Part shown: in pieces, positions 1 through 45,230 of the stretch
How positions within the stretch are numbered: the first letter of the stretch is position 1
Layout of the letters: each line of letters begins with the position of its first letter
DNA from: Bacteroidales bacterium
GTDB taxonomy: Bacteria; Bacteroidota; Bacteroidia; Bacteroidales; F082
Length of the DNA stretch: 45,230 nt
Assembly: GCA_017466405.1 (NCBI GenBank)
Contig: JAFTUF010000011.1
Span: 1-45,230 of the forward strand
Direction: 5' to 3'
Program-made: the position numbers and the translations under genes
The notes under the pieces: generated by a model
Databases searched by the model: none
Told to the model about the DNA's origin: nothing
Seen by the model: the letters and a program-made list of their open reading frames with translations, nothing else

Positions 1-16
1 ATTTTCCTTGATTCAT
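1..16 (-). CDS. Possible 5' end of a leftward gene (partial)
   Basis: A minus-strand ATG lies at 16..14 and reads MNQGK before the window ends. It is proposed only because a good minus-strand promoter core lies about 20 bases upstream (37..44), and short leaders are common in Bacteroidota. Five codons cannot identify a product. Confidence 0.25.
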
Positions 17-36
17 AGCAACTTATAAATTTTACA

Positions 37-68
37 CAAAGATAAAATTTCAAAAGTGCAGAATCAAA
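37..68 (-). promoter_or_regulatory. Bacteroidota-type promoter, leftward
   Basis: On the minus strand TATCTTTG (plus-strand 37..44) matches the TAnnTTTG -7 element. A TTTG (plus-strand CAAA, 65..68) lies 20 bases upstream as a -33 element. It would drive a gene running left out of the window. Confidence 0.45.
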
Positions 69-142
69 AAAATGGCTATAATTTATTGTATTACAATTAT
101 TTCAAAGAACGTTTTTATAAATTAACGGAACGCTAGTGATTC

Positions 143-191
143 ACAATTCATAATTATGCTTTATGCATTATGAATTATGAATTATGAATTA
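143..191. repeat. AT-rich 'attcataatgcat' repeat tract
   Basis: Overlapping copies of aattcataat and its complement attatgaatt, separated by tgcat, fill the space just downstream of the valS stop. The same vocabulary recurs at 13481..13540 and 43292..43367, so this is one of several dispersed intergenic repeat families here. No clear valS terminator hairpin was found in it. Confidence 0.7.
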
Positions 192-195
192 CAAC

Positions 196-2823
196 CTATT
201 TCCTCAACGCTGCGATCTGTTGTTCTAAAACCTTGATCTTCGCTTCGGAATCGGATTTCTTCTTTCTTTCTTTATCGACGACTGCTGCTGGAGCACCGTT
301 GACAAATTTCTCGTTCGACAGTTTTGCTTCGACAGATTTCAAGAACCCTTGTGCGTATTTCAACTCTTCTTCCAACTTCTTAATCTCTGCTTCAGTGTCG
401 ATATTGTCACTCACAGGAATGAAGAACTCTGTTGCCTTCACCAAGAAACCGAATGCGTCTTGTGGATTTTCCGTTACATAATTCACTGAACTTACATTAC
501 ATAACTTCATGATGACAGAATCGAAGTCTTTGTTAACACTGCCGTCTTTATCAACTACGATAAGTTCTATCGCTTCTTTCATCGAGATGTTCTTCTCGGC
601 GCGAATCTTACGTATGTTGTTGATAACGTCTTGTGTGAATATGAATTGATTTAAAATCTCGTTGTCGATGTCTTGTTGTTTAGGTTGCTGAGCGATGATG
701 ATGTCGTCGCCGTCTTGACGTTCTTTCAAGAGATGCCATATATCTTCTGTGATGAAAGGCATGAAAGGATGCAATATCTTCATGAGGTTTTCGAAGAACT
801 CGACGGTAGCGTTATATGTCACAGCGTCGATTGGTTGGTTCATCGGAGCCTTCACCATTTCGAGATACCATGAGCAGAAGTCGTCCCATACGAGTTTGTA
901 GATTCCCATCAAAGCGTCAGAGAGACGATATTTGTCGAGGTTGTCGTTTGTTTCTTGAAGCACTTGGTAGAATCTCTTCTCGAACCATTTCACTGCCATC
1001 TTAGCTGTATCAGGTTGAGCGATGTTCTCATCCACTTTCCAGCCTTTCACGAGACGGAGGGCGTTCCACATTTTGTTACAGAAGTTACGTCCTTGTTCGC
1101 AGAGCGACTCGTCGAAAGGAAGGTCGTTGCCAGCAGGAGCTGTGAGCATCATACCGACTCTCACGCCGTCGGCACCGTATTTATCAATGAGTTCGATTGG
1201 ATCTGGAGAGTTGCCGAGCGACTTGCTCATCTTACGACCGAGTTTGTCGCGGACGATACCTGTGAAATAAACCTTCTTGAAAGGAACTTCCTTCTGATAT
1301 TCTTCGCCAGCCATAATCATACGAGCGACCCAGAAGAAGATGATGTCCGGACCTGTGATGAGGTCGTTTGTCGGATAATAGTATTTGAACTCTTCGTTGT
1401 CAGGATTCAATATTCCGTCGAATAATGAGAGAGGCCACAACCATGATGAGAACCATGTGTCGAGGCAGTCGGAATCTTGACGAAGATCGTCCATTGTGAT
1501 GTTATCGCCGACTTTTTCCTTAGCGAGTTGGAGAGCTTCTTCTGCTGTCTCTGCCACCACATAACCGCCTTCCGGGAGGAAGTAAGCAGGGATTCTGTGA
1601 CCCCACCAAAGCTGACGGCTGATACACCAGTCTTTGATGTTTTCCAACCAGTGACGATAAAGGTTTACATATTTTGAAGGATAGAACTGAATCTCGCCGT
1701 CGAGGACAGGCTTGAGAGCTATCTCAGCGAGGTGTTCCATCTTGAGGAACCATTGCATCGAGAGTTTTGGTTCTATCGCTACGTGGGTACGTTCTGAATA
1801 ACCTACCTTATTATTATAGTCTTCTACTTTTTCCAAGAGACCGGCAGCGTCTAAGTCTTTCACTATTTGCTTACGGACATCGTCGCGGTCCATTCCTACG
1901 TACATGCCGGCGGCTTCGCTGATAGTAGCGTCGTCGTTGAAGATGTTGATGCTTTGGAGACCGTATTTCTCGCCGAGCATATAGTCGTTCACGTCGTGAG
2001 CTGGAGTGACTTTAAGGCAGCCTGTACCGAATTCTATGTCAACGTATTCGTCTTCGATGACAGGGATAGCGCGACCAACGAGAGGCACTATGACCTTCTT
2101 ACCTTTAAGATGTTCGTTTTTAGGGTCGTTAGGATTGATACACATTGCGGTGTCGCCCATGATAGTCTCAGGACGTGTTGTTGCCACGATAGCGTATCCG
2201 TCTTCGCCTTCAATTTTATAACGTAAGTAGAAAAGTTTGCTATGTTCTTCTTTGTATATCACTTCTTCGTCGCTGAGAGCGGTGAGAGCTTTAGGGTCCC
2301 AGTTGACCATTCTGACGCCGCGATAGATGAGACCTTTCTTGTATAAGTCGCAGAATACGTGGATGACGCTCTTGCTGCGAGTCTCGTCCATTGTGAAGGA
2401 AGTGCGTTCCCAGTCGCAGGAAGCGCCGAGGCGACGGAGCTGTTTCAAGATGATGCCGCCATGTTCGTGAGTCCAGTCCCAAGCGTGTTTGAGGAACTCA
2501 TCTCTACCGATGTCGGTTTTCTTGATGCCTTGTTGAGCGAGTTTGTTAACCACCTTAGCCTCTGTTGCAATAGAAGCGTGGTCGGTGCCAGGCACCCAGC
2601 AAGCGTTCTTGCCTTGCATACGAGCGCGACGGATGAGGACGTCTTGGATTGTGTTGTTCATCATGTGACCCATGTGAAGCACGCCTGTCACATTCGGTGG
2701 AGGGATTACAATAGTATAAGGTTCACGCTCATCAGGTGTTGAGTGAAAATAATTTTTATCTAACCAATGCTGGTACCATTTGTTTTCGGTATCCTGCGGA
2801 CTGTATTTACTGCTGATTTCCAT
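196..2823 (-). CDS. valS: Valine--tRNA ligase
   Basis: Cytoplasmic class Ia aminoacyl-tRNA synthetase that charges tRNA-Val and hydrolyses mischarged Thr-tRNA-Val. The 875-residue length is normal for bacterial ValRS. The HIGH-type signature is HMGH at residues 50-53 after PPPNVTG; the KMSKS loop is at 531-535 in [10 protein letters not shown]. The CP1 editing domain shows [12 protein letters not shown] near 215-226. The active-site region [17 protein letters not shown] lies near 398-414. The last ~65 residues are Lys/Glu-rich, matching the C-terminal coiled coil that contacts tRNA. The ATG start is followed directly by the expected N-terminal segment ending in [10 protein letters not shown]. 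It stands alone, transcribed leftward, with a TATCTTTG promoter core 22 bases upstream. No frameshift or missing motif. Confidence 0.98.
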
Positions 2824-2844
2824 TGTCTAAAAATATTTAAGTTG

Positions 2845-2852
2845 CAAAGATA
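2845..2852 (-). promoter_or_regulatory. Promoter core of valS
   Basis: Minus-strand TATCTTTG, a perfect TAnnTTTG, begins 22 bases upstream of the valS ATG. There is no TTTG -33 box. That position is occupied by the heptad repeat, which offers a TTG every seven bases. Confidence 0.55.
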
Positions 2853-2860
2853 AGAAAAAG

Positions 2861-2888
2861 ACAACAGACAACAGACAACAGACAACAG
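2861..2888 (+). repeat. Four exact tandem ACAACAG heptads
   Basis: Four perfect copies of ACAACAG lie directly upstream of the valS promoter core. They belong to the dispersed heptad family seen at 6933, 19004, 27310, 29642, 31867, 34056 and 40936. Here the repeat is at the 5' side of a gene instead of its usual 3' position. Confidence 0.85.
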
Positions 2889-2900
2889 ATTTTTTTGTTG

Positions 2901-2918
2901 GGACGTATCGCATACGCC
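2901..2918. repeat. Short palindrome GGaCGTAT-CGC-ATACGCC
   Basis: CGTAT and ATACG pair around a three-base loop and are extended by GG/CC. Related palindromes occur at 6981..6999, 18955..18975 and 27236..27257, always near a heptad repeat. Confidence 0.5.
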
Positions 2919-2974
2919 TTGTTTAAAGTTGCTGAGAGACTGAGAGGCTAAGTTTCTAAGAAAATTTCTCGTAG

Positions 2975-2994
2975 AGTCACACTTTTGTGTGATT
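2975..2994 (-). repeat. Short hairpin next to CTCTACG (minus orientation)
   Basis: AGTCACAC, TTTT, GTGTGATT forms a short hairpin flanked by CGTAG on the left. On the minus strand it reads GTGTGACTCTACGAG, which matches the flank of the hairpins at 29697 and 34111. Confidence 0.5.
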
Positions 2995-3079
2995 AAATCA
3001 AGTCTTTTGAACCATAAAATTCAGCATATTAACAAACTAATAATCAACAAATTACCCCCCGATTTTTATTAAAAAAACA

Positions 3080-3111
3080 TTTGGAATATTGAAATAAAAG
3101 TATAATCTTTG
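3080..3111 (+). promoter_or_regulatory. Putative promoter of the 3214 gene
   Basis: TTTG at 3080..3083 and TAATCTTTG at 3103..3111, 19 bases apart, resemble the -33/-7 pair, although the -7 box is one base longer than consensus. The leader to the ATG is about 100 bases. It contains a run of eight G (3154..3161) and an eight-codon upstream ORF (3167..3193). Confidence 0.4.
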
Positions 3112-3213
3112 CAAAGCCAAATAAAGAAATAAAAACTACAGAAATGGGATAAAGGGGGGGGCACCCATGGATGTGGTGAATGTTAACAAATAAAGACTCC
3201 AAAGAAACAAGTC

Positions 3214-3762
3214 ATGAAAAAATCAGTTATTTTATTAACATTGTTGTTTATCACTATGTTATCGTTTGCGCAGACATCAAACGAAACAATACAACTCAAA
3301 AAACGCCGCGGTAATATTGTCAATGCTGCGACTAACGAAGTAATACCTAACAGCGAGTTGAAGAAGATGCTTGACGAAGATTCGTACTACGACTATATCA
3401 GAGGAAAGAGACAGCGTATTGGCTCTATTCCTTTGTGGGGCTCTACCGCCGCCTGTGCAGCTGTATCGGCATCATGTTTTATAATAAGTCACAATTCCAT
3501 AAACGACTGTAACGCTAATCACAACCATAACCATGAATTCGAAGAAGGCGCATTCTGCAACAACGGAGCTCTTGCTTATTGGCTAATCGGCGGCTTTTTT
3601 GCAGTAGGAACGGTCATTTACGCAGTTCCATCGACAATACTCACCATAAGCAGCTGTAGGAACATCAACAATGCTGTTGACAGTTACAACAAGAAGACAA
3701 CAGACATGACACTCGGCATCGGAGCTACAAACAACGGCATCGGACTCACATTGAAGTTTTAA
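3214..3762 (+). CDS. Exported/membrane hypothetical protein
   Basis: A 182-residue protein of unrecognised family. Residues 1-19 (MKKSVILLTLLFITMLSFA, then QTS) are a signal peptide. A polar region with KKRRG follows (about residues 29-33), then two hydrophobic segments near 75-92 and 120-145 separated by a His/Asn-rich stretch (HNHNHEFEEG). The C-terminus, MTLGIGATNNGIGLTLKF, ends in Phe with alternating hydrophobic residues, as in outer-membrane-associated or beta-strand tails, but the protein is too short for a typical beta-barrel. The ATG is the only start that gives a clean signal peptide. It is monocistronic: promoter-like elements lie upstream and a hairpin terminator 30 bases downstream. 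It may be a lineage-specific envelope protein; no function is claimed. Confidence 0.75.
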   Translation: MKKSVILLTLLFITMLSFAQTSNETIQLKKRRGNIVNAATNEVIPNSELKKMLDEDSYYDYIRGKRQRIGSIPLWGSTAACAAVSASCFIISHNSINDCNANHNHNHEFEEGAFCNNGALAYWLIGGFFAVGTVIYAVPSTILTISSCRNINNAVDSYNKKTTDMTLGIGATNNGIGLTLKF

Positions 3763-3792
3763 TTCAGACAAAAAATATTATTCAGATTTATT

Positions 3793-3822
3793 AAGGTTGG
3801 AAATTTAATCCAGCCTTTTTTT
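3793..3822 (+). terminator. Rho-independent terminator after the 3214 gene
   Basis: AAGGTTGGA (3793..3801) pairs with TCCAGCCTT (3809..3817) with one G-T wobble, followed by a T run. The surrounding ~35 bases recur almost unchanged at 5051..5078, after the next gene. Confidence 0.8.
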
Positions 3823-3840
3823 GTTTTTAATTCAACCACA

Positions 3841-3875
3841 AGTTCACAATTTTGCGGACCACAAAATTGTGAACT
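3841..3875. promoter_or_regulatory. Perfect 14-bp inverted repeat, probable operator
   Basis: AGTTCACAATTTTG (3841..3854) and CAAAATTGTGAACT (3862..3875) are perfect complements around CGGACCA. The right arm overlaps the -33 region of the promoter at 3890..3897. There is no T run, so operator or regulator binding is more likely than termination. Confidence 0.6.
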
Positions 3876-3897
3876 AATAAAAAAAAGAGTATATTTG
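3866..3897 (+). promoter_or_regulatory. Promoter of the ATPase gene
   Basis: TATATTTG (3890..3897) matches TAnnTTTG, with ATTG (3866..3869) 20 bases upstream as a partial -33 box. The ATG at 3912 is 14 bases further on, giving a very short leader. Confidence 0.55.
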
Positions 3898-3911
3898 CAA
3901 AAAGTTTTGCG

Positions 3912-5042
3912 ATGATAAAGAAGTCTTTTATTTATGGCGTTGCTGTTGAAGGCGACAATTTCACTGACAGAGTTAAGGAAACAAACAGATTAAAATCTGA
4001 TTTTGAGAATGGTCAGAATATCGTTTTAATTTCACCGAGAAGAATTGGAAAGACATCCCTCATAAAGAAAGTTCAATCTTTAATCGATACCGATTCCACT
4101 ATCGTTGTTTATATGGACATCTACGACTGTCGCAACGAATACGAATTTTACAACAGATTAGCATCTTCTGTACTGAAACAAACATCAGGCAGAGCTGAAC
4201 TTATTCTTCAGAACATAAAGGATTTCTTAGTCAGATTAAGTCCAACTATTTCATTCGGTTCCGACCCTAACAACGAATTTTCATTTTCTTTAGGAATAAC
4301 ACCCAAAGAATATTCATCAGAAGAGATTTTACAATTACCCGAACTGATAGCAAAGAAAATAAACAAACACATAGTTATATGTATCGATGAATTTCAACAA
4401 ATTGGAGAATTTGCCGATTCTTTAAGTATCCAGAAAAAAATGAGAGGAGTATGGCAATTGCAAAACAATGTTTCATATTGTCTCTTCGGAAGTAAGAAGC
4501 ACATGCTTTCCACGATGTTTCAAAATAAAAAAATGCCTTTCTATCAATTCGGCGACATAATTTTCCTACAGACAATACCTACCGAAGATTGGCTGCCTTT
4601 CATCAAGAAAAAGTTTAACGAGAAGGATATACAAATTTCAGACGAGATGATAAGAAAAATCTGCTCTTCGGTTGACAATCAGTCGTCATACGTGCAGCAA
4701 TTATCTTGGAATGTGATGCTTAACGCAGAAAAAGAAGTCACGGAAGAAACCATTGAAATTGCAATCAGCGACATGTTATCGCAAAATTCACTATTATTTC
4801 TGCAACAGATTGAAGGGCTGACCTCATTTCAGATGAATTTTATCAGAGCTGTAGCAAAAGGTGTTCATAGCGACTTCACATCTCAAAATATTTTAAAGAC
4901 CTACAACTTAGGAACGAAGTCAAATATCGTAAGAATAAAAAATGCCTTGATACAAAAAGAATTAATTGACACGACCGCTGAAGGCGTTATTATCTCGGAT
5001 CCTATTTTTAAATTATGGTTTGAGAGAGCTTTTGAATTATAG
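3912..5042 (+). CDS. AAA-type ATPase (ATPase domain 2 / archaeal-ATPase-like)
   Basis: A 376-residue cytoplasmic P-loop ATPase resembling the PF01637-type 'ATP-binding protein' family, common as orphan genes in Bacteroidota. Walker A is SPRRIGKTSL at 41-50, with Ser where many members have Gly. Walker B is IVICIDEF, Asp159-Glu160. A sensor-like segment (SYCLFGSKKHML) follows, and the C-terminal ~100 residues look like a winged-helix domain (IVRIKNALIQKELI). No signal peptide or membrane segment. The family is related to STAND/MNS NTPases; members have been linked to mobile elements and stress functions, but the substrate here is unknown. It sits alone between two near-identical terminators (3793 and 5051), with its own promoter and a 14-bp dyad, like a self-contained cassette. 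Confidence 0.85.
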   Translation: MIKKSFIYGVAVEGDNFTDRVKETNRLKSDFENGQNIVLISPRRIGKTSLIKKVQSLIDTDSTIVVYMDIYDCRNEYEFYNRLASSVLKQTSGRAELILQNIKDFLVRLSPTISFGSDPNNEFSFSLGITPKEYSSEEILQLPELIAKKINKHIVICIDEFQQIGEFADSLSIQKKMRGVWQLQNNVSYCLFGSKKHMLSTMFQNKKMPFYQFGDIIFLQTIPTEDWLPFIKKKFNEKDIQISDEMIRKICSSVDNQSSYVQQLSWNVMLNAEKEVTEETIEIAISDMLSQNSLLFLQQIEGLTSFQMNFIRAVAKGVHSDFTSQNILKTYNLGTKSNIVRIKNALIQKELIDTTAEGVIISDPIFKLWFERAFEL

Positions 5043-5050
5043 AGATTATT

Positions 5051-5078
5051 AAGGTTGGAAATTAAATCCGACCTTTTT
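5051..5078 (+). terminator. Rho-independent terminator after the ATPase gene
   Basis: AAGGTTGGA (5051..5059) pairs with TCCGACCTT (5067..5075) with one G-T wobble, then a T run. It is nearly identical to the terminator at 3793..3822, including the leading 'ttatt' and the loop. Confidence 0.8.
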
Positions 5079-5111
5079 CTTTTATTTAACTATAAGGTTA
5101 TAAAATTACAT

Positions 5112-5141
5112 TTTGATATTACGAAAATTTCATTATCTTTG
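5112..5141 (+). promoter_or_regulatory. Promoter of the first POT transporter
   Basis: TTTG (5112..5115) and TATCTTTG (5134..5141) are separated by 18 bases. This is the best-formed -33/-7 pair in the window. The leader to the ATG at 5229 is about 85 bases. Confidence 0.65.
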
Positions 5142-5228
5142 TACGCTTTTAAAATCGTGTAATATCTGCACTTAAAAGTATTGAAAACGAAATCAAATTT
5201 ATTGTATAATTAAAAATTAAAAAACATT

Positions 5229-6902
5229 ATGACAGGCTTTCAAAATCTGTGGACAAACAACAGACCTTTGGTAATCCTTTTTGCCATCCTCATTGTTGTT
5301 ATTCCATTCTTAGTCTTTTACGTAAGAAAAGCAAAGGCTGAACATCCTAAAGGACTTATCGCTGCTGCTATCAGTAACATGGGTGAACGTTTCGGTTACT
5401 ACATCATGAACGCAGTATTGCTCCTTTTCATCTGTTCAAAATTCGGTATCAGCGATGCAGCAGCAGGCTGGATCTACGCTGTATTCTATTTCTTAATCTA
5501 CGTTCTCGGCTTACCAGGCGGTATGATCGCTGACCGTATCCAAAACTACAAAGGCACTATCATGACAGGTCTCCTCGTGATGGCTATAGGTTATGGTTTA
5601 CTTTCTATTCCTATCTTCAGCTCACAACCTGGTGTTAACATGGTATTGGTATTCACTTGCTTCGCATTATTCCTCATCGCCTTTGGTAATGGTTTGTTCA
5701 AAGGTAACTTGCAAGCTATCGTCGGTCAAATGTACGACAACTTCGAAGCAGAAGAAGCAAAGAAAGGTCCAGAAGCTCTTAAGATTGCTAAAGACAAGAG
5801 AGACTCTGGTTTCCAAATTTTCTACGTCTTCATTAACATCGGCGGTGTTATCGCTCCATTCGTAGCTCCTTTGTTAAGAAGCTGGTGGTTAAAGACAAAA
5901 GGTCTCGTTTACAACTCTGACCTCCCACGTTTATGCCACAACTACTTGGAAAACAAAGCTTCAGAAGCTGACATGGAAAACTTGACAAAATTAGTTCAAG
6001 ACGTACAAATCAATGCAACAGCAGTTCCTACAGAACAATTAGGTGATTTCTGTAACAACTACCTCAACATCTTCAACACTGGTGTTCACTTCTCATTCAT
6101 CGCATCAGTAGCAGCTATGTTGTTATCATTGACAATTTTCATCATCTCAAGAAATAAATTCCCAAATCCTGCAAAGAAAGAAAAGAAACAAGCTGTAGAA
6201 TATACAAAGGAAGAACTTGCAGCTAACGCAAAAGAAATCAGACAAAGATTATATGCTCTCTTCGCAGTATTAGGTATCGCAGCATTCTTCTGGTTCGCAT
6301 TCCACCAAAACGGACAATCACTCTCAGTGTTCGCACGTGACTTCGTTTTGACAAACGCTATTCCACCAGAGATCTGGCAATGTATCAACCCATTCTTCGT
6401 CATCACATTGACTCCTATCATCATGTGGGCATTCGGCGCTTTAGCAAGAAAAGGCAAAGAAGTTTCAACACCTCGCAAAATCGCTATCGGTATGTTGATT
6501 ACAGCTACAGCTTACATTTTCTTAGCTGGCGTAGCAATGGCTAACCACTATCCATCAGGCGAAGAATTCAGAGGTTTGGCAGACGCTGTTAAAGAATCGA
6601 TGAAGGCAAGTCCTTACGTCTTGATTTTAACATACTTCTTCTTAACAGTCGCTGAGTTGTTCATCTCACCTCTCGGATTGTCATTCGTATCTAAAGTTGC
6701 TCCAAAACACTTGCAAGGTATCTGCCAAGGTTTATGGCTCACAGCAACAGCTATCGGTAACTTGTTCATCGCTATCGGTGTTACAATGCTCAACACCTTC
6801 CCACATCAATGGCTCTGCTGGGCAGTATTCGCAGGAATCTGCTTGGTATCAATGGCTATCATGTTCGGAATGGTAAGATGGCTTGAAGAAGCAACAAAAT
6901 GA
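5229..6902 (+). CDS. POT/PTR2-family proton-coupled oligopeptide transporter
   Basis: A 557-residue inner-membrane major facilitator protein, predicted to import di/tripeptides using the proton gradient. The POT signature is GERFGYY at 52-58. The first Glu of the usual ExxERFxYY is Asn (Asn50), as in the neighbouring paralogue. About 12 hydrophobic segments are visible, plus an extra N-terminal one (about 12-31) absent from the paralogue. A hydrophilic insert of about 60 residues (around 220-285, containing LPRLCHNYLENKAS) interrupts the N-terminal half, also as in the paralogue. A positively charged loop with PAKKEKKQ precedes the C-terminal half. Codon use favours CGT, GGT and TTC more than its neighbours, suggesting high expression. 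It has its own promoter and terminator. Confidence 0.92.
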   Translation: MTGFQNLWTNNRPLVILFAILIVVIPFLVFYVRKAKAEHPKGLIAAAISNMGERFGYYIMNAVLLLFICSKFGISDAAAGWIYAVFYFLIYVLGLPGGMIADRIQNYKGTIMTGLLVMAIGYGLLSIPIFSSQPGVNMVLVFTCFALFLIAFGNGLFKGNLQAIVGQMYDNFEAEEAKKGPEALKIAKDKRDSGFQIFYVFINIGGVIAPFVAPLLRSWWLKTKGLVYNSDLPRLCHNYLENKASEADMENLTKLVQDVQINATAVPTEQLGDFCNNYLNIFNTGVHFSFIASVAAMLLSLTIFIISRNKFPNPAKKEKKQAVEYTKEELAANAKEIRQRLYALFAVLGIAAFFWFAFHQNGQSLSVFARDFVLTNAIPPEIWQCINPFFVITLTPIIMWAFGALARKGKEVSTPRKIAIGMLITATAYIFLAGVAMANHYPSGEEFRGLADAVKESMKASPYVLILTYFFLTVAELFISPLGLSFVSKVAPKHLQGICQGLWLTATAIGNLFIAIGVTMLNTFPHQWLCWAVFAGICLVSMAIMFGMVRWLEEATK

Positions 6903-6930
6903 AAAAAGGTTCCTGCGGGAACCTTTTTTT
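6902..6930 (+). terminator. Strong Rho-independent terminator
   Basis: AAAAAAGGTTCC (6902..6913) and GGAACCTTTTTT (6918..6929) form a perfect 12-bp stem with loop TGCG, starting at the last base of the stop codon of the POT gene. A heptad repeat follows directly. Confidence 0.93.
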
Positions 6931-6932
6931 AT

Positions 6933-6963
6933 GTCAACAGACAACGGACAACAGTCAACAGAC
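6933..6963 (+). repeat. Heptad repeat copy (GTCAACAG..ACAACGG..)
   Basis: Reads GTCAACAG, ACAACGG, ACAACAG, TCAACAGAC and continues into CTTTGTCCA. Copies of the same layout occur at 27310, 29642, 31867 and 34056, always downstream of a plus-strand gene. The reverse complement of bases 6933..6959 matches 26 of 27 positions of coding sequence at 44923..44949. Confidence 0.9.
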
Positions 6964-6980
6964 TTTGTCCACGATAATTG

Positions 6981-6999
6981 GGGCGTATTGAATACGTCC
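6981..6999. repeat. Short palindrome GGGCGTAT-TGA-ATACGTCC
   Basis: CGTAT and ATACG pair around TGA with GG/CC extensions. It is related to the palindromes at 2901, 18955 and 27236. Confidence 0.5.
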
Positions 7000-7010
7000 T
7001 TTATTTATTT

Positions 7011-7056
7011 AGACGTATCAATGTGTGTTTATTTTTAAGGAATCATTGATGCGTCT
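7011..7056. repeat. Hairpin element with 'ttattttt' loop
   Basis: AGACGTATCAATG (7011..7023) pairs with CATTGATGCGTCT (7044..7056), with one wobble, around a T-rich loop. The arms and loop resemble the elements at 19038..19084 and 34189..34241. It ends 24 bases before the promoter of the second POT gene. Confidence 0.65.
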
Positions 7057-7080
7057 CTACTTTTTGATGAGTTTATTTTT

Positions 7081-7088
7081 TATTTTTG
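7081..7088 (+). promoter_or_regulatory. Promoter core of the second POT transporter
   Basis: TATTTTTG matches TAnnTTTG. It overlaps an in-frame TTG at 7086, which argues against that TTG as start and for the ATG at 7116. Confidence 0.55.
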
Positions 7089-7115
7089 CAGAAAATAAGA
7101 AAAACAAAAGAAATT

Positions 7116-8795
7116 ATGTTTAAAGGTCATCCTAAAGGGCTTTACGCTCTAGCATTAGCCAACACTGGAGAACGTTTTGGCTATTACACAATGCTTGCTA
7201 TCTTCGTACTTTTCTTGCAAGCTAAATTCGGTTTCGACGAAGCACAATCCGGACAAATCTACGGTATCTTCCTCGGTTGTGTTTATTTCATGCCACTCAT
7301 CGGCGGTATCCTCGCCGACCGTTTCGGCTACGGAAAGATGGTCAGAGCTGGCATCGTGGTGATGTTTCTCGGCTATCTGCTCCTCGCTGTCCCGATGATG
7401 GGAGCGACGGCAAAGATAACAATGTTCTCGGCACTCGCCCTCATCGCGATAGGAACAGGTCTCTTCAAAGGAAATCTTCAAGTCTTGGTAGGAAACCTCT
7501 ACGACGAAGCGAAGTACAGTCCTTTCCGCGACAACGGTTTCAGTCTCTTCTACATGGCTATCAACATCGGTTCTATGTTCGCTCCTATGACAGCAACAAA
7601 AGTCACCGACCTCTTCCTCGGAAAGGCAGGATTCACATACGTTCCGCAGATTCCATCACTCGCACATCAATACATTAACGGCACAATAACACCTGAAGCT
7701 TCGCAGACATTTGAGACTCTCGCAGCACAACAAGGTTACACCGGCGACTTAATGACATTCGCCAACAACTACATCGACTCATTGTCAACAGCATACAACT
7801 ACGGATTCGGCGTAGCATGTATCTCATTAGTACTTTCGATGGCTATTTACATCTGCTGCCGCAACTGGTTCAAGCACGCTGATGTCAACAGCAAGCAAGC
7901 CAAAGAAATGGGCAATACAACAGTCAAAGTCGATGAACTCACACCAGAGCAGACACGCTCTCGCATGACAGCATTATTCATGGTATTCGCTGTCGTCATC
8001 TTCTTCTGGATGTCGTTCCAACAAAGCGGTCTCTGTCTGACATTCTTTGCCCGCGACTACACAGCGAACACTGCAACAGGCATATCACGCATCGGATTCA
8101 ACATCTGGGCATTGACATTAATCGCAATCTCCGTTTATACTTTATTCTCCACATTCCAATCAGAGACAAAGAAAAACAAAATCATCTGCGGTGTCGTCAC
8201 CTTATTATTATGGAGCGCAGCAGCTGCTTTATATCTCAGAATGCCAGAAACCATCAACCTCTTACCACAAGAATTCCAACAATTCAACCCATTCTTCGTC
8301 GTCGCCTTGACACCTGTGTCGATGGCAGTATTCGGCGCATTGGCAAAGAAAGGCAAAGAACCATCATCACCTAAGAAAATCGGTATGGGTATGGTTGTAG
8401 CAGGTTTAGGTTTCACCGTCATGGCGATAGCATCAATGCATTTGTTAAGTCCAGCCGAGTTAAAAGCCACAGGCGGAGTCAGCAGCACATTGGTATCACC
8501 AAACTGGCTCATCAGCACATATTTAGTCTTGACATTCGCTGAGTTGTTGTTAAGTCCAATCGGAATCTCATTCGTGACGAAAGTCGCTCCTCCAAAATAT
8601 AAAGGCATGATGATGGGATGCTGGTTCTGCGTCACTGCGATAGGAAACTACTTGACCAGCGTCATCGCCAAAATCTGGGGAACAGGAATGCCATTATGGA
8701 TGGTATGGGGAGTTCTCGTAGTATTATGTTTGTTGTCGGCAGTCTTCATCTTCTCCATCATGAAGAAGTTAGAATCAGCTACGAAAGAATGCTGA
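7116..8795 (+). CDS. POT/PTR2-family oligopeptide transporter, second paralogue
   Basis: A 559-residue inner-membrane transporter and paralogue of the gene at 5229. From the ATG at 7116 the protein begins MFKGHPKGLYALALANTGER, equivalent to the paralogue from residue ~39. The in-frame TTG at 7086 is rejected because it lies inside the promoter core. The signature GERFGYY is at residues 18-24, with Asn16 in place of the first Glu of ExxERFxYY. It also carries the polar insert between helices (IPSLAHQYINGTITPEA onward). The C-terminal half contains SPKKIGMGM and LTFAELLLSPIGISFVTKVAPP, the latter a conserved POT stretch. It is separately transcribed, with a terminator at 8859. Peptide import is inferred from the family. 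Confidence 0.92.
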   Translation: MFKGHPKGLYALALANTGERFGYYTMLAIFVLFLQAKFGFDEAQSGQIYGIFLGCVYFMPLIGGILADRFGYGKMVRAGIVVMFLGYLLLAVPMMGATAKITMFSALALIAIGTGLFKGNLQVLVGNLYDEAKYSPFRDNGFSLFYMAINIGSMFAPMTATKVTDLFLGKAGFTYVPQIPSLAHQYINGTITPEASQTFETLAAQQGYTGDLMTFANNYIDSLSTAYNYGFGVACISLVLSMAIYICCRNWFKHADVNSKQAKEMGNTTVKVDELTPEQTRSRMTALFMVFAVVIFFWMSFQQSGLCLTFFARDYTANTATGISRIGFNIWALTLIAISVYTLFSTFQSETKKNKIICGVVTLLLWSAAAALYLRMPETINLLPQEFQQFNPFFVVALTPVSMAVFGALAKKGKEPSSPKKIGMGMVVAGLGFTVMAIASMHLLSPAELKATGGVSSTLVSPNWLISTYLVLTFAELLLSPIGISFVTKVAPPKYKGMMMGCWFCVTAIGNYLTSVIAKIWGTGMPLWMVWGVLVVLCLLSAVFIFSIMKKLESATKEC

Positions 8796-8858
8796 TTTCA
8801 TAAAATTGAGAATTTAAAAAACTGAGAATCTGAGAAATCATCAGGTTCTAGATATAAG

Positions 8859-8896
8859 AAAGAGGTTCGTTCCAATTGTAGAGTGAACCTCTTTTT
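8859..8896 (+). terminator. Rho-independent terminator after the second POT gene
   Basis: AAAGAGGTTC (8859..8868) pairs with GAACCTCTTT (8885..8894) around a 16-base loop, followed by TT. Confidence 0.85.
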
Positions 8897-8944
8897 ATGC
8901 ATAATTTATTTCTTTATTAAAAACAAAATGATTATGATTTTTCT

Positions 8945-8952
8945 TAATTTTG
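8945..8952 (+). promoter_or_regulatory. Promoter core of the CHR transporter pair
   Basis: TAATTTTG matches TAnnTTTG about 100 bases before the ATG at 9053. No clear -33 box. Confidence 0.4.
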
Positions 8953-9052
8953 CCATCTTGATTATTTCATTCATTCATCAATAATGAAGAAGTTAATAAC
9001 AACAACTCATTCAATTATTAACTGATAATTGTTAATTGTAAATTGCAAAAGC

Positions 9053-9604
9053 ATGATAAGTCTTTGGGAGATATTTTGGATATTTGCAAAAATCGGGGCC
9101 TTCACGATTGGCGGAGGCATCCCGATGATTGCAGCGATAAAGACAGAACTCGTCAGTCGCAAGTGGCTCAACGACGATGACTTTGTCGATATCATCACCT
9201 TATCGCAGACCGCACCCGGATTGTTTGCCGTCAACATTGCAATCTTGACGGGACATAAACTGCGCGGTACTAAAGGCAGCGTAGTGGCGACAATAGCGAG
9301 TTGCCTCCCTCCTTTTCTCATCATTTTATTAGTCGCGATATTTTTCACCAACTTCAAAGACAACCCTTACGTGATAAAAGCCTTCAAAGGCATCAGACCT
9401 GTGGTCGTTGCGCTCATCGGTGTCCCAATGATTGACATGATAAAAGCCACAAAGATGAAATGGTGGTCATGGGTTGTCGTTGTCATATCGATGACATTAG
9501 TTTGTTTTTTAAGTGTCTCACCTATTTACATACTGATATGCGTCATTGTGATAGCAGCTTTCATCAGTTGGTATAAAAACAAAGAACATCATGATATATC
9601 TTGA
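9053..9604 (+). CDS. Chromate transporter family (CHR), N-terminal half-size subunit
   Basis: A 183-residue inner-membrane protein of the CHR family; ChrA members export chromate, but physiological substrates of half-size forms are often unproven. The signature is visible: FAKIGAFTIGGGIPMI near the start, then SQTAPGLFAVNIAILTGHKLRG. Several hydrophobic segments follow and the C-terminus is lysine-rich (WYKNKEHHDIS). The start is the ATG at 9053, which gives MISLWEIFWIF; the upstream TTG at 9029 would add eight polar residues with no family support. It overlaps the next gene by 14 bases, implying translational coupling. The two half-size proteins probably form a heterodimer equivalent to full-length ChrA. 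Confidence 0.9.
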   Translation: MISLWEIFWIFAKIGAFTIGGGIPMIAAIKTELVSRKWLNDDDFVDIITLSQTAPGLFAVNIAILTGHKLRGTKGSVVATIASCLPPFLIILLVAIFFTNFKDNPYVIKAFKGIRPVVVALIGVPMIDMIKATKMKWWSWVVVVISMTLVCFLSVSPIYILICVIVIAAFISWYKNKEHHDIS

Positions 9605-10139
9605 GTTATTCTTGACATTTTTCCTCATCGGAATGTTCACCATCGGAGGCGGATATTCTATGCTTCCGCTCATACAGAACGAAGTCGTTGCTGTTCATGG
9701 CTGGATTGACGAGACGACATTCACCGACATCGTTGCCATCTCACAGATGACACCAGGTCCGATAGGAATCAACTCCGCCACTTACGTAGGATACGAAGTA
9801 TTGTCGAAGTCGGGAGCGTCAGAGTTTATGAGCGTTCTTGGTTCCTTTACAGCCACCTTTGCCGTCGTATTACCTTCATTTATAATAGTTCTTCTGTTAT
9901 GTAAGGTATATGAAGCATGGAAGAATCACCCTATATTCAGAGGCGTGATGTCGGGATTAAAACCTGCTGTGATAGGACTTATCGGTACAGCCGCCGTCAG
10001 TCTCGCCACACCAGAAAACTTCATCGACTGGAAGAGCTTCGTGATATGCGGGGTAGCATTCATCGCATTATATTTCAAGAAAATCGGACCGTTAGCTATC
10101 ATAGCAGTCGGAGCGATTGTAGGATTATTAGTGTATTAG
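9591..10139 (+). CDS. Chromate transporter family (CHR), C-terminal half-size subunit
   Basis: A 182-residue inner-membrane partner of the preceding gene. It begins MIYLELFLTFFLIGMFTIGG, carrying the CHR motif FxIGGGYSMLPLI, followed by SQMTPGPIGINSATYVGYEV. Five or six hydrophobic segments are visible; PTR-like or sensor domains are absent. Overlap with the upstream gene and similar size show a paired single-CHR system. It ends eight bases from a convergent minus-strand gene at 10148, with no visible terminator between them. Chromate or another anion as substrate is inference from the family only. Confidence 0.9.
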   Translation: MIYLELFLTFFLIGMFTIGGGYSMLPLIQNEVVAVHGWIDETTFTDIVAISQMTPGPIGINSATYVGYEVLSKSGASEFMSVLGSFTATFAVVLPSFIIVLLLCKVYEAWKNHPIFRGVMSGLKPAVIGLIGTAAVSLATPENFIDWKSFVICGVAFIALYFKKIGPLAIIAVGAIVGLLVY

Positions 10140-10147
10140 GACTTATA

Positions 10148-10609
10148 CTACTGAGAATAATAATCTTGTAAAATTTTATCAAATATGATCTTATATTTCT
10201 TCGGAGTAAGTGGACTATGAAGAAAATTGTATATAATCTCTATATATTCCTTATCAGATAGAACTCCTACGACTTGCGGATTAATAAATGATTTCAATAT
10301 TCTTTCTTGCTGGTCTTCAACAAAGCAATAATCAAATGGAATAGTTGTTTGCAATGGAAAACTAAAATCTTCATCACTCATATATTTCTTGCCAACGACT
10401 TTGTTCGCTTCAAATACGTATGAAGTAATGATATCTCCTCTTTTATTGCCGCCATGTTTGGGAGACGAAACACCTGAACGTTGCTTGGATGTTGTAAAAA
10501 CAGCTATAATGTTCAAAGTATTGCTTCTGTACAGAGAAATAAGGTATTTAGGTTTCTTTGGTGTCGTATATGTGCATATTCCATATACGATATTTTTGGT
10601 TCTTAACAT
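10148..10609 (-). CDS. Candidate toxin partner of the Panacea protein (unrecognised family)
   Basis: A 153-residue soluble protein downstream of, and three bases from, the Panacea-domain gene, so the pair is almost certainly co-transcribed. I do not recognise a domain with confidence. Visible features are an N-terminal strand-rich part (PKYLISLYRSNTLNIIAVFTT), a basic Gly-rich segment (SPKHGGNKRG), a conserved-looking core (YVFEANKVVGKKY, then TTIPFDYCF) and a helical Lys/Tyr-rich C-terminus. The early part loosely recalls MazF/PemK-like folds, but this is weak. Its role as toxin is inferred from position: Panacea antitoxins are typically paired with varied small toxins. It converges on the CHR genes. 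Confidence 0.6.
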   Translation of the reverse strand: MLRTKNIVYGICTYTTPKKPKYLISLYRSNTLNIIAVFTTSKQRSGVSSPKHGGNKRGDIITSYVFEANKVVGKKYMSDEDFSFPLQTTIPFDYCFVEDQQERILKSFINPQVVGVLSDKEYIEIIYNFLHSPLTPKKYKIIFDKILQDYYSQ

Positions 10610-10612
10610 ATT

Positions 10613-11188
10613 TTATATTTTGTCGCAAAATTGCATATACTCTAAGGCTTCTTCGTAAATCTCTTCTTTTTCAATATTTCCTGAATTTAGCTTGGTTAAT
10701 GGAATTTGTACATCAGATTTACCGTCAATAAAAACCACATTATCTTCTTCTACGATAATTGACCATAGTGAATTATTCTCATGTGTAATATCTGAAAGTT
10801 CGTCAGCAGTTTTTCTTTCGTATCTATGTAAAATATCTTCTATAATATCCATCTCATACTGGCTAAACAAATCCATCTGTTTGAGAACTTGATATTTAGT
10901 TGATAACAATGGTTCTACTATATTTTTACCCTCATCGTTTTTGAAACATCTTACGTATTCTGAAAAAGCACCATTTTTAATTTCATACACCTCGGGGGCG
11001 ACAGGTCCTTTCTCCCATGCATAATAATCGAACCAGGTAAGAGGAAAGCCTCTCTGCTCCATAAAACTCTCGTCAATGAGATATATTATTTTCAACAGCT
11101 TGCGAAGGTTTATATTGGAAATGCTTTGAGCAATATACGCTATAAGCGCACCGTTTTTGTCTTTGTTTACAGTTAATCCTAAGCTCAT
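10613..11188 (-). CDS. Panacea (SocA/DUF4065) domain protein, probable antitoxin
   Basis: A 191-residue cytoplasmic protein. The Panacea/SocA-like core is visible: LRKLLKIIYLIDESFMEQRG (28-47), then WFDYYAWEKGPVAPEVYE (52-69), a very characteristic block of this family. The helix with LFSQYEMDIIEDIL and the segment KTADELSDITHENNSLW also follow the family pattern. Known members act as antitoxins, through chaperone-like neutralisation or proteolytic adaptation (SocA in Caulobacter; the 'hyperpromiscuous' Panacea antitoxins). Here it is first in a two-gene minus-strand operon, three bases before its partner, preceded by a TACCTTTG promoter core. Antitoxin function is inferred. Confidence 0.85.
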   Translation of the reverse strand: MSLGLTVNKDKNGALIAYIAQSISNINLRKLLKIIYLIDESFMEQRGFPLTWFDYYAWEKGPVAPEVYEIKNGAFSEYVRCFKNDEGKNIVEPLLSTKYQVLKQMDLFSQYEMDIIEDILHRYERKTADELSDITHENNSLWSIIVEEDNVVFIDGKSDVQIPLTKLNSGNIEKEEIYEEALEYMQFCDKI

Positions 11189-11207
11189 ATAGTTTCATAA
11201 TTTTGTG

Positions 11208-11215
11208 CAAAGGTA
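11208..11215 (-). promoter_or_regulatory. Promoter core of the Panacea operon
   Basis: Minus-strand TACCTTTG matches TAnnTTTG and lies about 20 bases upstream of the Panacea ATG. Confidence 0.5.
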
Positions 11216-11602
11216 CAATATTTTTCAGTCTGATAATTTACTTGAGGTAAATAAAAATGGCATATTTCATAATTATTTACATCTCCCGTACAAAAATTAA
11301 CATTTCAGTTAATATTTATTAACATCTATTACTTTAAACTTTTCATTCAATCCTAAAATACTTTAACAAAAGCTTATAATTGTCTTGTGCGCTTAGACAG
11401 GTGTCGCGGATATATTCTTTCACCGAAAAAGAAATTGCAACTGACAAATATCTCATATCGGCAAACTTTAATTGAATATTCATTGCAGAAGTAATATAAT
11501 TTTCCGTTATCGGCAAAATTAAGTTAAATTCAAAAAGAAAATAATTCTTATTTTATTCCTAAAAAAAATAATTTACTGTTATCTATTTTAAAGAAATATT
11601 AT
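11216..11602. other. Gene-free AT-rich spacer
   Basis: About 390 bases between divergent transcription units. I see no convincing ORF, RNA gene, terminator or member of the repeat families found elsewhere. It is AT-rich with one more GC-rich patch (around 11388..11415). Confidence 0.5.
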
Positions 11603-11626
11603 TATTTTTGTGAAGTAATAATTTTG
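11603..11626 (+). promoter_or_regulatory. Two overlapping promoter cores before the decarboxylase gene
   Basis: TATTTTTG (11603..11610) and TAATTTTG (11619..11626) both fit TAnnTTTG and precede the ATG at 11649. I cannot tell which is used. Confidence 0.45.
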
Positions 11627-11648
11627 TGAATTTCTAATAAAATATAGT

Positions 11649-13415
11649 ATGAAAAAAGAGATAAAATTCAGTTTGGTTTACCGCGACATGTGGCAAAGCT
11701 CCGGTAAATACGTACCTCGCAAAGATCAATTAGAACAGATAGCTCCTATTATTATTAAGATGGGTTGTTTCGACCGCGTCGAATCAAACGGCGGTGCAGC
11801 AGAACAAGTTAACTTGTTATACGGTGAAAACCCTAACCATTCAGTACGTGCTTTCACAGCTGCATTACACAAAGGCGGCATCGAATGTCACATGCTCGAC
11901 CGCGCTCTCAACGCATTGCGTATGAACCCTGTTCCAGCAGACGTCCGTCAACTTATGTACAAAGTAAAGAAAGCTCAAGGCGTTGACATCACACGTATCT
12001 TCTGCGGTTTGAACGACGTTCGTAATATCATCCCTTCAATCCAATGGGCTAACGAAGCAGGTATGATTTCACAAGCTGCTATGAGTATCACCTACTCACC
12101 AGTTCACACAGCTGAATATTACATCGACATGGCTGAGAAACTCATCCAAGCCGGTGCTAAAGAAATCGCTTTGAAAGACATGGCAGGTATCGGCCGTCCA
12201 TTCTCATTAGGTAAAGTCGTCGCTGCTATCAAGAAGCAACACCCAGAAATCAAAGTTCAATATCACGGTCACTCAGGACCAGGCCTCTCAATGGCTTCAA
12301 TGATTGAAGTTGCACACGCTGGCGTTGACTACATCGACGTAGCTATGGAACCACTCTCATGGGGTATGGTTCACCCAGACGTTATCTCAGTACAAGCAAT
12401 GTTGAAAGACGCTGGTTTCTTGGTAAAAGACATCGACATGAACGCTTATATGGAAGCTCGCGCTATGACACAAAGTTTCATCGACGACTTCTTAGGCTAC
12501 TGGATCGACCCACGTAACCGTTACCTCAACTCATTGATGTTAGGCTGCGGTCTCCCAGGCGGAATGATGGGCTCACTCATGGCTGACCTCAAAGGCGTAC
12601 ACGCTGCTATCAACATGAACCTTAAAGCTAAGGGCGAAAAAGAACTTACAGAAGACGAACTCCTCGTTCAACTCTTCGACGAAGTACAAAATATCTGGCC
12701 TAAACTCGGTTACCCACCATTGGTAACTCCTTTCAGCCAATATACAAAGAACATCGCTTTGATGAATCTCTATTCATTAAGCAAGGGCGAAGCTCGCTAC
12801 GAAAACTCTATCGACCCAGCTGCATGGGGCATGATCCTCGGAAAAGCAGGTCAACTTCCTGGCAAATTAGACCCAGAAATCATCGAGCTTGCTAACAAGA
12901 AAGGCCTCGAATTCTTCAACGGCAACCCACAAGACAACTATCCAGACGAACTCCCACGTTTCCGCAAAGAAATGGAAGAAAACGGCTGGGACCTCGGTCC
13001 AGACGAAGAAGAACTCTTCGAGTTCGCAATGCACGAAAAACAATATCGTGAATTTAAATCAGGCGAAGCTAAACGTCGTTTCAACCAAGAATTAGAAGAA
13101 AAGATGAAAGCTAAGTTTGAAAAAGCTGGTGGCAACATTGAAATCCCTGACTTAAGAGCATTACGTCACCCTAACGCAGAACCAGTAGTGGCTCCTGTAG
13201 GCGGTAGAATCTTGTGGGACATCGACTTCAACGACGCTTCAACAACACCAGCTCCTGGCACAGTATATAAAGTAGGCGACATCTTGGCACAAATCCAAGC
13301 TCCTTACGGACAAGAACCAGTAGTCGCTCTCTGGGAAGGCAAGATCGTAGAAGCTGTTGCTAAACAAGGACAACTCGTACAAAAAGGCGAGACAATCGCT
13401 TTCATTGAAAAATAA
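11649..13415 (+). CDS. OadA/pyruvate carboxylase subunit B-like carboxyltransferase, biotinyl lysine missing
   Basis: A 588-residue cytoplasmic HMGL-like TIM barrel plus PYC_OADA domain. The family moves CO2 between biotin and pyruvate/oxaloacetate. Visible are YRDMWQSSGKY at 11-21, ALKDMAGIGRP with the candidate active-site Lys176, and the metal-binding HGH at 206-208 (QYHGHSGPG). PLVTPFSQY lies in the conserved C-terminal domain. The last ~75 residues resemble a biotinyl/lipoyl hammerhead (VVAPVGGRI, then VGDILAQIQ, then GKIVEAVAKQGQLVQKGETIAFIE). Where AMKM or AMKT should lie there is QAPYGQ, with no lysine, so this subunit probably cannot be biotinylated in cis; a separate carrier protein is likely. 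It is monocistronic, has highly biased codon use, and is followed by a terminator. Pyruvate carboxylase, oxaloacetate decarboxylase or another transcarboxylase cannot be told apart. Confidence 0.85.
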   Translation: MKKEIKFSLVYRDMWQSSGKYVPRKDQLEQIAPIIIKMGCFDRVESNGGAAEQVNLLYGENPNHSVRAFTAALHKGGIECHMLDRALNALRMNPVPADVRQLMYKVKKAQGVDITRIFCGLNDVRNIIPSIQWANEAGMISQAAMSITYSPVHTAEYYIDMAEKLIQAGAKEIALKDMAGIGRPFSLGKVVAAIKKQHPEIKVQYHGHSGPGLSMASMIEVAHAGVDYIDVAMEPLSWGMVHPDVISVQAMLKDAGFLVKDIDMNAYMEARAMTQSFIDDFLGYWIDPRNRYLNSLMLGCGLPGGMMGSLMADLKGVHAAINMNLKAKGEKELTEDELLVQLFDEVQNIWPKLGYPPLVTPFSQYTKNIALMNLYSLSKGEARYENSIDPAAWGMILGKAGQLPGKLDPEIIELANKKGLEFFNGNPQDNYPDELPRFRKEMEENGWDLGPDEEELFEFAMHEKQYREFKSGEAKRRFNQELEEKMKAKFEKAGGNIEIPDLRALRHPNAEPVVAPVGGRILWDIDFNDASTTPAPGTVYKVGDILAQIQAPYGQEPVVALWEGKIVEAVAKQGQLVQKGETIAFIEK

Positions 13416-13447
13416 ATCTAAAAACTAAAGTCTTAGGACTAAAGAGG

Positions 13448-13479
13448 AAGAGCTGCTCAAAATGAGTGGCTCTTTTTTT
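13448..13479 (+). terminator. Rho-independent terminator
   Basis: AAGAGCTGCTCA (13448..13459) pairs with TGAGTGGCTCTT (13463..13474) with two G-T wobbles and an AAA loop, followed by a T run. Confidence 0.88.
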
Positions 13480-13480
13480 A

Positions 13481-13540
13481 ATTCATAATTCATAATGCAT
13501 AATTCATAATGCATAATTCATAATGCATAATTCATAATAA
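13481..13540. repeat. AT-rich 'attcataatgcata' tandem tract
   Basis: Direct repeats of ATTCATAATGCATA with a period of 14 bases (three full units, the first preceded by a truncated unit), directly after a terminator. It is the same family as 143..191 and 43292..43367. Confidence 0.85.
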
Positions 13541-13556
13541 TTGTGATTATTTTGAT

Positions 13557-13564
13557 TATATTTG
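13557..13564 (+). promoter_or_regulatory. Promoter core of the 13605 gene
   Basis: TATATTTG matches TAnnTTTG 40 bases before the ATG. The repeat tract occupies the region where a -33 box would be sought. Confidence 0.5.
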
Positions 13565-13604
13565 TCGCTGATTTAGCGATTGATTTTTAAACCAAGTAAG
13601 CATT

Positions 13605-16600
13605 ATGAAAACAAGTACATTTATCAAAAATTTCATCTTTTTATTATTTACAACAATGCTCTTATCATCGTCTTTTGCCTTAGGACAGACAAAAAAATCC
13701 GGAGCTAAAATGACTCCCAAGATGATGGAGATGAAAAGAGACATAAAACAGATCCACGACATCTCATCTGAAAAAAATATAAACAAACCAAATACTTCCA
13801 GAACGATTCTAGCAGCGACAGAAAGCAACGCCACTTTATATGGAAACTTGATTTATAGCTCCTTATGGAATGATCTCTCAAATGTAGGTTACTACTCCAT
13901 CGACCCTAATAGCGGGGAATATTCTCCTGTGGGAACAAGCGAATATCTCGCGGGAGCAGGTACCGTGGTTGACGGCATCGGCTACATCTCATACGCCAAG
14001 TCGTATTGGGGAATCATCCAGGAACTTTACACAATAGCCTACGACGTAGAAAACGCTTCCATCATAGAGACGATTGAACATAATCCCGAAGACTATACTT
14101 CCTACGCAGTCAACATGGCATACGACTATATGAATGACAAGATCTACGCCCTGACATATAGCGAAGACGGATTTGATTATATGCTCAGCGAGTTCGACCG
14201 CGACACTTATACATATTCTAAAGTAAGCAATCTTTACGTCCCTTCGGATATCTTAGCGATGACATTTGATGCCAACGGCGTATTTTATGTGATATGTGCC
14301 GACGGCTTTGTCAGGAAATTAAATCCATCAACAGGAACAGTGATAGGCACCGTCTGCAACACAGGCTTCACACCTCAATATATGCAATCGGCATGTTGGA
14401 GCTACAAAGACAACAAGATTCTCTGGGCAGCATCCAACGACAACGAAAGCCGCATCATCGCCATCAACGTGACATCAGGCAGCGTCGAGACTCTCTCCAC
14501 TTTCGACCACGCTGAAGAATGGACAAGTCTTTACACCACCGACCCTATGGCTTCGGAAGACGCACCAGCCGCTCCTGTCGTTCAATATACAGCAAACTCA
14601 CCTGGCTCATTACGCGGCTCTATCTCAGTAGAGACACCGACACAAAACATCGGAGGCGAAGTTCTCACCGACACCGAATACACATTAACCATAGAATTGA
14701 ACAACACTAAGATATATGAAGAAGGGATAACACCTGGCGAAGACGTCACCATGAACAACGTCTTGTTTATCGAAGGCATAAACACGATACGCTGCTATGC
14801 CACAAACGCTGCTGGCAAAGGCGACATCGCTATTCTAAGAACGTACGCTGGCGACGACACTCCATTGCCTGTGACAAATCTTGAAGTCAGTATCGCCGCC
14901 GACGGAAAAGCCACTCTCACTTGGAGCGCTCCTACCGGCGGCGAAAACGGAGGTTATCTTAACACGAACAACCTCACTTACACCATAGAACGCTCCGGCA
15001 CGACAATAGCAAGCGGCATCACAAATAACTATTATGTAGACCAACTTCCTCAGCAGATAGCCTCATACGAATGGATTGTATATGCAGTGTCGGGCGACAA
15101 AGTCAGCGAGCCAGCATCGACAGGCAGCGTTCTCTTCGGCGATGCGACGCCATTGCCATACGAGCAGACATTCGACAACGCAGCGTCAATAGATTTATAC
15201 ACCATCGTCGATAACAACAACGACGGCAAGACATGGAAATACGACGCCTCGAAAGTAGCCTTGACTTATCAATACAGTTCAAGCAACATTGCCGACGACT
15301 ACGCATTCACACCTCCTTTACAACTCACAAATAACAATATGATTCTCGTGGAAGTAAACGCCTGCTCCTACTCCACTTCATATCCAGAAAAACTTGAAAT
15401 CACACTCGGTTCAAGCATAAATCCCAATGAACAGACAGTAATCATTCCTGCAACACAACTCGACTGGACTGAGCCACAAGTCTTACGTGCTTATTTCTCC
15501 GTCGAAGAATCAGGTTCTTACGTCATCGGAATACATGCCGTTTCTTTGGCAAATCAATATTATTTGTTAGTGAAAGACATCAAAGTCACAGAAGGACCTA
15601 GCAACAACACGCCTGCCGCTGTCAGCAACGTCAGCGTGACACCAGGAGCTAACGGAGCCTTAAACGCAACAATCTCATTCAAAGCGCCGACTCAAACATT
15701 AGGCGGAAATCCTTTGACAGGAAACGTTACCGTCACTGCTTATCGTAACGGAAATACCGTTGGCACAAAGACTTTAGCACCAGGAGCCAATGGCACCATC
15801 ACCGACAATAACGCGATAAACGGCATTAATAATTATGTACTTACAACTTCTAACAGCGCAGGTCAAGGCGACTCTTACGAGATTTCATGTCTCTGCGGCA
15901 TCGACACGCCATCTATCGTTAATAATTTAACATTCACAACGGCTGCCGACAATATGACATCTGTAATGTCGTGGGAAGCACCTACGACTGGAGCTAACGG
16001 CGGTTACGTCGATACAGATGAACTCGTCTATAAAATTTACGTTCCTACCGCTAACGGAAACAGCGTTCAATTCGTAGGTCAAACAGCAGACTTATTCTAC
16101 GAGATAACGGCAGATAATGATGTCTTAAACAGTTATACATATTACGTTTCAGCGAAGAACGATACTGGTGAGAGCGACCTGCTCGGCGGTAACGTCATCT
16201 TGGGAACACCTTACGCCTTACCATTCATCGAAGAGATAAAAGGAACAGTCCTCGTCAACTCACCTTGGATCATACATAACGAAGATCCTGAATCGTTTGC
16301 GACATGGGGATTGAGCAGCACAGTAGAAAACTACAACCTCCCGGAAGCAGTCACCGCTCCTGACGGCGGCATGGCGGTATGTTACGACAACTACGAACTC
16401 ACCGGAGGCGAATGCGGTCTGCACGCACCAAAAATCTCTCTCGAAGGAGCGTCAGCGCCAACATTATATTTCGCGATGTATCATTATCCAGCAGCAAACA
16501 GCGTCAATGAGTTATCGGTATTAGTCACGACTGACGATGCTTCATTTGATGAGATATTTGCCAAGAAGGTAAACGCCTCCAGTTCATACGGATGGGCTGA

Positions 16601-18062
16601 ATATAGCGTAAGCCTCGACGATTACAAAGACGCTCCTTGGATTGGATTGATTTTCAATGCCAACATCACCGACAACGGATTCGTATTCCTTGATTACGTA
16701 AAAGTTGAAAACGCTTCAGATAACGACATCATGGTGGAATCGTTAGAAGCACCTAAGAAAGTGACTATGGGCGAGGAAGTTGAAGTCAACGCTGTGATTT
16801 TCAATAAAGGTAGCAACACTGTATCTTACGAGCTTTCATTTTATCTCAATGACAAAGAGATAGAGACATTTGTAGGCGAAGAACTCGAAAGCTCATTCAG
16901 CAATGAATATGGAACAATCTTCACCACCACAGCCGACCACATCGGCAACGCAGAGGTAAAAGTCGTCGTCACTATGAACGGCAACGACGAAGTCATGAGC
17001 AATAACGAGGCAACAGCTACAATAAAGATTGCTCAGCCACGTCTTAATGTCGTAACCGATTTAAGCGCAAAAGAAGAAGACGGAACAGTGACATTGTCGT
17101 GGAGCGCTCCGGAACCGACGCCAGAGATGACCGACGATATGGAGGAATACGAAAGTTTCATCATCGACAATATCGGCGATTATACTGTGGTTGATGTCGA
17201 TAACACTGAGAACTACGTCATCACCGGCTATCCATTCCCGATGCAGGCTGGTCCTAAGGCATGGCAGGTCTGGGCGCCAGCGGAAATCGACATCGCAGAA
17301 GAGACATGGCAGGCATACGAAGGTAGCCAATGTCTGGTAGCATTCTCTACTATCTCAGGTGCTGCCGACGACTGGCTCATCTCTCCTGAAATATTAGGCG
17401 GAACGGAGCTCTCATTCTGGGCTGCGATGCCGACAGCTCAATATGGCAGCGAGAAGTTTGAGGTGCTTTACTCGACAACAAACACCAACACGAGTTCATT
17501 CCAACTCTTATCACAAGAGTCGAAGAGCACAACAGAATGGGAGTTGTTCTCATATTCGCTTCCTACCAATGCGAAATACTTCGCGATACGATATACCAGC
17601 GTCAACATCTACGCATTGCTCATCGACGACATCTCATACACCAGAAGCGACAGTTCCACCGATCTTGTAGTTGAAGGATATAATGTATATTGCAACGGCA
17701 ATAAGATAAACGAGTCTATCGTAGCAGGAACCGACTTCAGCTATGAAGTTGAAGATGCCGACTCATATTCATACAATGTAACCGTCATTTATAACGAAGG
17801 TGAGTCGCTATTCTCTAACACCGCCACTGTCGGAGACGATGGAATCATTGATATGAACACATCAGATATCAAGATTTACGGACAAGACAAATATATCAAG
17901 ATTGAGAATGTCGCAGGACGTAATGTCAATGTCTATGCTCTCGATGGCAGACTCGTATATAAGATGAAATCCGTTGACAGCAGCGTTTCGATTCCAGCAC
18001 GCTCTGGAGTCTATATCGTTGAAGTTGACAGGAGCGTTGTGAGAAAAGTGGTGGTGAGATAA
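13605..18062 (+). CDS. Large modular T9SS-exported protein (propeller-like, Fn3, choice-of-anchor-J)
   Basis: 1485 residues, exported through Sec and then T9SS. A signal peptide ends near residue 27 (SSSFALGQ). Residues ~65-310 alternate short strands in a beta-propeller-like pattern (LYGNLIYSSLW; AMTFDANGVFYVICADGFVRKL). Next come two Fn3-like modules (~320-510), a choice-of-anchor-J-like segment from LPYEQTFDNA (~515-665), two more Fn3 (~670-870), another anchor-J-like segment (LPFIEEIKG, ~875-1040), a CARDB-like module (~1045-1145), and an Fn3 module interrupted by a cleaved-adhesin-like domain (DDWLISPEI; YFAIRYTS) that resumes at VEGYNVYCNG (~1150-1405). The ~70-residue sorting domain ends DRSVVRKVVVR. 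Anchor-J and CARDB modules are shared with the array downstream. Probably a surface adhesin or matrix protein; ligand unknown. Confidence 0.85.
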   Translation: MKTSTFIKNFIFLLFTTMLLSSSFALGQTKKSGAKMTPKMMEMKRDIKQIHDISSEKNINKPNTSRTILAATESNATLYGNLIYSSLWNDLSNVGYYSIDPNSGEYSPVGTSEYLAGAGTVVDGIGYISYAKSYWGIIQELYTIAYDVENASIIETIEHNPEDYTSYAVNMAYDYMNDKIYALTYSEDGFDYMLSEFDRDTYTYSKVSNLYVPSDILAMTFDANGVFYVICADGFVRKLNPSTGTVIGTVCNTGFTPQYMQSACWSYKDNKILWAASNDNESRIIAINVTSGSVETLSTFDHAEEWTSLYTTDPMASEDAPAAPVVQYTANSPGSLRGSISVETPTQNIGGEVLTDTEYTLTIELNNTKIYEEGITPGEDVTMNNVLFIEGINTIRCYATNAAGKGDIAILRTYAGDDTPLPVTNLEVSIAADGKATLTWSAPTGGENGGYLNTNNLTYTIERSGTTIASGITNNYYVDQLPQQIASYEWIVYAVSGDKVSEPASTGSVLFGDATPLPYEQTFDNAASIDLYTIVDNNNDGKTWKYDASKVALTYQYSSSNIADDYAFTPPLQLTNNNMILVEVNACSYSTSYPEKLEITLGSSINPNEQTVIIPATQLDWTEPQVLRAYFSVEESGSYVIGIHAVSLANQYYLLVKDIKVTEGPSNNTPAAVSNVSVTPGANGALNATISFKAPTQTLGGNPLTGNVTVTAYRNGNTVGTKTLAPGANGTITDNNAINGINNYVLTTSNSAGQGDSYEISCLCGIDTPSIVNNLTFTTAADNMTSVMSWEAPTTGANGGYVDTDELVYKIYVPTANGNSVQFVGQTADLFYEITADNDVLNSYTYYVSAKNDTGESDLLGGNVILGTPYALPFIEEIKGTVLVNSPWIIHNEDPESFATWGLSSTVENYNLPEAVTAPDGGMAVCYDNYELTGGECGLHAPKISLEGASAPTLYFAMYHYPAANSVNELSVLVTTDDASFDEIFAKKVNASSSYGWAEYSVSLDDYKDAPWIGLIFNANITDNGFVFLDYVKVENASDNDIMVESLEAPKKVTMGEEVEVNAVIFNKGSNTVSYELSFYLNDKEIETFVGEELESSFSNEYGTIFTTTADHIGNAEVKVVVTMNGNDEVMSNNEATATIKIAQPRLNVVTDLSAKEEDGTVTLSWSAPEPTPEMTDDMEEYESFIIDNIGDYTVVDVDNTENYVITGYPFPMQAGPKAWQVWAPAEIDIAEETWQAYEGSQCLVAFSTISGAADDWLISPEILGGTELSFWAAMPTAQYGSEKFEVLYSTTNTNTSSFQLLSQESKSTTEWELFSYSLPTNAKYFAIRYTSVNIYALLIDDISYTRSDSSTDLVVEGYNVYCNGNKINESIVAGTDFSYEVEDADSYSYNVTVIYNEGESLFSNTATVGDDGIIDMNTSDIKIYGQDKYIKIENVAGRNVNVYALDGRLVYKMKSVDSSVSIPARSGVYIVEVDRSVVRKVVVR

Positions 18063-18071
18063 GACACATTC

Positions 18072-18700
18072 TTACATTTTCTGTAGTATCTCGTTTGGAG
18101 AAATGTCTTTCATTAATGTAAATGCAAACCATTTCTTGCCTAAATCTTTGATTGATGCTCCAATATGATAAAGATTATCATCAATTATCAAGAACCTATC
18201 ATGCGATTTTGTAAAACAATTTACAACTATCTCATCATATTGTTCATTATGTCTTGCGAGATCTAATTTTAGACGTTCAGAAATACTATTTGGTGACATT
18301 CTATCTTTGTGATTCGCTGAAAGATTATTTCACTATTTGCCATAATACGACGCATTGAAGTAAACGCTCTCATTATCCGCACATTCATCTGTATCGCTGT
18401 TTGTGAACGAAGTACGCTGCTTAGCATAGCAATGCCATTTTCCGTGAAAGCGTATGGCAGATATTTAAAGGTCACAATTTGTGACCTTTGACATTCCTCT
18501 TTTGTGAGTTGGAATCTAAAATCATTAGGAAATCTCTCAATATTACGCTTGACAGCTTGATTCAACACTTTAGTTTCAACATCGTATAAGGCTGCCAAAT
18601 CTCTATCAAGCATAATTTGACAACCTCTTATGTTATGAATCATCTGTTCTATATTGACTTCTTCATGGATTACAGCATAATTCTCTCTATCATTTTTCAT
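18072..18700 (-). pseudogene. ORF6N-domain DNA-binding gene with internal deletion and frameshift
   Basis: The N-terminal 143-residue reading frame (18700..18269) has the ORF6N domain: IRGCQIMLDRDLAALYDVET, then ERFPNDFRFQLTKEE and YAFTENGIAMLSSVLRS, ending at KIECHQ followed by six frameshifted residues. A second frame (18299..18072) supplies the typical C-terminus of full-length ORF6N proteins, NEQYDEIVVNCFTKSHDRFLIIDD then YHIGASIKDLGKKWFAF (written here in parts). Intact relatives, as I remember them, have about 70-90 residues between these blocks; here they overlap. The gene therefore lost an internal segment and its frame. A promoter core remains at 18725. Both fragments could still be translated separately. 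Intact members are often prophage- or mobile-element-linked regulators. It ends nine bases from the convergent 13605 gene. Confidence 0.85.
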
Positions 18701-18724
18701 AAATTTTACATTTGGTTAATTGTA

Positions 18725-18732
18725 CAAATATA
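18725..18732 (-). promoter_or_regulatory. Promoter core of the broken ORF6N gene
   Basis: Minus-strand TATATTTG matches TAnnTTTG about 25 bases upstream of the ORF6N ATG. Confidence 0.45.
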
Positions 18733-18813
18733 CAAACAAAGAACTTCGCTTCTACAATTTTAACTATTTTTAACATCTGAAGGTGATTATCCTCGTTTGT
18801 CGCATTTTTTTAT

Positions 18814-18884
18814 ATCCTTTTGGGCGTTCCGGCTGCGCCGTCGGGCTTTCCGCTATATCTTTTTCCGCTTCGCTCCAAAAGGAT
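18814..18884. repeat. GC-rich palindrome-bounded intergenic element
   Basis: ATCCTTTTGG (18814..18823) and CCAAAAGGAT (18875..18884) are perfect inverted repeats. They enclose a markedly GC-rich core with smaller hairpins (CGGC-TGC-GCCG near 18830). The composition is unlike everything around it. From memory, closely similar sequences are scattered in intergenic regions of many Bacteroidota genomes, but I cannot verify this here. The flank to about 18912 (gccgctccaatccctaacgc) seems part of the same unit. Confidence 0.6.
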
Positions 18885-18954
18885 GCCGCTCCAATCCCTA
18901 ACGCTTAACGGCGATTAATAATCAATAATACCTTGAACTTAGATCTTCTATTTT

Positions 18955-18975
18955 GGACGTATGCGATACGTCTCC
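18955..18975. repeat. Short palindrome GGACGTAT-GCG-ATACGTCTCC
   Basis: CGTAT and ATACG pair around GCG. Same small family as 2901, 6981 and 27236. It lies between the GC-rich element and the heptad repeat. Confidence 0.5.
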
Positions 18976-19003
18976 ACAAATTTTCAACTTTCAGTCTCCA
19001 CCC

Positions 19004-19029
19004 GTGGACAATGTCTGTTGTCTGTTGAC
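19004..19029 (-). repeat. Heptad repeat copy, minus orientation
   Basis: On the minus strand it reads GTCAACAG, ACAACAG, ACATTGTCCAC, directly after the T run of the cysteate synthase terminator. Relative to its upstream gene this is the same arrangement as the copy at 6933. Confidence 0.8.
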
Positions 19030-19031
19030 AT

Positions 19032-19084
19032 AAAAAAAGCCGCATCAACATTCTTTTATTTTCATAGGTAATGTTGATACGGCT
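19032..19084 (-). terminator. Terminator of the cysteate synthase-like gene, built from a dispersed hairpin element
   Basis: AGCCGCATCAACATT (19038..19052) pairs with AATGTTGATACGGCT (19070..19084), one wobble; on the minus strand a T run (19038..19032) follows. Stem and loop (ttttattttcat) resemble the hairpin elements at 7011 and 34189, which do not sit at obvious gene ends. Confidence 0.8.
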
Positions 19085-19119
19085 CTACAAATAATTTTTT
19101 ATCTTTAGACTTTAGCCTC

Positions 19120-20412
19120 TTAAAAAATCTTCTTCACAAATTCTTTTATCTCTTCTTTGCTTGCGTCAACATCGAAGATACGTTCTGGCTTGAGATAAAC
19201 GACTTCGTGATTTTCCTTGAAACGTTTCTCGCCGCCGCCGGTGATGTTAAGCATGATGACAGCGTCTTTCTCAACCTGATTGTTTTCAACAGCTTGTATC
19301 AATGATGCTGTAGCAACAGCTGCTGCCGGGTTGATGTCGATGCCTTCTAACTCCTCGAACAATCTTGCTGCTTCATGAGCCTCTTCATTAGATACGACAA
19401 ACATATCGCCCTTGGTGTCTTTAAGAGTGTCGTACAATCCACCCGCCAATGAATAAGGTGGCTTACGATTCGACAATACCTTAGCGACTATCGTGTTAGC
19501 ATCGACGCGAGCCTGTTCGCAGTCGTATGGAAGCATATCGCGTGAGTCTTGTTTCCAAGCGTCATATATAGGAGTGAAAGGTTTGTTCTGTGAGACGAAG
19601 ATGCGAGCCTTATGATTTCCGTAGCGTCCGTCTTCAATGAAACGGAGGTTAGCCTCCCAAGCAGCGATGGCTCCTGTGCCGCTACCAACAGCCTGGAAGT
19701 AATAGTCAGGGATTCTGCCGATGAATGTCGTTGCTGATAACATTGTCGTTCCCATACCGTCGCGACGAGCTATATTTTTAGCGCCGCCTTCAGCGAAGAA
19801 GCCTTCCACTTCGCAAGCTATATTGCCAAGGTTGATAGCATCGAAATAGTCGCTGCCCGACTTAGTAGCGATGACCTTAACACAAGGATTCAGCGGCTCG
19901 TCGAACCAAAGAGCGTTGAGGTTATCTTCTGGTATCGTTATCAAAAGTTTTATGTTATTATCGGAACATACCTTAGCGAAGGCGCGTGCTGTATTTCCTG
20001 CCGACGACACCACTATGACATCGTCTTTTCTCTCTTCAGTGAGACGTGCGCAGACAGAATAAGCCTCTGTCTCTTTGAAAGAACAAGTGCGCATATCGGC
20101 GCCTTTTTCTGGAAAATAACCGTTGAAAGTGATATATAAATTCTCAAGTCCTAACTTCTTGGCTAATGCCTCGCTCTTATAAGTGATTGGTTTTGCCGAA
20201 CATTTCAAGAGTCGTTTTATTGGAAGCCAGTCGGCATAGCAATAAAGTCCGCAGTGATCTTCTTTAACATTGAGTTGTTTGTTTGCATATATAGCACGAA
20301 TAAGACTTGGCTTTTCTTCGCCTTTGAAATCGAGCAACCAGCCTGAATCTTCACAGACGTTTCCTGTTGCCACCGATTTAATTTGATATTCCGTAGGTTT
20401 GAACATTTTCAA
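19120..20412 (-). CDS. Cysteate synthase-like PLP enzyme (threonine synthase paralogue)
   Basis: A 430-residue cytoplasmic fold-type II PLP enzyme. It follows the cysteate synthase pattern known from Methanosarcina: ADWLPIKRLL (60-69), YKSEALAKKLGLENLYITFN (78-97), and TCSFKETEAY (109-118), where Lys113 is the expected Schiff-base lysine. SSAGNTAR (136-143) and AVGSGTGAIAAWEA form phosphate- and PLP-binding loops; LNITGGGEKRF is near the C-terminus. Cysteate synthase converts O-phosphoserine and sulfite to L-cysteate. In Bacteroidota cysteate feeds sulfonolipid (capnine) synthesis; in methanogens it feeds coenzyme M. A divergent threonine synthase is the main alternative. It is monocistronic with a promoter core at 20435 and a terminator at 19032; no sulfonolipid acyltransferase gene is in the window. 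Confidence 0.8.
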   Translation of the reverse strand: MKMFKPTEYQIKSVATGNVCEDSGWLLDFKGEEKPSLIRAIYANKQLNVKEDHCGLYCYADWLPIKRLLKCSAKPITYKSEALAKKLGLENLYITFNGYFPEKGADMRTCSFKETEAYSVCARLTEERKDDVIVVSSAGNTARAFAKVCSDNNIKLLITIPEDNLNALWFDEPLNPCVKVIATKSGSDYFDAINLGNIACEVEGFFAEGGAKNIARRDGMGTTMLSATTFIGRIPDYYFQAVGSGTGAIAAWEANLRFIEDGRYGNHKARIFVSQNKPFTPIYDAWKQDSRDMLPYDCEQARVDANTIVAKVLSNRKPPYSLAGGLYDTLKDTKGDMFVVSNEEAHEAARLFEELEGIDINPAAAVATASLIQAVENNQVEKDAVIMLNITGGGEKRFKENHEVVYLKPERIFDVDASKEEIKEFVKKIF

Positions 20413-20434
20413 ATAATTTTTAACATTAAAGGTG

Positions 20435-20442
20435 CAAAGATA
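20435..20442 (-). promoter_or_regulatory. Promoter core of the cysteate synthase-like gene
   Basis: Minus-strand TATCTTTG lies 22 bases upstream of the ATG at 20412, the same spacing and context (gcaaagataa on the plus strand) as at valS. Confidence 0.55.
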
Positions 20443-20515
20443 AAAAAAAGTAAAACATTATACTAATACGTAATTATTTTTAGGAAAAAAACATCACTAT
20501 TTACGATTAAAAACA

Positions 20516-20523
20516 TATCTTTG
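20516..20523 (+). promoter_or_regulatory. Promoter core of the first array gene
   Basis: TATCTTTG matches TAnnTTTG 40 bases before the ATG at 20564. It is divergent from the cysteate synthase promoter across about 75 bases. Confidence 0.55.
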
Positions 20524-20563
20524 CACAATCGTATTTAATTTAATATTTAAGCATTTTTACTTC

Positions 20564-23104
20564 ATGAAAAAAATTTTACTTTTTGTGATTGCGTTATTGT
20601 CATTCAATATGATACACGCGCAAGAGAGAGCTTTTATCGTTAACGAATCTTTCAACGGCTCATCGATGCCAGAAGGCTGGTACTTCACAGGCGAAGGCTC
20701 AGAAAATTTCAGAATCAACACTTCTAACAACGCTGGCGGCGACCCTAACGAATTGTATTTAAAAAGTTCGCCTTTCATCACAAGTGGAATTCATTTGGTC
20801 ATGGCGACAGCCAACCTCACCAATGTTGAAGAAGTCGGTATCTCTTTCAAGCATTATCTCAACAACGACCAACAAAGCAGCACTATCGGCATCGCCACAT
20901 CATCCGACAACGGCGCTACATGGAACACAGCATGGTCGCATACTTACTCAGAAGCTTCATCAACAGGACAATATACAATCAATGAAACAGTCAGCACTCC
21001 CGATATGGGAAAGAACAACGTGCTTTTCTGCTTGTTCTTCGAAGGCAACACCTATAATATTAATAAGTGGTTCTTCGACGACATCACTATCTTCTCGCAA
21101 GTTAGCGGCGCCGACTTACAACTCTCCAGTATAGATGTCGATGCTCTCACTCAGGCAGGTCAAGTGGGTGTTGACTTCACTATCAACAACTCCGGCGACG
21201 AGACAATCTCTTCTTTCGTAGCGACATACAGCGTCGATGGTTATGAAAGCGTCACAGAGACTTTCAACACCAACCTCGCTCCTTCAAGCAACCAGCAATT
21301 TACATTCAGCAACACAATAGGATTATTGCCAGGAACTTATCTCCTCAACATCGACATCGTTTCTGTCAATGGAGAAAGCGATGCTGAATCAAGCAACAAC
21401 CACCTCTCAAAAGAAATCAAGACTTATCTTAAAGCCGTACAGAGAACTCCTATGATAGAACACTTCTCAAGCTCAACATGCGCTCCTTGCGTCAATGTCG
21501 ATAACTTGATGGGACAACTTACGGCTAATAACCCAGGCAAATACACTTACACCAAATTCCCTGTCGATTGGCCAGGAATGGGCGACCCTTACGCAACAGA
21601 CGACTGCATCGTGAGAAGCGATTATTACGAAGTTTATACAGTGCCTCAGATAGCTTTCGACGGACAAGTTCAGTCGAGCGCTGTGAACCAAACTTCTTTA
21701 GATGAGAGACTTAACGTCCCATCATACATCGACATCGTTGGTGCTTTCGATATTGTGGAAAACAATACAATTAAAGTCATCGCCGACATCATCTCTTACA
21801 TCGACATGCCTGACGTGAAAGTGTTCTTATCGGTAAACGAAAAGACAACTACAGAAAACGTAGGTTCTAATGGTTTGACAGAGTTCCATCATATCTTCAT
21901 GAAAATGTTAGGCAACATCAACGGCATAGAGACAAGTTTCGCAGCAGGTCATTATCAACGTTTTGAATTCACATACGACATGTCGGATACCAATATGGAA
22001 GAAATCGACGACTTGGAAGTAGCGGTTTGGGTTCAGAACTACGAGTCAAAGGAAATGTATAACAGCAGCTTCTTACACGAATACAGCGAGCATCTCTATC
22101 CAGCACAGAATCTTGTAGTTGAAGGAAACACCGTCAGCTGGGAAGCACCGGAACAAGGCAATCCTTCAGGTTACAATGTATATATTAATAATGAGTTGTC
22201 AGCAGAGAACAGCACCTCACTTTCATACACCGCAGATGAAACAATAGAGATAGTTTCTGTAGAAGTAGTTGCTGTTTATGGCGACAATGTTTCAATTGGA
22301 ATAACAAATATAGAACATGACGTTTGCGACGCTCCTGATAACGTAGTCGCTACCGCCGGAGAAGACGATATCGAAATAAGCTGGGATGCTATCGACGGCG
22401 CAACAGAATATCAGTTATATCGTAACAGCGCGCTCTTAACAACAGTGTCATCAAACTCTTACACCGACAGCGACATTGAACTTGGAACGATGTATTGCTA
22501 CACTTTGAGAAGCGTCTGCGGTGAAGGAAGCTACTCTGCTTTCTCTGAAGAGTCGTGCGCTCAGGTAGGCGAGAAACCTTGCGACGCTCCAACAAATCTC
22601 AACGCAACAGTAGAACAAGACGTTGAAGGTTATGAATATAAGTTCAAAGTAACTATGACATGGGACGCTGTTGATGGAGCTTCAGGCTACGAAGTTTATA
22701 TCAACGGTTCTTGGTTCGGAATGACAAGCGACAACTTCTATATCGCAGGTTCCGACAACGAAGGCAGTTTCGATTTTGCTGTCACTACATTATGCGCAAC
22801 AGGCGAATCTGAGATGTCGGAGTCACATACCGTCGTAGTTCAAGATGTGTCTTTGGAAGAATATGAAAGCTCATTGGAAATTTATCCTAACCCAGTGAAA
22901 GACAATCTCACTATCAAAGCTAATACGAGCATCAAAGAAATCAACATCTATAATATCATTGGCATCAATGTATATAAACAATCATTGACATCTGTTGAAA
23001 ATTGTCCATTGACTATTGACATAAGTTCATATAACAGCGGAGTTTACTTCATTAAGATTGAAACCAACGAAGGCGAGATTATTAAACAATTTATAAAAGA
23101 ATAA
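20564..23104 (+). CDS. Omp28-type T9SS-exported protein, array member 1 (three Fn3)
   Basis: 846 residues. Signal peptide 1-19 (NMIHA, then QER). Choice-of-anchor-J/cleaved-adhesin module ~22-180 (ATSSDNGATWNTAW; WFFDD). CARDB-like module ~183-288. Omp28-type thioredoxin-like domain ~292-520, with MIEHFSSSTCAPC (Cys306/Cys309) and the cis-Pro loop TVPQIAFDG. Three Fn3 modules follow (~525-600, 600-685, 687-775); the last two begin with CDAP and have a second Cys near the end, suggesting disulfides. Sorting domain from IYPNP (KEINIYNIIGINVYKQ), ending KQFIKE. Array members 1 and 7 and the final gene share this sorting-domain type. The next gene starts two bases after the stop, so they form an operon. 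Redox activity at the cell surface is inferred from the fold only. Confidence 0.88.
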   Translation: MKKILLFVIALLSFNMIHAQERAFIVNESFNGSSMPEGWYFTGEGSENFRINTSNNAGGDPNELYLKSSPFITSGIHLVMATANLTNVEEVGISFKHYLNNDQQSSTIGIATSSDNGATWNTAWSHTYSEASSTGQYTINETVSTPDMGKNNVLFCLFFEGNTYNINKWFFDDITIFSQVSGADLQLSSIDVDALTQAGQVGVDFTINNSGDETISSFVATYSVDGYESVTETFNTNLAPSSNQQFTFSNTIGLLPGTYLLNIDIVSVNGESDAESSNNHLSKEIKTYLKAVQRTPMIEHFSSSTCAPCVNVDNLMGQLTANNPGKYTYTKFPVDWPGMGDPYATDDCIVRSDYYEVYTVPQIAFDGQVQSSAVNQTSLDERLNVPSYIDIVGAFDIVENNTIKVIADIISYIDMPDVKVFLSVNEKTTTENVGSNGLTEFHHIFMKMLGNINGIETSFAAGHYQRFEFTYDMSDTNMEEIDDLEVAVWVQNYESKEMYNSSFLHEYSEHLYPAQNLVVEGNTVSWEAPEQGNPSGYNVYINNELSAENSTSLSYTADETIEIVSVEVVAVYGDNVSIGITNIEHDVCDAPDNVVATAGEDDIEISWDAIDGATEYQLYRNSALLTTVSSNSYTDSDIELGTMYCYTLRSVCGEGSYSAFSEESCAQVGEKPCDAPTNLNATVEQDVEGYEYKFKVTMTWDAVDGASGYEVYINGSWFGMTSDNFYIAGSDNEGSFDFAVTTLCATGESEMSESHTVVVQDVSLEEYESSLEIYPNPVKDNLTIKANTSIKEINIYNIIGINVYKQSLTSVENCPLTIDISSYNSGVYFIKIETNEGEIIKQFIKE

Positions 23105-23106
23105 AG

Positions 23107-25128
23107 ATGAAGAGAGTACTTGTACTAACATTTGCATTATTGCTTTCAACAGCAATGTTTGCTCAGAGCAGAGCCATACTGCTTAACGAATCGTTTGAGA
23201 CGCTGAACGCTCCACAAGGCTGGGGCGTACATGGCGGCGGCAACGCTAACTGGAACGTAAGAAACACCGACAAAGCAGGCGGCAGTCCTTGCGAGTTAGA
23301 GTTCTTCTGGGACCCTCAGTTCGTTGGAACATCGTATATGTCGATGGGAACATACGACTTCACAGGCATCGAAGGTGTCGCTATTTCTTTCAAGCATTAT
23401 TATGAAAACTTTGAGAACTCAGCAAGTATAGGTATCGCTACTTCTTCCGACGGAGGCACTACATGGAACACAGCATGGACAGAAGAATTCTCTACAACAG
23501 GAAGATACGTCGTCAATGAATATGTCACCTCTCCTGACATGGGTAAATCCAACGTGAAGGTCGCTCTGTTCTTCAACGGCGACTCTTACAGCATCAACTA
23601 CTGGTGCTTCGACGACATTATGATGTATGTCCAAGAAGAGAACGACCTCAACCTGCTCAGCATCGACGTGGCAGATGCCATCAGTCTTGGCGATGCAGAG
23701 ATTGTTTTCACTGTAAGTAACTTAGGCACAGAGAAAGTCGAGTCTTTTGAGGCAAGATATCAAGTCGAAGGACAAGAAGCAGTGACAGAATCATTCCAAG
23801 TTGAGATTGCATCATACGAAGAAAGACAGGTCGCTTTTGAGACACCTGCTTTCTTATTCCCTGGCGATTATAACTTAAGCATCGAAATTGTTTCTGTCAA
23901 CGGAAGCGACGACCAAGACCCAAGCAACAACAGCGCTGAGAAAGAAGTAGAGGTTTGTATAGGCGTAGCACAGAGAATCCCAATGATAGAACACTTCTCA
24001 AGTTCTACATGTTTCCCTTGCGTTTATGTCAACGTCGATATGGACGCTCTCACAGCAGCCAACCCTGGCAAATACACCTACACCAAATATCCTATGAACG
24101 GACCAGCACCTGGCGACCCTTATTACACAAACGAATGCGGAACAAGAAGAACATATTATAATGTCAACAGCGTGCCTCAGATTTTCTTGGACGGCTTAAA
24201 TGTTGACGCTCCTGTAACACAAGAGAAGTTAGACAACAGATATAACACACCTGCTGTCGTCAACATCAGAGGCGCTTTCGAAGTAGAAGACAACACCATC
24301 AAGGTGACAGCCGACTTCATGGCTTATACTAACATCAGCAATGCAAGAGCTTATATCTCTGTCAACGAGAAAGCAACCACAGGAAACGCATTAACTCCAA
24401 GTGAAGGCGGTAACGGCGAGCCGGAATTTCATCACATCATGATGAAGATGTTAGAGAGCGCACAAGGTAAAGTGATGAGCATCAGCGAAGGACAATATCA
24501 ACGCGTTGAATATTCTTACGATATGTCAAATACAAATATGGAAGACATCAACGACTTGGAAGTATCGATATGGTTGCAAGACCTCACCTCAAAGAATGTC
24601 TATAACAGCCATTACGCTTACGAATATACCGACCACTGCTATCCAGTGAGAAACCTTACACATACAGCATCGACCGACACTGAAGAGACATTCAGCTGGT
24701 CAGCACCAGAAGCTGGCACTCCAACAGGATATAACGTCATCGTCAACGGTGAGTTGGTAATGGAAAACACACAATCAACATCTTACACATTCGACTACGA
24801 CGGAGAAATCTTCGTTGCTGAAGTAGTGGCTCTTTACGCTGACGGCAAGACATCAGTCGGAGTGGTAGAGACATTCGGCGATGGTATCAACGTGATGGAG
24901 ACAGCAGAATCATGTTTCAGCATCTATCCTAATCCAGCAAAAGACGTCGTTAAAATCTCAGCTATCGAAGGTCAGGCTTCAGTTGTAAGAATTTATAATG
25001 TGATGGGAATGATGGTCGATGAAGTTGAAGTCAATTCAGACAATATGGAAATCAACATCTCAGACTATACACCTGGCATTTATTTCTTCAATATTGAAGG
25101 AAAGACTGTTAAAATGATAAAAGACTAA
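23107..25128 (+). CDS. Omp28-type T9SS-exported protein, array member 2
   Basis: 673 residues with the array architecture: signal peptide 1-19 (STAMFA, then QSR), anchor-J ~22-178, CARDB ~180-285, Omp28/thioredoxin-like ~288-515, one Fn3 ~520-595 and sorting domain ~600-673. The active-site-like motif is CFPC (Cys302/Cys305), the only copy with Phe; the cis-Pro loop is SVPQIFLDG. A small insertion (ALTPSEGGNGEPEF) lies where others read NVGxNGETEF, just before the invariant His-His of FHHIMMKM. The 3' end from 24919 to 25040 is identical over 122 bases to member 3 (27003..27124). It follows member 1 by two bases; a separate promoter core lies before member 3. Confidence 0.88.
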   Translation: MKRVLVLTFALLLSTAMFAQSRAILLNESFETLNAPQGWGVHGGGNANWNVRNTDKAGGSPCELEFFWDPQFVGTSYMSMGTYDFTGIEGVAISFKHYYENFENSASIGIATSSDGGTTWNTAWTEEFSTTGRYVVNEYVTSPDMGKSNVKVALFFNGDSYSINYWCFDDIMMYVQEENDLNLLSIDVADAISLGDAEIVFTVSNLGTEKVESFEARYQVEGQEAVTESFQVEIASYEERQVAFETPAFLFPGDYNLSIEIVSVNGSDDQDPSNNSAEKEVEVCIGVAQRIPMIEHFSSSTCFPCVYVNVDMDALTAANPGKYTYTKYPMNGPAPGDPYYTNECGTRRTYYNVNSVPQIFLDGLNVDAPVTQEKLDNRYNTPAVVNIRGAFEVEDNTIKVTADFMAYTNISNARAYISVNEKATTGNALTPSEGGNGEPEFHHIMMKMLESAQGKVMSISEGQYQRVEYSYDMSNTNMEDINDLEVSIWLQDLTSKNVYNSHYAYEYTDHCYPVRNLTHTASTDTEETFSWSAPEAGTPTGYNVIVNGELVMENTQSTSYTFDYDGEIFVAEVVALYADGKTSVGVVETFGDGINVMETAESCFSIYPNPAKDVVKISAIEGQASVVRIYNVMGMMVDEVEVNSDNMEINISDYTPGIYFFNIEGKTVKMIKD

Positions 25129-25141
25129 AGACATTATTAAT

Positions 25142-25149
25142 TATATTTG
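25142..25149 (+). promoter_or_regulatory. Promoter core of array member 3
   Basis: TATATTTG matches TAnnTTTG in the 50-base gap before the ATG at 25179. Readthrough from member 2 is also possible. Confidence 0.45.
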
Positions 25150-25178
25150 CAAATTATAAATCATTAATTTCAAAGACT

Positions 25179-27212
25179 ATGAAAAGAATATTACTTTTTG
25201 TGTTTACGCTGTTTATCACAACAGCTATGTTCGCTCAGACAAGAGCATCATTCATTAATGAATCATTCGACGGCAGCGAGTTTCCAGAAGGATGGACAAT
25301 AGCCGGTTCAGGTTCTAACAGCTGGTCTATCGAAGCTAGTACAAATGCGGGCGGCTCCCCTAACGAGCTGATGCTTTACTACAACCCAAGCTTCAACGGC
25401 ATCTCGCGTGTAGTGATGAATCCTGTCGATTTGACTGGCGTAGATGATGTTGTCGTTTCATTCAGACATTATCTCGACAACTATTCTTACAGTAGCATTA
25501 TCGGTATTGCCACTTCATCTGACGGCGGAACCACATGGAACACCGGATGGCAACAAGAGTACAGCATGACAGGTGGCGCTTTCATCAATGAGACCATCAC
25601 AACACCTGACATGGGAAAAGACAACGTTCTCTTCTGCTTGTTCTTCGAAGGTGATTCTTACAATATCACAAGATGGTGCTTCGACGACTTCGACATCTTC
25701 TCACAAGAAGAACTCGACCTCAAAGTAGTAAGCATCGACATCCCAGAAATAATCCCTGCTGACGAGACTGAGATTTATTTCACAGTACAAAACGTAGGTA
25801 AAACAAGCATCAACTTATTCGATGTTGAAGTAAATGTCAGCGGATGGGACGAACCGGTGGTAGCAACAATCGACCAAGCATTGGTTCCTTTTGAAAAGAG
25901 ACAGATTTCATTCAGCAACTTCAGCAATGTCACACTTCTTGCCAATCCTCAAGACTCATATTATCACATCAGCGTTGAAATAGTAAACGTTGACGGCGTT
26001 GCCGATGATGACGCAACCAACAACAAAGTAGAAAAGAATGTCTTTGCTGCTTGGGGCGACACTCAAAGAACAACAATGATTGAACATTTCACAAGCTCGA
26101 CCTGCGGACCTTGCGTCGCTGTCAACTACACAATGAACCAGCTCACCAACGCCAACCCTGGCAAATACACCTATACAAAATATCAGATGAGCTGGCCTTC
26201 TCCTGGCGACCCATACTATACTGAAGAAGGCAACACAAGAAGAAAATTCTACGGATGCGACGCTGTACCTACAGTATTCTTCAACGGTTCTTACGTCAGC
26301 GCTACCATCGTTCAAGAAATGTTAGACATAGAAAATAGCGCTCCTGCTTACGTCAACATCAGAGGTGCTTTCAACGTAGAAGGCAACACTATCAACGTGA
26401 TAGCCGACATCATGTCATACGTCAAATTAGAAAACGTTTCAGCATACATCTCAGTCAACGAGAAAGTGACTACAGGCAACGTAGGTAACAACGGTGAGAC
26501 AGAATTCCATCACGTCATGATGAAGATGTTGGAAAATGCCGACGGCAACACCATCAGCATCGAACCTGGTAAATATCAAAGACTCGAATTCTCATACGAT
26601 ATGTCATCGACAAACGTTGAAGAAATGAGCGACCTTGAAGTAGCAATATGGGTACAGAATCCAAACAATAAAGAAGTATTTAACAGCAAGTTCGCTTACG
26701 AAAACACAGAACACCGCCACCCTGTCAGAAACTTGGTTGAGACAACATCAGCAAAAGGCACAAGAACATTCAGCTGGGACGCTCCTGAACAAGGAACTCC
26801 AACAGGATATAAAGTCTATGTAGATGGAACATTGGCAGCAGGTAATACTACCGAGACATCTGTCAGCTACGACACAGGCAAACAGGTCGTATTGGTGGAA
26901 GTCATCGCATTATATGAAGGCGGAAAGACATCTGTTGGTGTCGTTGAGAAATTCAACAAAGAAGACGTGAACACAACAGAAAACGAAATGACATCAAACG
27001 TAAGCATCTATCCTAATCCAGCAAAAGACGTCGTTAAAATCTCAGCTATCGAAGGTCAGGCTTCAGTTGTAAGAATTTATAATGTGATGGGAATGATGGT
27101 CGATGAAGTTGAAGTCAATTCAGATAATATGGAAATCAACATATCAGACTATACACCTGGCATTTATTTCTTTAATGTTGAAGGAGAAGTTGTTAAGGTA
27201 ATAAAAAATTGA
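25179..27212 (+). CDS. Omp28-type T9SS-exported protein, array member 3
   Basis: 677 residues. Signal peptide 1-19 (TTAMFA, then QTR); anchor-J with ATSSDGGTTWNTGW and WCFDDF; CARDB-like module with a longer middle (GWDEPVVATIDQALVP); thioredoxin-like domain with TSSTCGPC (Cys309/Cys312) and cis-Pro loop AVPTVFFNG, the most thioredoxin-like of the set; FHHVMMKML; one Fn3 with APEQGTPTGYKVYVDG; sorting domain SIYPNPAKDVVKIS. MIEH is preceded by QRTT where most copies read QRIP or QRTP. It ends with its own terminator at 27274, closing the first sub-cluster (members 1-3). Confidence 0.88.
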   Translation: MKRILLFVFTLFITTAMFAQTRASFINESFDGSEFPEGWTIAGSGSNSWSIEASTNAGGSPNELMLYYNPSFNGISRVVMNPVDLTGVDDVVVSFRHYLDNYSYSSIIGIATSSDGGTTWNTGWQQEYSMTGGAFINETITTPDMGKDNVLFCLFFEGDSYNITRWCFDDFDIFSQEELDLKVVSIDIPEIIPADETEIYFTVQNVGKTSINLFDVEVNVSGWDEPVVATIDQALVPFEKRQISFSNFSNVTLLANPQDSYYHISVEIVNVDGVADDDATNNKVEKNVFAAWGDTQRTTMIEHFTSSTCGPCVAVNYTMNQLTNANPGKYTYTKYQMSWPSPGDPYYTEEGNTRRKFYGCDAVPTVFFNGSYVSATIVQEMLDIENSAPAYVNIRGAFNVEGNTINVIADIMSYVKLENVSAYISVNEKVTTGNVGNNGETEFHHVMMKMLENADGNTISIEPGKYQRLEFSYDMSSTNVEEMSDLEVAIWVQNPNNKEVFNSKFAYENTEHRHPVRNLVETTSAKGTRTFSWDAPEQGTPTGYKVYVDGTLAAGNTTETSVSYDTGKQVVLVEVIALYEGGKTSVGVVEKFNKEDVNTTENEMTSNVSIYPNPAKDVVKISAIEGQASVVRIYNVMGMMVDEVEVNSDNMEINISDYTPGIYFFNVEGEVVKVIKN

Positions 27213-27235
27213 TAATTGAAAGTTGAAAATTTGTA

Positions 27236-27257
27236 GGGACGTATATTGCATACGCCC
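27236..27257. repeat. Short palindrome GGGACGTAT-ATTGC-ATACGCCC
   Basis: CGTAT and ATACG pair around a short loop with GGG/CCC outer pairs. It belongs to the small palindrome family of 2901, 6981 and 18955. It lies between the stop of member 3 and its terminator. Confidence 0.5.
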
Positions 27258-27273
27258 AAAGAATAAAAATGTT

Positions 27274-27309
27274 AAAGAGCTCTTAGAAATAGGAGCTCTT
27301 TATTTTATT
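27274..27309 (+). terminator. Terminator with gagctc stem (copy 1)
   Basis: AAAGAGCTC (27274..27282) and GAGCTCTTT (27293..27301) form a perfect 9-bp stem with loop TTAGAAATAG, followed by a T-rich stretch. Stem and loop recur at 29607; a broken copy is at 45072. Confidence 0.85.
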
Positions 27310-27340
27310 GTCAACAGACAACAGACAACAGTCAACAGAC
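27310..27340 (+). repeat. Heptad repeat copy
   Basis: Reads GTCAACAG, ACAACAG, ACAACAG, TCAACAGAC, then tttatccataatgtagagac. It sits directly after the gagctc terminator. The rest of the gap to 27540 contains an AT-rich stretch and a leader with GGTTCT/AGAACC complementary arms (about 27482 and 27522), but no gene. Confidence 0.9.
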
Positions 27341-27540
27341 TTTATCCATAATGTAGAGACGAATATCGTAACCAAATATCTAAAGAGCTGCTGTGGAAGG
27401 CAGTTTTTTTTTTGATAATTAAAAAAATATTACAATATTTGCAATGCGAATAATCGCGACTTCTATTTTGGGATAAATGAGGTTCTGCCCATAATCTGGA
27501 AGTTAAGAATAATCAAATAGAACCCGATAATTATAAGCTT

Positions 27541-29580
27541 ATGAGAAAATTTTACTTATTAACATTAACATTGTTACTATCGATAACGATGTTTGCACAA
27601 AACAGAGCGACCACTCTTTTAAATGAAACATTCGACGGAAACGAATTGCCAAGCGGCTGGAGCATCGGCGGATTAGGCGCTGAAAGCTGGTATATGTCAC
27701 CAACAAACAATGCCGGCGGAGCAGCCAACGAACTCCTGTTGTACTACTACCCAAGTTTCAACGGAATATCGCGTATCGTGACAGCTCCTATCGACCTCAC
27801 CGGTATTGAAAGCGTCATCTTCACATTCAAACATTGTCTCGACAATTATTCAGGCTCAAGTAAGATAGGCATCGCTACATCATCCGACGGTATCAACTGG
27901 AACACCGCATGGGAACAAAACTACTCAGCATCAGGACAATTTGTGGTGAGCGAAGCTGTCGCAACACCTGACATGGGTAACCCCAACGTCTTGTTCTGTA
28001 TGTTCTACGAAGGTGATTCATACAACATCAATAACTGGTATTTCGACGATTTCGAGATTTTCGTACAAGACGAATTAGACCTTAAGTTAGTCAGCATCGA
28101 CATTCCTAGCATGACACCAGCCGGCGATGTAAATCTCATGTTTACAGTACAAAACTTGGGCAAGACAACTATCGAATCTTTCACCATCCAACCTAATGGT
28201 CCTTCTATCGGTATGTGCGATTTTTTCAATACAGAAACATTTGAAGCAACAATTGCTCCTCTTGAGAAAATGCAATTTACAACAGAACAATACTTCACCT
28301 TACAGCCAGGTCAGACATACAATATTTATGCAGATATCGTTGATGTCAACGGAACACAAGACGACGACTTGACAAACAACAGTTTAGAAAAAGCAGTTGC
28401 AGCTACAATGGGCGACGCTCAGAGAATACCTATGATAGAACACTTCTCAAGTTCCACCTGCGGACCTTGCGTATCTGTTAATAACAACATGAATTCCTTG
28501 ACTGCCAACAATCCAGGAAAATTCACTTACGCCAAGTACCAAATGAATTGGCCAGGTGCTGGTGACGCATATTATACAGAAGAAGGCGGCGTAAGAAGAG
28601 ACTATTACGGTTGCAACGCTGTTCCTATGGTAATCATAGATGGCGAATCGCAAGGTGCTGTATCACAAGCTGTCTTGGATTCATATTATAACAAACCTGC
28701 CTTCGCCGACATCAGAGGCGCTTTCAATGTAGAAGGCAACACCATCAATATCACAGCCGACTTTATGTCGTATGCAAATGTCGAAAACATAAGAGCTTAC
28801 GTCTCTGTAAACGAAAAGGTAACAACGGGCAACGTCGGTAACAATGGCGAAACTTCATTCCACCACGTCATGATGAAGATGTTAGACAGCGCAGAAGGCA
28901 ACATTATGAACATCAACGCAGGCGAATATCAAAGACTTGAATTCTCTTTCGATATGTCAACAACACACGTAGAAGACATGAACGACCTTGAAGTAGCTTT
29001 ATGGTTACAAAATTATGAAACTACTGAAGTCTTGAACAGCCATTTTGCTTACGCATACACAAATCACTGCTATCCAGTTCAAAATTTGACAGCTGCATTC
29101 GATGGCAACTCAGTAATCAACGTTAATTGGGAAGCCCCAGAACAAGGAACACCAGTAGGATACAACATTTACATCAACAACGAATTGGTAGAAGAGAACT
29201 ACACAGAACTGACATATCAAAACACCGAATTAGCAAACGAATTGTATTCTGCAGGTGGTGACAATGTTATTATGGTTGTTGCTCTTTATGAGGATGAAAA
29301 GACTTCAGTAGGTGTTGGCAACATATTCTCATCAGGTGTCAACGTGATTGAGAAAGAAGAATCTACATTCAGCATCTATCCTAACCCAGCGAAAGACATC
29401 GTTAAGATTTCAGCTATCGAAGGTCAGTCTTCTGTTGTTAGAATTTATAATGTGATGGGAATGATGGTCGATGAAGTTGAAGTCAATTCAGACAATATGG
29501 AGATCAACGTTTCAGACTATACTCCTGGCATTTATTTCTTCAATGTTGAAGGAAAGACTGTTAAGGTGATAAAAGACTAA
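27541..29580 (+). CDS. Omp28-type T9SS-exported protein, array member 4
   Basis: 679 residues. Signal peptide 1-19 (SITMFA, then QNR). The anchor-J module starts TTLLNETFDGNELPSGW. The CARDB-like module carries an insertion with an extra Cys (PNGPSIGMCDFFNTETFEA). Omp28 motif SSSTCGPC (Cys307/Cys310), cis-Pro loop AVPMVIIDG, FHHVMMKML. One Fn3 with a slightly longer tail (SAGGDNVIMVVALYED). The sorting domain SIYPNPAKDIVKIS shares a ~60-base identical stretch with members 2 and 3. It stands alone between the repeat-rich gap at 27213 and its own terminator at 29607. No consensus TAnnTTTG promoter is visible, only a degenerate AATATTTG near 27433. Confidence 0.88.
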   Translation: MRKFYLLTLTLLLSITMFAQNRATTLLNETFDGNELPSGWSIGGLGAESWYMSPTNNAGGAANELLLYYYPSFNGISRIVTAPIDLTGIESVIFTFKHCLDNYSGSSKIGIATSSDGINWNTAWEQNYSASGQFVVSEAVATPDMGNPNVLFCMFYEGDSYNINNWYFDDFEIFVQDELDLKLVSIDIPSMTPAGDVNLMFTVQNLGKTTIESFTIQPNGPSIGMCDFFNTETFEATIAPLEKMQFTTEQYFTLQPGQTYNIYADIVDVNGTQDDDLTNNSLEKAVAATMGDAQRIPMIEHFSSSTCGPCVSVNNNMNSLTANNPGKFTYAKYQMNWPGAGDAYYTEEGGVRRDYYGCNAVPMVIIDGESQGAVSQAVLDSYYNKPAFADIRGAFNVEGNTINITADFMSYANVENIRAYVSVNEKVTTGNVGNNGETSFHHVMMKMLDSAEGNIMNINAGEYQRLEFSFDMSTTHVEDMNDLEVALWLQNYETTEVLNSHFAYAYTNHCYPVQNLTAAFDGNSVINVNWEAPEQGTPVGYNIYINNELVEENYTELTYQNTELANELYSAGGDNVIMVVALYEDEKTSVGVGNIFSSGVNVIEKEESTFSIYPNPAKDIVKISAIEGQSSVVRIYNVMGMMVDEVEVNSDNMEINVSDYTPGIYFFNVEGKTVKVIKD

Positions 29581-29606
29581 TGACTAAAGTCTAATGTCTA
29601 AAGATT

Positions 29607-29638
29607 AAGGAGCTCTTAGAAATAGGAGCTCTTTTTTT
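29607..29638 (+). terminator. Terminator with gagctc stem (copy 2)
   Basis: AAGGAGCTC (29607..29615) pairs with GAGCTCTTT (29626..29634), one wobble, with the same loop TTAGAAATAG as copy 1, then a T run. A 'ctaaagtctaatgtctaaag' tract lies just before it. Confidence 0.88.
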
Positions 29639-29641
29639 GTT

Positions 29642-29672
29642 GTCAATAGACAACGGACAACAGTCAACAGAC
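29642..29672 (+). repeat. Heptad repeat copy
   Basis: Reads GTCAATAG, ACAACGG, ACAACAG, TCAACAGAC, then tttatgcacgattatgg. One base differs from the copy at 6933 within the repeat proper. Confidence 0.9.
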
Positions 29673-29696
29673 TTTATGCACGATTATGGAAGATGA

Positions 29697-29716
29697 AGAC
29701 GCACGGACGTGCGTCT
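29697..29716 (+). repeat. Covarying short hairpin (AGACGCACG-GA-CGTGCGTCT)
   Basis: A 9-bp perfect stem with a GA loop, followed by CTACGTGA. The copy at 34111 has different stem bases that still pair, with the same loop and flank. Confidence 0.7.
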
Positions 29717-29808
29717 CTACGTGAGATTGCCTTAGGATCTTAGTTTCTCAGCAACTCAGCAACTCAAAAAAATCTTTCGTTTTCAGTCTTTCGTCTTTAG
29801 ACTTTTCC

Positions 29809-29816
29809 TATCTTTG
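29809..29816 (+). promoter_or_regulatory. Promoter core of array member 5
   Basis: TATCTTTG matches TAnnTTTG 27 bases before the ATG at 29843. The preceding 'gtctttcgtctttagacttttc' stretch is nearly the same as before 34302. Confidence 0.6.
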
Positions 29817-29842
29817 TCGCTTGATATTAATTTAATAAATCA

Positions 29843-31861
29843 ATGAAGAACTTTTTACTATTAGCTTTAATGTTTTTGTTTCCGTGCTTTGTTTCTGCAC
29901 AGAACAATGTTTATGTCATCAACGAGAGTTTTGATGGAACGTCATTGCCAACAGGATGGGTAACTATGGGCAATGGTACAAACAACTGGTATATCTCACT
30001 GAGTAATATCTGTGGAGGAAAACCTAACGAGGCCCGTCTCTCATGGAGTCCTCCGTTCAATGGAATATCGCGTCTTGTATCGACACCCGTCGATTTGACT
30101 GATATCAGCTCAGCGGTCTTGGCATTGAAGCACTACCCTTCATTTTTTGGAGCCAACCAAGCCATAGTAGGTGTCGCTACATCATCAGATAACGGAAGCA
30201 CATGGAACTCAGTATGGTCGGAACAATATAACGCCAACGGAGCATATAACATACTCGAAAATATAACAAGCCCCGACATGGGAAAAAGCAACGTCCTCTT
30301 CTGCATCTATTTCGAAGGCAACTCCTCAGCCATCAGCGACTGGTACTTCGACGACTTTGAAGTATATACCATCGAAGACATCAGCGTGGAACTCACAAGC
30401 ATCGACGTGCCTGCATACGTAAAATACGGCAATCATGAGATTAGCTTCACGATAAAAAACACAGGAAACGCAGCAATACAAACATTAAAAGCCAATTACA
30501 CCATAGACGGCGACAAGATAGAACAAACATTCTATGCCAACGTCCCATCGATGGAATATCAGCAATTTACATTCAACACTAACTTCGCTTTCGAAGCCAA
30601 TAAGAAACACGAACTCAGCGTAGAGATAAGCTCTGTCAATGACGGCAACGACGATAATTCCGACAACGCTCTCTCGATGGATGTCACCGCCGCCATGAGC
30701 CAAACGCAGAGAACTCCTATGATAGAACACTTCTCAAGTTCCACCTGCGGACCTTGCGTATCTGTCAACACCGCCATGAAAGCACTCACCGCCAACCATC
30801 AAGGCGAGTTCACATACACAAAATACACCTCCAACGGTCCAGGTCTCGGCGACCCTTATTTCACAGAAGAAGGCGGAACAAGGATGACATACTATAACGT
30901 ACTCGGTGTACCGCAGACATTCTTAGACGGAACTGACCAAGGTTATGTAGCTGTGACAGAAGATAATTTCGTCGCAAGACGTAACGAAGCAGCTTTCGCT
31001 AACGTGAGAGGCGCTTTCAATATCGAAGGCAACATCATAAATGTGACAGCCGACTTCATGTCATATTTCGATATGGAAAATATAAGAGCTTTCGTCACTG
31101 TCAACGAGAAGACCACGACAGGAAACGTAAGCACCAACGGCGAGACAGAGTTCCATCACGTCATGATGAAGATATTAGAAAATGCAGAAGGCAACATTAT
31201 GAATATCAACGCTGGCGAATATCAAAGATTAGAGTTCACATACGATATGTCGTCAACAAATGTAGAAGACATGAATGACCTCGAAGTATCATTATGGCTT
31301 CAAGATTATGAGACGAAGGAAATCTTCAACAGTCATTACGCCTACGAATATACAGAACACTGCTACCCTGTTCAAAATTTCAGCGCTTTATTAAACAACG
31401 AAAGCTGCTTACTTACATTAAGTTGGGACGCTCCTGAACAAGGCACTCCATCAGGATATAATATCTATATTGACGACGAACTCATCGAAGAAAACTACCA
31501 AGAAAATACATTCAACGATTTCACTATCAACGACGACAAGACACATATCGCAGAAGTCGTTGCTGTCTATGAAGACGGAAAGACATCTGTAGGAGCAGCG
31601 AAGATCGTTAAGATATGGAATGATGTGATTGAGAATGACGAGACTTCTTTCAATATTTATCCTAATCCAGCAAAAGACATCGTTAAGATTTCAGCTATCA
31701 ACGGTCAATCTTCAGTTGTAAGAATTTATAATGTCATGGGAATGATGGTCGATAAGATTGAAATCAATTCTAACAATATTGAAATCAACATATCAGATTA
31801 TACATCTGGAGTTTATTTCTTTAATGTTGAAGGAAAGACAGTTAAGGTGATTAAGAATTAA
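29843..31861 (+). CDS. Omp28-type T9SS-exported protein, array member 5
   Basis: 672 residues. Signal peptide 1-19 (FVSA, then QNN). The anchor-J module contains an extra Cys (ISLSNICGGKPNE) absent from its siblings. CARDB module ends SDNALSMDVTAAM. Omp28 motif SSSTCGPC (Cys302/Cys305), cis-Pro loop GVPQTFLDG, FHHVMMKIL. One Fn3 (APEQGTPSGYNIYIDDELIE). Sorting domain FNIYPNPAKDIVKISAINGQ ending VKVIKN. The leader ttaataaatcaatg is shared with members 6 and 7. A heptad repeat follows the stop directly, with no obvious terminator hairpin, so readthrough toward member 6 is possible. Confidence 0.88.
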   Translation: MKNFLLLALMFLFPCFVSAQNNVYVINESFDGTSLPTGWVTMGNGTNNWYISLSNICGGKPNEARLSWSPPFNGISRLVSTPVDLTDISSAVLALKHYPSFFGANQAIVGVATSSDNGSTWNSVWSEQYNANGAYNILENITSPDMGKSNVLFCIYFEGNSSAISDWYFDDFEVYTIEDISVELTSIDVPAYVKYGNHEISFTIKNTGNAAIQTLKANYTIDGDKIEQTFYANVPSMEYQQFTFNTNFAFEANKKHELSVEISSVNDGNDDNSDNALSMDVTAAMSQTQRTPMIEHFSSSTCGPCVSVNTAMKALTANHQGEFTYTKYTSNGPGLGDPYFTEEGGTRMTYYNVLGVPQTFLDGTDQGYVAVTEDNFVARRNEAAFANVRGAFNIEGNIINVTADFMSYFDMENIRAFVTVNEKTTTGNVSTNGETEFHHVMMKILENAEGNIMNINAGEYQRLEFTYDMSSTNVEDMNDLEVSLWLQDYETKEIFNSHYAYEYTEHCYPVQNFSALLNNESCLLTLSWDAPEQGTPSGYNIYIDDELIEENYQENTFNDFTINDDKTHIAEVVAVYEDGKTSVGAAKIVKIWNDVIENDETSFNIYPNPAKDIVKISAINGQSSVVRIYNVMGMMVDKIEINSNNIEINISDYTSGVYFFNVEGKTVKVIKN

Positions 31862-31866
31862 TAATT

Positions 31867-31897
31867 GTCAACAGACAACGGACAACAGACAACAGAC
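31867..31897 (+). repeat. Heptad repeat copy
   Basis: Reads GTCAACAG, ACAACGG, ACAACAG, ACAACAGAC, then tttgtccataatgtagagac. It starts six bases after the stop of member 5. Confidence 0.9.
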
Positions 31898-32028
31898 TTT
31901 GTCCATAATGTAGAGACGTATCAAAATTTCAATATGATATAAGGAAACAAGATTGCAATATAAAAACGAATTTTGACACGTCTCATTCGTCTATATCAAA
32001 ATTACGGATTGTTAAAAATAATAAATCA

Positions 32029-34050
32029 ATGAGAAAATATTTACTATTCAGTTTGTGGCTTGTGCTTTCAGCATCGGTTTTCGCTCAAAGCAGATTATCA
32101 TTTATCGAAGAGACATTCAGTTCTGACGGAATTCCTACAGGATGGAGTATCATGGACTTAGGACAGGAAAACTGGTCGAGATGGCCTACCAATATGGCTG
32201 GCGGAGGATCGGGCGGAGAGATAAAACTCAACTGGAATCCTCCTTTCGACGGAACGACACGCCTCGTGACACCTGCCATCAACACCACAGGATTAAGCAG
32301 CATTTCAATCTCTTTCAAAGGATATTTAGACAATTATCAAGACTATCATAAGATTGGCGTCGCCACGACATCTGACGGCGGAGCTACATGGAACGTCGCA
32401 TGGGAAGACACCTTCGACTCCTCATTGCAAGGTCAGCACTCATTTGAAAAGACTGTAAGCACTTTAGACGTTGGCAAAGAAAACATTCAGTTGTGCATCT
32501 TCTACACCGGCGATTCCAACAATCTCAACTCCTGGTATTTCGATGATATCAATGTATTTTCATCAGAAGAGTTGAACCTCAGCCTAGTAGCGACATCATT
32601 CCCAAATATAGTCGGAATAAACGGTAAAGATGTGACAATCAATGTTCACAACACAGGAACCACAATGGTAGAATCTTTTGAAGCTTCATATCAAGTAGAT
32701 GACGAGACTCCAGTAGTAGAGACATTCAGCGCCAACTTAGCTTCGACAGAGACAGGCGACTTCACCTTCCAGGAACTGTTGTCATTAACACCAGGACAAT
32801 ATGCTCTCACACTTACAATATTGAGTGTCAACGGAGGCGAAGATTTAGACATGGACAATGTCATCACAAAAGAATTTGAAGTAGCGATAGGCGAAACTGA
32901 AAGAAAACCTCTCATCGAACATTTCTCGAGTTCGACCTGCGGACCATGCGTCTATACAAACCAAGCTATGGCGACATTGACAGCAAACAACCCTGACAAA
33001 TATTCTTACGTAAAATATCCTGTCAATTTCCCAGGTATCGGCGACCCATATTGCATTGGCGAGAGTCTGTTGCGAATGACATACTACGGCGTGACATACG
33101 CGCCTCAGCTGTTTTTAGATGGAGTCGGTCATGCTAGCGAAGCCATTTCAGATCAAGAACTTAACGCAGAATATAATATTCCAGCCTTCGTCGATATAAA
33201 AGGAGCGTTCGACATTCAAGACAATATTGCAAACGTAACTGTCGATGTTACAGGATTGGTTGATATTTCAAGCGCAAGACTTTACGTTGCTGTCAACGAG
33301 AAGACAACGATTGGCAATGTCGGTTCCAATGGAGAGACAGAGTTTCACCATATCGTGATGGCTATGTCTAACTATGCAGAAGGTCAAGAAGTAGAAATTA
33401 AAGCAGGTGAATATGAACGCTATGAATATTCTTTCGATATGACAGGAACCAACGTAGAAGAGATGAGCGATTTGGAAGTGGTAGCGTGGATTCAAAATCA
33501 TTCGAGCCGCGAAGTTTACAACAGCAGATTTATGTATGAATACACCGAGCATCCTTATCCAGTACAAAACATACAGTTGACAAAGAACGACAACGGCACG
33601 TCATACACAGTAAGTTGGGATGCGCCAGAGCAAGGAAATCCTATAGGCTATAACGTTTATGTCAACGATAATTTGAAAGCAGAAAACATTAGCGAGTTAT
33701 CGTATCTTGTCGAAAACTCGGGAGGATTGAACGTGGTTAATGTCGTTGCTGTTTATGAAAACGGAAAAAAATCTGTTGCTGTTTACGACATGATTGATAT
33801 GGGAGAAGGAGTCTCCATCGATGAAGTGACAGAAGGTTTTAACCTTTATCCTAATCCTGTTGAAGACGTGGTCAAGATTTCATCTGTTGGCAGTCAGATT
33901 TCAGTTGTTAAGATTTATAACCTCATGGGAATGATGCTTGAAGAAATTAAAGTTAATTCTGATGAAGTTAAAATCAACGTTTCAGACTATGCTTCTGGAA
34001 TTTATTTCTTCAATGTTGATGGAAAAACGGTTAAGGTGATAAAAAATTGA
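32029..34050 (+). CDS. Omp28-type T9SS-exported protein, array member 6
   Basis: 673 residues. Signal peptide 1-19 (SASVFA, then QSR). With member 7 it forms a distinct subgroup: IEETFSSDGIPTGWSIM, TTRLVTPAINTTGLS, SFKGYLDNY, and a QGQHSFEKT insertion in the anchor-J module. Omp28 motif SSSTCGPC (Cys304/Cys307). The cis-Pro loop is YAPQLFLDG, with Ala in place of Val but Pro kept. His-His lies in FHHIVMAM. One Fn3, and a sorting domain diverged from members 2-5 (GFNLYPNPVEDVVKISSVGS). No TAnnTTTG core was found in the 167-base gap upstream; it may depend on transcription from member 5. Confidence 0.87.
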   Translation: MRKYLLFSLWLVLSASVFAQSRLSFIEETFSSDGIPTGWSIMDLGQENWSRWPTNMAGGGSGGEIKLNWNPPFDGTTRLVTPAINTTGLSSISISFKGYLDNYQDYHKIGVATTSDGGATWNVAWEDTFDSSLQGQHSFEKTVSTLDVGKENIQLCIFYTGDSNNLNSWYFDDINVFSSEELNLSLVATSFPNIVGINGKDVTINVHNTGTTMVESFEASYQVDDETPVVETFSANLASTETGDFTFQELLSLTPGQYALTLTILSVNGGEDLDMDNVITKEFEVAIGETERKPLIEHFSSSTCGPCVYTNQAMATLTANNPDKYSYVKYPVNFPGIGDPYCIGESLLRMTYYGVTYAPQLFLDGVGHASEAISDQELNAEYNIPAFVDIKGAFDIQDNIANVTVDVTGLVDISSARLYVAVNEKTTIGNVGSNGETEFHHIVMAMSNYAEGQEVEIKAGEYERYEYSFDMTGTNVEEMSDLEVVAWIQNHSSREVYNSRFMYEYTEHPYPVQNIQLTKNDNGTSYTVSWDAPEQGNPIGYNVYVNDNLKAENISELSYLVENSGGLNVVNVVAVYENGKKSVAVYDMIDMGEGVSIDEVTEGFNLYPNPVEDVVKISSVGSQISVVKIYNLMGMMLEEIKVNSDEVKINVSDYASGIYFFNVDGKTVKVIKN

Positions 34051-34055
34051 TAATT

Positions 34056-34086
34056 GTCAACAGACAACGGACAACAGTCAACAGAC
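34056..34086 (+). repeat. Heptad repeat copy
   Basis: Identical to the 6933 copy across the repeat proper (GTCAACAG, ACAACGG, ACAACAG, TCAACAGAC), then tttgtgcacattaatggg. It starts six bases after the stop of member 6. Confidence 0.9.
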
Positions 34087-34110
34087 TTTGTGCACATTAA
34101 TGGGTGATTT

Positions 34111-34130
34111 AGTCACACGGACGTGTGACT
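34111..34130 (+). repeat. Covarying short hairpin (AGTCACACG-GA-CGTGTGACT)
   Basis: A 9-bp perfect stem with a GA loop, followed by CTACGTGA. Compared with 29697, both stem differences are compensated on the other arm. Confidence 0.7.
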
Positions 34131-34188
34131 CTACGTGATATTGTCTTAGCATCTTAGTTTCTCAGCAACTTAGAAACTTAAAAATGCG

Positions 34189-34241
34189 GAGACGCAGCAA
34201 CAACATATTGTTTATTTTCATCGGTGTTGTTGATACGTCTC
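34189..34241. repeat. Hairpin element with 'tttattttcat' loop
   Basis: GAGACGCAGCAACAACA (34189..34205) pairs with TGTTGTTGATACGTCTC (34225..34241) with two mismatches. The loop contains tttattttcatcgg, like the loop at 19053..19069. No T run follows. Confidence 0.7.
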
Positions 34242-34301
34242 TACCTTTAGGTTCCTTCAAAAAAAACTTTCGTCTTTTGTCTTTCGCCTTTAGACTTTTT
34301 T

Positions 34302-34309
34302 TATCTTTG
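34302..34309 (+). promoter_or_regulatory. Promoter core of the members 7-10 sub-cluster
   Basis: TATCTTTG, with TTTG at 34276..34279 a slightly long 22 bases upstream. It precedes the ATG at 34336 and overlaps an in-frame GTG at 34309, which is therefore an unlikely start. Confidence 0.55.
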
Positions 34310-34335
34310 TGCTCTTGTTTAATAATAATAAATCA

Positions 34336-36654
34336 ATGAAAAAATCTTTACTATTAGCTTTAGTGTTAATGCTTTCGTGTTCTTTATTCTCACAGAGCAG
34401 AATGACGTATTTGAAACAGACTTTCGATTCGGAAGGAATTCCTTCTGATTGGACAATTATGGGTGTTGCTCAAGACAATTGGTCGATATGGCCTACTAAC
34501 CAAGCCGGTGGCGACCCTGGTGAGATAAAATTATATTGGAGACCGGCTTTCAACGGAACGACTCGTCTGGTATCGCCTGCCGTAAACACCACAGGACTCG
34601 ACGAAATAATATTCTCGTTCAAAGGTTTCTTAGACAACTACATGAACGTCCCACATCAAGTCGGTATCGCTACTTCATCTGACGACGGCACTACATGGAA
34701 CACGGTATGGGAAGAATCTTTCGCAACACCAAATCAAGGTCAGCATAGCTTCATCCAAACTATTGACAACGACGACATCGGTAAAGAAAACGTGAGATTC
34801 TGTATCTATTATACCGGCGACTCCAACAATATGAACGGCTGGTACTTCGACGATATAGAAGTATATACCTTAGACGAACTCAACCTCAGCCTGCTCAGCA
34901 TCGACTTTCCAAGTATCGTGAACATCGACGCTACTGAAGTAGGTTTCAAAGTTCAAAGCACAGGTATCACAACAGTGACATCTTTTGAAGCACAATATCA
35001 GGTAGAAGGCAGAGAGCCCGTCGTAGAGACATTCAGCACAGAATTAGAATCTACAGACAAAGCTGACTTCGTATTTCAAACACCTCTGACTTTAGCTCCC
35101 GGAACATATAACATGAACGTAAAAATATTGAAAGTCAATGGCAGCGACGACATCGCCAGCGACAACGAAGCAAGTACATCAATCGATGCTGCTATAGGAA
35201 CGATACAACGTACCCCAATGATAGAGCACTTCTCTAACTCAAACTGCGGACCTTGCGTTTATGTCAACCAATCGATGGGCATACTTTTGGAAAACAATCC
35301 TGGCAAATACACTTACACCAAATATGCAGCACGTCTGTTCTTCGACGGCGACGACTATTACACCGACGAGAGTATGGCTAAATACACATACTACAACGTA
35401 GTTGGTCTTCCTCAAGTCTTCTTCGACGGCGTGGATTACGGCGCAGCAGCAGTGCCAGCAGCCGATTTCGCAGCTGAATATAACAGACCAGCATACATCG
35501 ACATCAAAGGCTCTTTCAATATGCAAGACAGCGTCATCAATGTCATCGTTGACGTGACAGCACTCGTTAACATCCCTGAGTTCAGGCTGCTCGCTTCTGT
35601 AAATGAAAAGACAACAACCGGTAACGTCGGCGCTAATGGAGAGACTGAATTCCACCACATTATGCTAGATATGTTAGACGACGAAGAAGGCACAGCAACA
35701 TCACTCAACGTGGGCGAGGTGAAACGTTTTGAATTTACAAGCAACTTGTCAGGCACCTTCGTAGAAGAACTCAACGACTTAGAGGTTGCTGTTTGGGCTC
35801 AGGACTATTACTCAAAAGAGGTTTACAACAGCCATTATATGTACGAATATACCGACGCTCATCCACATCCTATTCAAAATCTTAACATCGAAGGCTCTGA
35901 TGAAGACGCTACTGTTGACGTGACTTGGGATGCTCCTGAAGCAGGCGCTCCTATAGGATATAACCTATATGTAAACAACGAGTTAGTTTTAGAAAACACC
36001 ACCGAGATGTCTTATCATATCGATAACGCTGCTGGCATTTACACCATCATAGTGGCAGCACTTTACGAAAACGACATGACTTCTATAGGCGTGGCAGACC
36101 ACATCGTGATAGGTGATGACGTCTTCCCTTGCTTCGCTCCTACCAATCCTAAGGCTGAAGTAGAACAAGACGCTGCCGGTTACGAACACAGCTTTAAAGT
36201 GACATTAAGTTGGGACACTGTCGATAACGCAAAAGAATATGTCATTTATATCGACGATGAGATTCCAGTGAACACAACAGAGACATCATATATCGTTGGT
36301 TATGATGAAGAAGGCACACACGAATTCAAAGTGGCTACAATCTGCGAAGCTGGCATCTCCGAGCCATCAGAGACAGTTGCTTTTGAATTGATTGGCGTTT
36401 CTATCGAAGAACATGAGACATCATTAAGCATCTACCCTAACCCAGCAAAAGACAATCTCGTCATCAACACCGATATGAACATAAAAGAAATAAACATCTA
36501 CAATGTTGTTGGCATCAATGTTTATCAGCAATCATCAACATCTGTTGACAATTGTCCGATGACTATTGACATAAGTTCATATAATGCAGGCGTTTATTTC
36601 ATCAAAGTTAATACAGACAAGGGAGAATTTATCAAACAATTTATAAAAGAATAA
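34336..36654 (+). CDS. Omp28-type T9SS-exported protein, array member 7 (two Fn3)
   Basis: 772 residues from the ATG at 34336; an in-frame GTG at 34309 is rejected because it lies in the promoter core and would put nine polar residues before the signal peptide (1-19, MLSCSLFS, then QSR). Closest to member 6 in its first half. The Omp28 motif is SNSNCGPC (Cys304/Cys307), with Asn where the others have Thr; the cis-Pro loop is GLPQVFFDG. His-His is in FHHIMLDML. Two Fn3 modules: the usual one (APEAGAPIGYNLYVNN) and a second starting CFAPTNPKAEVEQDAAGYEH with a paired Cys (TICEAG). The sorting domain is of the member-1 type (KEINIYNVVGINVYQQ, ending KQFIKE). The stop is followed after two bases by member 8. 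Confidence 0.87.
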   Translation: MKKSLLLALVLMLSCSLFSQSRMTYLKQTFDSEGIPSDWTIMGVAQDNWSIWPTNQAGGDPGEIKLYWRPAFNGTTRLVSPAVNTTGLDEIIFSFKGFLDNYMNVPHQVGIATSSDDGTTWNTVWEESFATPNQGQHSFIQTIDNDDIGKENVRFCIYYTGDSNNMNGWYFDDIEVYTLDELNLSLLSIDFPSIVNIDATEVGFKVQSTGITTVTSFEAQYQVEGREPVVETFSTELESTDKADFVFQTPLTLAPGTYNMNVKILKVNGSDDIASDNEASTSIDAAIGTIQRTPMIEHFSNSNCGPCVYVNQSMGILLENNPGKYTYTKYAARLFFDGDDYYTDESMAKYTYYNVVGLPQVFFDGVDYGAAAVPAADFAAEYNRPAYIDIKGSFNMQDSVINVIVDVTALVNIPEFRLLASVNEKTTTGNVGANGETEFHHIMLDMLDDEEGTATSLNVGEVKRFEFTSNLSGTFVEELNDLEVAVWAQDYYSKEVYNSHYMYEYTDAHPHPIQNLNIEGSDEDATVDVTWDAPEAGAPIGYNLYVNNELVLENTTEMSYHIDNAAGIYTIIVAALYENDMTSIGVADHIVIGDDVFPCFAPTNPKAEVEQDAAGYEHSFKVTLSWDTVDNAKEYVIYIDDEIPVNTTETSYIVGYDEEGTHEFKVATICEAGISEPSETVAFELIGVSIEEHETSLSIYPNPAKDNLVINTDMNIKEINIYNVVGINVYQQSSTSVDNCPMTIDISSYNAGVYFIKVNTDKGEFIKQFIKE

Positions 36655-36656
36655 TC

Positions 36657-38657
36657 ATGAGAAAAGTATTTGTATTGTTTTTAGCATTATCGATTTCAGC
36701 AGCGATATTTGCACAGGACAGATCTATTTTATTAAGAGAGACTTTCGACGCTACATCTTTTCCAGAAGGATGGAGCACCTCTGAGACAGGAGCAGATAAC
36801 TGGGTCATCTCACAGACCAGCAAAGCCGGAGGCGACCTCAACGAACTTAAACTCAGCAACACTCCGCAAGCTGTAGGTATCACCAGAGTGATAACAAAAC
36901 CAGTTGACCTCACCGGATTAAGCAGCGTTGTCATCTCATTCAGACATTATTTCGACAAAAAAAGCGCAGGCGGTTCCATCGGCATCGCTACTTCATCCAA
37001 CAACGGAACCACATGGAGTCAAGCATGGACCAAGACATATTCTGAAGCATCACAATATTCAGTCGTTGAGTCAGTCAGCACACCTGACATGGGAAAAAGC
37101 AACGTCCTGTTCTGCATCTATTATCAAGGCAGCACAAGCAACATCAACGGATGGTATTTCGATGAGTTCGAAATCATGGTGATAGAAAACATCGACGCCA
37201 AAGCAGAAAGTATCGACATCCCTACATTGGTACCTGCCGGTAACACAGACATCGTCTTCTCAGTACAAAATGCAGGTCTCGACGAGATTACTTCTTTCGA
37301 AGCAAGTTATGAAGTAAAAGGAAGCAAAGTCACAGAGACTTTCAACGCTAACATAGCACAATTCGGTGTAGATCAATTCACCTTTGAAACACCGGCATAT
37401 CTCAGTCCTGGCGACTATAACCTCAGCATTGAAATCACATCTGTCAACGGAGAACAAGACCAAAACACCGTCAATAATGTATTTCAAAAAGACATCACTG
37501 TCGCTATCGGAGGCACACAGAAAATCCCTATGATAGAACATTTCTCGAGTTCTACATGCGCCTCTTGCGTTCCTCTCAACGAGACGATGGTAGCCTTGGA
37601 AGCAGCCAATGCAGGTAAATACACATACACCAAATACGCTATGAACTGGCCATCACCAGGCGACCCTTATTACACCAGCGATGGCGGTGTCAGAAAAGAC
37701 TACTACAACGTAAGTTCAGTGCCTTTTATCGCATTTAACGGAATATCAAACGGTTATTTTGCGATAACACAAGAAGAACTCGACGCTTCATACAACTCAC
37801 CTGCCTTCATCGACATCAAAGGCGCTTTCGATACTAACGGCGACGAGATTTCTGTCATGCTCGACCTGACATCTTATATCGATTTCTCTAACCTCAGACT
37901 GTTCGTCACAGTGAACGAAAAGACAACTCACGACAACGCATTATATAATGGCGAGACAGACTTCCATCACATCATGATGTATATGCTTACAGGAACACAA
38001 GGTTTAAATATCAGCATGAACGCAGGTGAAAGCCAACGTTTTGAATATTCATACGATATGTCAAAGACTAATATGGAAGAAATCGACGACCTTGAAGTGG
38101 CTGTATGGGTTCAAGACATCAACACAAAAGACATCTACAACAGCCAATATCTCTACGAATACAACGAACATCCTTATCCTGCACAGAACCTCACTTTGAC
38201 AGAAGACCGTAAGAATATCGAAGTGAGCTGGGACGCTCCAGAAGCAGGAACTCCATCAGGATATAACTTATATATCAACAGAGAATTAGTCTTGGAAAAC
38301 ACCACAGCTACATCATACGTCATCGAAAACGCTGTAGGTTATCAAGGCGTTGAAGTCGTCGCTCTTTACGCCGACGGCAGAAAATCGGTCAGCGTCATAG
38401 AGAGAGTTGGCGAGTCGTTGACAGAGAATGAAATCGTCTTAGGCATCTACCCTAACCCTGTCGACAACAACCTTTATTTAAACACAACAGAAAACGTCAA
38501 AGAAGTAAGCATCTATAATATATTAGGTGTCAGCGTTTATCAAAACAACGACTTCTCAGGCAGTTCTGTCGATGTAAGCAACTTAAACGAAGGCGTATAT
38601 ATCATCAGAGTAACAACCGACAACGGAAGAGTAACTAAAAGATTTATCAAGCAATGA
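36657..38657 (+). CDS. Omp28-type T9SS-exported protein, array member 8
   Basis: 666 residues. Signal peptide 1-19 (SAAIFA, then QDR). Its Omp28 motif is CASC (Cys301/Cys304): both cysteines are kept but the Pro before the second is Ser, unique in the array. The cis-Pro loop is SVPFIAFNG. The stretch before His-His is DNALYNGETDFHH, diverged from NVGxNGETEF. One Fn3 (APEAGTPSGYNLYINRELVLE). Its own sorting-domain type: LGIYPNPVDNNLYLNT, KEVSIYNILGVSVYQNN, ending TKRFIKQ. It starts two bases after member 7, and its last four bases (ATGA) overlap the start of member 9. Confidence 0.88.
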   Translation: MRKVFVLFLALSISAAIFAQDRSILLRETFDATSFPEGWSTSETGADNWVISQTSKAGGDLNELKLSNTPQAVGITRVITKPVDLTGLSSVVISFRHYFDKKSAGGSIGIATSSNNGTTWSQAWTKTYSEASQYSVVESVSTPDMGKSNVLFCIYYQGSTSNINGWYFDEFEIMVIENIDAKAESIDIPTLVPAGNTDIVFSVQNAGLDEITSFEASYEVKGSKVTETFNANIAQFGVDQFTFETPAYLSPGDYNLSIEITSVNGEQDQNTVNNVFQKDITVAIGGTQKIPMIEHFSSSTCASCVPLNETMVALEAANAGKYTYTKYAMNWPSPGDPYYTSDGGVRKDYYNVSSVPFIAFNGISNGYFAITQEELDASYNSPAFIDIKGAFDTNGDEISVMLDLTSYIDFSNLRLFVTVNEKTTHDNALYNGETDFHHIMMYMLTGTQGLNISMNAGESQRFEYSYDMSKTNMEEIDDLEVAVWVQDINTKDIYNSQYLYEYNEHPYPAQNLTLTEDRKNIEVSWDAPEAGTPSGYNLYINRELVLENTTATSYVIENAVGYQGVEVVALYADGRKSVSVIERVGESLTENEIVLGIYPNPVDNNLYLNTTENVKEVSIYNILGVSVYQNNDFSGSSVDVSNLNEGVYIIRVTTDNGRVTKRFIKQ

Positions 38658-40930
38658 GAAAGACATTTTTATTGATGTTCGCATTATTGTTGACGACAAC
38701 GATATTTGCACAAGAAGGACCATCTAACATCATCATCAGCGAGACTTTCGATTCGGCGAGTCTTCCTGAAGGATGGACTACCATGGGACCTGATGGCAAC
38801 GCTTCCAGCAACTGGTCGATTAGCAACACCAATTATGCAGGAGGTTCCTCTAACGAAGCACATCTCGGATGGAGTCCTCAGTTCTCAGGAAAGAACCGCC
38901 TCGTATCTCCTCCTGTCAATCTCACAGGCATACAGGAAATAGTGATTTCGATGAATCACTATTTTGAAAATTACAACTCAGCTTACAACACAATAGGCGT
39001 CGCCACATCATCAGACTACGGTTATACTTGGCATAGCGTCTGGGAAAAAGCATATTCAGAGACAGGTCAATACAGCATCGAAGAAAAGATTCTGTCACCT
39101 GACATGGGTTATGAAAATGTTTTGTTCTGCATCTATTACGATGGAAGTTCATTAAATTTCAAAAACTGGTATTTCGATGATTTTATCGTTAAGATTCAAG
39201 ACGACCTCGCCATCAACATTAATAGTATAAATATTAACGAGCGTCTCGGATCGGGTCCGCTTAACGTCAGTTTTGAAGTGCAGAATATGGGAAGCACCGC
39301 TATCACTTCTATCGAAGCCTCTTATCAAATCGACAATCAGGAAACTGTCAGCGAGACATTCTCAGTCTATATGACCAACTTCGAAGCTAACACTCTCTCA
39401 TTCAGCACAACAGAGACATTACTTCCAGGAACATACAATATCACCATTAACATCGACAAGGCAAATGGATGGGAGTTGGAAGATGACTACACACATTCTC
39501 TCAGCAAGCAGTTCAGCATCTCCATAGCACAAACACAACGTATCCCAATGATAGAACATTTCTCGAGTTCTACATGTGCGCCTTGTGTTTTGATAAATAT
39601 GCTGATGCACAACCTCACCGAAGCCAATCCTGGAAAATTCACCTACGTGAAATATCCTGTCAACTGGCCAAGTATGGGCGACCCTTATTACATTCCAGAA
39701 TGTTACGACAGAGTGTTATATTATAATGTATCGACGGCACCATTGGTATTTTTGGATGCCGTGGCACAAGTGTCGAATCAGACAGCACAGCCTGTCACCA
39801 ATTCAGCCTTGATGGCAAGATATAACACACCAGCTTTTGCCGACATAAGAGGAGCATTCAATATGGAAGGCAGCGTCCTCAATGGAATCGTCGATGTGAT
39901 GTCATACATCGACCTCACTAGCGCAAAGGCTTTTATCTCAATCAACGAGAAGACAACGACAGGTAATGTCGGCAGCAACGGCGAGACGGAATTCCATCAC
40001 ATAACGTTGAAAATGATTAACGAAGGCGAAGGTGTGGACGTAACTCTTAACGCCGGAGATTATCAACGTTATTTATTCTCTTACGATATGTCGGAGACTT
40101 ATGCAGAGGAAATGGATGACTTGGAAGTCGCTGTTTGGCTGCAAGACCCTGAGACAAAGGAAATTTTCAACAGTCATTTCTTATATGAATATGACGAACA
40201 TCCATATCCAGCCAGAAATGTAAGATTTACATCGGGCAACACATTGAAAATATCTTGGGATGCTCCAGAGATGGGACAACCAACAGGATACGATTTGTAT
40301 GTCAACAATTCATTGATGTTAAGCAATACAACACAGACATCCTTCAATGTTAACGCAGCTGATTTCTGTCTCGCTGAAGTTGTAGCTTTATATGGCGAGA
40401 AGAGCTCGGTAAGCGCAGTGAAGATTCACTCGTCACAGTTTGAGATTCCACAAAACCTGACAGCAGAAGTCGGCGATGGCAATATCACAGTGTCGTGGGA
40501 CGCAACAGAAAACGCTTCTGGATACAATCTTTATTGTAACGGTATTAAGATAACAGACATCAATTCAAATACAAGCGAGTACGTATTAGGTGATGTCGAA
40601 AACGGAGTAGAATATTGTTTCCAAATAAGCGCGGACTATGACAATTACGAGTCGGCATCTTCTGAAGAAGTTTGTGTCGTTTATACAGACATCGATGAGA
40701 TTGAAAGCGAGATTTTCGTCACTCCAAATCCTGCAGATAACTTCGTGAGAATTTCCGGAGCCAACGTTAAGGAAGTCAATATTTACAATAGTTTAGGAAT
40801 CTTGGTTGACAGATTTAATGTCGAAGATAATATCGTTAACGTCAATGTAGAAGATTACAGTTCAGGCGTTTATTTCGTCAATATAAAAACTCATCAAGAA
40901 AATATAATTAAAAAAATAATAATCAAATAA
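38654..40930 (+). CDS. Omp28-type T9SS-exported protein, array member 9 (two Fn3)
   Basis: 758 residues. Signal peptide 1-19 (TTTIFA, then QEG). Omp28 motif SSSTCAPC (Cys308/Cys311); cis-Pro loop TAPLVFLDA, with Ala instead of Val and Ala instead of the usual Gly. His-His lies in FHHITLKM. The first Fn3 contains APEMGQPTGYDLYVNN. The second, FEIPQNLTAEVGDGNITVSW, lacks the N-terminal Cys of the other extra modules but has two Cys (LYCNG; EYCFQ). The sorting domain is distinct (FVTPNPADNFVRISG, KEVNIYNSLGILVDRF) and ends with an Ile/Lys-rich tail (IIKKIIIK). Translation is coupled to member 8 by an ATGA overlap. Confidence 0.88.
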   Translation: MRKTFLLMFALLLTTTIFAQEGPSNIIISETFDSASLPEGWTTMGPDGNASSNWSISNTNYAGGSSNEAHLGWSPQFSGKNRLVSPPVNLTGIQEIVISMNHYFENYNSAYNTIGVATSSDYGYTWHSVWEKAYSETGQYSIEEKILSPDMGYENVLFCIYYDGSSLNFKNWYFDDFIVKIQDDLAININSININERLGSGPLNVSFEVQNMGSTAITSIEASYQIDNQETVSETFSVYMTNFEANTLSFSTTETLLPGTYNITINIDKANGWELEDDYTHSLSKQFSISIAQTQRIPMIEHFSSSTCAPCVLINMLMHNLTEANPGKFTYVKYPVNWPSMGDPYYIPECYDRVLYYNVSTAPLVFLDAVAQVSNQTAQPVTNSALMARYNTPAFADIRGAFNMEGSVLNGIVDVMSYIDLTSAKAFISINEKTTTGNVGSNGETEFHHITLKMINEGEGVDVTLNAGDYQRYLFSYDMSETYAEEMDDLEVAVWLQDPETKEIFNSHFLYEYDEHPYPARNVRFTSGNTLKISWDAPEMGQPTGYDLYVNNSLMLSNTTQTSFNVNAADFCLAEVVALYGEKSSVSAVKIHSSQFEIPQNLTAEVGDGNITVSWDATENASGYNLYCNGIKITDINSNTSEYVLGDVENGVEYCFQISADYDNYESASSEEVCVVYTDIDEIESEIFVTPNPADNFVRISGANVKEVNIYNSLGILVDRFNVEDNIVNVNVEDYSSGVYFVNIKTHQENIIKKIIIK

Positions 40931-40935
40931 TAATC

Positions 40936-40996
40936 GTCAAACAGATGACAGACTAACAGACACATACCCAAAATCTGTTGACCGTTGTCTGTTGAC
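40936..40996. repeat. Inverted pair of heptad repeat copies
   Basis: A degenerate copy in the usual orientation (GTCAAACAG, ATGACAG, ACTAACAGAC, from 40936) is followed by an opposite copy GTTGACCGTTGTCTGTTGAC (40977..40996). The two can fold into an imperfect hairpin followed by TTTT. It is the only opposite-orientation intergenic copy downstream of a plus-strand gene. Confidence 0.75.
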
Positions 40997-41017
40997 TTTT
41001 AAAAAAAATAATAAATC

Positions 41018-43300
41018 ATGAGAAAAACCCTACTTTTAGCAATGGCATTATTATTAGCCATGACGACTTATGCACAAAGCAGAGCCATTATCTTTAATGA
41101 AACATTCGACGGTACAACAACACCTACAGGTTGGAGCGTCATGAACAACGGAACCAGCAACTGGTCTGTCAGCCCTACCGACAAAGCCGGAGGTGAGCCT
41201 AACGAAATGCAGCTCTATTGGAGCCCAACTTTCTTCGGTGTTTCACGTCTCGTTACACCAGCCATCGATTTGACAGGAATCTCAAGTGTAGTATTTTCAT
41301 TCAAACACTATTTAGACAACTATCAGACAGCTAGCAGCGAGATAGGTATCGCCACCTCATCCGACGGCGGCGACACATGGAACGAAGGCTGGTCACAGTC
41401 GTATAACACCGACGGTCAATATAACGTCGATCAAACTATCAGCACAAGCGACATGGGCAAGAACAACGTCATGTTCTGCATCTACTTCGACGGAAACGCT
41501 TCAAACATCGACTATTGGTATTTCGACGACGTTACAATCTCAACATTGGAAAGCAACGACGCTAAGATGTTCAGCATCGACGTTGAACAATATTTACCTG
41601 CCGGTGACCTTGAGATCGCTTTCAGCGTAAGAAATGTCGGAAGCAACGACTTGACATCCTTCGAGGCATCATACGAAATTGACGGCACTACCGTAAGCGA
41701 ATCTTTCAACACAAATTTAGGCATGTTTGAAAACGGTCAATTCGCATTCTCAGAGAAAGTCAACTTGACTCCTGGCAATTACGAGTTGAAAATCGAACTC
41801 ACTTCTGTCAATGGTGGCGACGACAACGACCCTAGCAACAACACCTTGAACAAAGGACTCAGTGTCGCTATGGGCTCAACAAAGAGAATCCCTATGATAG
41901 AACATTTCTCAAGCTCCACCTGCGGACCATGTGTTTATATCAACTCACAGATGCACTCTGTCTGCAGCAGCAATGAGGGCAAGTTCGCTTACGTCAAATA
42001 TCCTATGTACTGGCCAACTCCTGGCGACCCATATAGCACCGACGAATCAACAGCGAGAAAAACTTATTACAACATCAGCGCTGTCCCTCAGATAGTTTAC
42101 GATGCAGTAAATATCGGCGCAGTGGTAGTCACAACAAACCAATTGGACGAAAGTATCAATTCAGATGCATACGTCAACATCAAAGGAGCCTTCGACATCG
42201 ATGGAACAACAATCAACGTGACAGCCGACGTAATGCCATACATCACAGTAGAAGGCTGCAAAGTATTTGTCTCCGTCAATGAAAAAACTACAACAGGCAA
42301 TGTTGGAACAAACGGCGAGACAGAATTTCATCACATCATGATGAAGATGTTGGACAATGCTGAAGGCAACGACCTCACTGCTGAAGCCGGCGAATATCAA
42401 CGCTTCGAATTCTCTTACGATATGTCACAAACTCACGTAGAAGAAATGAGCGACCTTGAAGTAGCAGTATGGGTTCAACATTATAACTCAAAAGAAATAT
42501 TCAACAGCACTTTCTTAAATGAATATACAGAACATAACTATCCTGTTCAAAATCTTCAGATGACAGAAAACGGCAACAATTTCGAGTTGACATGGGAAGC
42601 TCCAGAAGCAGGCAGCCCATCAGGATATCAAGTTATTGTCAATAGCGTTGTTGTTGAAGAAAACACCCAAGACTTGTCATACTCTTTTGAAAACACTGCA
42701 GACTACTGCATCGTAGAAGTCGTAGCTTTATATGGTGACAACAAGTCTATCGGCGTCATCGTAAACAACCTTTCACAGGATGAAGACCCTTGCATGGCTC
42801 CTACCAACTTAGGCGCTACTGTTGAACAAGACCTCGAAGACTATCAATATAAATACAAAGTAACTATGACATGGGATGCTGTTGATGGCGCTACTGGCTA
42901 CGAGGTTTATGTCAACGGTTCATGGTTCGGAATGACAAGCGACAACTTCTATATCGCAGGTTCCGACAACGAAGGCAGCTTCGACTTTGCTGTCACTACA
43001 TTATGCGCAGCAGGCGAATCAGAAATGTCGGAAACATACACTGTCATCGTTGAGGATGATGCTTTAGAAGAATATACAAACGAATTCGAGATTTATCCTA
43101 ACCCAGCAAACGACTTCGTGAAGTTATCATCTGTCGATGGTCAAATCTCTGTTGTTAGAATATATAACGTCATGGGAATGATGGTCGATGAGATTGAAGT
43201 CAATGCCAATGAAGTTGAGGTAAACATCTCCGACTATAACTCAGGAATTTATTTCTTCAACATCGATGGAAAAGTTGTTAAGGTGGTAAAGAATTCATAA
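41018..43300 (+). CDS. Omp28-type T9SS-exported protein, array member 10 (two Fn3)
   Basis: 760 residues. Signal peptide 1-19 (AMTTYA, then QSR). Omp28 motif SSSTCGPC (Cys302/Cys305), cis-Pro loop AVPQIVYDA, FHHIMMKML. Two Fn3 modules. The second (CMAPTNLGATVEQDLEDY, then GSWFGMTSDNFYIAGS) is nearly identical to the last Fn3 of member 1, including 56 identical bases (22712..22767 and 42923..42978). The sorting domain, however, is of the member 2-5 type (EIYPNPANDFVKLSSVDG; RIYNVMGMMVDE), so the gene is a mosaic. The last codon (Ser) and the stop lie in an AT-rich repeat, ending KNS where relatives end KN or KD. It probably continues the member 7-9 operon; there is no promoter core upstream. 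Confidence 0.88.
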   Translation: MRKTLLLAMALLLAMTTYAQSRAIIFNETFDGTTTPTGWSVMNNGTSNWSVSPTDKAGGEPNEMQLYWSPTFFGVSRLVTPAIDLTGISSVVFSFKHYLDNYQTASSEIGIATSSDGGDTWNEGWSQSYNTDGQYNVDQTISTSDMGKNNVMFCIYFDGNASNIDYWYFDDVTISTLESNDAKMFSIDVEQYLPAGDLEIAFSVRNVGSNDLTSFEASYEIDGTTVSESFNTNLGMFENGQFAFSEKVNLTPGNYELKIELTSVNGGDDNDPSNNTLNKGLSVAMGSTKRIPMIEHFSSSTCGPCVYINSQMHSVCSSNEGKFAYVKYPMYWPTPGDPYSTDESTARKTYYNISAVPQIVYDAVNIGAVVVTTNQLDESINSDAYVNIKGAFDIDGTTINVTADVMPYITVEGCKVFVSVNEKTTTGNVGTNGETEFHHIMMKMLDNAEGNDLTAEAGEYQRFEFSYDMSQTHVEEMSDLEVAVWVQHYNSKEIFNSTFLNEYTEHNYPVQNLQMTENGNNFELTWEAPEAGSPSGYQVIVNSVVVEENTQDLSYSFENTADYCIVEVVALYGDNKSIGVIVNNLSQDEDPCMAPTNLGATVEQDLEDYQYKYKVTMTWDAVDGATGYEVYVNGSWFGMTSDNFYIAGSDNEGSFDFAVTTLCAAGESEMSETYTVIVEDDALEEYTNEFEIYPNPANDFVKLSSVDGQISVVRIYNVMGMMVDEIEVNANEVEVNISDYNSGIYFFNIDGKVVKVVKNS

Positions 43301-43367
43301 TTCATAATTCATACTTCATAATTCATAATGCATAATTCATAATGCATAATGCATAATTCATAATTAT
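43292..43367. repeat. AT-rich 'attcataatgcat' repeat tract
   Basis: Seventy-odd bases of overlapping attcataatt and attcataatgcat units, beginning inside the last codons of array member 10. Same family as 13481..13540 and 143..191. Confidence 0.85.
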
Positions 43368-43372
43368 TGGGG

Positions 43373-43404
43373 AAGACGCTGCTGTGAATCAGTAGCGTCT
43401 TTTT
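43373..43404 (+). terminator. Terminator after array member 10
   Basis: AAGACGCTGCT (43373..43383) pairs with AGTAGCGTCTT (43391..43401), one wobble, with loop GTGAATC and a T run. Confidence 0.87.
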
Positions 43405-43542
43405 CAATAAGTATGCGATAAAGACACATTCTATATGTCCATACATAAATCACTTTATCTCTTAAGTTTCTCTGCGCCTAAAGCCACTAAAAAAAATCTT
43501 TAGTATTTCGACTTTTGTCTTCTGACATTAGTCATTTTTTAT

Positions 43543-43550
43543 TATATTTG
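43543..43550 (+). promoter_or_regulatory. Promoter core of the Fn3-only gene
   Basis: TATATTTG matches TAnnTTTG 34 bases before the ATG at 43585. The TTTG at 43514 is too far upstream to be a standard -33 box. Confidence 0.5.
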
Positions 43551-43584
43551 CAGAACTTATTAAATCATTTAAAATCACAAAACT

Positions 43585-45033
43585 ATGAAGAAATCATTAC
43601 AACTTTTACTTACACTATTATTATGTGTTACATTCAGCTCTAAAGTATGGGCTTGCGACCCTCCTACCAATTTAAGATACCAAATCGAAGAAGACGTTCC
43701 TGGATACGGCTACAAATTCCGCGTCACCTTAAGCTGGGATATCGTCGATGGAGGAAGTTTCTACTCAGTTTATTTTTACAACGACAACTATCCTGACGGA
43801 ATATGGTTTGGCGATTCCGATGGTTCATATTATATCGCCGGAGCCAACACAGAAGGTTCTTTCGATTTCAGCGTCGTCACCCACTGCAGCGATGGCAGCA
43901 CCTCAGAAAGATCAGAACGCTGCACAGTGGTGATTGAATCAGGTGCTACACCATGTATGACACCTTCAAACTTACATGCTACCGTAGAAGAAGACCTTCC
44001 TGGCAGTTCATACAAATACACCATCACATTGAATTGGGATGCAGTCGAGAATGCAGAGAAATATGAGGTTTATATCAACAACGACCTCTTGGACTACACC
44101 ACAGAAACAACATACGTCACAGGCACTGAAGTAGCTCAAATTCTTTACTTCGCAGTAGCTACAATATGTCAAGACGGCGGTGAGTCACCAATATCACCTA
44201 ACGTCATGGTCAATGTAGATCCTTGCTTGCCTCCTACCAATTTGCAGGCTGAAGTAGAAGAAGACGTCCCAGGTTATCCTTACAAATATAAAGTCACTTT
44301 GACATGGGATGCCAACAACGACGCTAACTCATACACCATCTACGAAAACGGTGCTTGGATAGGCTATTCTTCAGAACCAAAATATGAACTTGGATATAAC
44401 GCTCCAACAACAGTTTTCTTTAACGTCACATCATCATGCGCCAATGGTGAGTCAGACATGACAGACCCTCTCACTGTAGTTGTTGAAGGCAACGGCGACG
44501 ATGATGAAACCTGCCCTACTCCAACAAATCTCGGCGCTATAGTAGAGAAAGACGTTGAAGGTTATCAATATGTTTATAAAGTCACTATGACATGGGACGC
44601 TGTTGAGGAAGCAGGCGGCTACAAGGTATATGTCAACGGCAGCGAGTTCGGAACAACAAGCACCAACTTCTACATCGCAGGTTCCGACGCTGAAGGCGAG
44701 TTCGATTTCTCAGTAGTGGCATTATGCACATCAGGCGAGTCTGAAATGTCAGAGTCTTATACTGTCGTAGTTAAAGACGAGTCATTAGAAGAATATGCAA
44801 ACAGATTTGAGATATATCCTAACCCAGCAGAAAGCAACATTACTATCAACACCAACGAGAACATAAATGAAATTAACATTTATAATATCATCGGTATAAA
44901 TGTCTATAGTGAGAAAGTATCTGTTGACCGTTGTCCGTTGTCTGTTGACATTAACACACTTAACACTGGAGTTTATTTCATCAAGATTAATACAGAAAAA
45001 GGCGACATCGTAAAGAGATTCGTGAAAGAATAA
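43585..45033 (+). CDS. T9SS-exported protein of four Fn3-like modules, no Omp28 domain
   Basis: 482 residues. Signal peptide 1-23 (SSKVWA, then CDPP). Four Fn3-like modules, ~24-117, 124-212, 214-301 and 310-397. Each opens with a Cys (24, 124, 214, 310) followed by xxPxNL and has a second Cys near its end (101, 195, 285, 381), a likely disulfide per module. Each also repeats Y-K-x-x-x-T-x-x-W-D. The sorting domain, ~408-482, starts EIYPNPAESNITIN and is of the member 1/7 type. Modules 1 and 4 keep the YIAGxxxEGxFDF signature shared with members 1 and 10. It lacks the anchor-J, CARDB and Omp28 parts, so it looks like a derivative made of the array's C-terminal module. Residues 447-455 are encoded by a copy of the intergenic heptad repeat. 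Confidence 0.87.
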   Translation: MKKSLQLLLTLLLCVTFSSKVWACDPPTNLRYQIEEDVPGYGYKFRVTLSWDIVDGGSFYSVYFYNDNYPDGIWFGDSDGSYYIAGANTEGSFDFSVVTHCSDGSTSERSERCTVVIESGATPCMTPSNLHATVEEDLPGSSYKYTITLNWDAVENAEKYEVYINNDLLDYTTETTYVTGTEVAQILYFAVATICQDGGESPISPNVMVNVDPCLPPTNLQAEVEEDVPGYPYKYKVTLTWDANNDANSYTIYENGAWIGYSSEPKYELGYNAPTTVFFNVTSSCANGESDMTDPLTVVVEGNGDDDETCPTPTNLGAIVEKDVEGYQYVYKVTMTWDAVEEAGGYKVYVNGSEFGTTSTNFYIAGSDAEGEFDFSVVALCTSGESEMSESYTVVVKDESLEEYANRFEIYPNPAESNITINTNENINEINIYNIIGINVYSEKVSVDRCPLSVDINTLNTGVYFIKINTEKGDIVKRFVKE

Positions 45034-45092
45034 GAATGGCTAAAGTCGAAAGACTAAAGTCTAAAGGTTAGAGAGCTCTTAGAAATAGGGGC
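45034..45092 (+). repeat. 'Ctaaagtc' tract and broken gagctc terminator copy
   Basis: GGCTAAAGTCGAAAGACTAAAG (in parts) leads into GAGCTCTTAGAAATAGG, as at 27274 and 29607. Then comes GGCACC instead of the second arm GAGCTC, so the stem cannot form. Confidence 0.75.
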
Positions 45093-45116
45093 ACCATCCA
45101 TAATTTTGTGTAAATG

Positions 45117-45155
45117 AAAATTACAGGGTTGAAAAAGGACTCTGTAATTTTTTTA
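45117..45155 (+). terminator. Probable terminator after the Fn3-only gene
   Basis: AAAATTACAG (45117..45126) pairs with CTGTAATTTT (45142..45151) around a 15-base loop, followed by a T run. It may substitute for the broken gagctc hairpin just upstream. Confidence 0.8.
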
Positions 45156-45159
45156 TTAA

Positions 45160-45167
45160 TAAATTTG
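45160..45167 (+). promoter_or_regulatory. Promoter core of the gene at the right edge
   Basis: TAAATTTG matches TAnnTTTG, 15 bases before the ATG at 45183; the leader would be very short. Confidence 0.45.
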
Positions 45168-45182
45168 CAACACACAAAAATT

Positions 45183-45230
45183 ATGAAGAAAGAAAATCAC
45201 AACGCAGTACCAGACTCTGTATTGACAAAA
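45183..45230 (+). CDS. Start of a hypothetical gene (partial, right edge)
   Basis: An ATG after an A-rich stretch reads MKKENHNAVPDSVLTK and stays open to the window end. A promoter core and a terminator of the previous gene lie directly upstream, so a real gene start is likely. There is no signal peptide. Too little is visible for a function. Confidence 0.55.
   Translation, partial: MKKENHNAVPDSVLTK

Follow-up and report, generated by a model that had tools for sequence, protein, structure and literature searches.

We read the ten-gene array described here, with a probability of about 0.55, as an old tandem family of T9SS-exported thioredoxin-fold proteins that resemble HBP35 and in which body and tail follow different evolutionary rules. 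The bodies, from head to core, are inherited position by position, each as its own orthologue and under purifying selection. The last ~65 codons, which code the T9SS tail, are common to the paralogues of one genome to a much greater extent than the bodies. Tails of several sister species have in-frame tandem repeats of 7 or 8 nt, or palindromic repeats, that are found elsewhere in the genome. HBP35, T9SS tails, in-frame repeats in Rickettsia and intergenic heptamers were each known already; their combination is new.

Array layout, neighbours and protein architecture

The window, that is the whole stretch of 45,230 nt that was analysed, is the entire contig C10 and part of a 2.43 Mb genome, 95% complete, of a bacterium from the gut of grazing animals. 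Ten + strand ORFs follow each other between positions 20564 and 43300, as the earlier note had stated. Their products have 666-846 residues (g7 counted from ATG 34336) and align end to end with a mean column identity of 50%; g1 is 42-52% identical to the other tandem paralogues. Genes are spaced by 2 nt at two junctions and overlap by 4 nt at one. The contig stops 197 nt past g11, so the gene cluster may extend further. The features are listed below (OG, orthologous group; its numbers are labels of this analysis).

19120-20412, - strand: PLP-dependent enzyme gene (PF00291), divergent from g1
20516-20523, + strand: TATCTTTG box, upstream of g1
20564-23104, + strand: g1 (OG1), 846 aa; CAPC at 306; thioredoxin-like domain 21434-22105; tail 22880-23095 with a worn heptad repeat inside
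23107-25128, + strand: g2 (OG2), 673 aa; CFPC; thioredoxin-like domain 23965-24645; tail 24922-25116
25142-25149, + strand: box like TATCTTTG (g3)
25179-27212, + strand: g3 (OG3), 677 aa; CGPC; thioredoxin-like domain 26058-26720; tail 27006-27203, DNA 94-95% identical to g2 tail
27541-29580, + strand: g4 (OG4), 679 aa; CGPC; thioredoxin-like domain 28414-29070; tail 29374-29571, DNA 93% identical to g2 tail
29809-29816, + strand: box like TATCTTTG (g5)
29843-31861, + strand: g5 (OG5), 672 aa; CGPC; thioredoxin-like domain 30701-31375; structure modelled; tail 31655-31855, DNA 85-86% identical to g2-g4 tails
32029-34050, + strand: g6 (OG6/7), 673 aa; CGPC; thioredoxin-like domain 32893-33561; tail 33844-34044
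34302-34309, + strand: box like TATCTTTG (g7)
34336-36654, + strand: g7 (OG6/7), 772 aa from ATG 34336 (781 from GTG 34309); CGPC; thioredoxin-like domain 35200-35874; tail 36430-36645 with a worn heptad repeat inside
36657-38657, + strand: g8 (OG8), 666 aa; CASC; thioredoxin-like domain 37512-38180; tail 38445-38648
38654-40930, + strand: g9 (OG9), 758 aa; CAPC; thioredoxin-like domain 39530-40207; tail 40724-40924
41018-43300, + strand: g10 (OG10), 760 aa; CGPC; thioredoxin-like domain 41876-42544; tail 43091-43288
43543-43550, + strand: box like TATCTTTG (g11)
43585-45033, + strand: g11, 482 aa; Fn3-like modules (by eye); T9SS tail 44812-45024; no thioredoxin domain

Boxes of the TATCTTTG type lie within 80 nt of five of the 11 genes, that of g7 being 34 nt upstream of the ATG at 34336; the whole + strand has 23, or 0.04 per 80 nt. 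We take TAnnTTTG to be the Bacteroidota -7 box. The sole Pfam match listed for g11 is GH85_C, beside its tail, and g11 homologues are found at or near the array end in relatives.

The gene neighbourhood is largely shared. Eight of the nine other genomes read (G060-G067, G070) have a homologue of the PLP-enzyme gene next to the array, or within it in the case of G064; G065 lacks one at this place. Two C1-peptidase genes adjoin the array in G064 (Pfam-tested), and Gln-Cys, His and Asn motifs are visible in them that we take to be those of C1 peptidases. A C1-like pair was recognised by eye, from size and N-terminus, in G061, G062, G065, G066, G067 and G070; one of the two genes is present in G063, and the G060 contig ends before that position. 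In the genome of the window the pair is found at the start of contig C28, so contigs C10 and C28 may adjoin. The C1 peptidases beside the arrays lack a T9SS tail and may be periplasmic. The G067 array contains a T9SS subtilase gene.

The T9SS sorting modules named in the earlier note are confirmed: all ten array proteins score above the curated cut-offs of PF18962 (Por_Secre_tail; 45-53 bits, cut-off 27) and of TIGR04183 (36-61 bits, cut-off 23), which identifies a type A sorting domain. Inspection by eye found a Met-Lys/Arg start and a hydrophobic stretch, as in signal peptides, in all ten (helix 2-19 in the g5 model). The anchor-J, CARDB and Fn3 modules that the note regarded as shared find support in the end-to-end alignment and in the g5 model, but each reaches its cut-off in only two of the ten proteins: CARDB in g1 and g2, fn3 in g1 and g9, choice-of-anchor J (NF038128) in g6 and g7, with g4, g8 and g9 below the cut-off for the last and five proteins unlisted. 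The remaining matches of the array to these models are sub-threshold or absent. As for the label Omp28/thioredoxin-like, its second half stands on the thioredoxin-like fold of the g5 model. The Omp28 half was dropped: none of the ten proteins reaches the PF11551 cut-off of 34.9 bits (weak matches in g2 and g6, the best being 34.2 bits in g6). The same Omp28 model scores above cut-off at ten other places of the genome.

A CxxC motif is found in all ten proteins, at residues 306, 302, 309, 307, 302, 304, 313, 301, 308 and 302 of g1 to g10 when g7 is counted from GTG. Taking ATG 34336 as the g7 start places its motif at 304, which narrows the previously given range of 301-312 to 301-309. Both cysteines are invariant (88/88) and the residues between them vary in the array family; a side group elsewhere (5/148 family members) has CxxxC instead.

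The g5 model (mean pLDDT 90.1) displays CARDB, Fn3 and anchor-J-type domains. Its residues 286-505 match HBP35 (hemin-binding protein 35 of Porphyromonas gingivalis) by VIA-align structure comparison, with the thioredoxin and beta domain fold present, and helix 305-318 starts at the second cysteine of CxxC. The resemblance is structural: with E limits of 1, 5 and 10, three sequence searches of the PDB did not list HBP35 (5y1a; identity 14%), nor was it among the 50 matches listed by Foldseek for the whole g5 model, which were long multi-domain proteins. The architecture is a jelly-roll head, a CARDB-like domain, an HBP35-like thioredoxin plus beta-sandwich core, one or more Fn3-like modules and a T9SS tail. 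HBP35 is described as ending at residue 344 with cysteines at 48 and 51 (PMC2907840); the longer array proteins differ from it by the jelly-roll and CARDB-like domains ahead of the core and by their occurrence in arrays of 7-12. The head resembles the cleaved-adhesin (K1-K3)/choice-of-anchor J domains of gingipains, but no protease domain is present in the same protein.

Copy number, orthology and selection on the bodies

Copies were counted by a thioredoxin-domain profile search (E 1e-60) in 99 genomes of the genus, including the one studied here. At least one match was found in 83 of them. Nine genomes have 7-12 strong copies (11, 9, 11, 10, 7, 9, 10, 10, 12), against 0-5 in the remaining 90. 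The genome of the window has 11 strong matches (ten in the array, one on contig C5) and two weak ones. The relatives with a name to which sequence searches led are MAGs; Bacteroidales is the title of many and Candidatus Limimorpha equi that of one. Among their hosts are roe deer, water buffalo, yak, cattle, goat and horse.

A quick maximum-likelihood tree was built from 142 bodies, after removal of a duplicate contig, of weak matches and of cores shorter than 300 residues; six of the 148 family members are absent from it, their domain start having been set by a weak first hit that left them too short. The window genes cluster with counterparts from other species (rows per group: g1 10, g2 6, g3 3, g5 9, g6/g7 10, g8 9, g9 9, g10 5), and g4 is firmly grouped only with the roe-deer genome G060. 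A recent duplication of the array genes was rejected on this tree; the origin by duplication proposed in the earlier note is itself supported. Gene order is 1-2-3-4-5-6/7-6/7-8-9-10 in the window, 1-4-5-6/7-8-9-10 in G060, 1-2-3-4-5-6/7-8-9-9b in G061 and 1-11-2-12-5-6/7-8-9-10 in G067. G064 is an exception, with array genes on both strands and the PLP-enzyme gene amid them.

Selection was estimated as pooled dN/dS (NG86) from six window-G060 pairs, the g6/g7 group being excluded, and seven G061-G070 pairs. The two sets gave, respectively, 0.095 and 0.108 for the head, 0.144 and 0.140 for CARDB, 0.092 and 0.065 for the core, 0.195 and 0.274 for Fn3, and 0.162 and 0.341 for the tail; these values are rough because dS is near 1 for window-G060 and could not be computed in three single cells.

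The earlier note had set ancient one-to-one orthologues with constant copy number against its view that the copies diversified for antigenic variety. Counterparts in other species, in nearly the same order and under purifying selection, are indeed what we find. The correspondence is incomplete: copy number varies, the nearest relative's array lacks counterparts of g2, g3 and one of g6/g7, a single clade contains both g6 and g7, and the g10 clade has a support of only 90. An antigenic or phase-variation array, whose copies diversify under immune or phage selection, would be in line with T9SS export indicated by the sorting domains, with tandem paralogues as divergent as these, and with the rearrangement attested by the two-strand array of G064. 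We nevertheless consider it very improbable. The dN/dS of head, CARDB and core is just 0.065-0.144 over the 13 orthologue pairs and not elevated, orthologues keep a nearly conserved order across species, and the portion that paralogues share is the tail, which mature cargo of P. gingivalis is reported to lose by cleavage (PMC4560394). Variety of ligands, with ten heads having fixed but different targets, is possible and fits better than antigenic variation.

Tail sharing and tail repeats

The common tails of the array genes are absent from the earlier note. Tails and bodies were compared for 79 array genes with whole tails, taken from the array contigs of nine genomes; two shortened bodies (one of G065, one of G066) were included in the body comparison. 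The nearest relative lies within the same genome for 0/79 bodies and for 54/79 tails; shuffling of the genome labels yields 7.8 such tails on average and 18 at most. A sliding 60-codon window, run on whole sequences, gives 0-8 same-genome nearest relatives out of 79 up to residue 603, 40/79 at 575-634 and 56/79 at 604-664, locating the switch from body to tail pattern in the last ~65 codons. Identity between paralogues drops at the tail start and at the stop codon.

Genomes differ in the extent of sharing. Same-genome nearest tails number 9/9 in G064, 10/10 in G065, 9/9 in G066, 9/9 in G067, 8/10 in the window (g10 a tie; g8 and g9 tails nearest to their orthologues), 3/7 in G060, 2/9 in G061, 4/9 in G062 and 0/7 in G070. 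Mean within-genome tail identity is 82% in G064, 82% in G065, 89% in G066 and 72% in G067, compared with 61% in the window, 59% in G060, 58% in G061, 57% in G062 and 57% in G070; that of bodies is 56-60% across genomes (58% in the window). Tail homogenisation is strong in four genomes and concerns some genes only, or none (G070), elsewhere. In the window it is most visible in g2-g5, whose last ~210 nt are 85-95% identical compared with 66-70% for the bodies. The roe-deer orthologues of g4 and g5 present tails 73% and 75% identical and bodies 86% and 78% identical to them. The Fn3 module of g10 is 81-84% identical in DNA to that of g1.

Heptamer repeats of the window are found in gaps and in the g11 tail:

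27312-27340, + strand: heptamer repeat, CAACAGA unit, intergenic
29644-29672, + strand: heptamer repeat, CAACAGA unit, intergenic
31869-31897, + strand: heptamer repeat, CAACAGA unit, intergenic
34058-34086, + strand: heptamer repeat, CAACAGA unit, intergenic
43292-43365, + strand: heptamer repeat, AATTCAT unit, 10.6 copies, spanning the g10 end and part of the gap that follows
44923-44947, + strand: intact heptamer repeat, GTTGTCC-type, inside the g11 tail coding sequence

Autocorrelation at 7 nt is 38.1% in intergenic DNA, 29.9% in tails and 25.0% in bodies, the weak signal in tails being due to repeats that occupy just part of a tail. Family contigs were scanned for tandem tracts of at least 24 nt with periods of 7 and 8, chosen after inspection; the same scan found almost none at lags 5, 10, 11 and 13. 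Tract coverage is 4.21% in intergenic DNA and 2.28% in T9SS tails, as against 0.10% in other ORF sequence, no hit having been removed by hand although some with AT-rich units called tail or ORF may sit at gene edges or in spurious ORFs. Genes with a tract amount to 32/148 family tails and 7/73 other T9SS tails, compared with 6/402 for the last 210 nt of other ORFs, 14/402 for the rest of those ORFs and 3/221 for the rest of T9SS genes (39/221 T9SS tails versus 6/402, Fisher p 2.4e-13, kinship between tails being ignored). All three frames of one strand are stop-free in 20/31 tail tracts versus 52/151 intergenic ones.

Repeats were also counted per genome with loose patterns taken beforehand from tails, in array tails exclusive of off-array family genes. 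All 28 array tails of G064, G065 and G066 have an in-frame 7- or 8-nt tandem repeat: a CAACRG 7-mer in 9/9 tails of G064 (six also with a palindromic GWAGRGACGC element), a CACCAAGT 8-mer in 10/10 of G065 and a GACTACAA 8-mer in 9/9 of G066. G067 has repeats in 8/9 tails (four CTACAGT, four the palindrome), G061 in 3/9, G070 in 2/7 and G060 in 1/7; the patterns are absent from array tails of the window (0/10) and of G062 (0/9). Worn heptads are nonetheless detected in the window tails of g1 and g7 (23 and 24 of 28 positions; 0/200 codon shuffles as good). The g5 tail is borderline (7/200), and the codon-shuffle test found no relic in the other seven. In the window's own genome the CAACRG pattern matches 188 times, overlaps counted separately, versus 17 for the reversed control. 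That repeats encode loops only was rejected: in a modelled G066 protein the first repeat lies in loop 703-708 and the second in strand 720-727 and the following turn (block-mean pLDDT over repeats 62-88).

Likeness of tails extends beyond the arrays. Searches with one query tail per genome, in which 40 of 157 (G066), 242 (G064) and 116 (G065) candidates were scored, found 75-95% identity to array tails and 67-87% to other places of the same genome. The repeat stretch alone is matched at no fewer than 14 (G066), 27 (G064) and 15 (G065) places of the respective genome. Other T9SS tails of the window's genome are 72-76% identical to the g2 tail. These values, and the nature of the tail as a sorting signal, would suit selection to fit each genome's own T9SS machinery, acting without DNA exchange. 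This is quite unlikely: several tail types coexist in the genome of the window (by eye), identity falls at both borders of the tail, the tails carry repeats without evident sorting role, and third positions are alike too. The last, 80% identical in tails and 44% in bodies of G066, argue for DNA exchange and not for protein selection alone.

Tail sharing would then likely come from gene conversion or unequal recombination between tails, as its pattern suggests, and the exchange would likely be tolerated in a cleaved sorting tag that requires just a fold and motifs. The CTD of P. gingivalis cargo is described as cleaved off at the surface (PMC4560394), so that tail changes need not alter the mature protein, and copies and repeats could spread. 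Repeats likely enter a tail and afterwards travel with the same tail-to-tail traffic. Nearly even odds may be given to a broader proposal, in which the T9SS tag is an exchangeable cassette: dispersed, often stop-free repeats would invade it in frame and provide the DNA homology by which its copying between genes is driven, and one species-specific tag would spread across old, separately conserved surface proteins. Judged by titles and abstract openings, T9SS tail exchange was not a topic of the papers that literature searches listed. Rickettsia palindromic elements are likewise dispersed repeats read in frame inside proteins, but are described as ~150 bp long and in unrelated genes (PMC10969869), whereas mostly 7/8-nt tandem tracts are concentrated here in secretion tails. 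The TAACTGA heptamers of Beggiatoaceae, Cyanobacteria and five Bacteroidetes are, as here, mostly intergenic 7-nt direct repeats; their unit differs, and the account in PMC4679880, as far as available, draws no link to secretion signals.

Possible role of the mature proteins and significance

All ten proteins have a CxxC at the thioredoxin active site, and redox activity, which the earlier note had considered possible, is supported as a possibility. We tentatively propose, at somewhat less than even odds, that the mature proteins act at the cell surface as thiol-disulfide oxidoreductases: every head would have a ligand of its own (candidates are a protein, a glycan or mucin), and disulfides of captured proteins would be opened for proteases. 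With peptidase genes next door, surface capture and opening of disulfide-rich proteins would be the most likely role; its chief competitors are hemin capture and the capture of a host enzyme. We know of no extracellular source of reductant.

HBP35 combines two activities, reducing insulin via its cysteines and binding hemin elsewhere in the chain (PMC2907840). Its mutant is reported to grow poorly without hemin (PMC2907840), and the array head appears, in the model, to resemble gingipain adhesin domains; hemin capture in place of disulfide chemistry is unlikely, as both cysteines are invariant in the family and would be unneeded if binding lies outside the motif. In passing, the array flanks revealed no heme gene. 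Surface capture of a host protein such as trypsin is just as unlikely. Its model would be protein 00502 of Paraprevotella clara, like the array proteins a T9SS-exported surface protein of gut Bacteroidota, termed Omp28-related, which brings trypsin to the surface in a T9SS-dependent manner (PMC9477747). Peptidase genes adjoining the array would suit such a role, but 00502, likened here by description only, is presented with Ig-like domains and, as far as that description goes, with no mention of thioredoxin (PMC9477747).

Whatever the role of the mature proteins, many unrelated cargoes carry the same kind of T9SS tail, with 110 tail matches in the 2.4 Mb genome of the window. To our knowledge there is no account of how T9SS tags come to be common to many cargoes. 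In the arrays, tag and cargo have separate histories within one gene, so that tag exchange becomes measurable, and short genomic repeats are seen to be translated in a protein part that is cleaved after export in P. gingivalis. Should the redox role be true, surface disulfide reduction would be a step in protein use by herbivore-gut bacteria. Should the tag be an exchangeable cassette, secretion signals would evolve as a genome-wide repeat family and their cargo gene by gene.

Omp28 and sorting-domain genes across the genome

Six genes scoring above the Omp28 cut-off (PF11551, 34.9 bits) are found on contig C60 of the genome that carries the array (G000), where they are clustered in small groups, and further genes over this cut-off occur as singletons on contigs C11, C55, C8 and C48. 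The T9SS sorting domain has 110 matches in the whole 2.43 Mb genome.

Omp28 genes in small groups, contig C60
24903-29053
54131-54631
66771-69039

Genes upstream of the array and intergenic repeats

Two genes upstream of the array were identified by Pfam matches. The first is adjoined by a 153-aa gene lacking a Pfam match, with which it possibly forms a toxin-antitoxin pair; the second is flanked by the genes of a 1485-aa protein and of the PLP enzyme.

10148-11188, Panacea gene (SocA-like antitoxin, PF13274)
18269-18700, ORF6N-domain gene (PF10543, 143 aa)

Several separate families of heptamer or octamer repeats (CAACAGA, TCTTTCG, AATTCAT and CTCAGCAA) are found intergenically, in gaps of the window and across the genome. 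The loose pattern CAACRG, overlapping matches being counted apart, has 188 matches genome-wide versus 17 for the reversed pattern.

Variation among relatives

Five family members form a side group in which three residues separate the cysteines (CxxxC; L171:7205-9292 and loci L158, L159, L122 and L125). The array of the same-genus genome G064 (L171/L172, G064:C98:7205-33735) is divided between both strands with the PLP-enzyme gene inside it, an arrangement that represents an inversion or a relocation relative to the other species.
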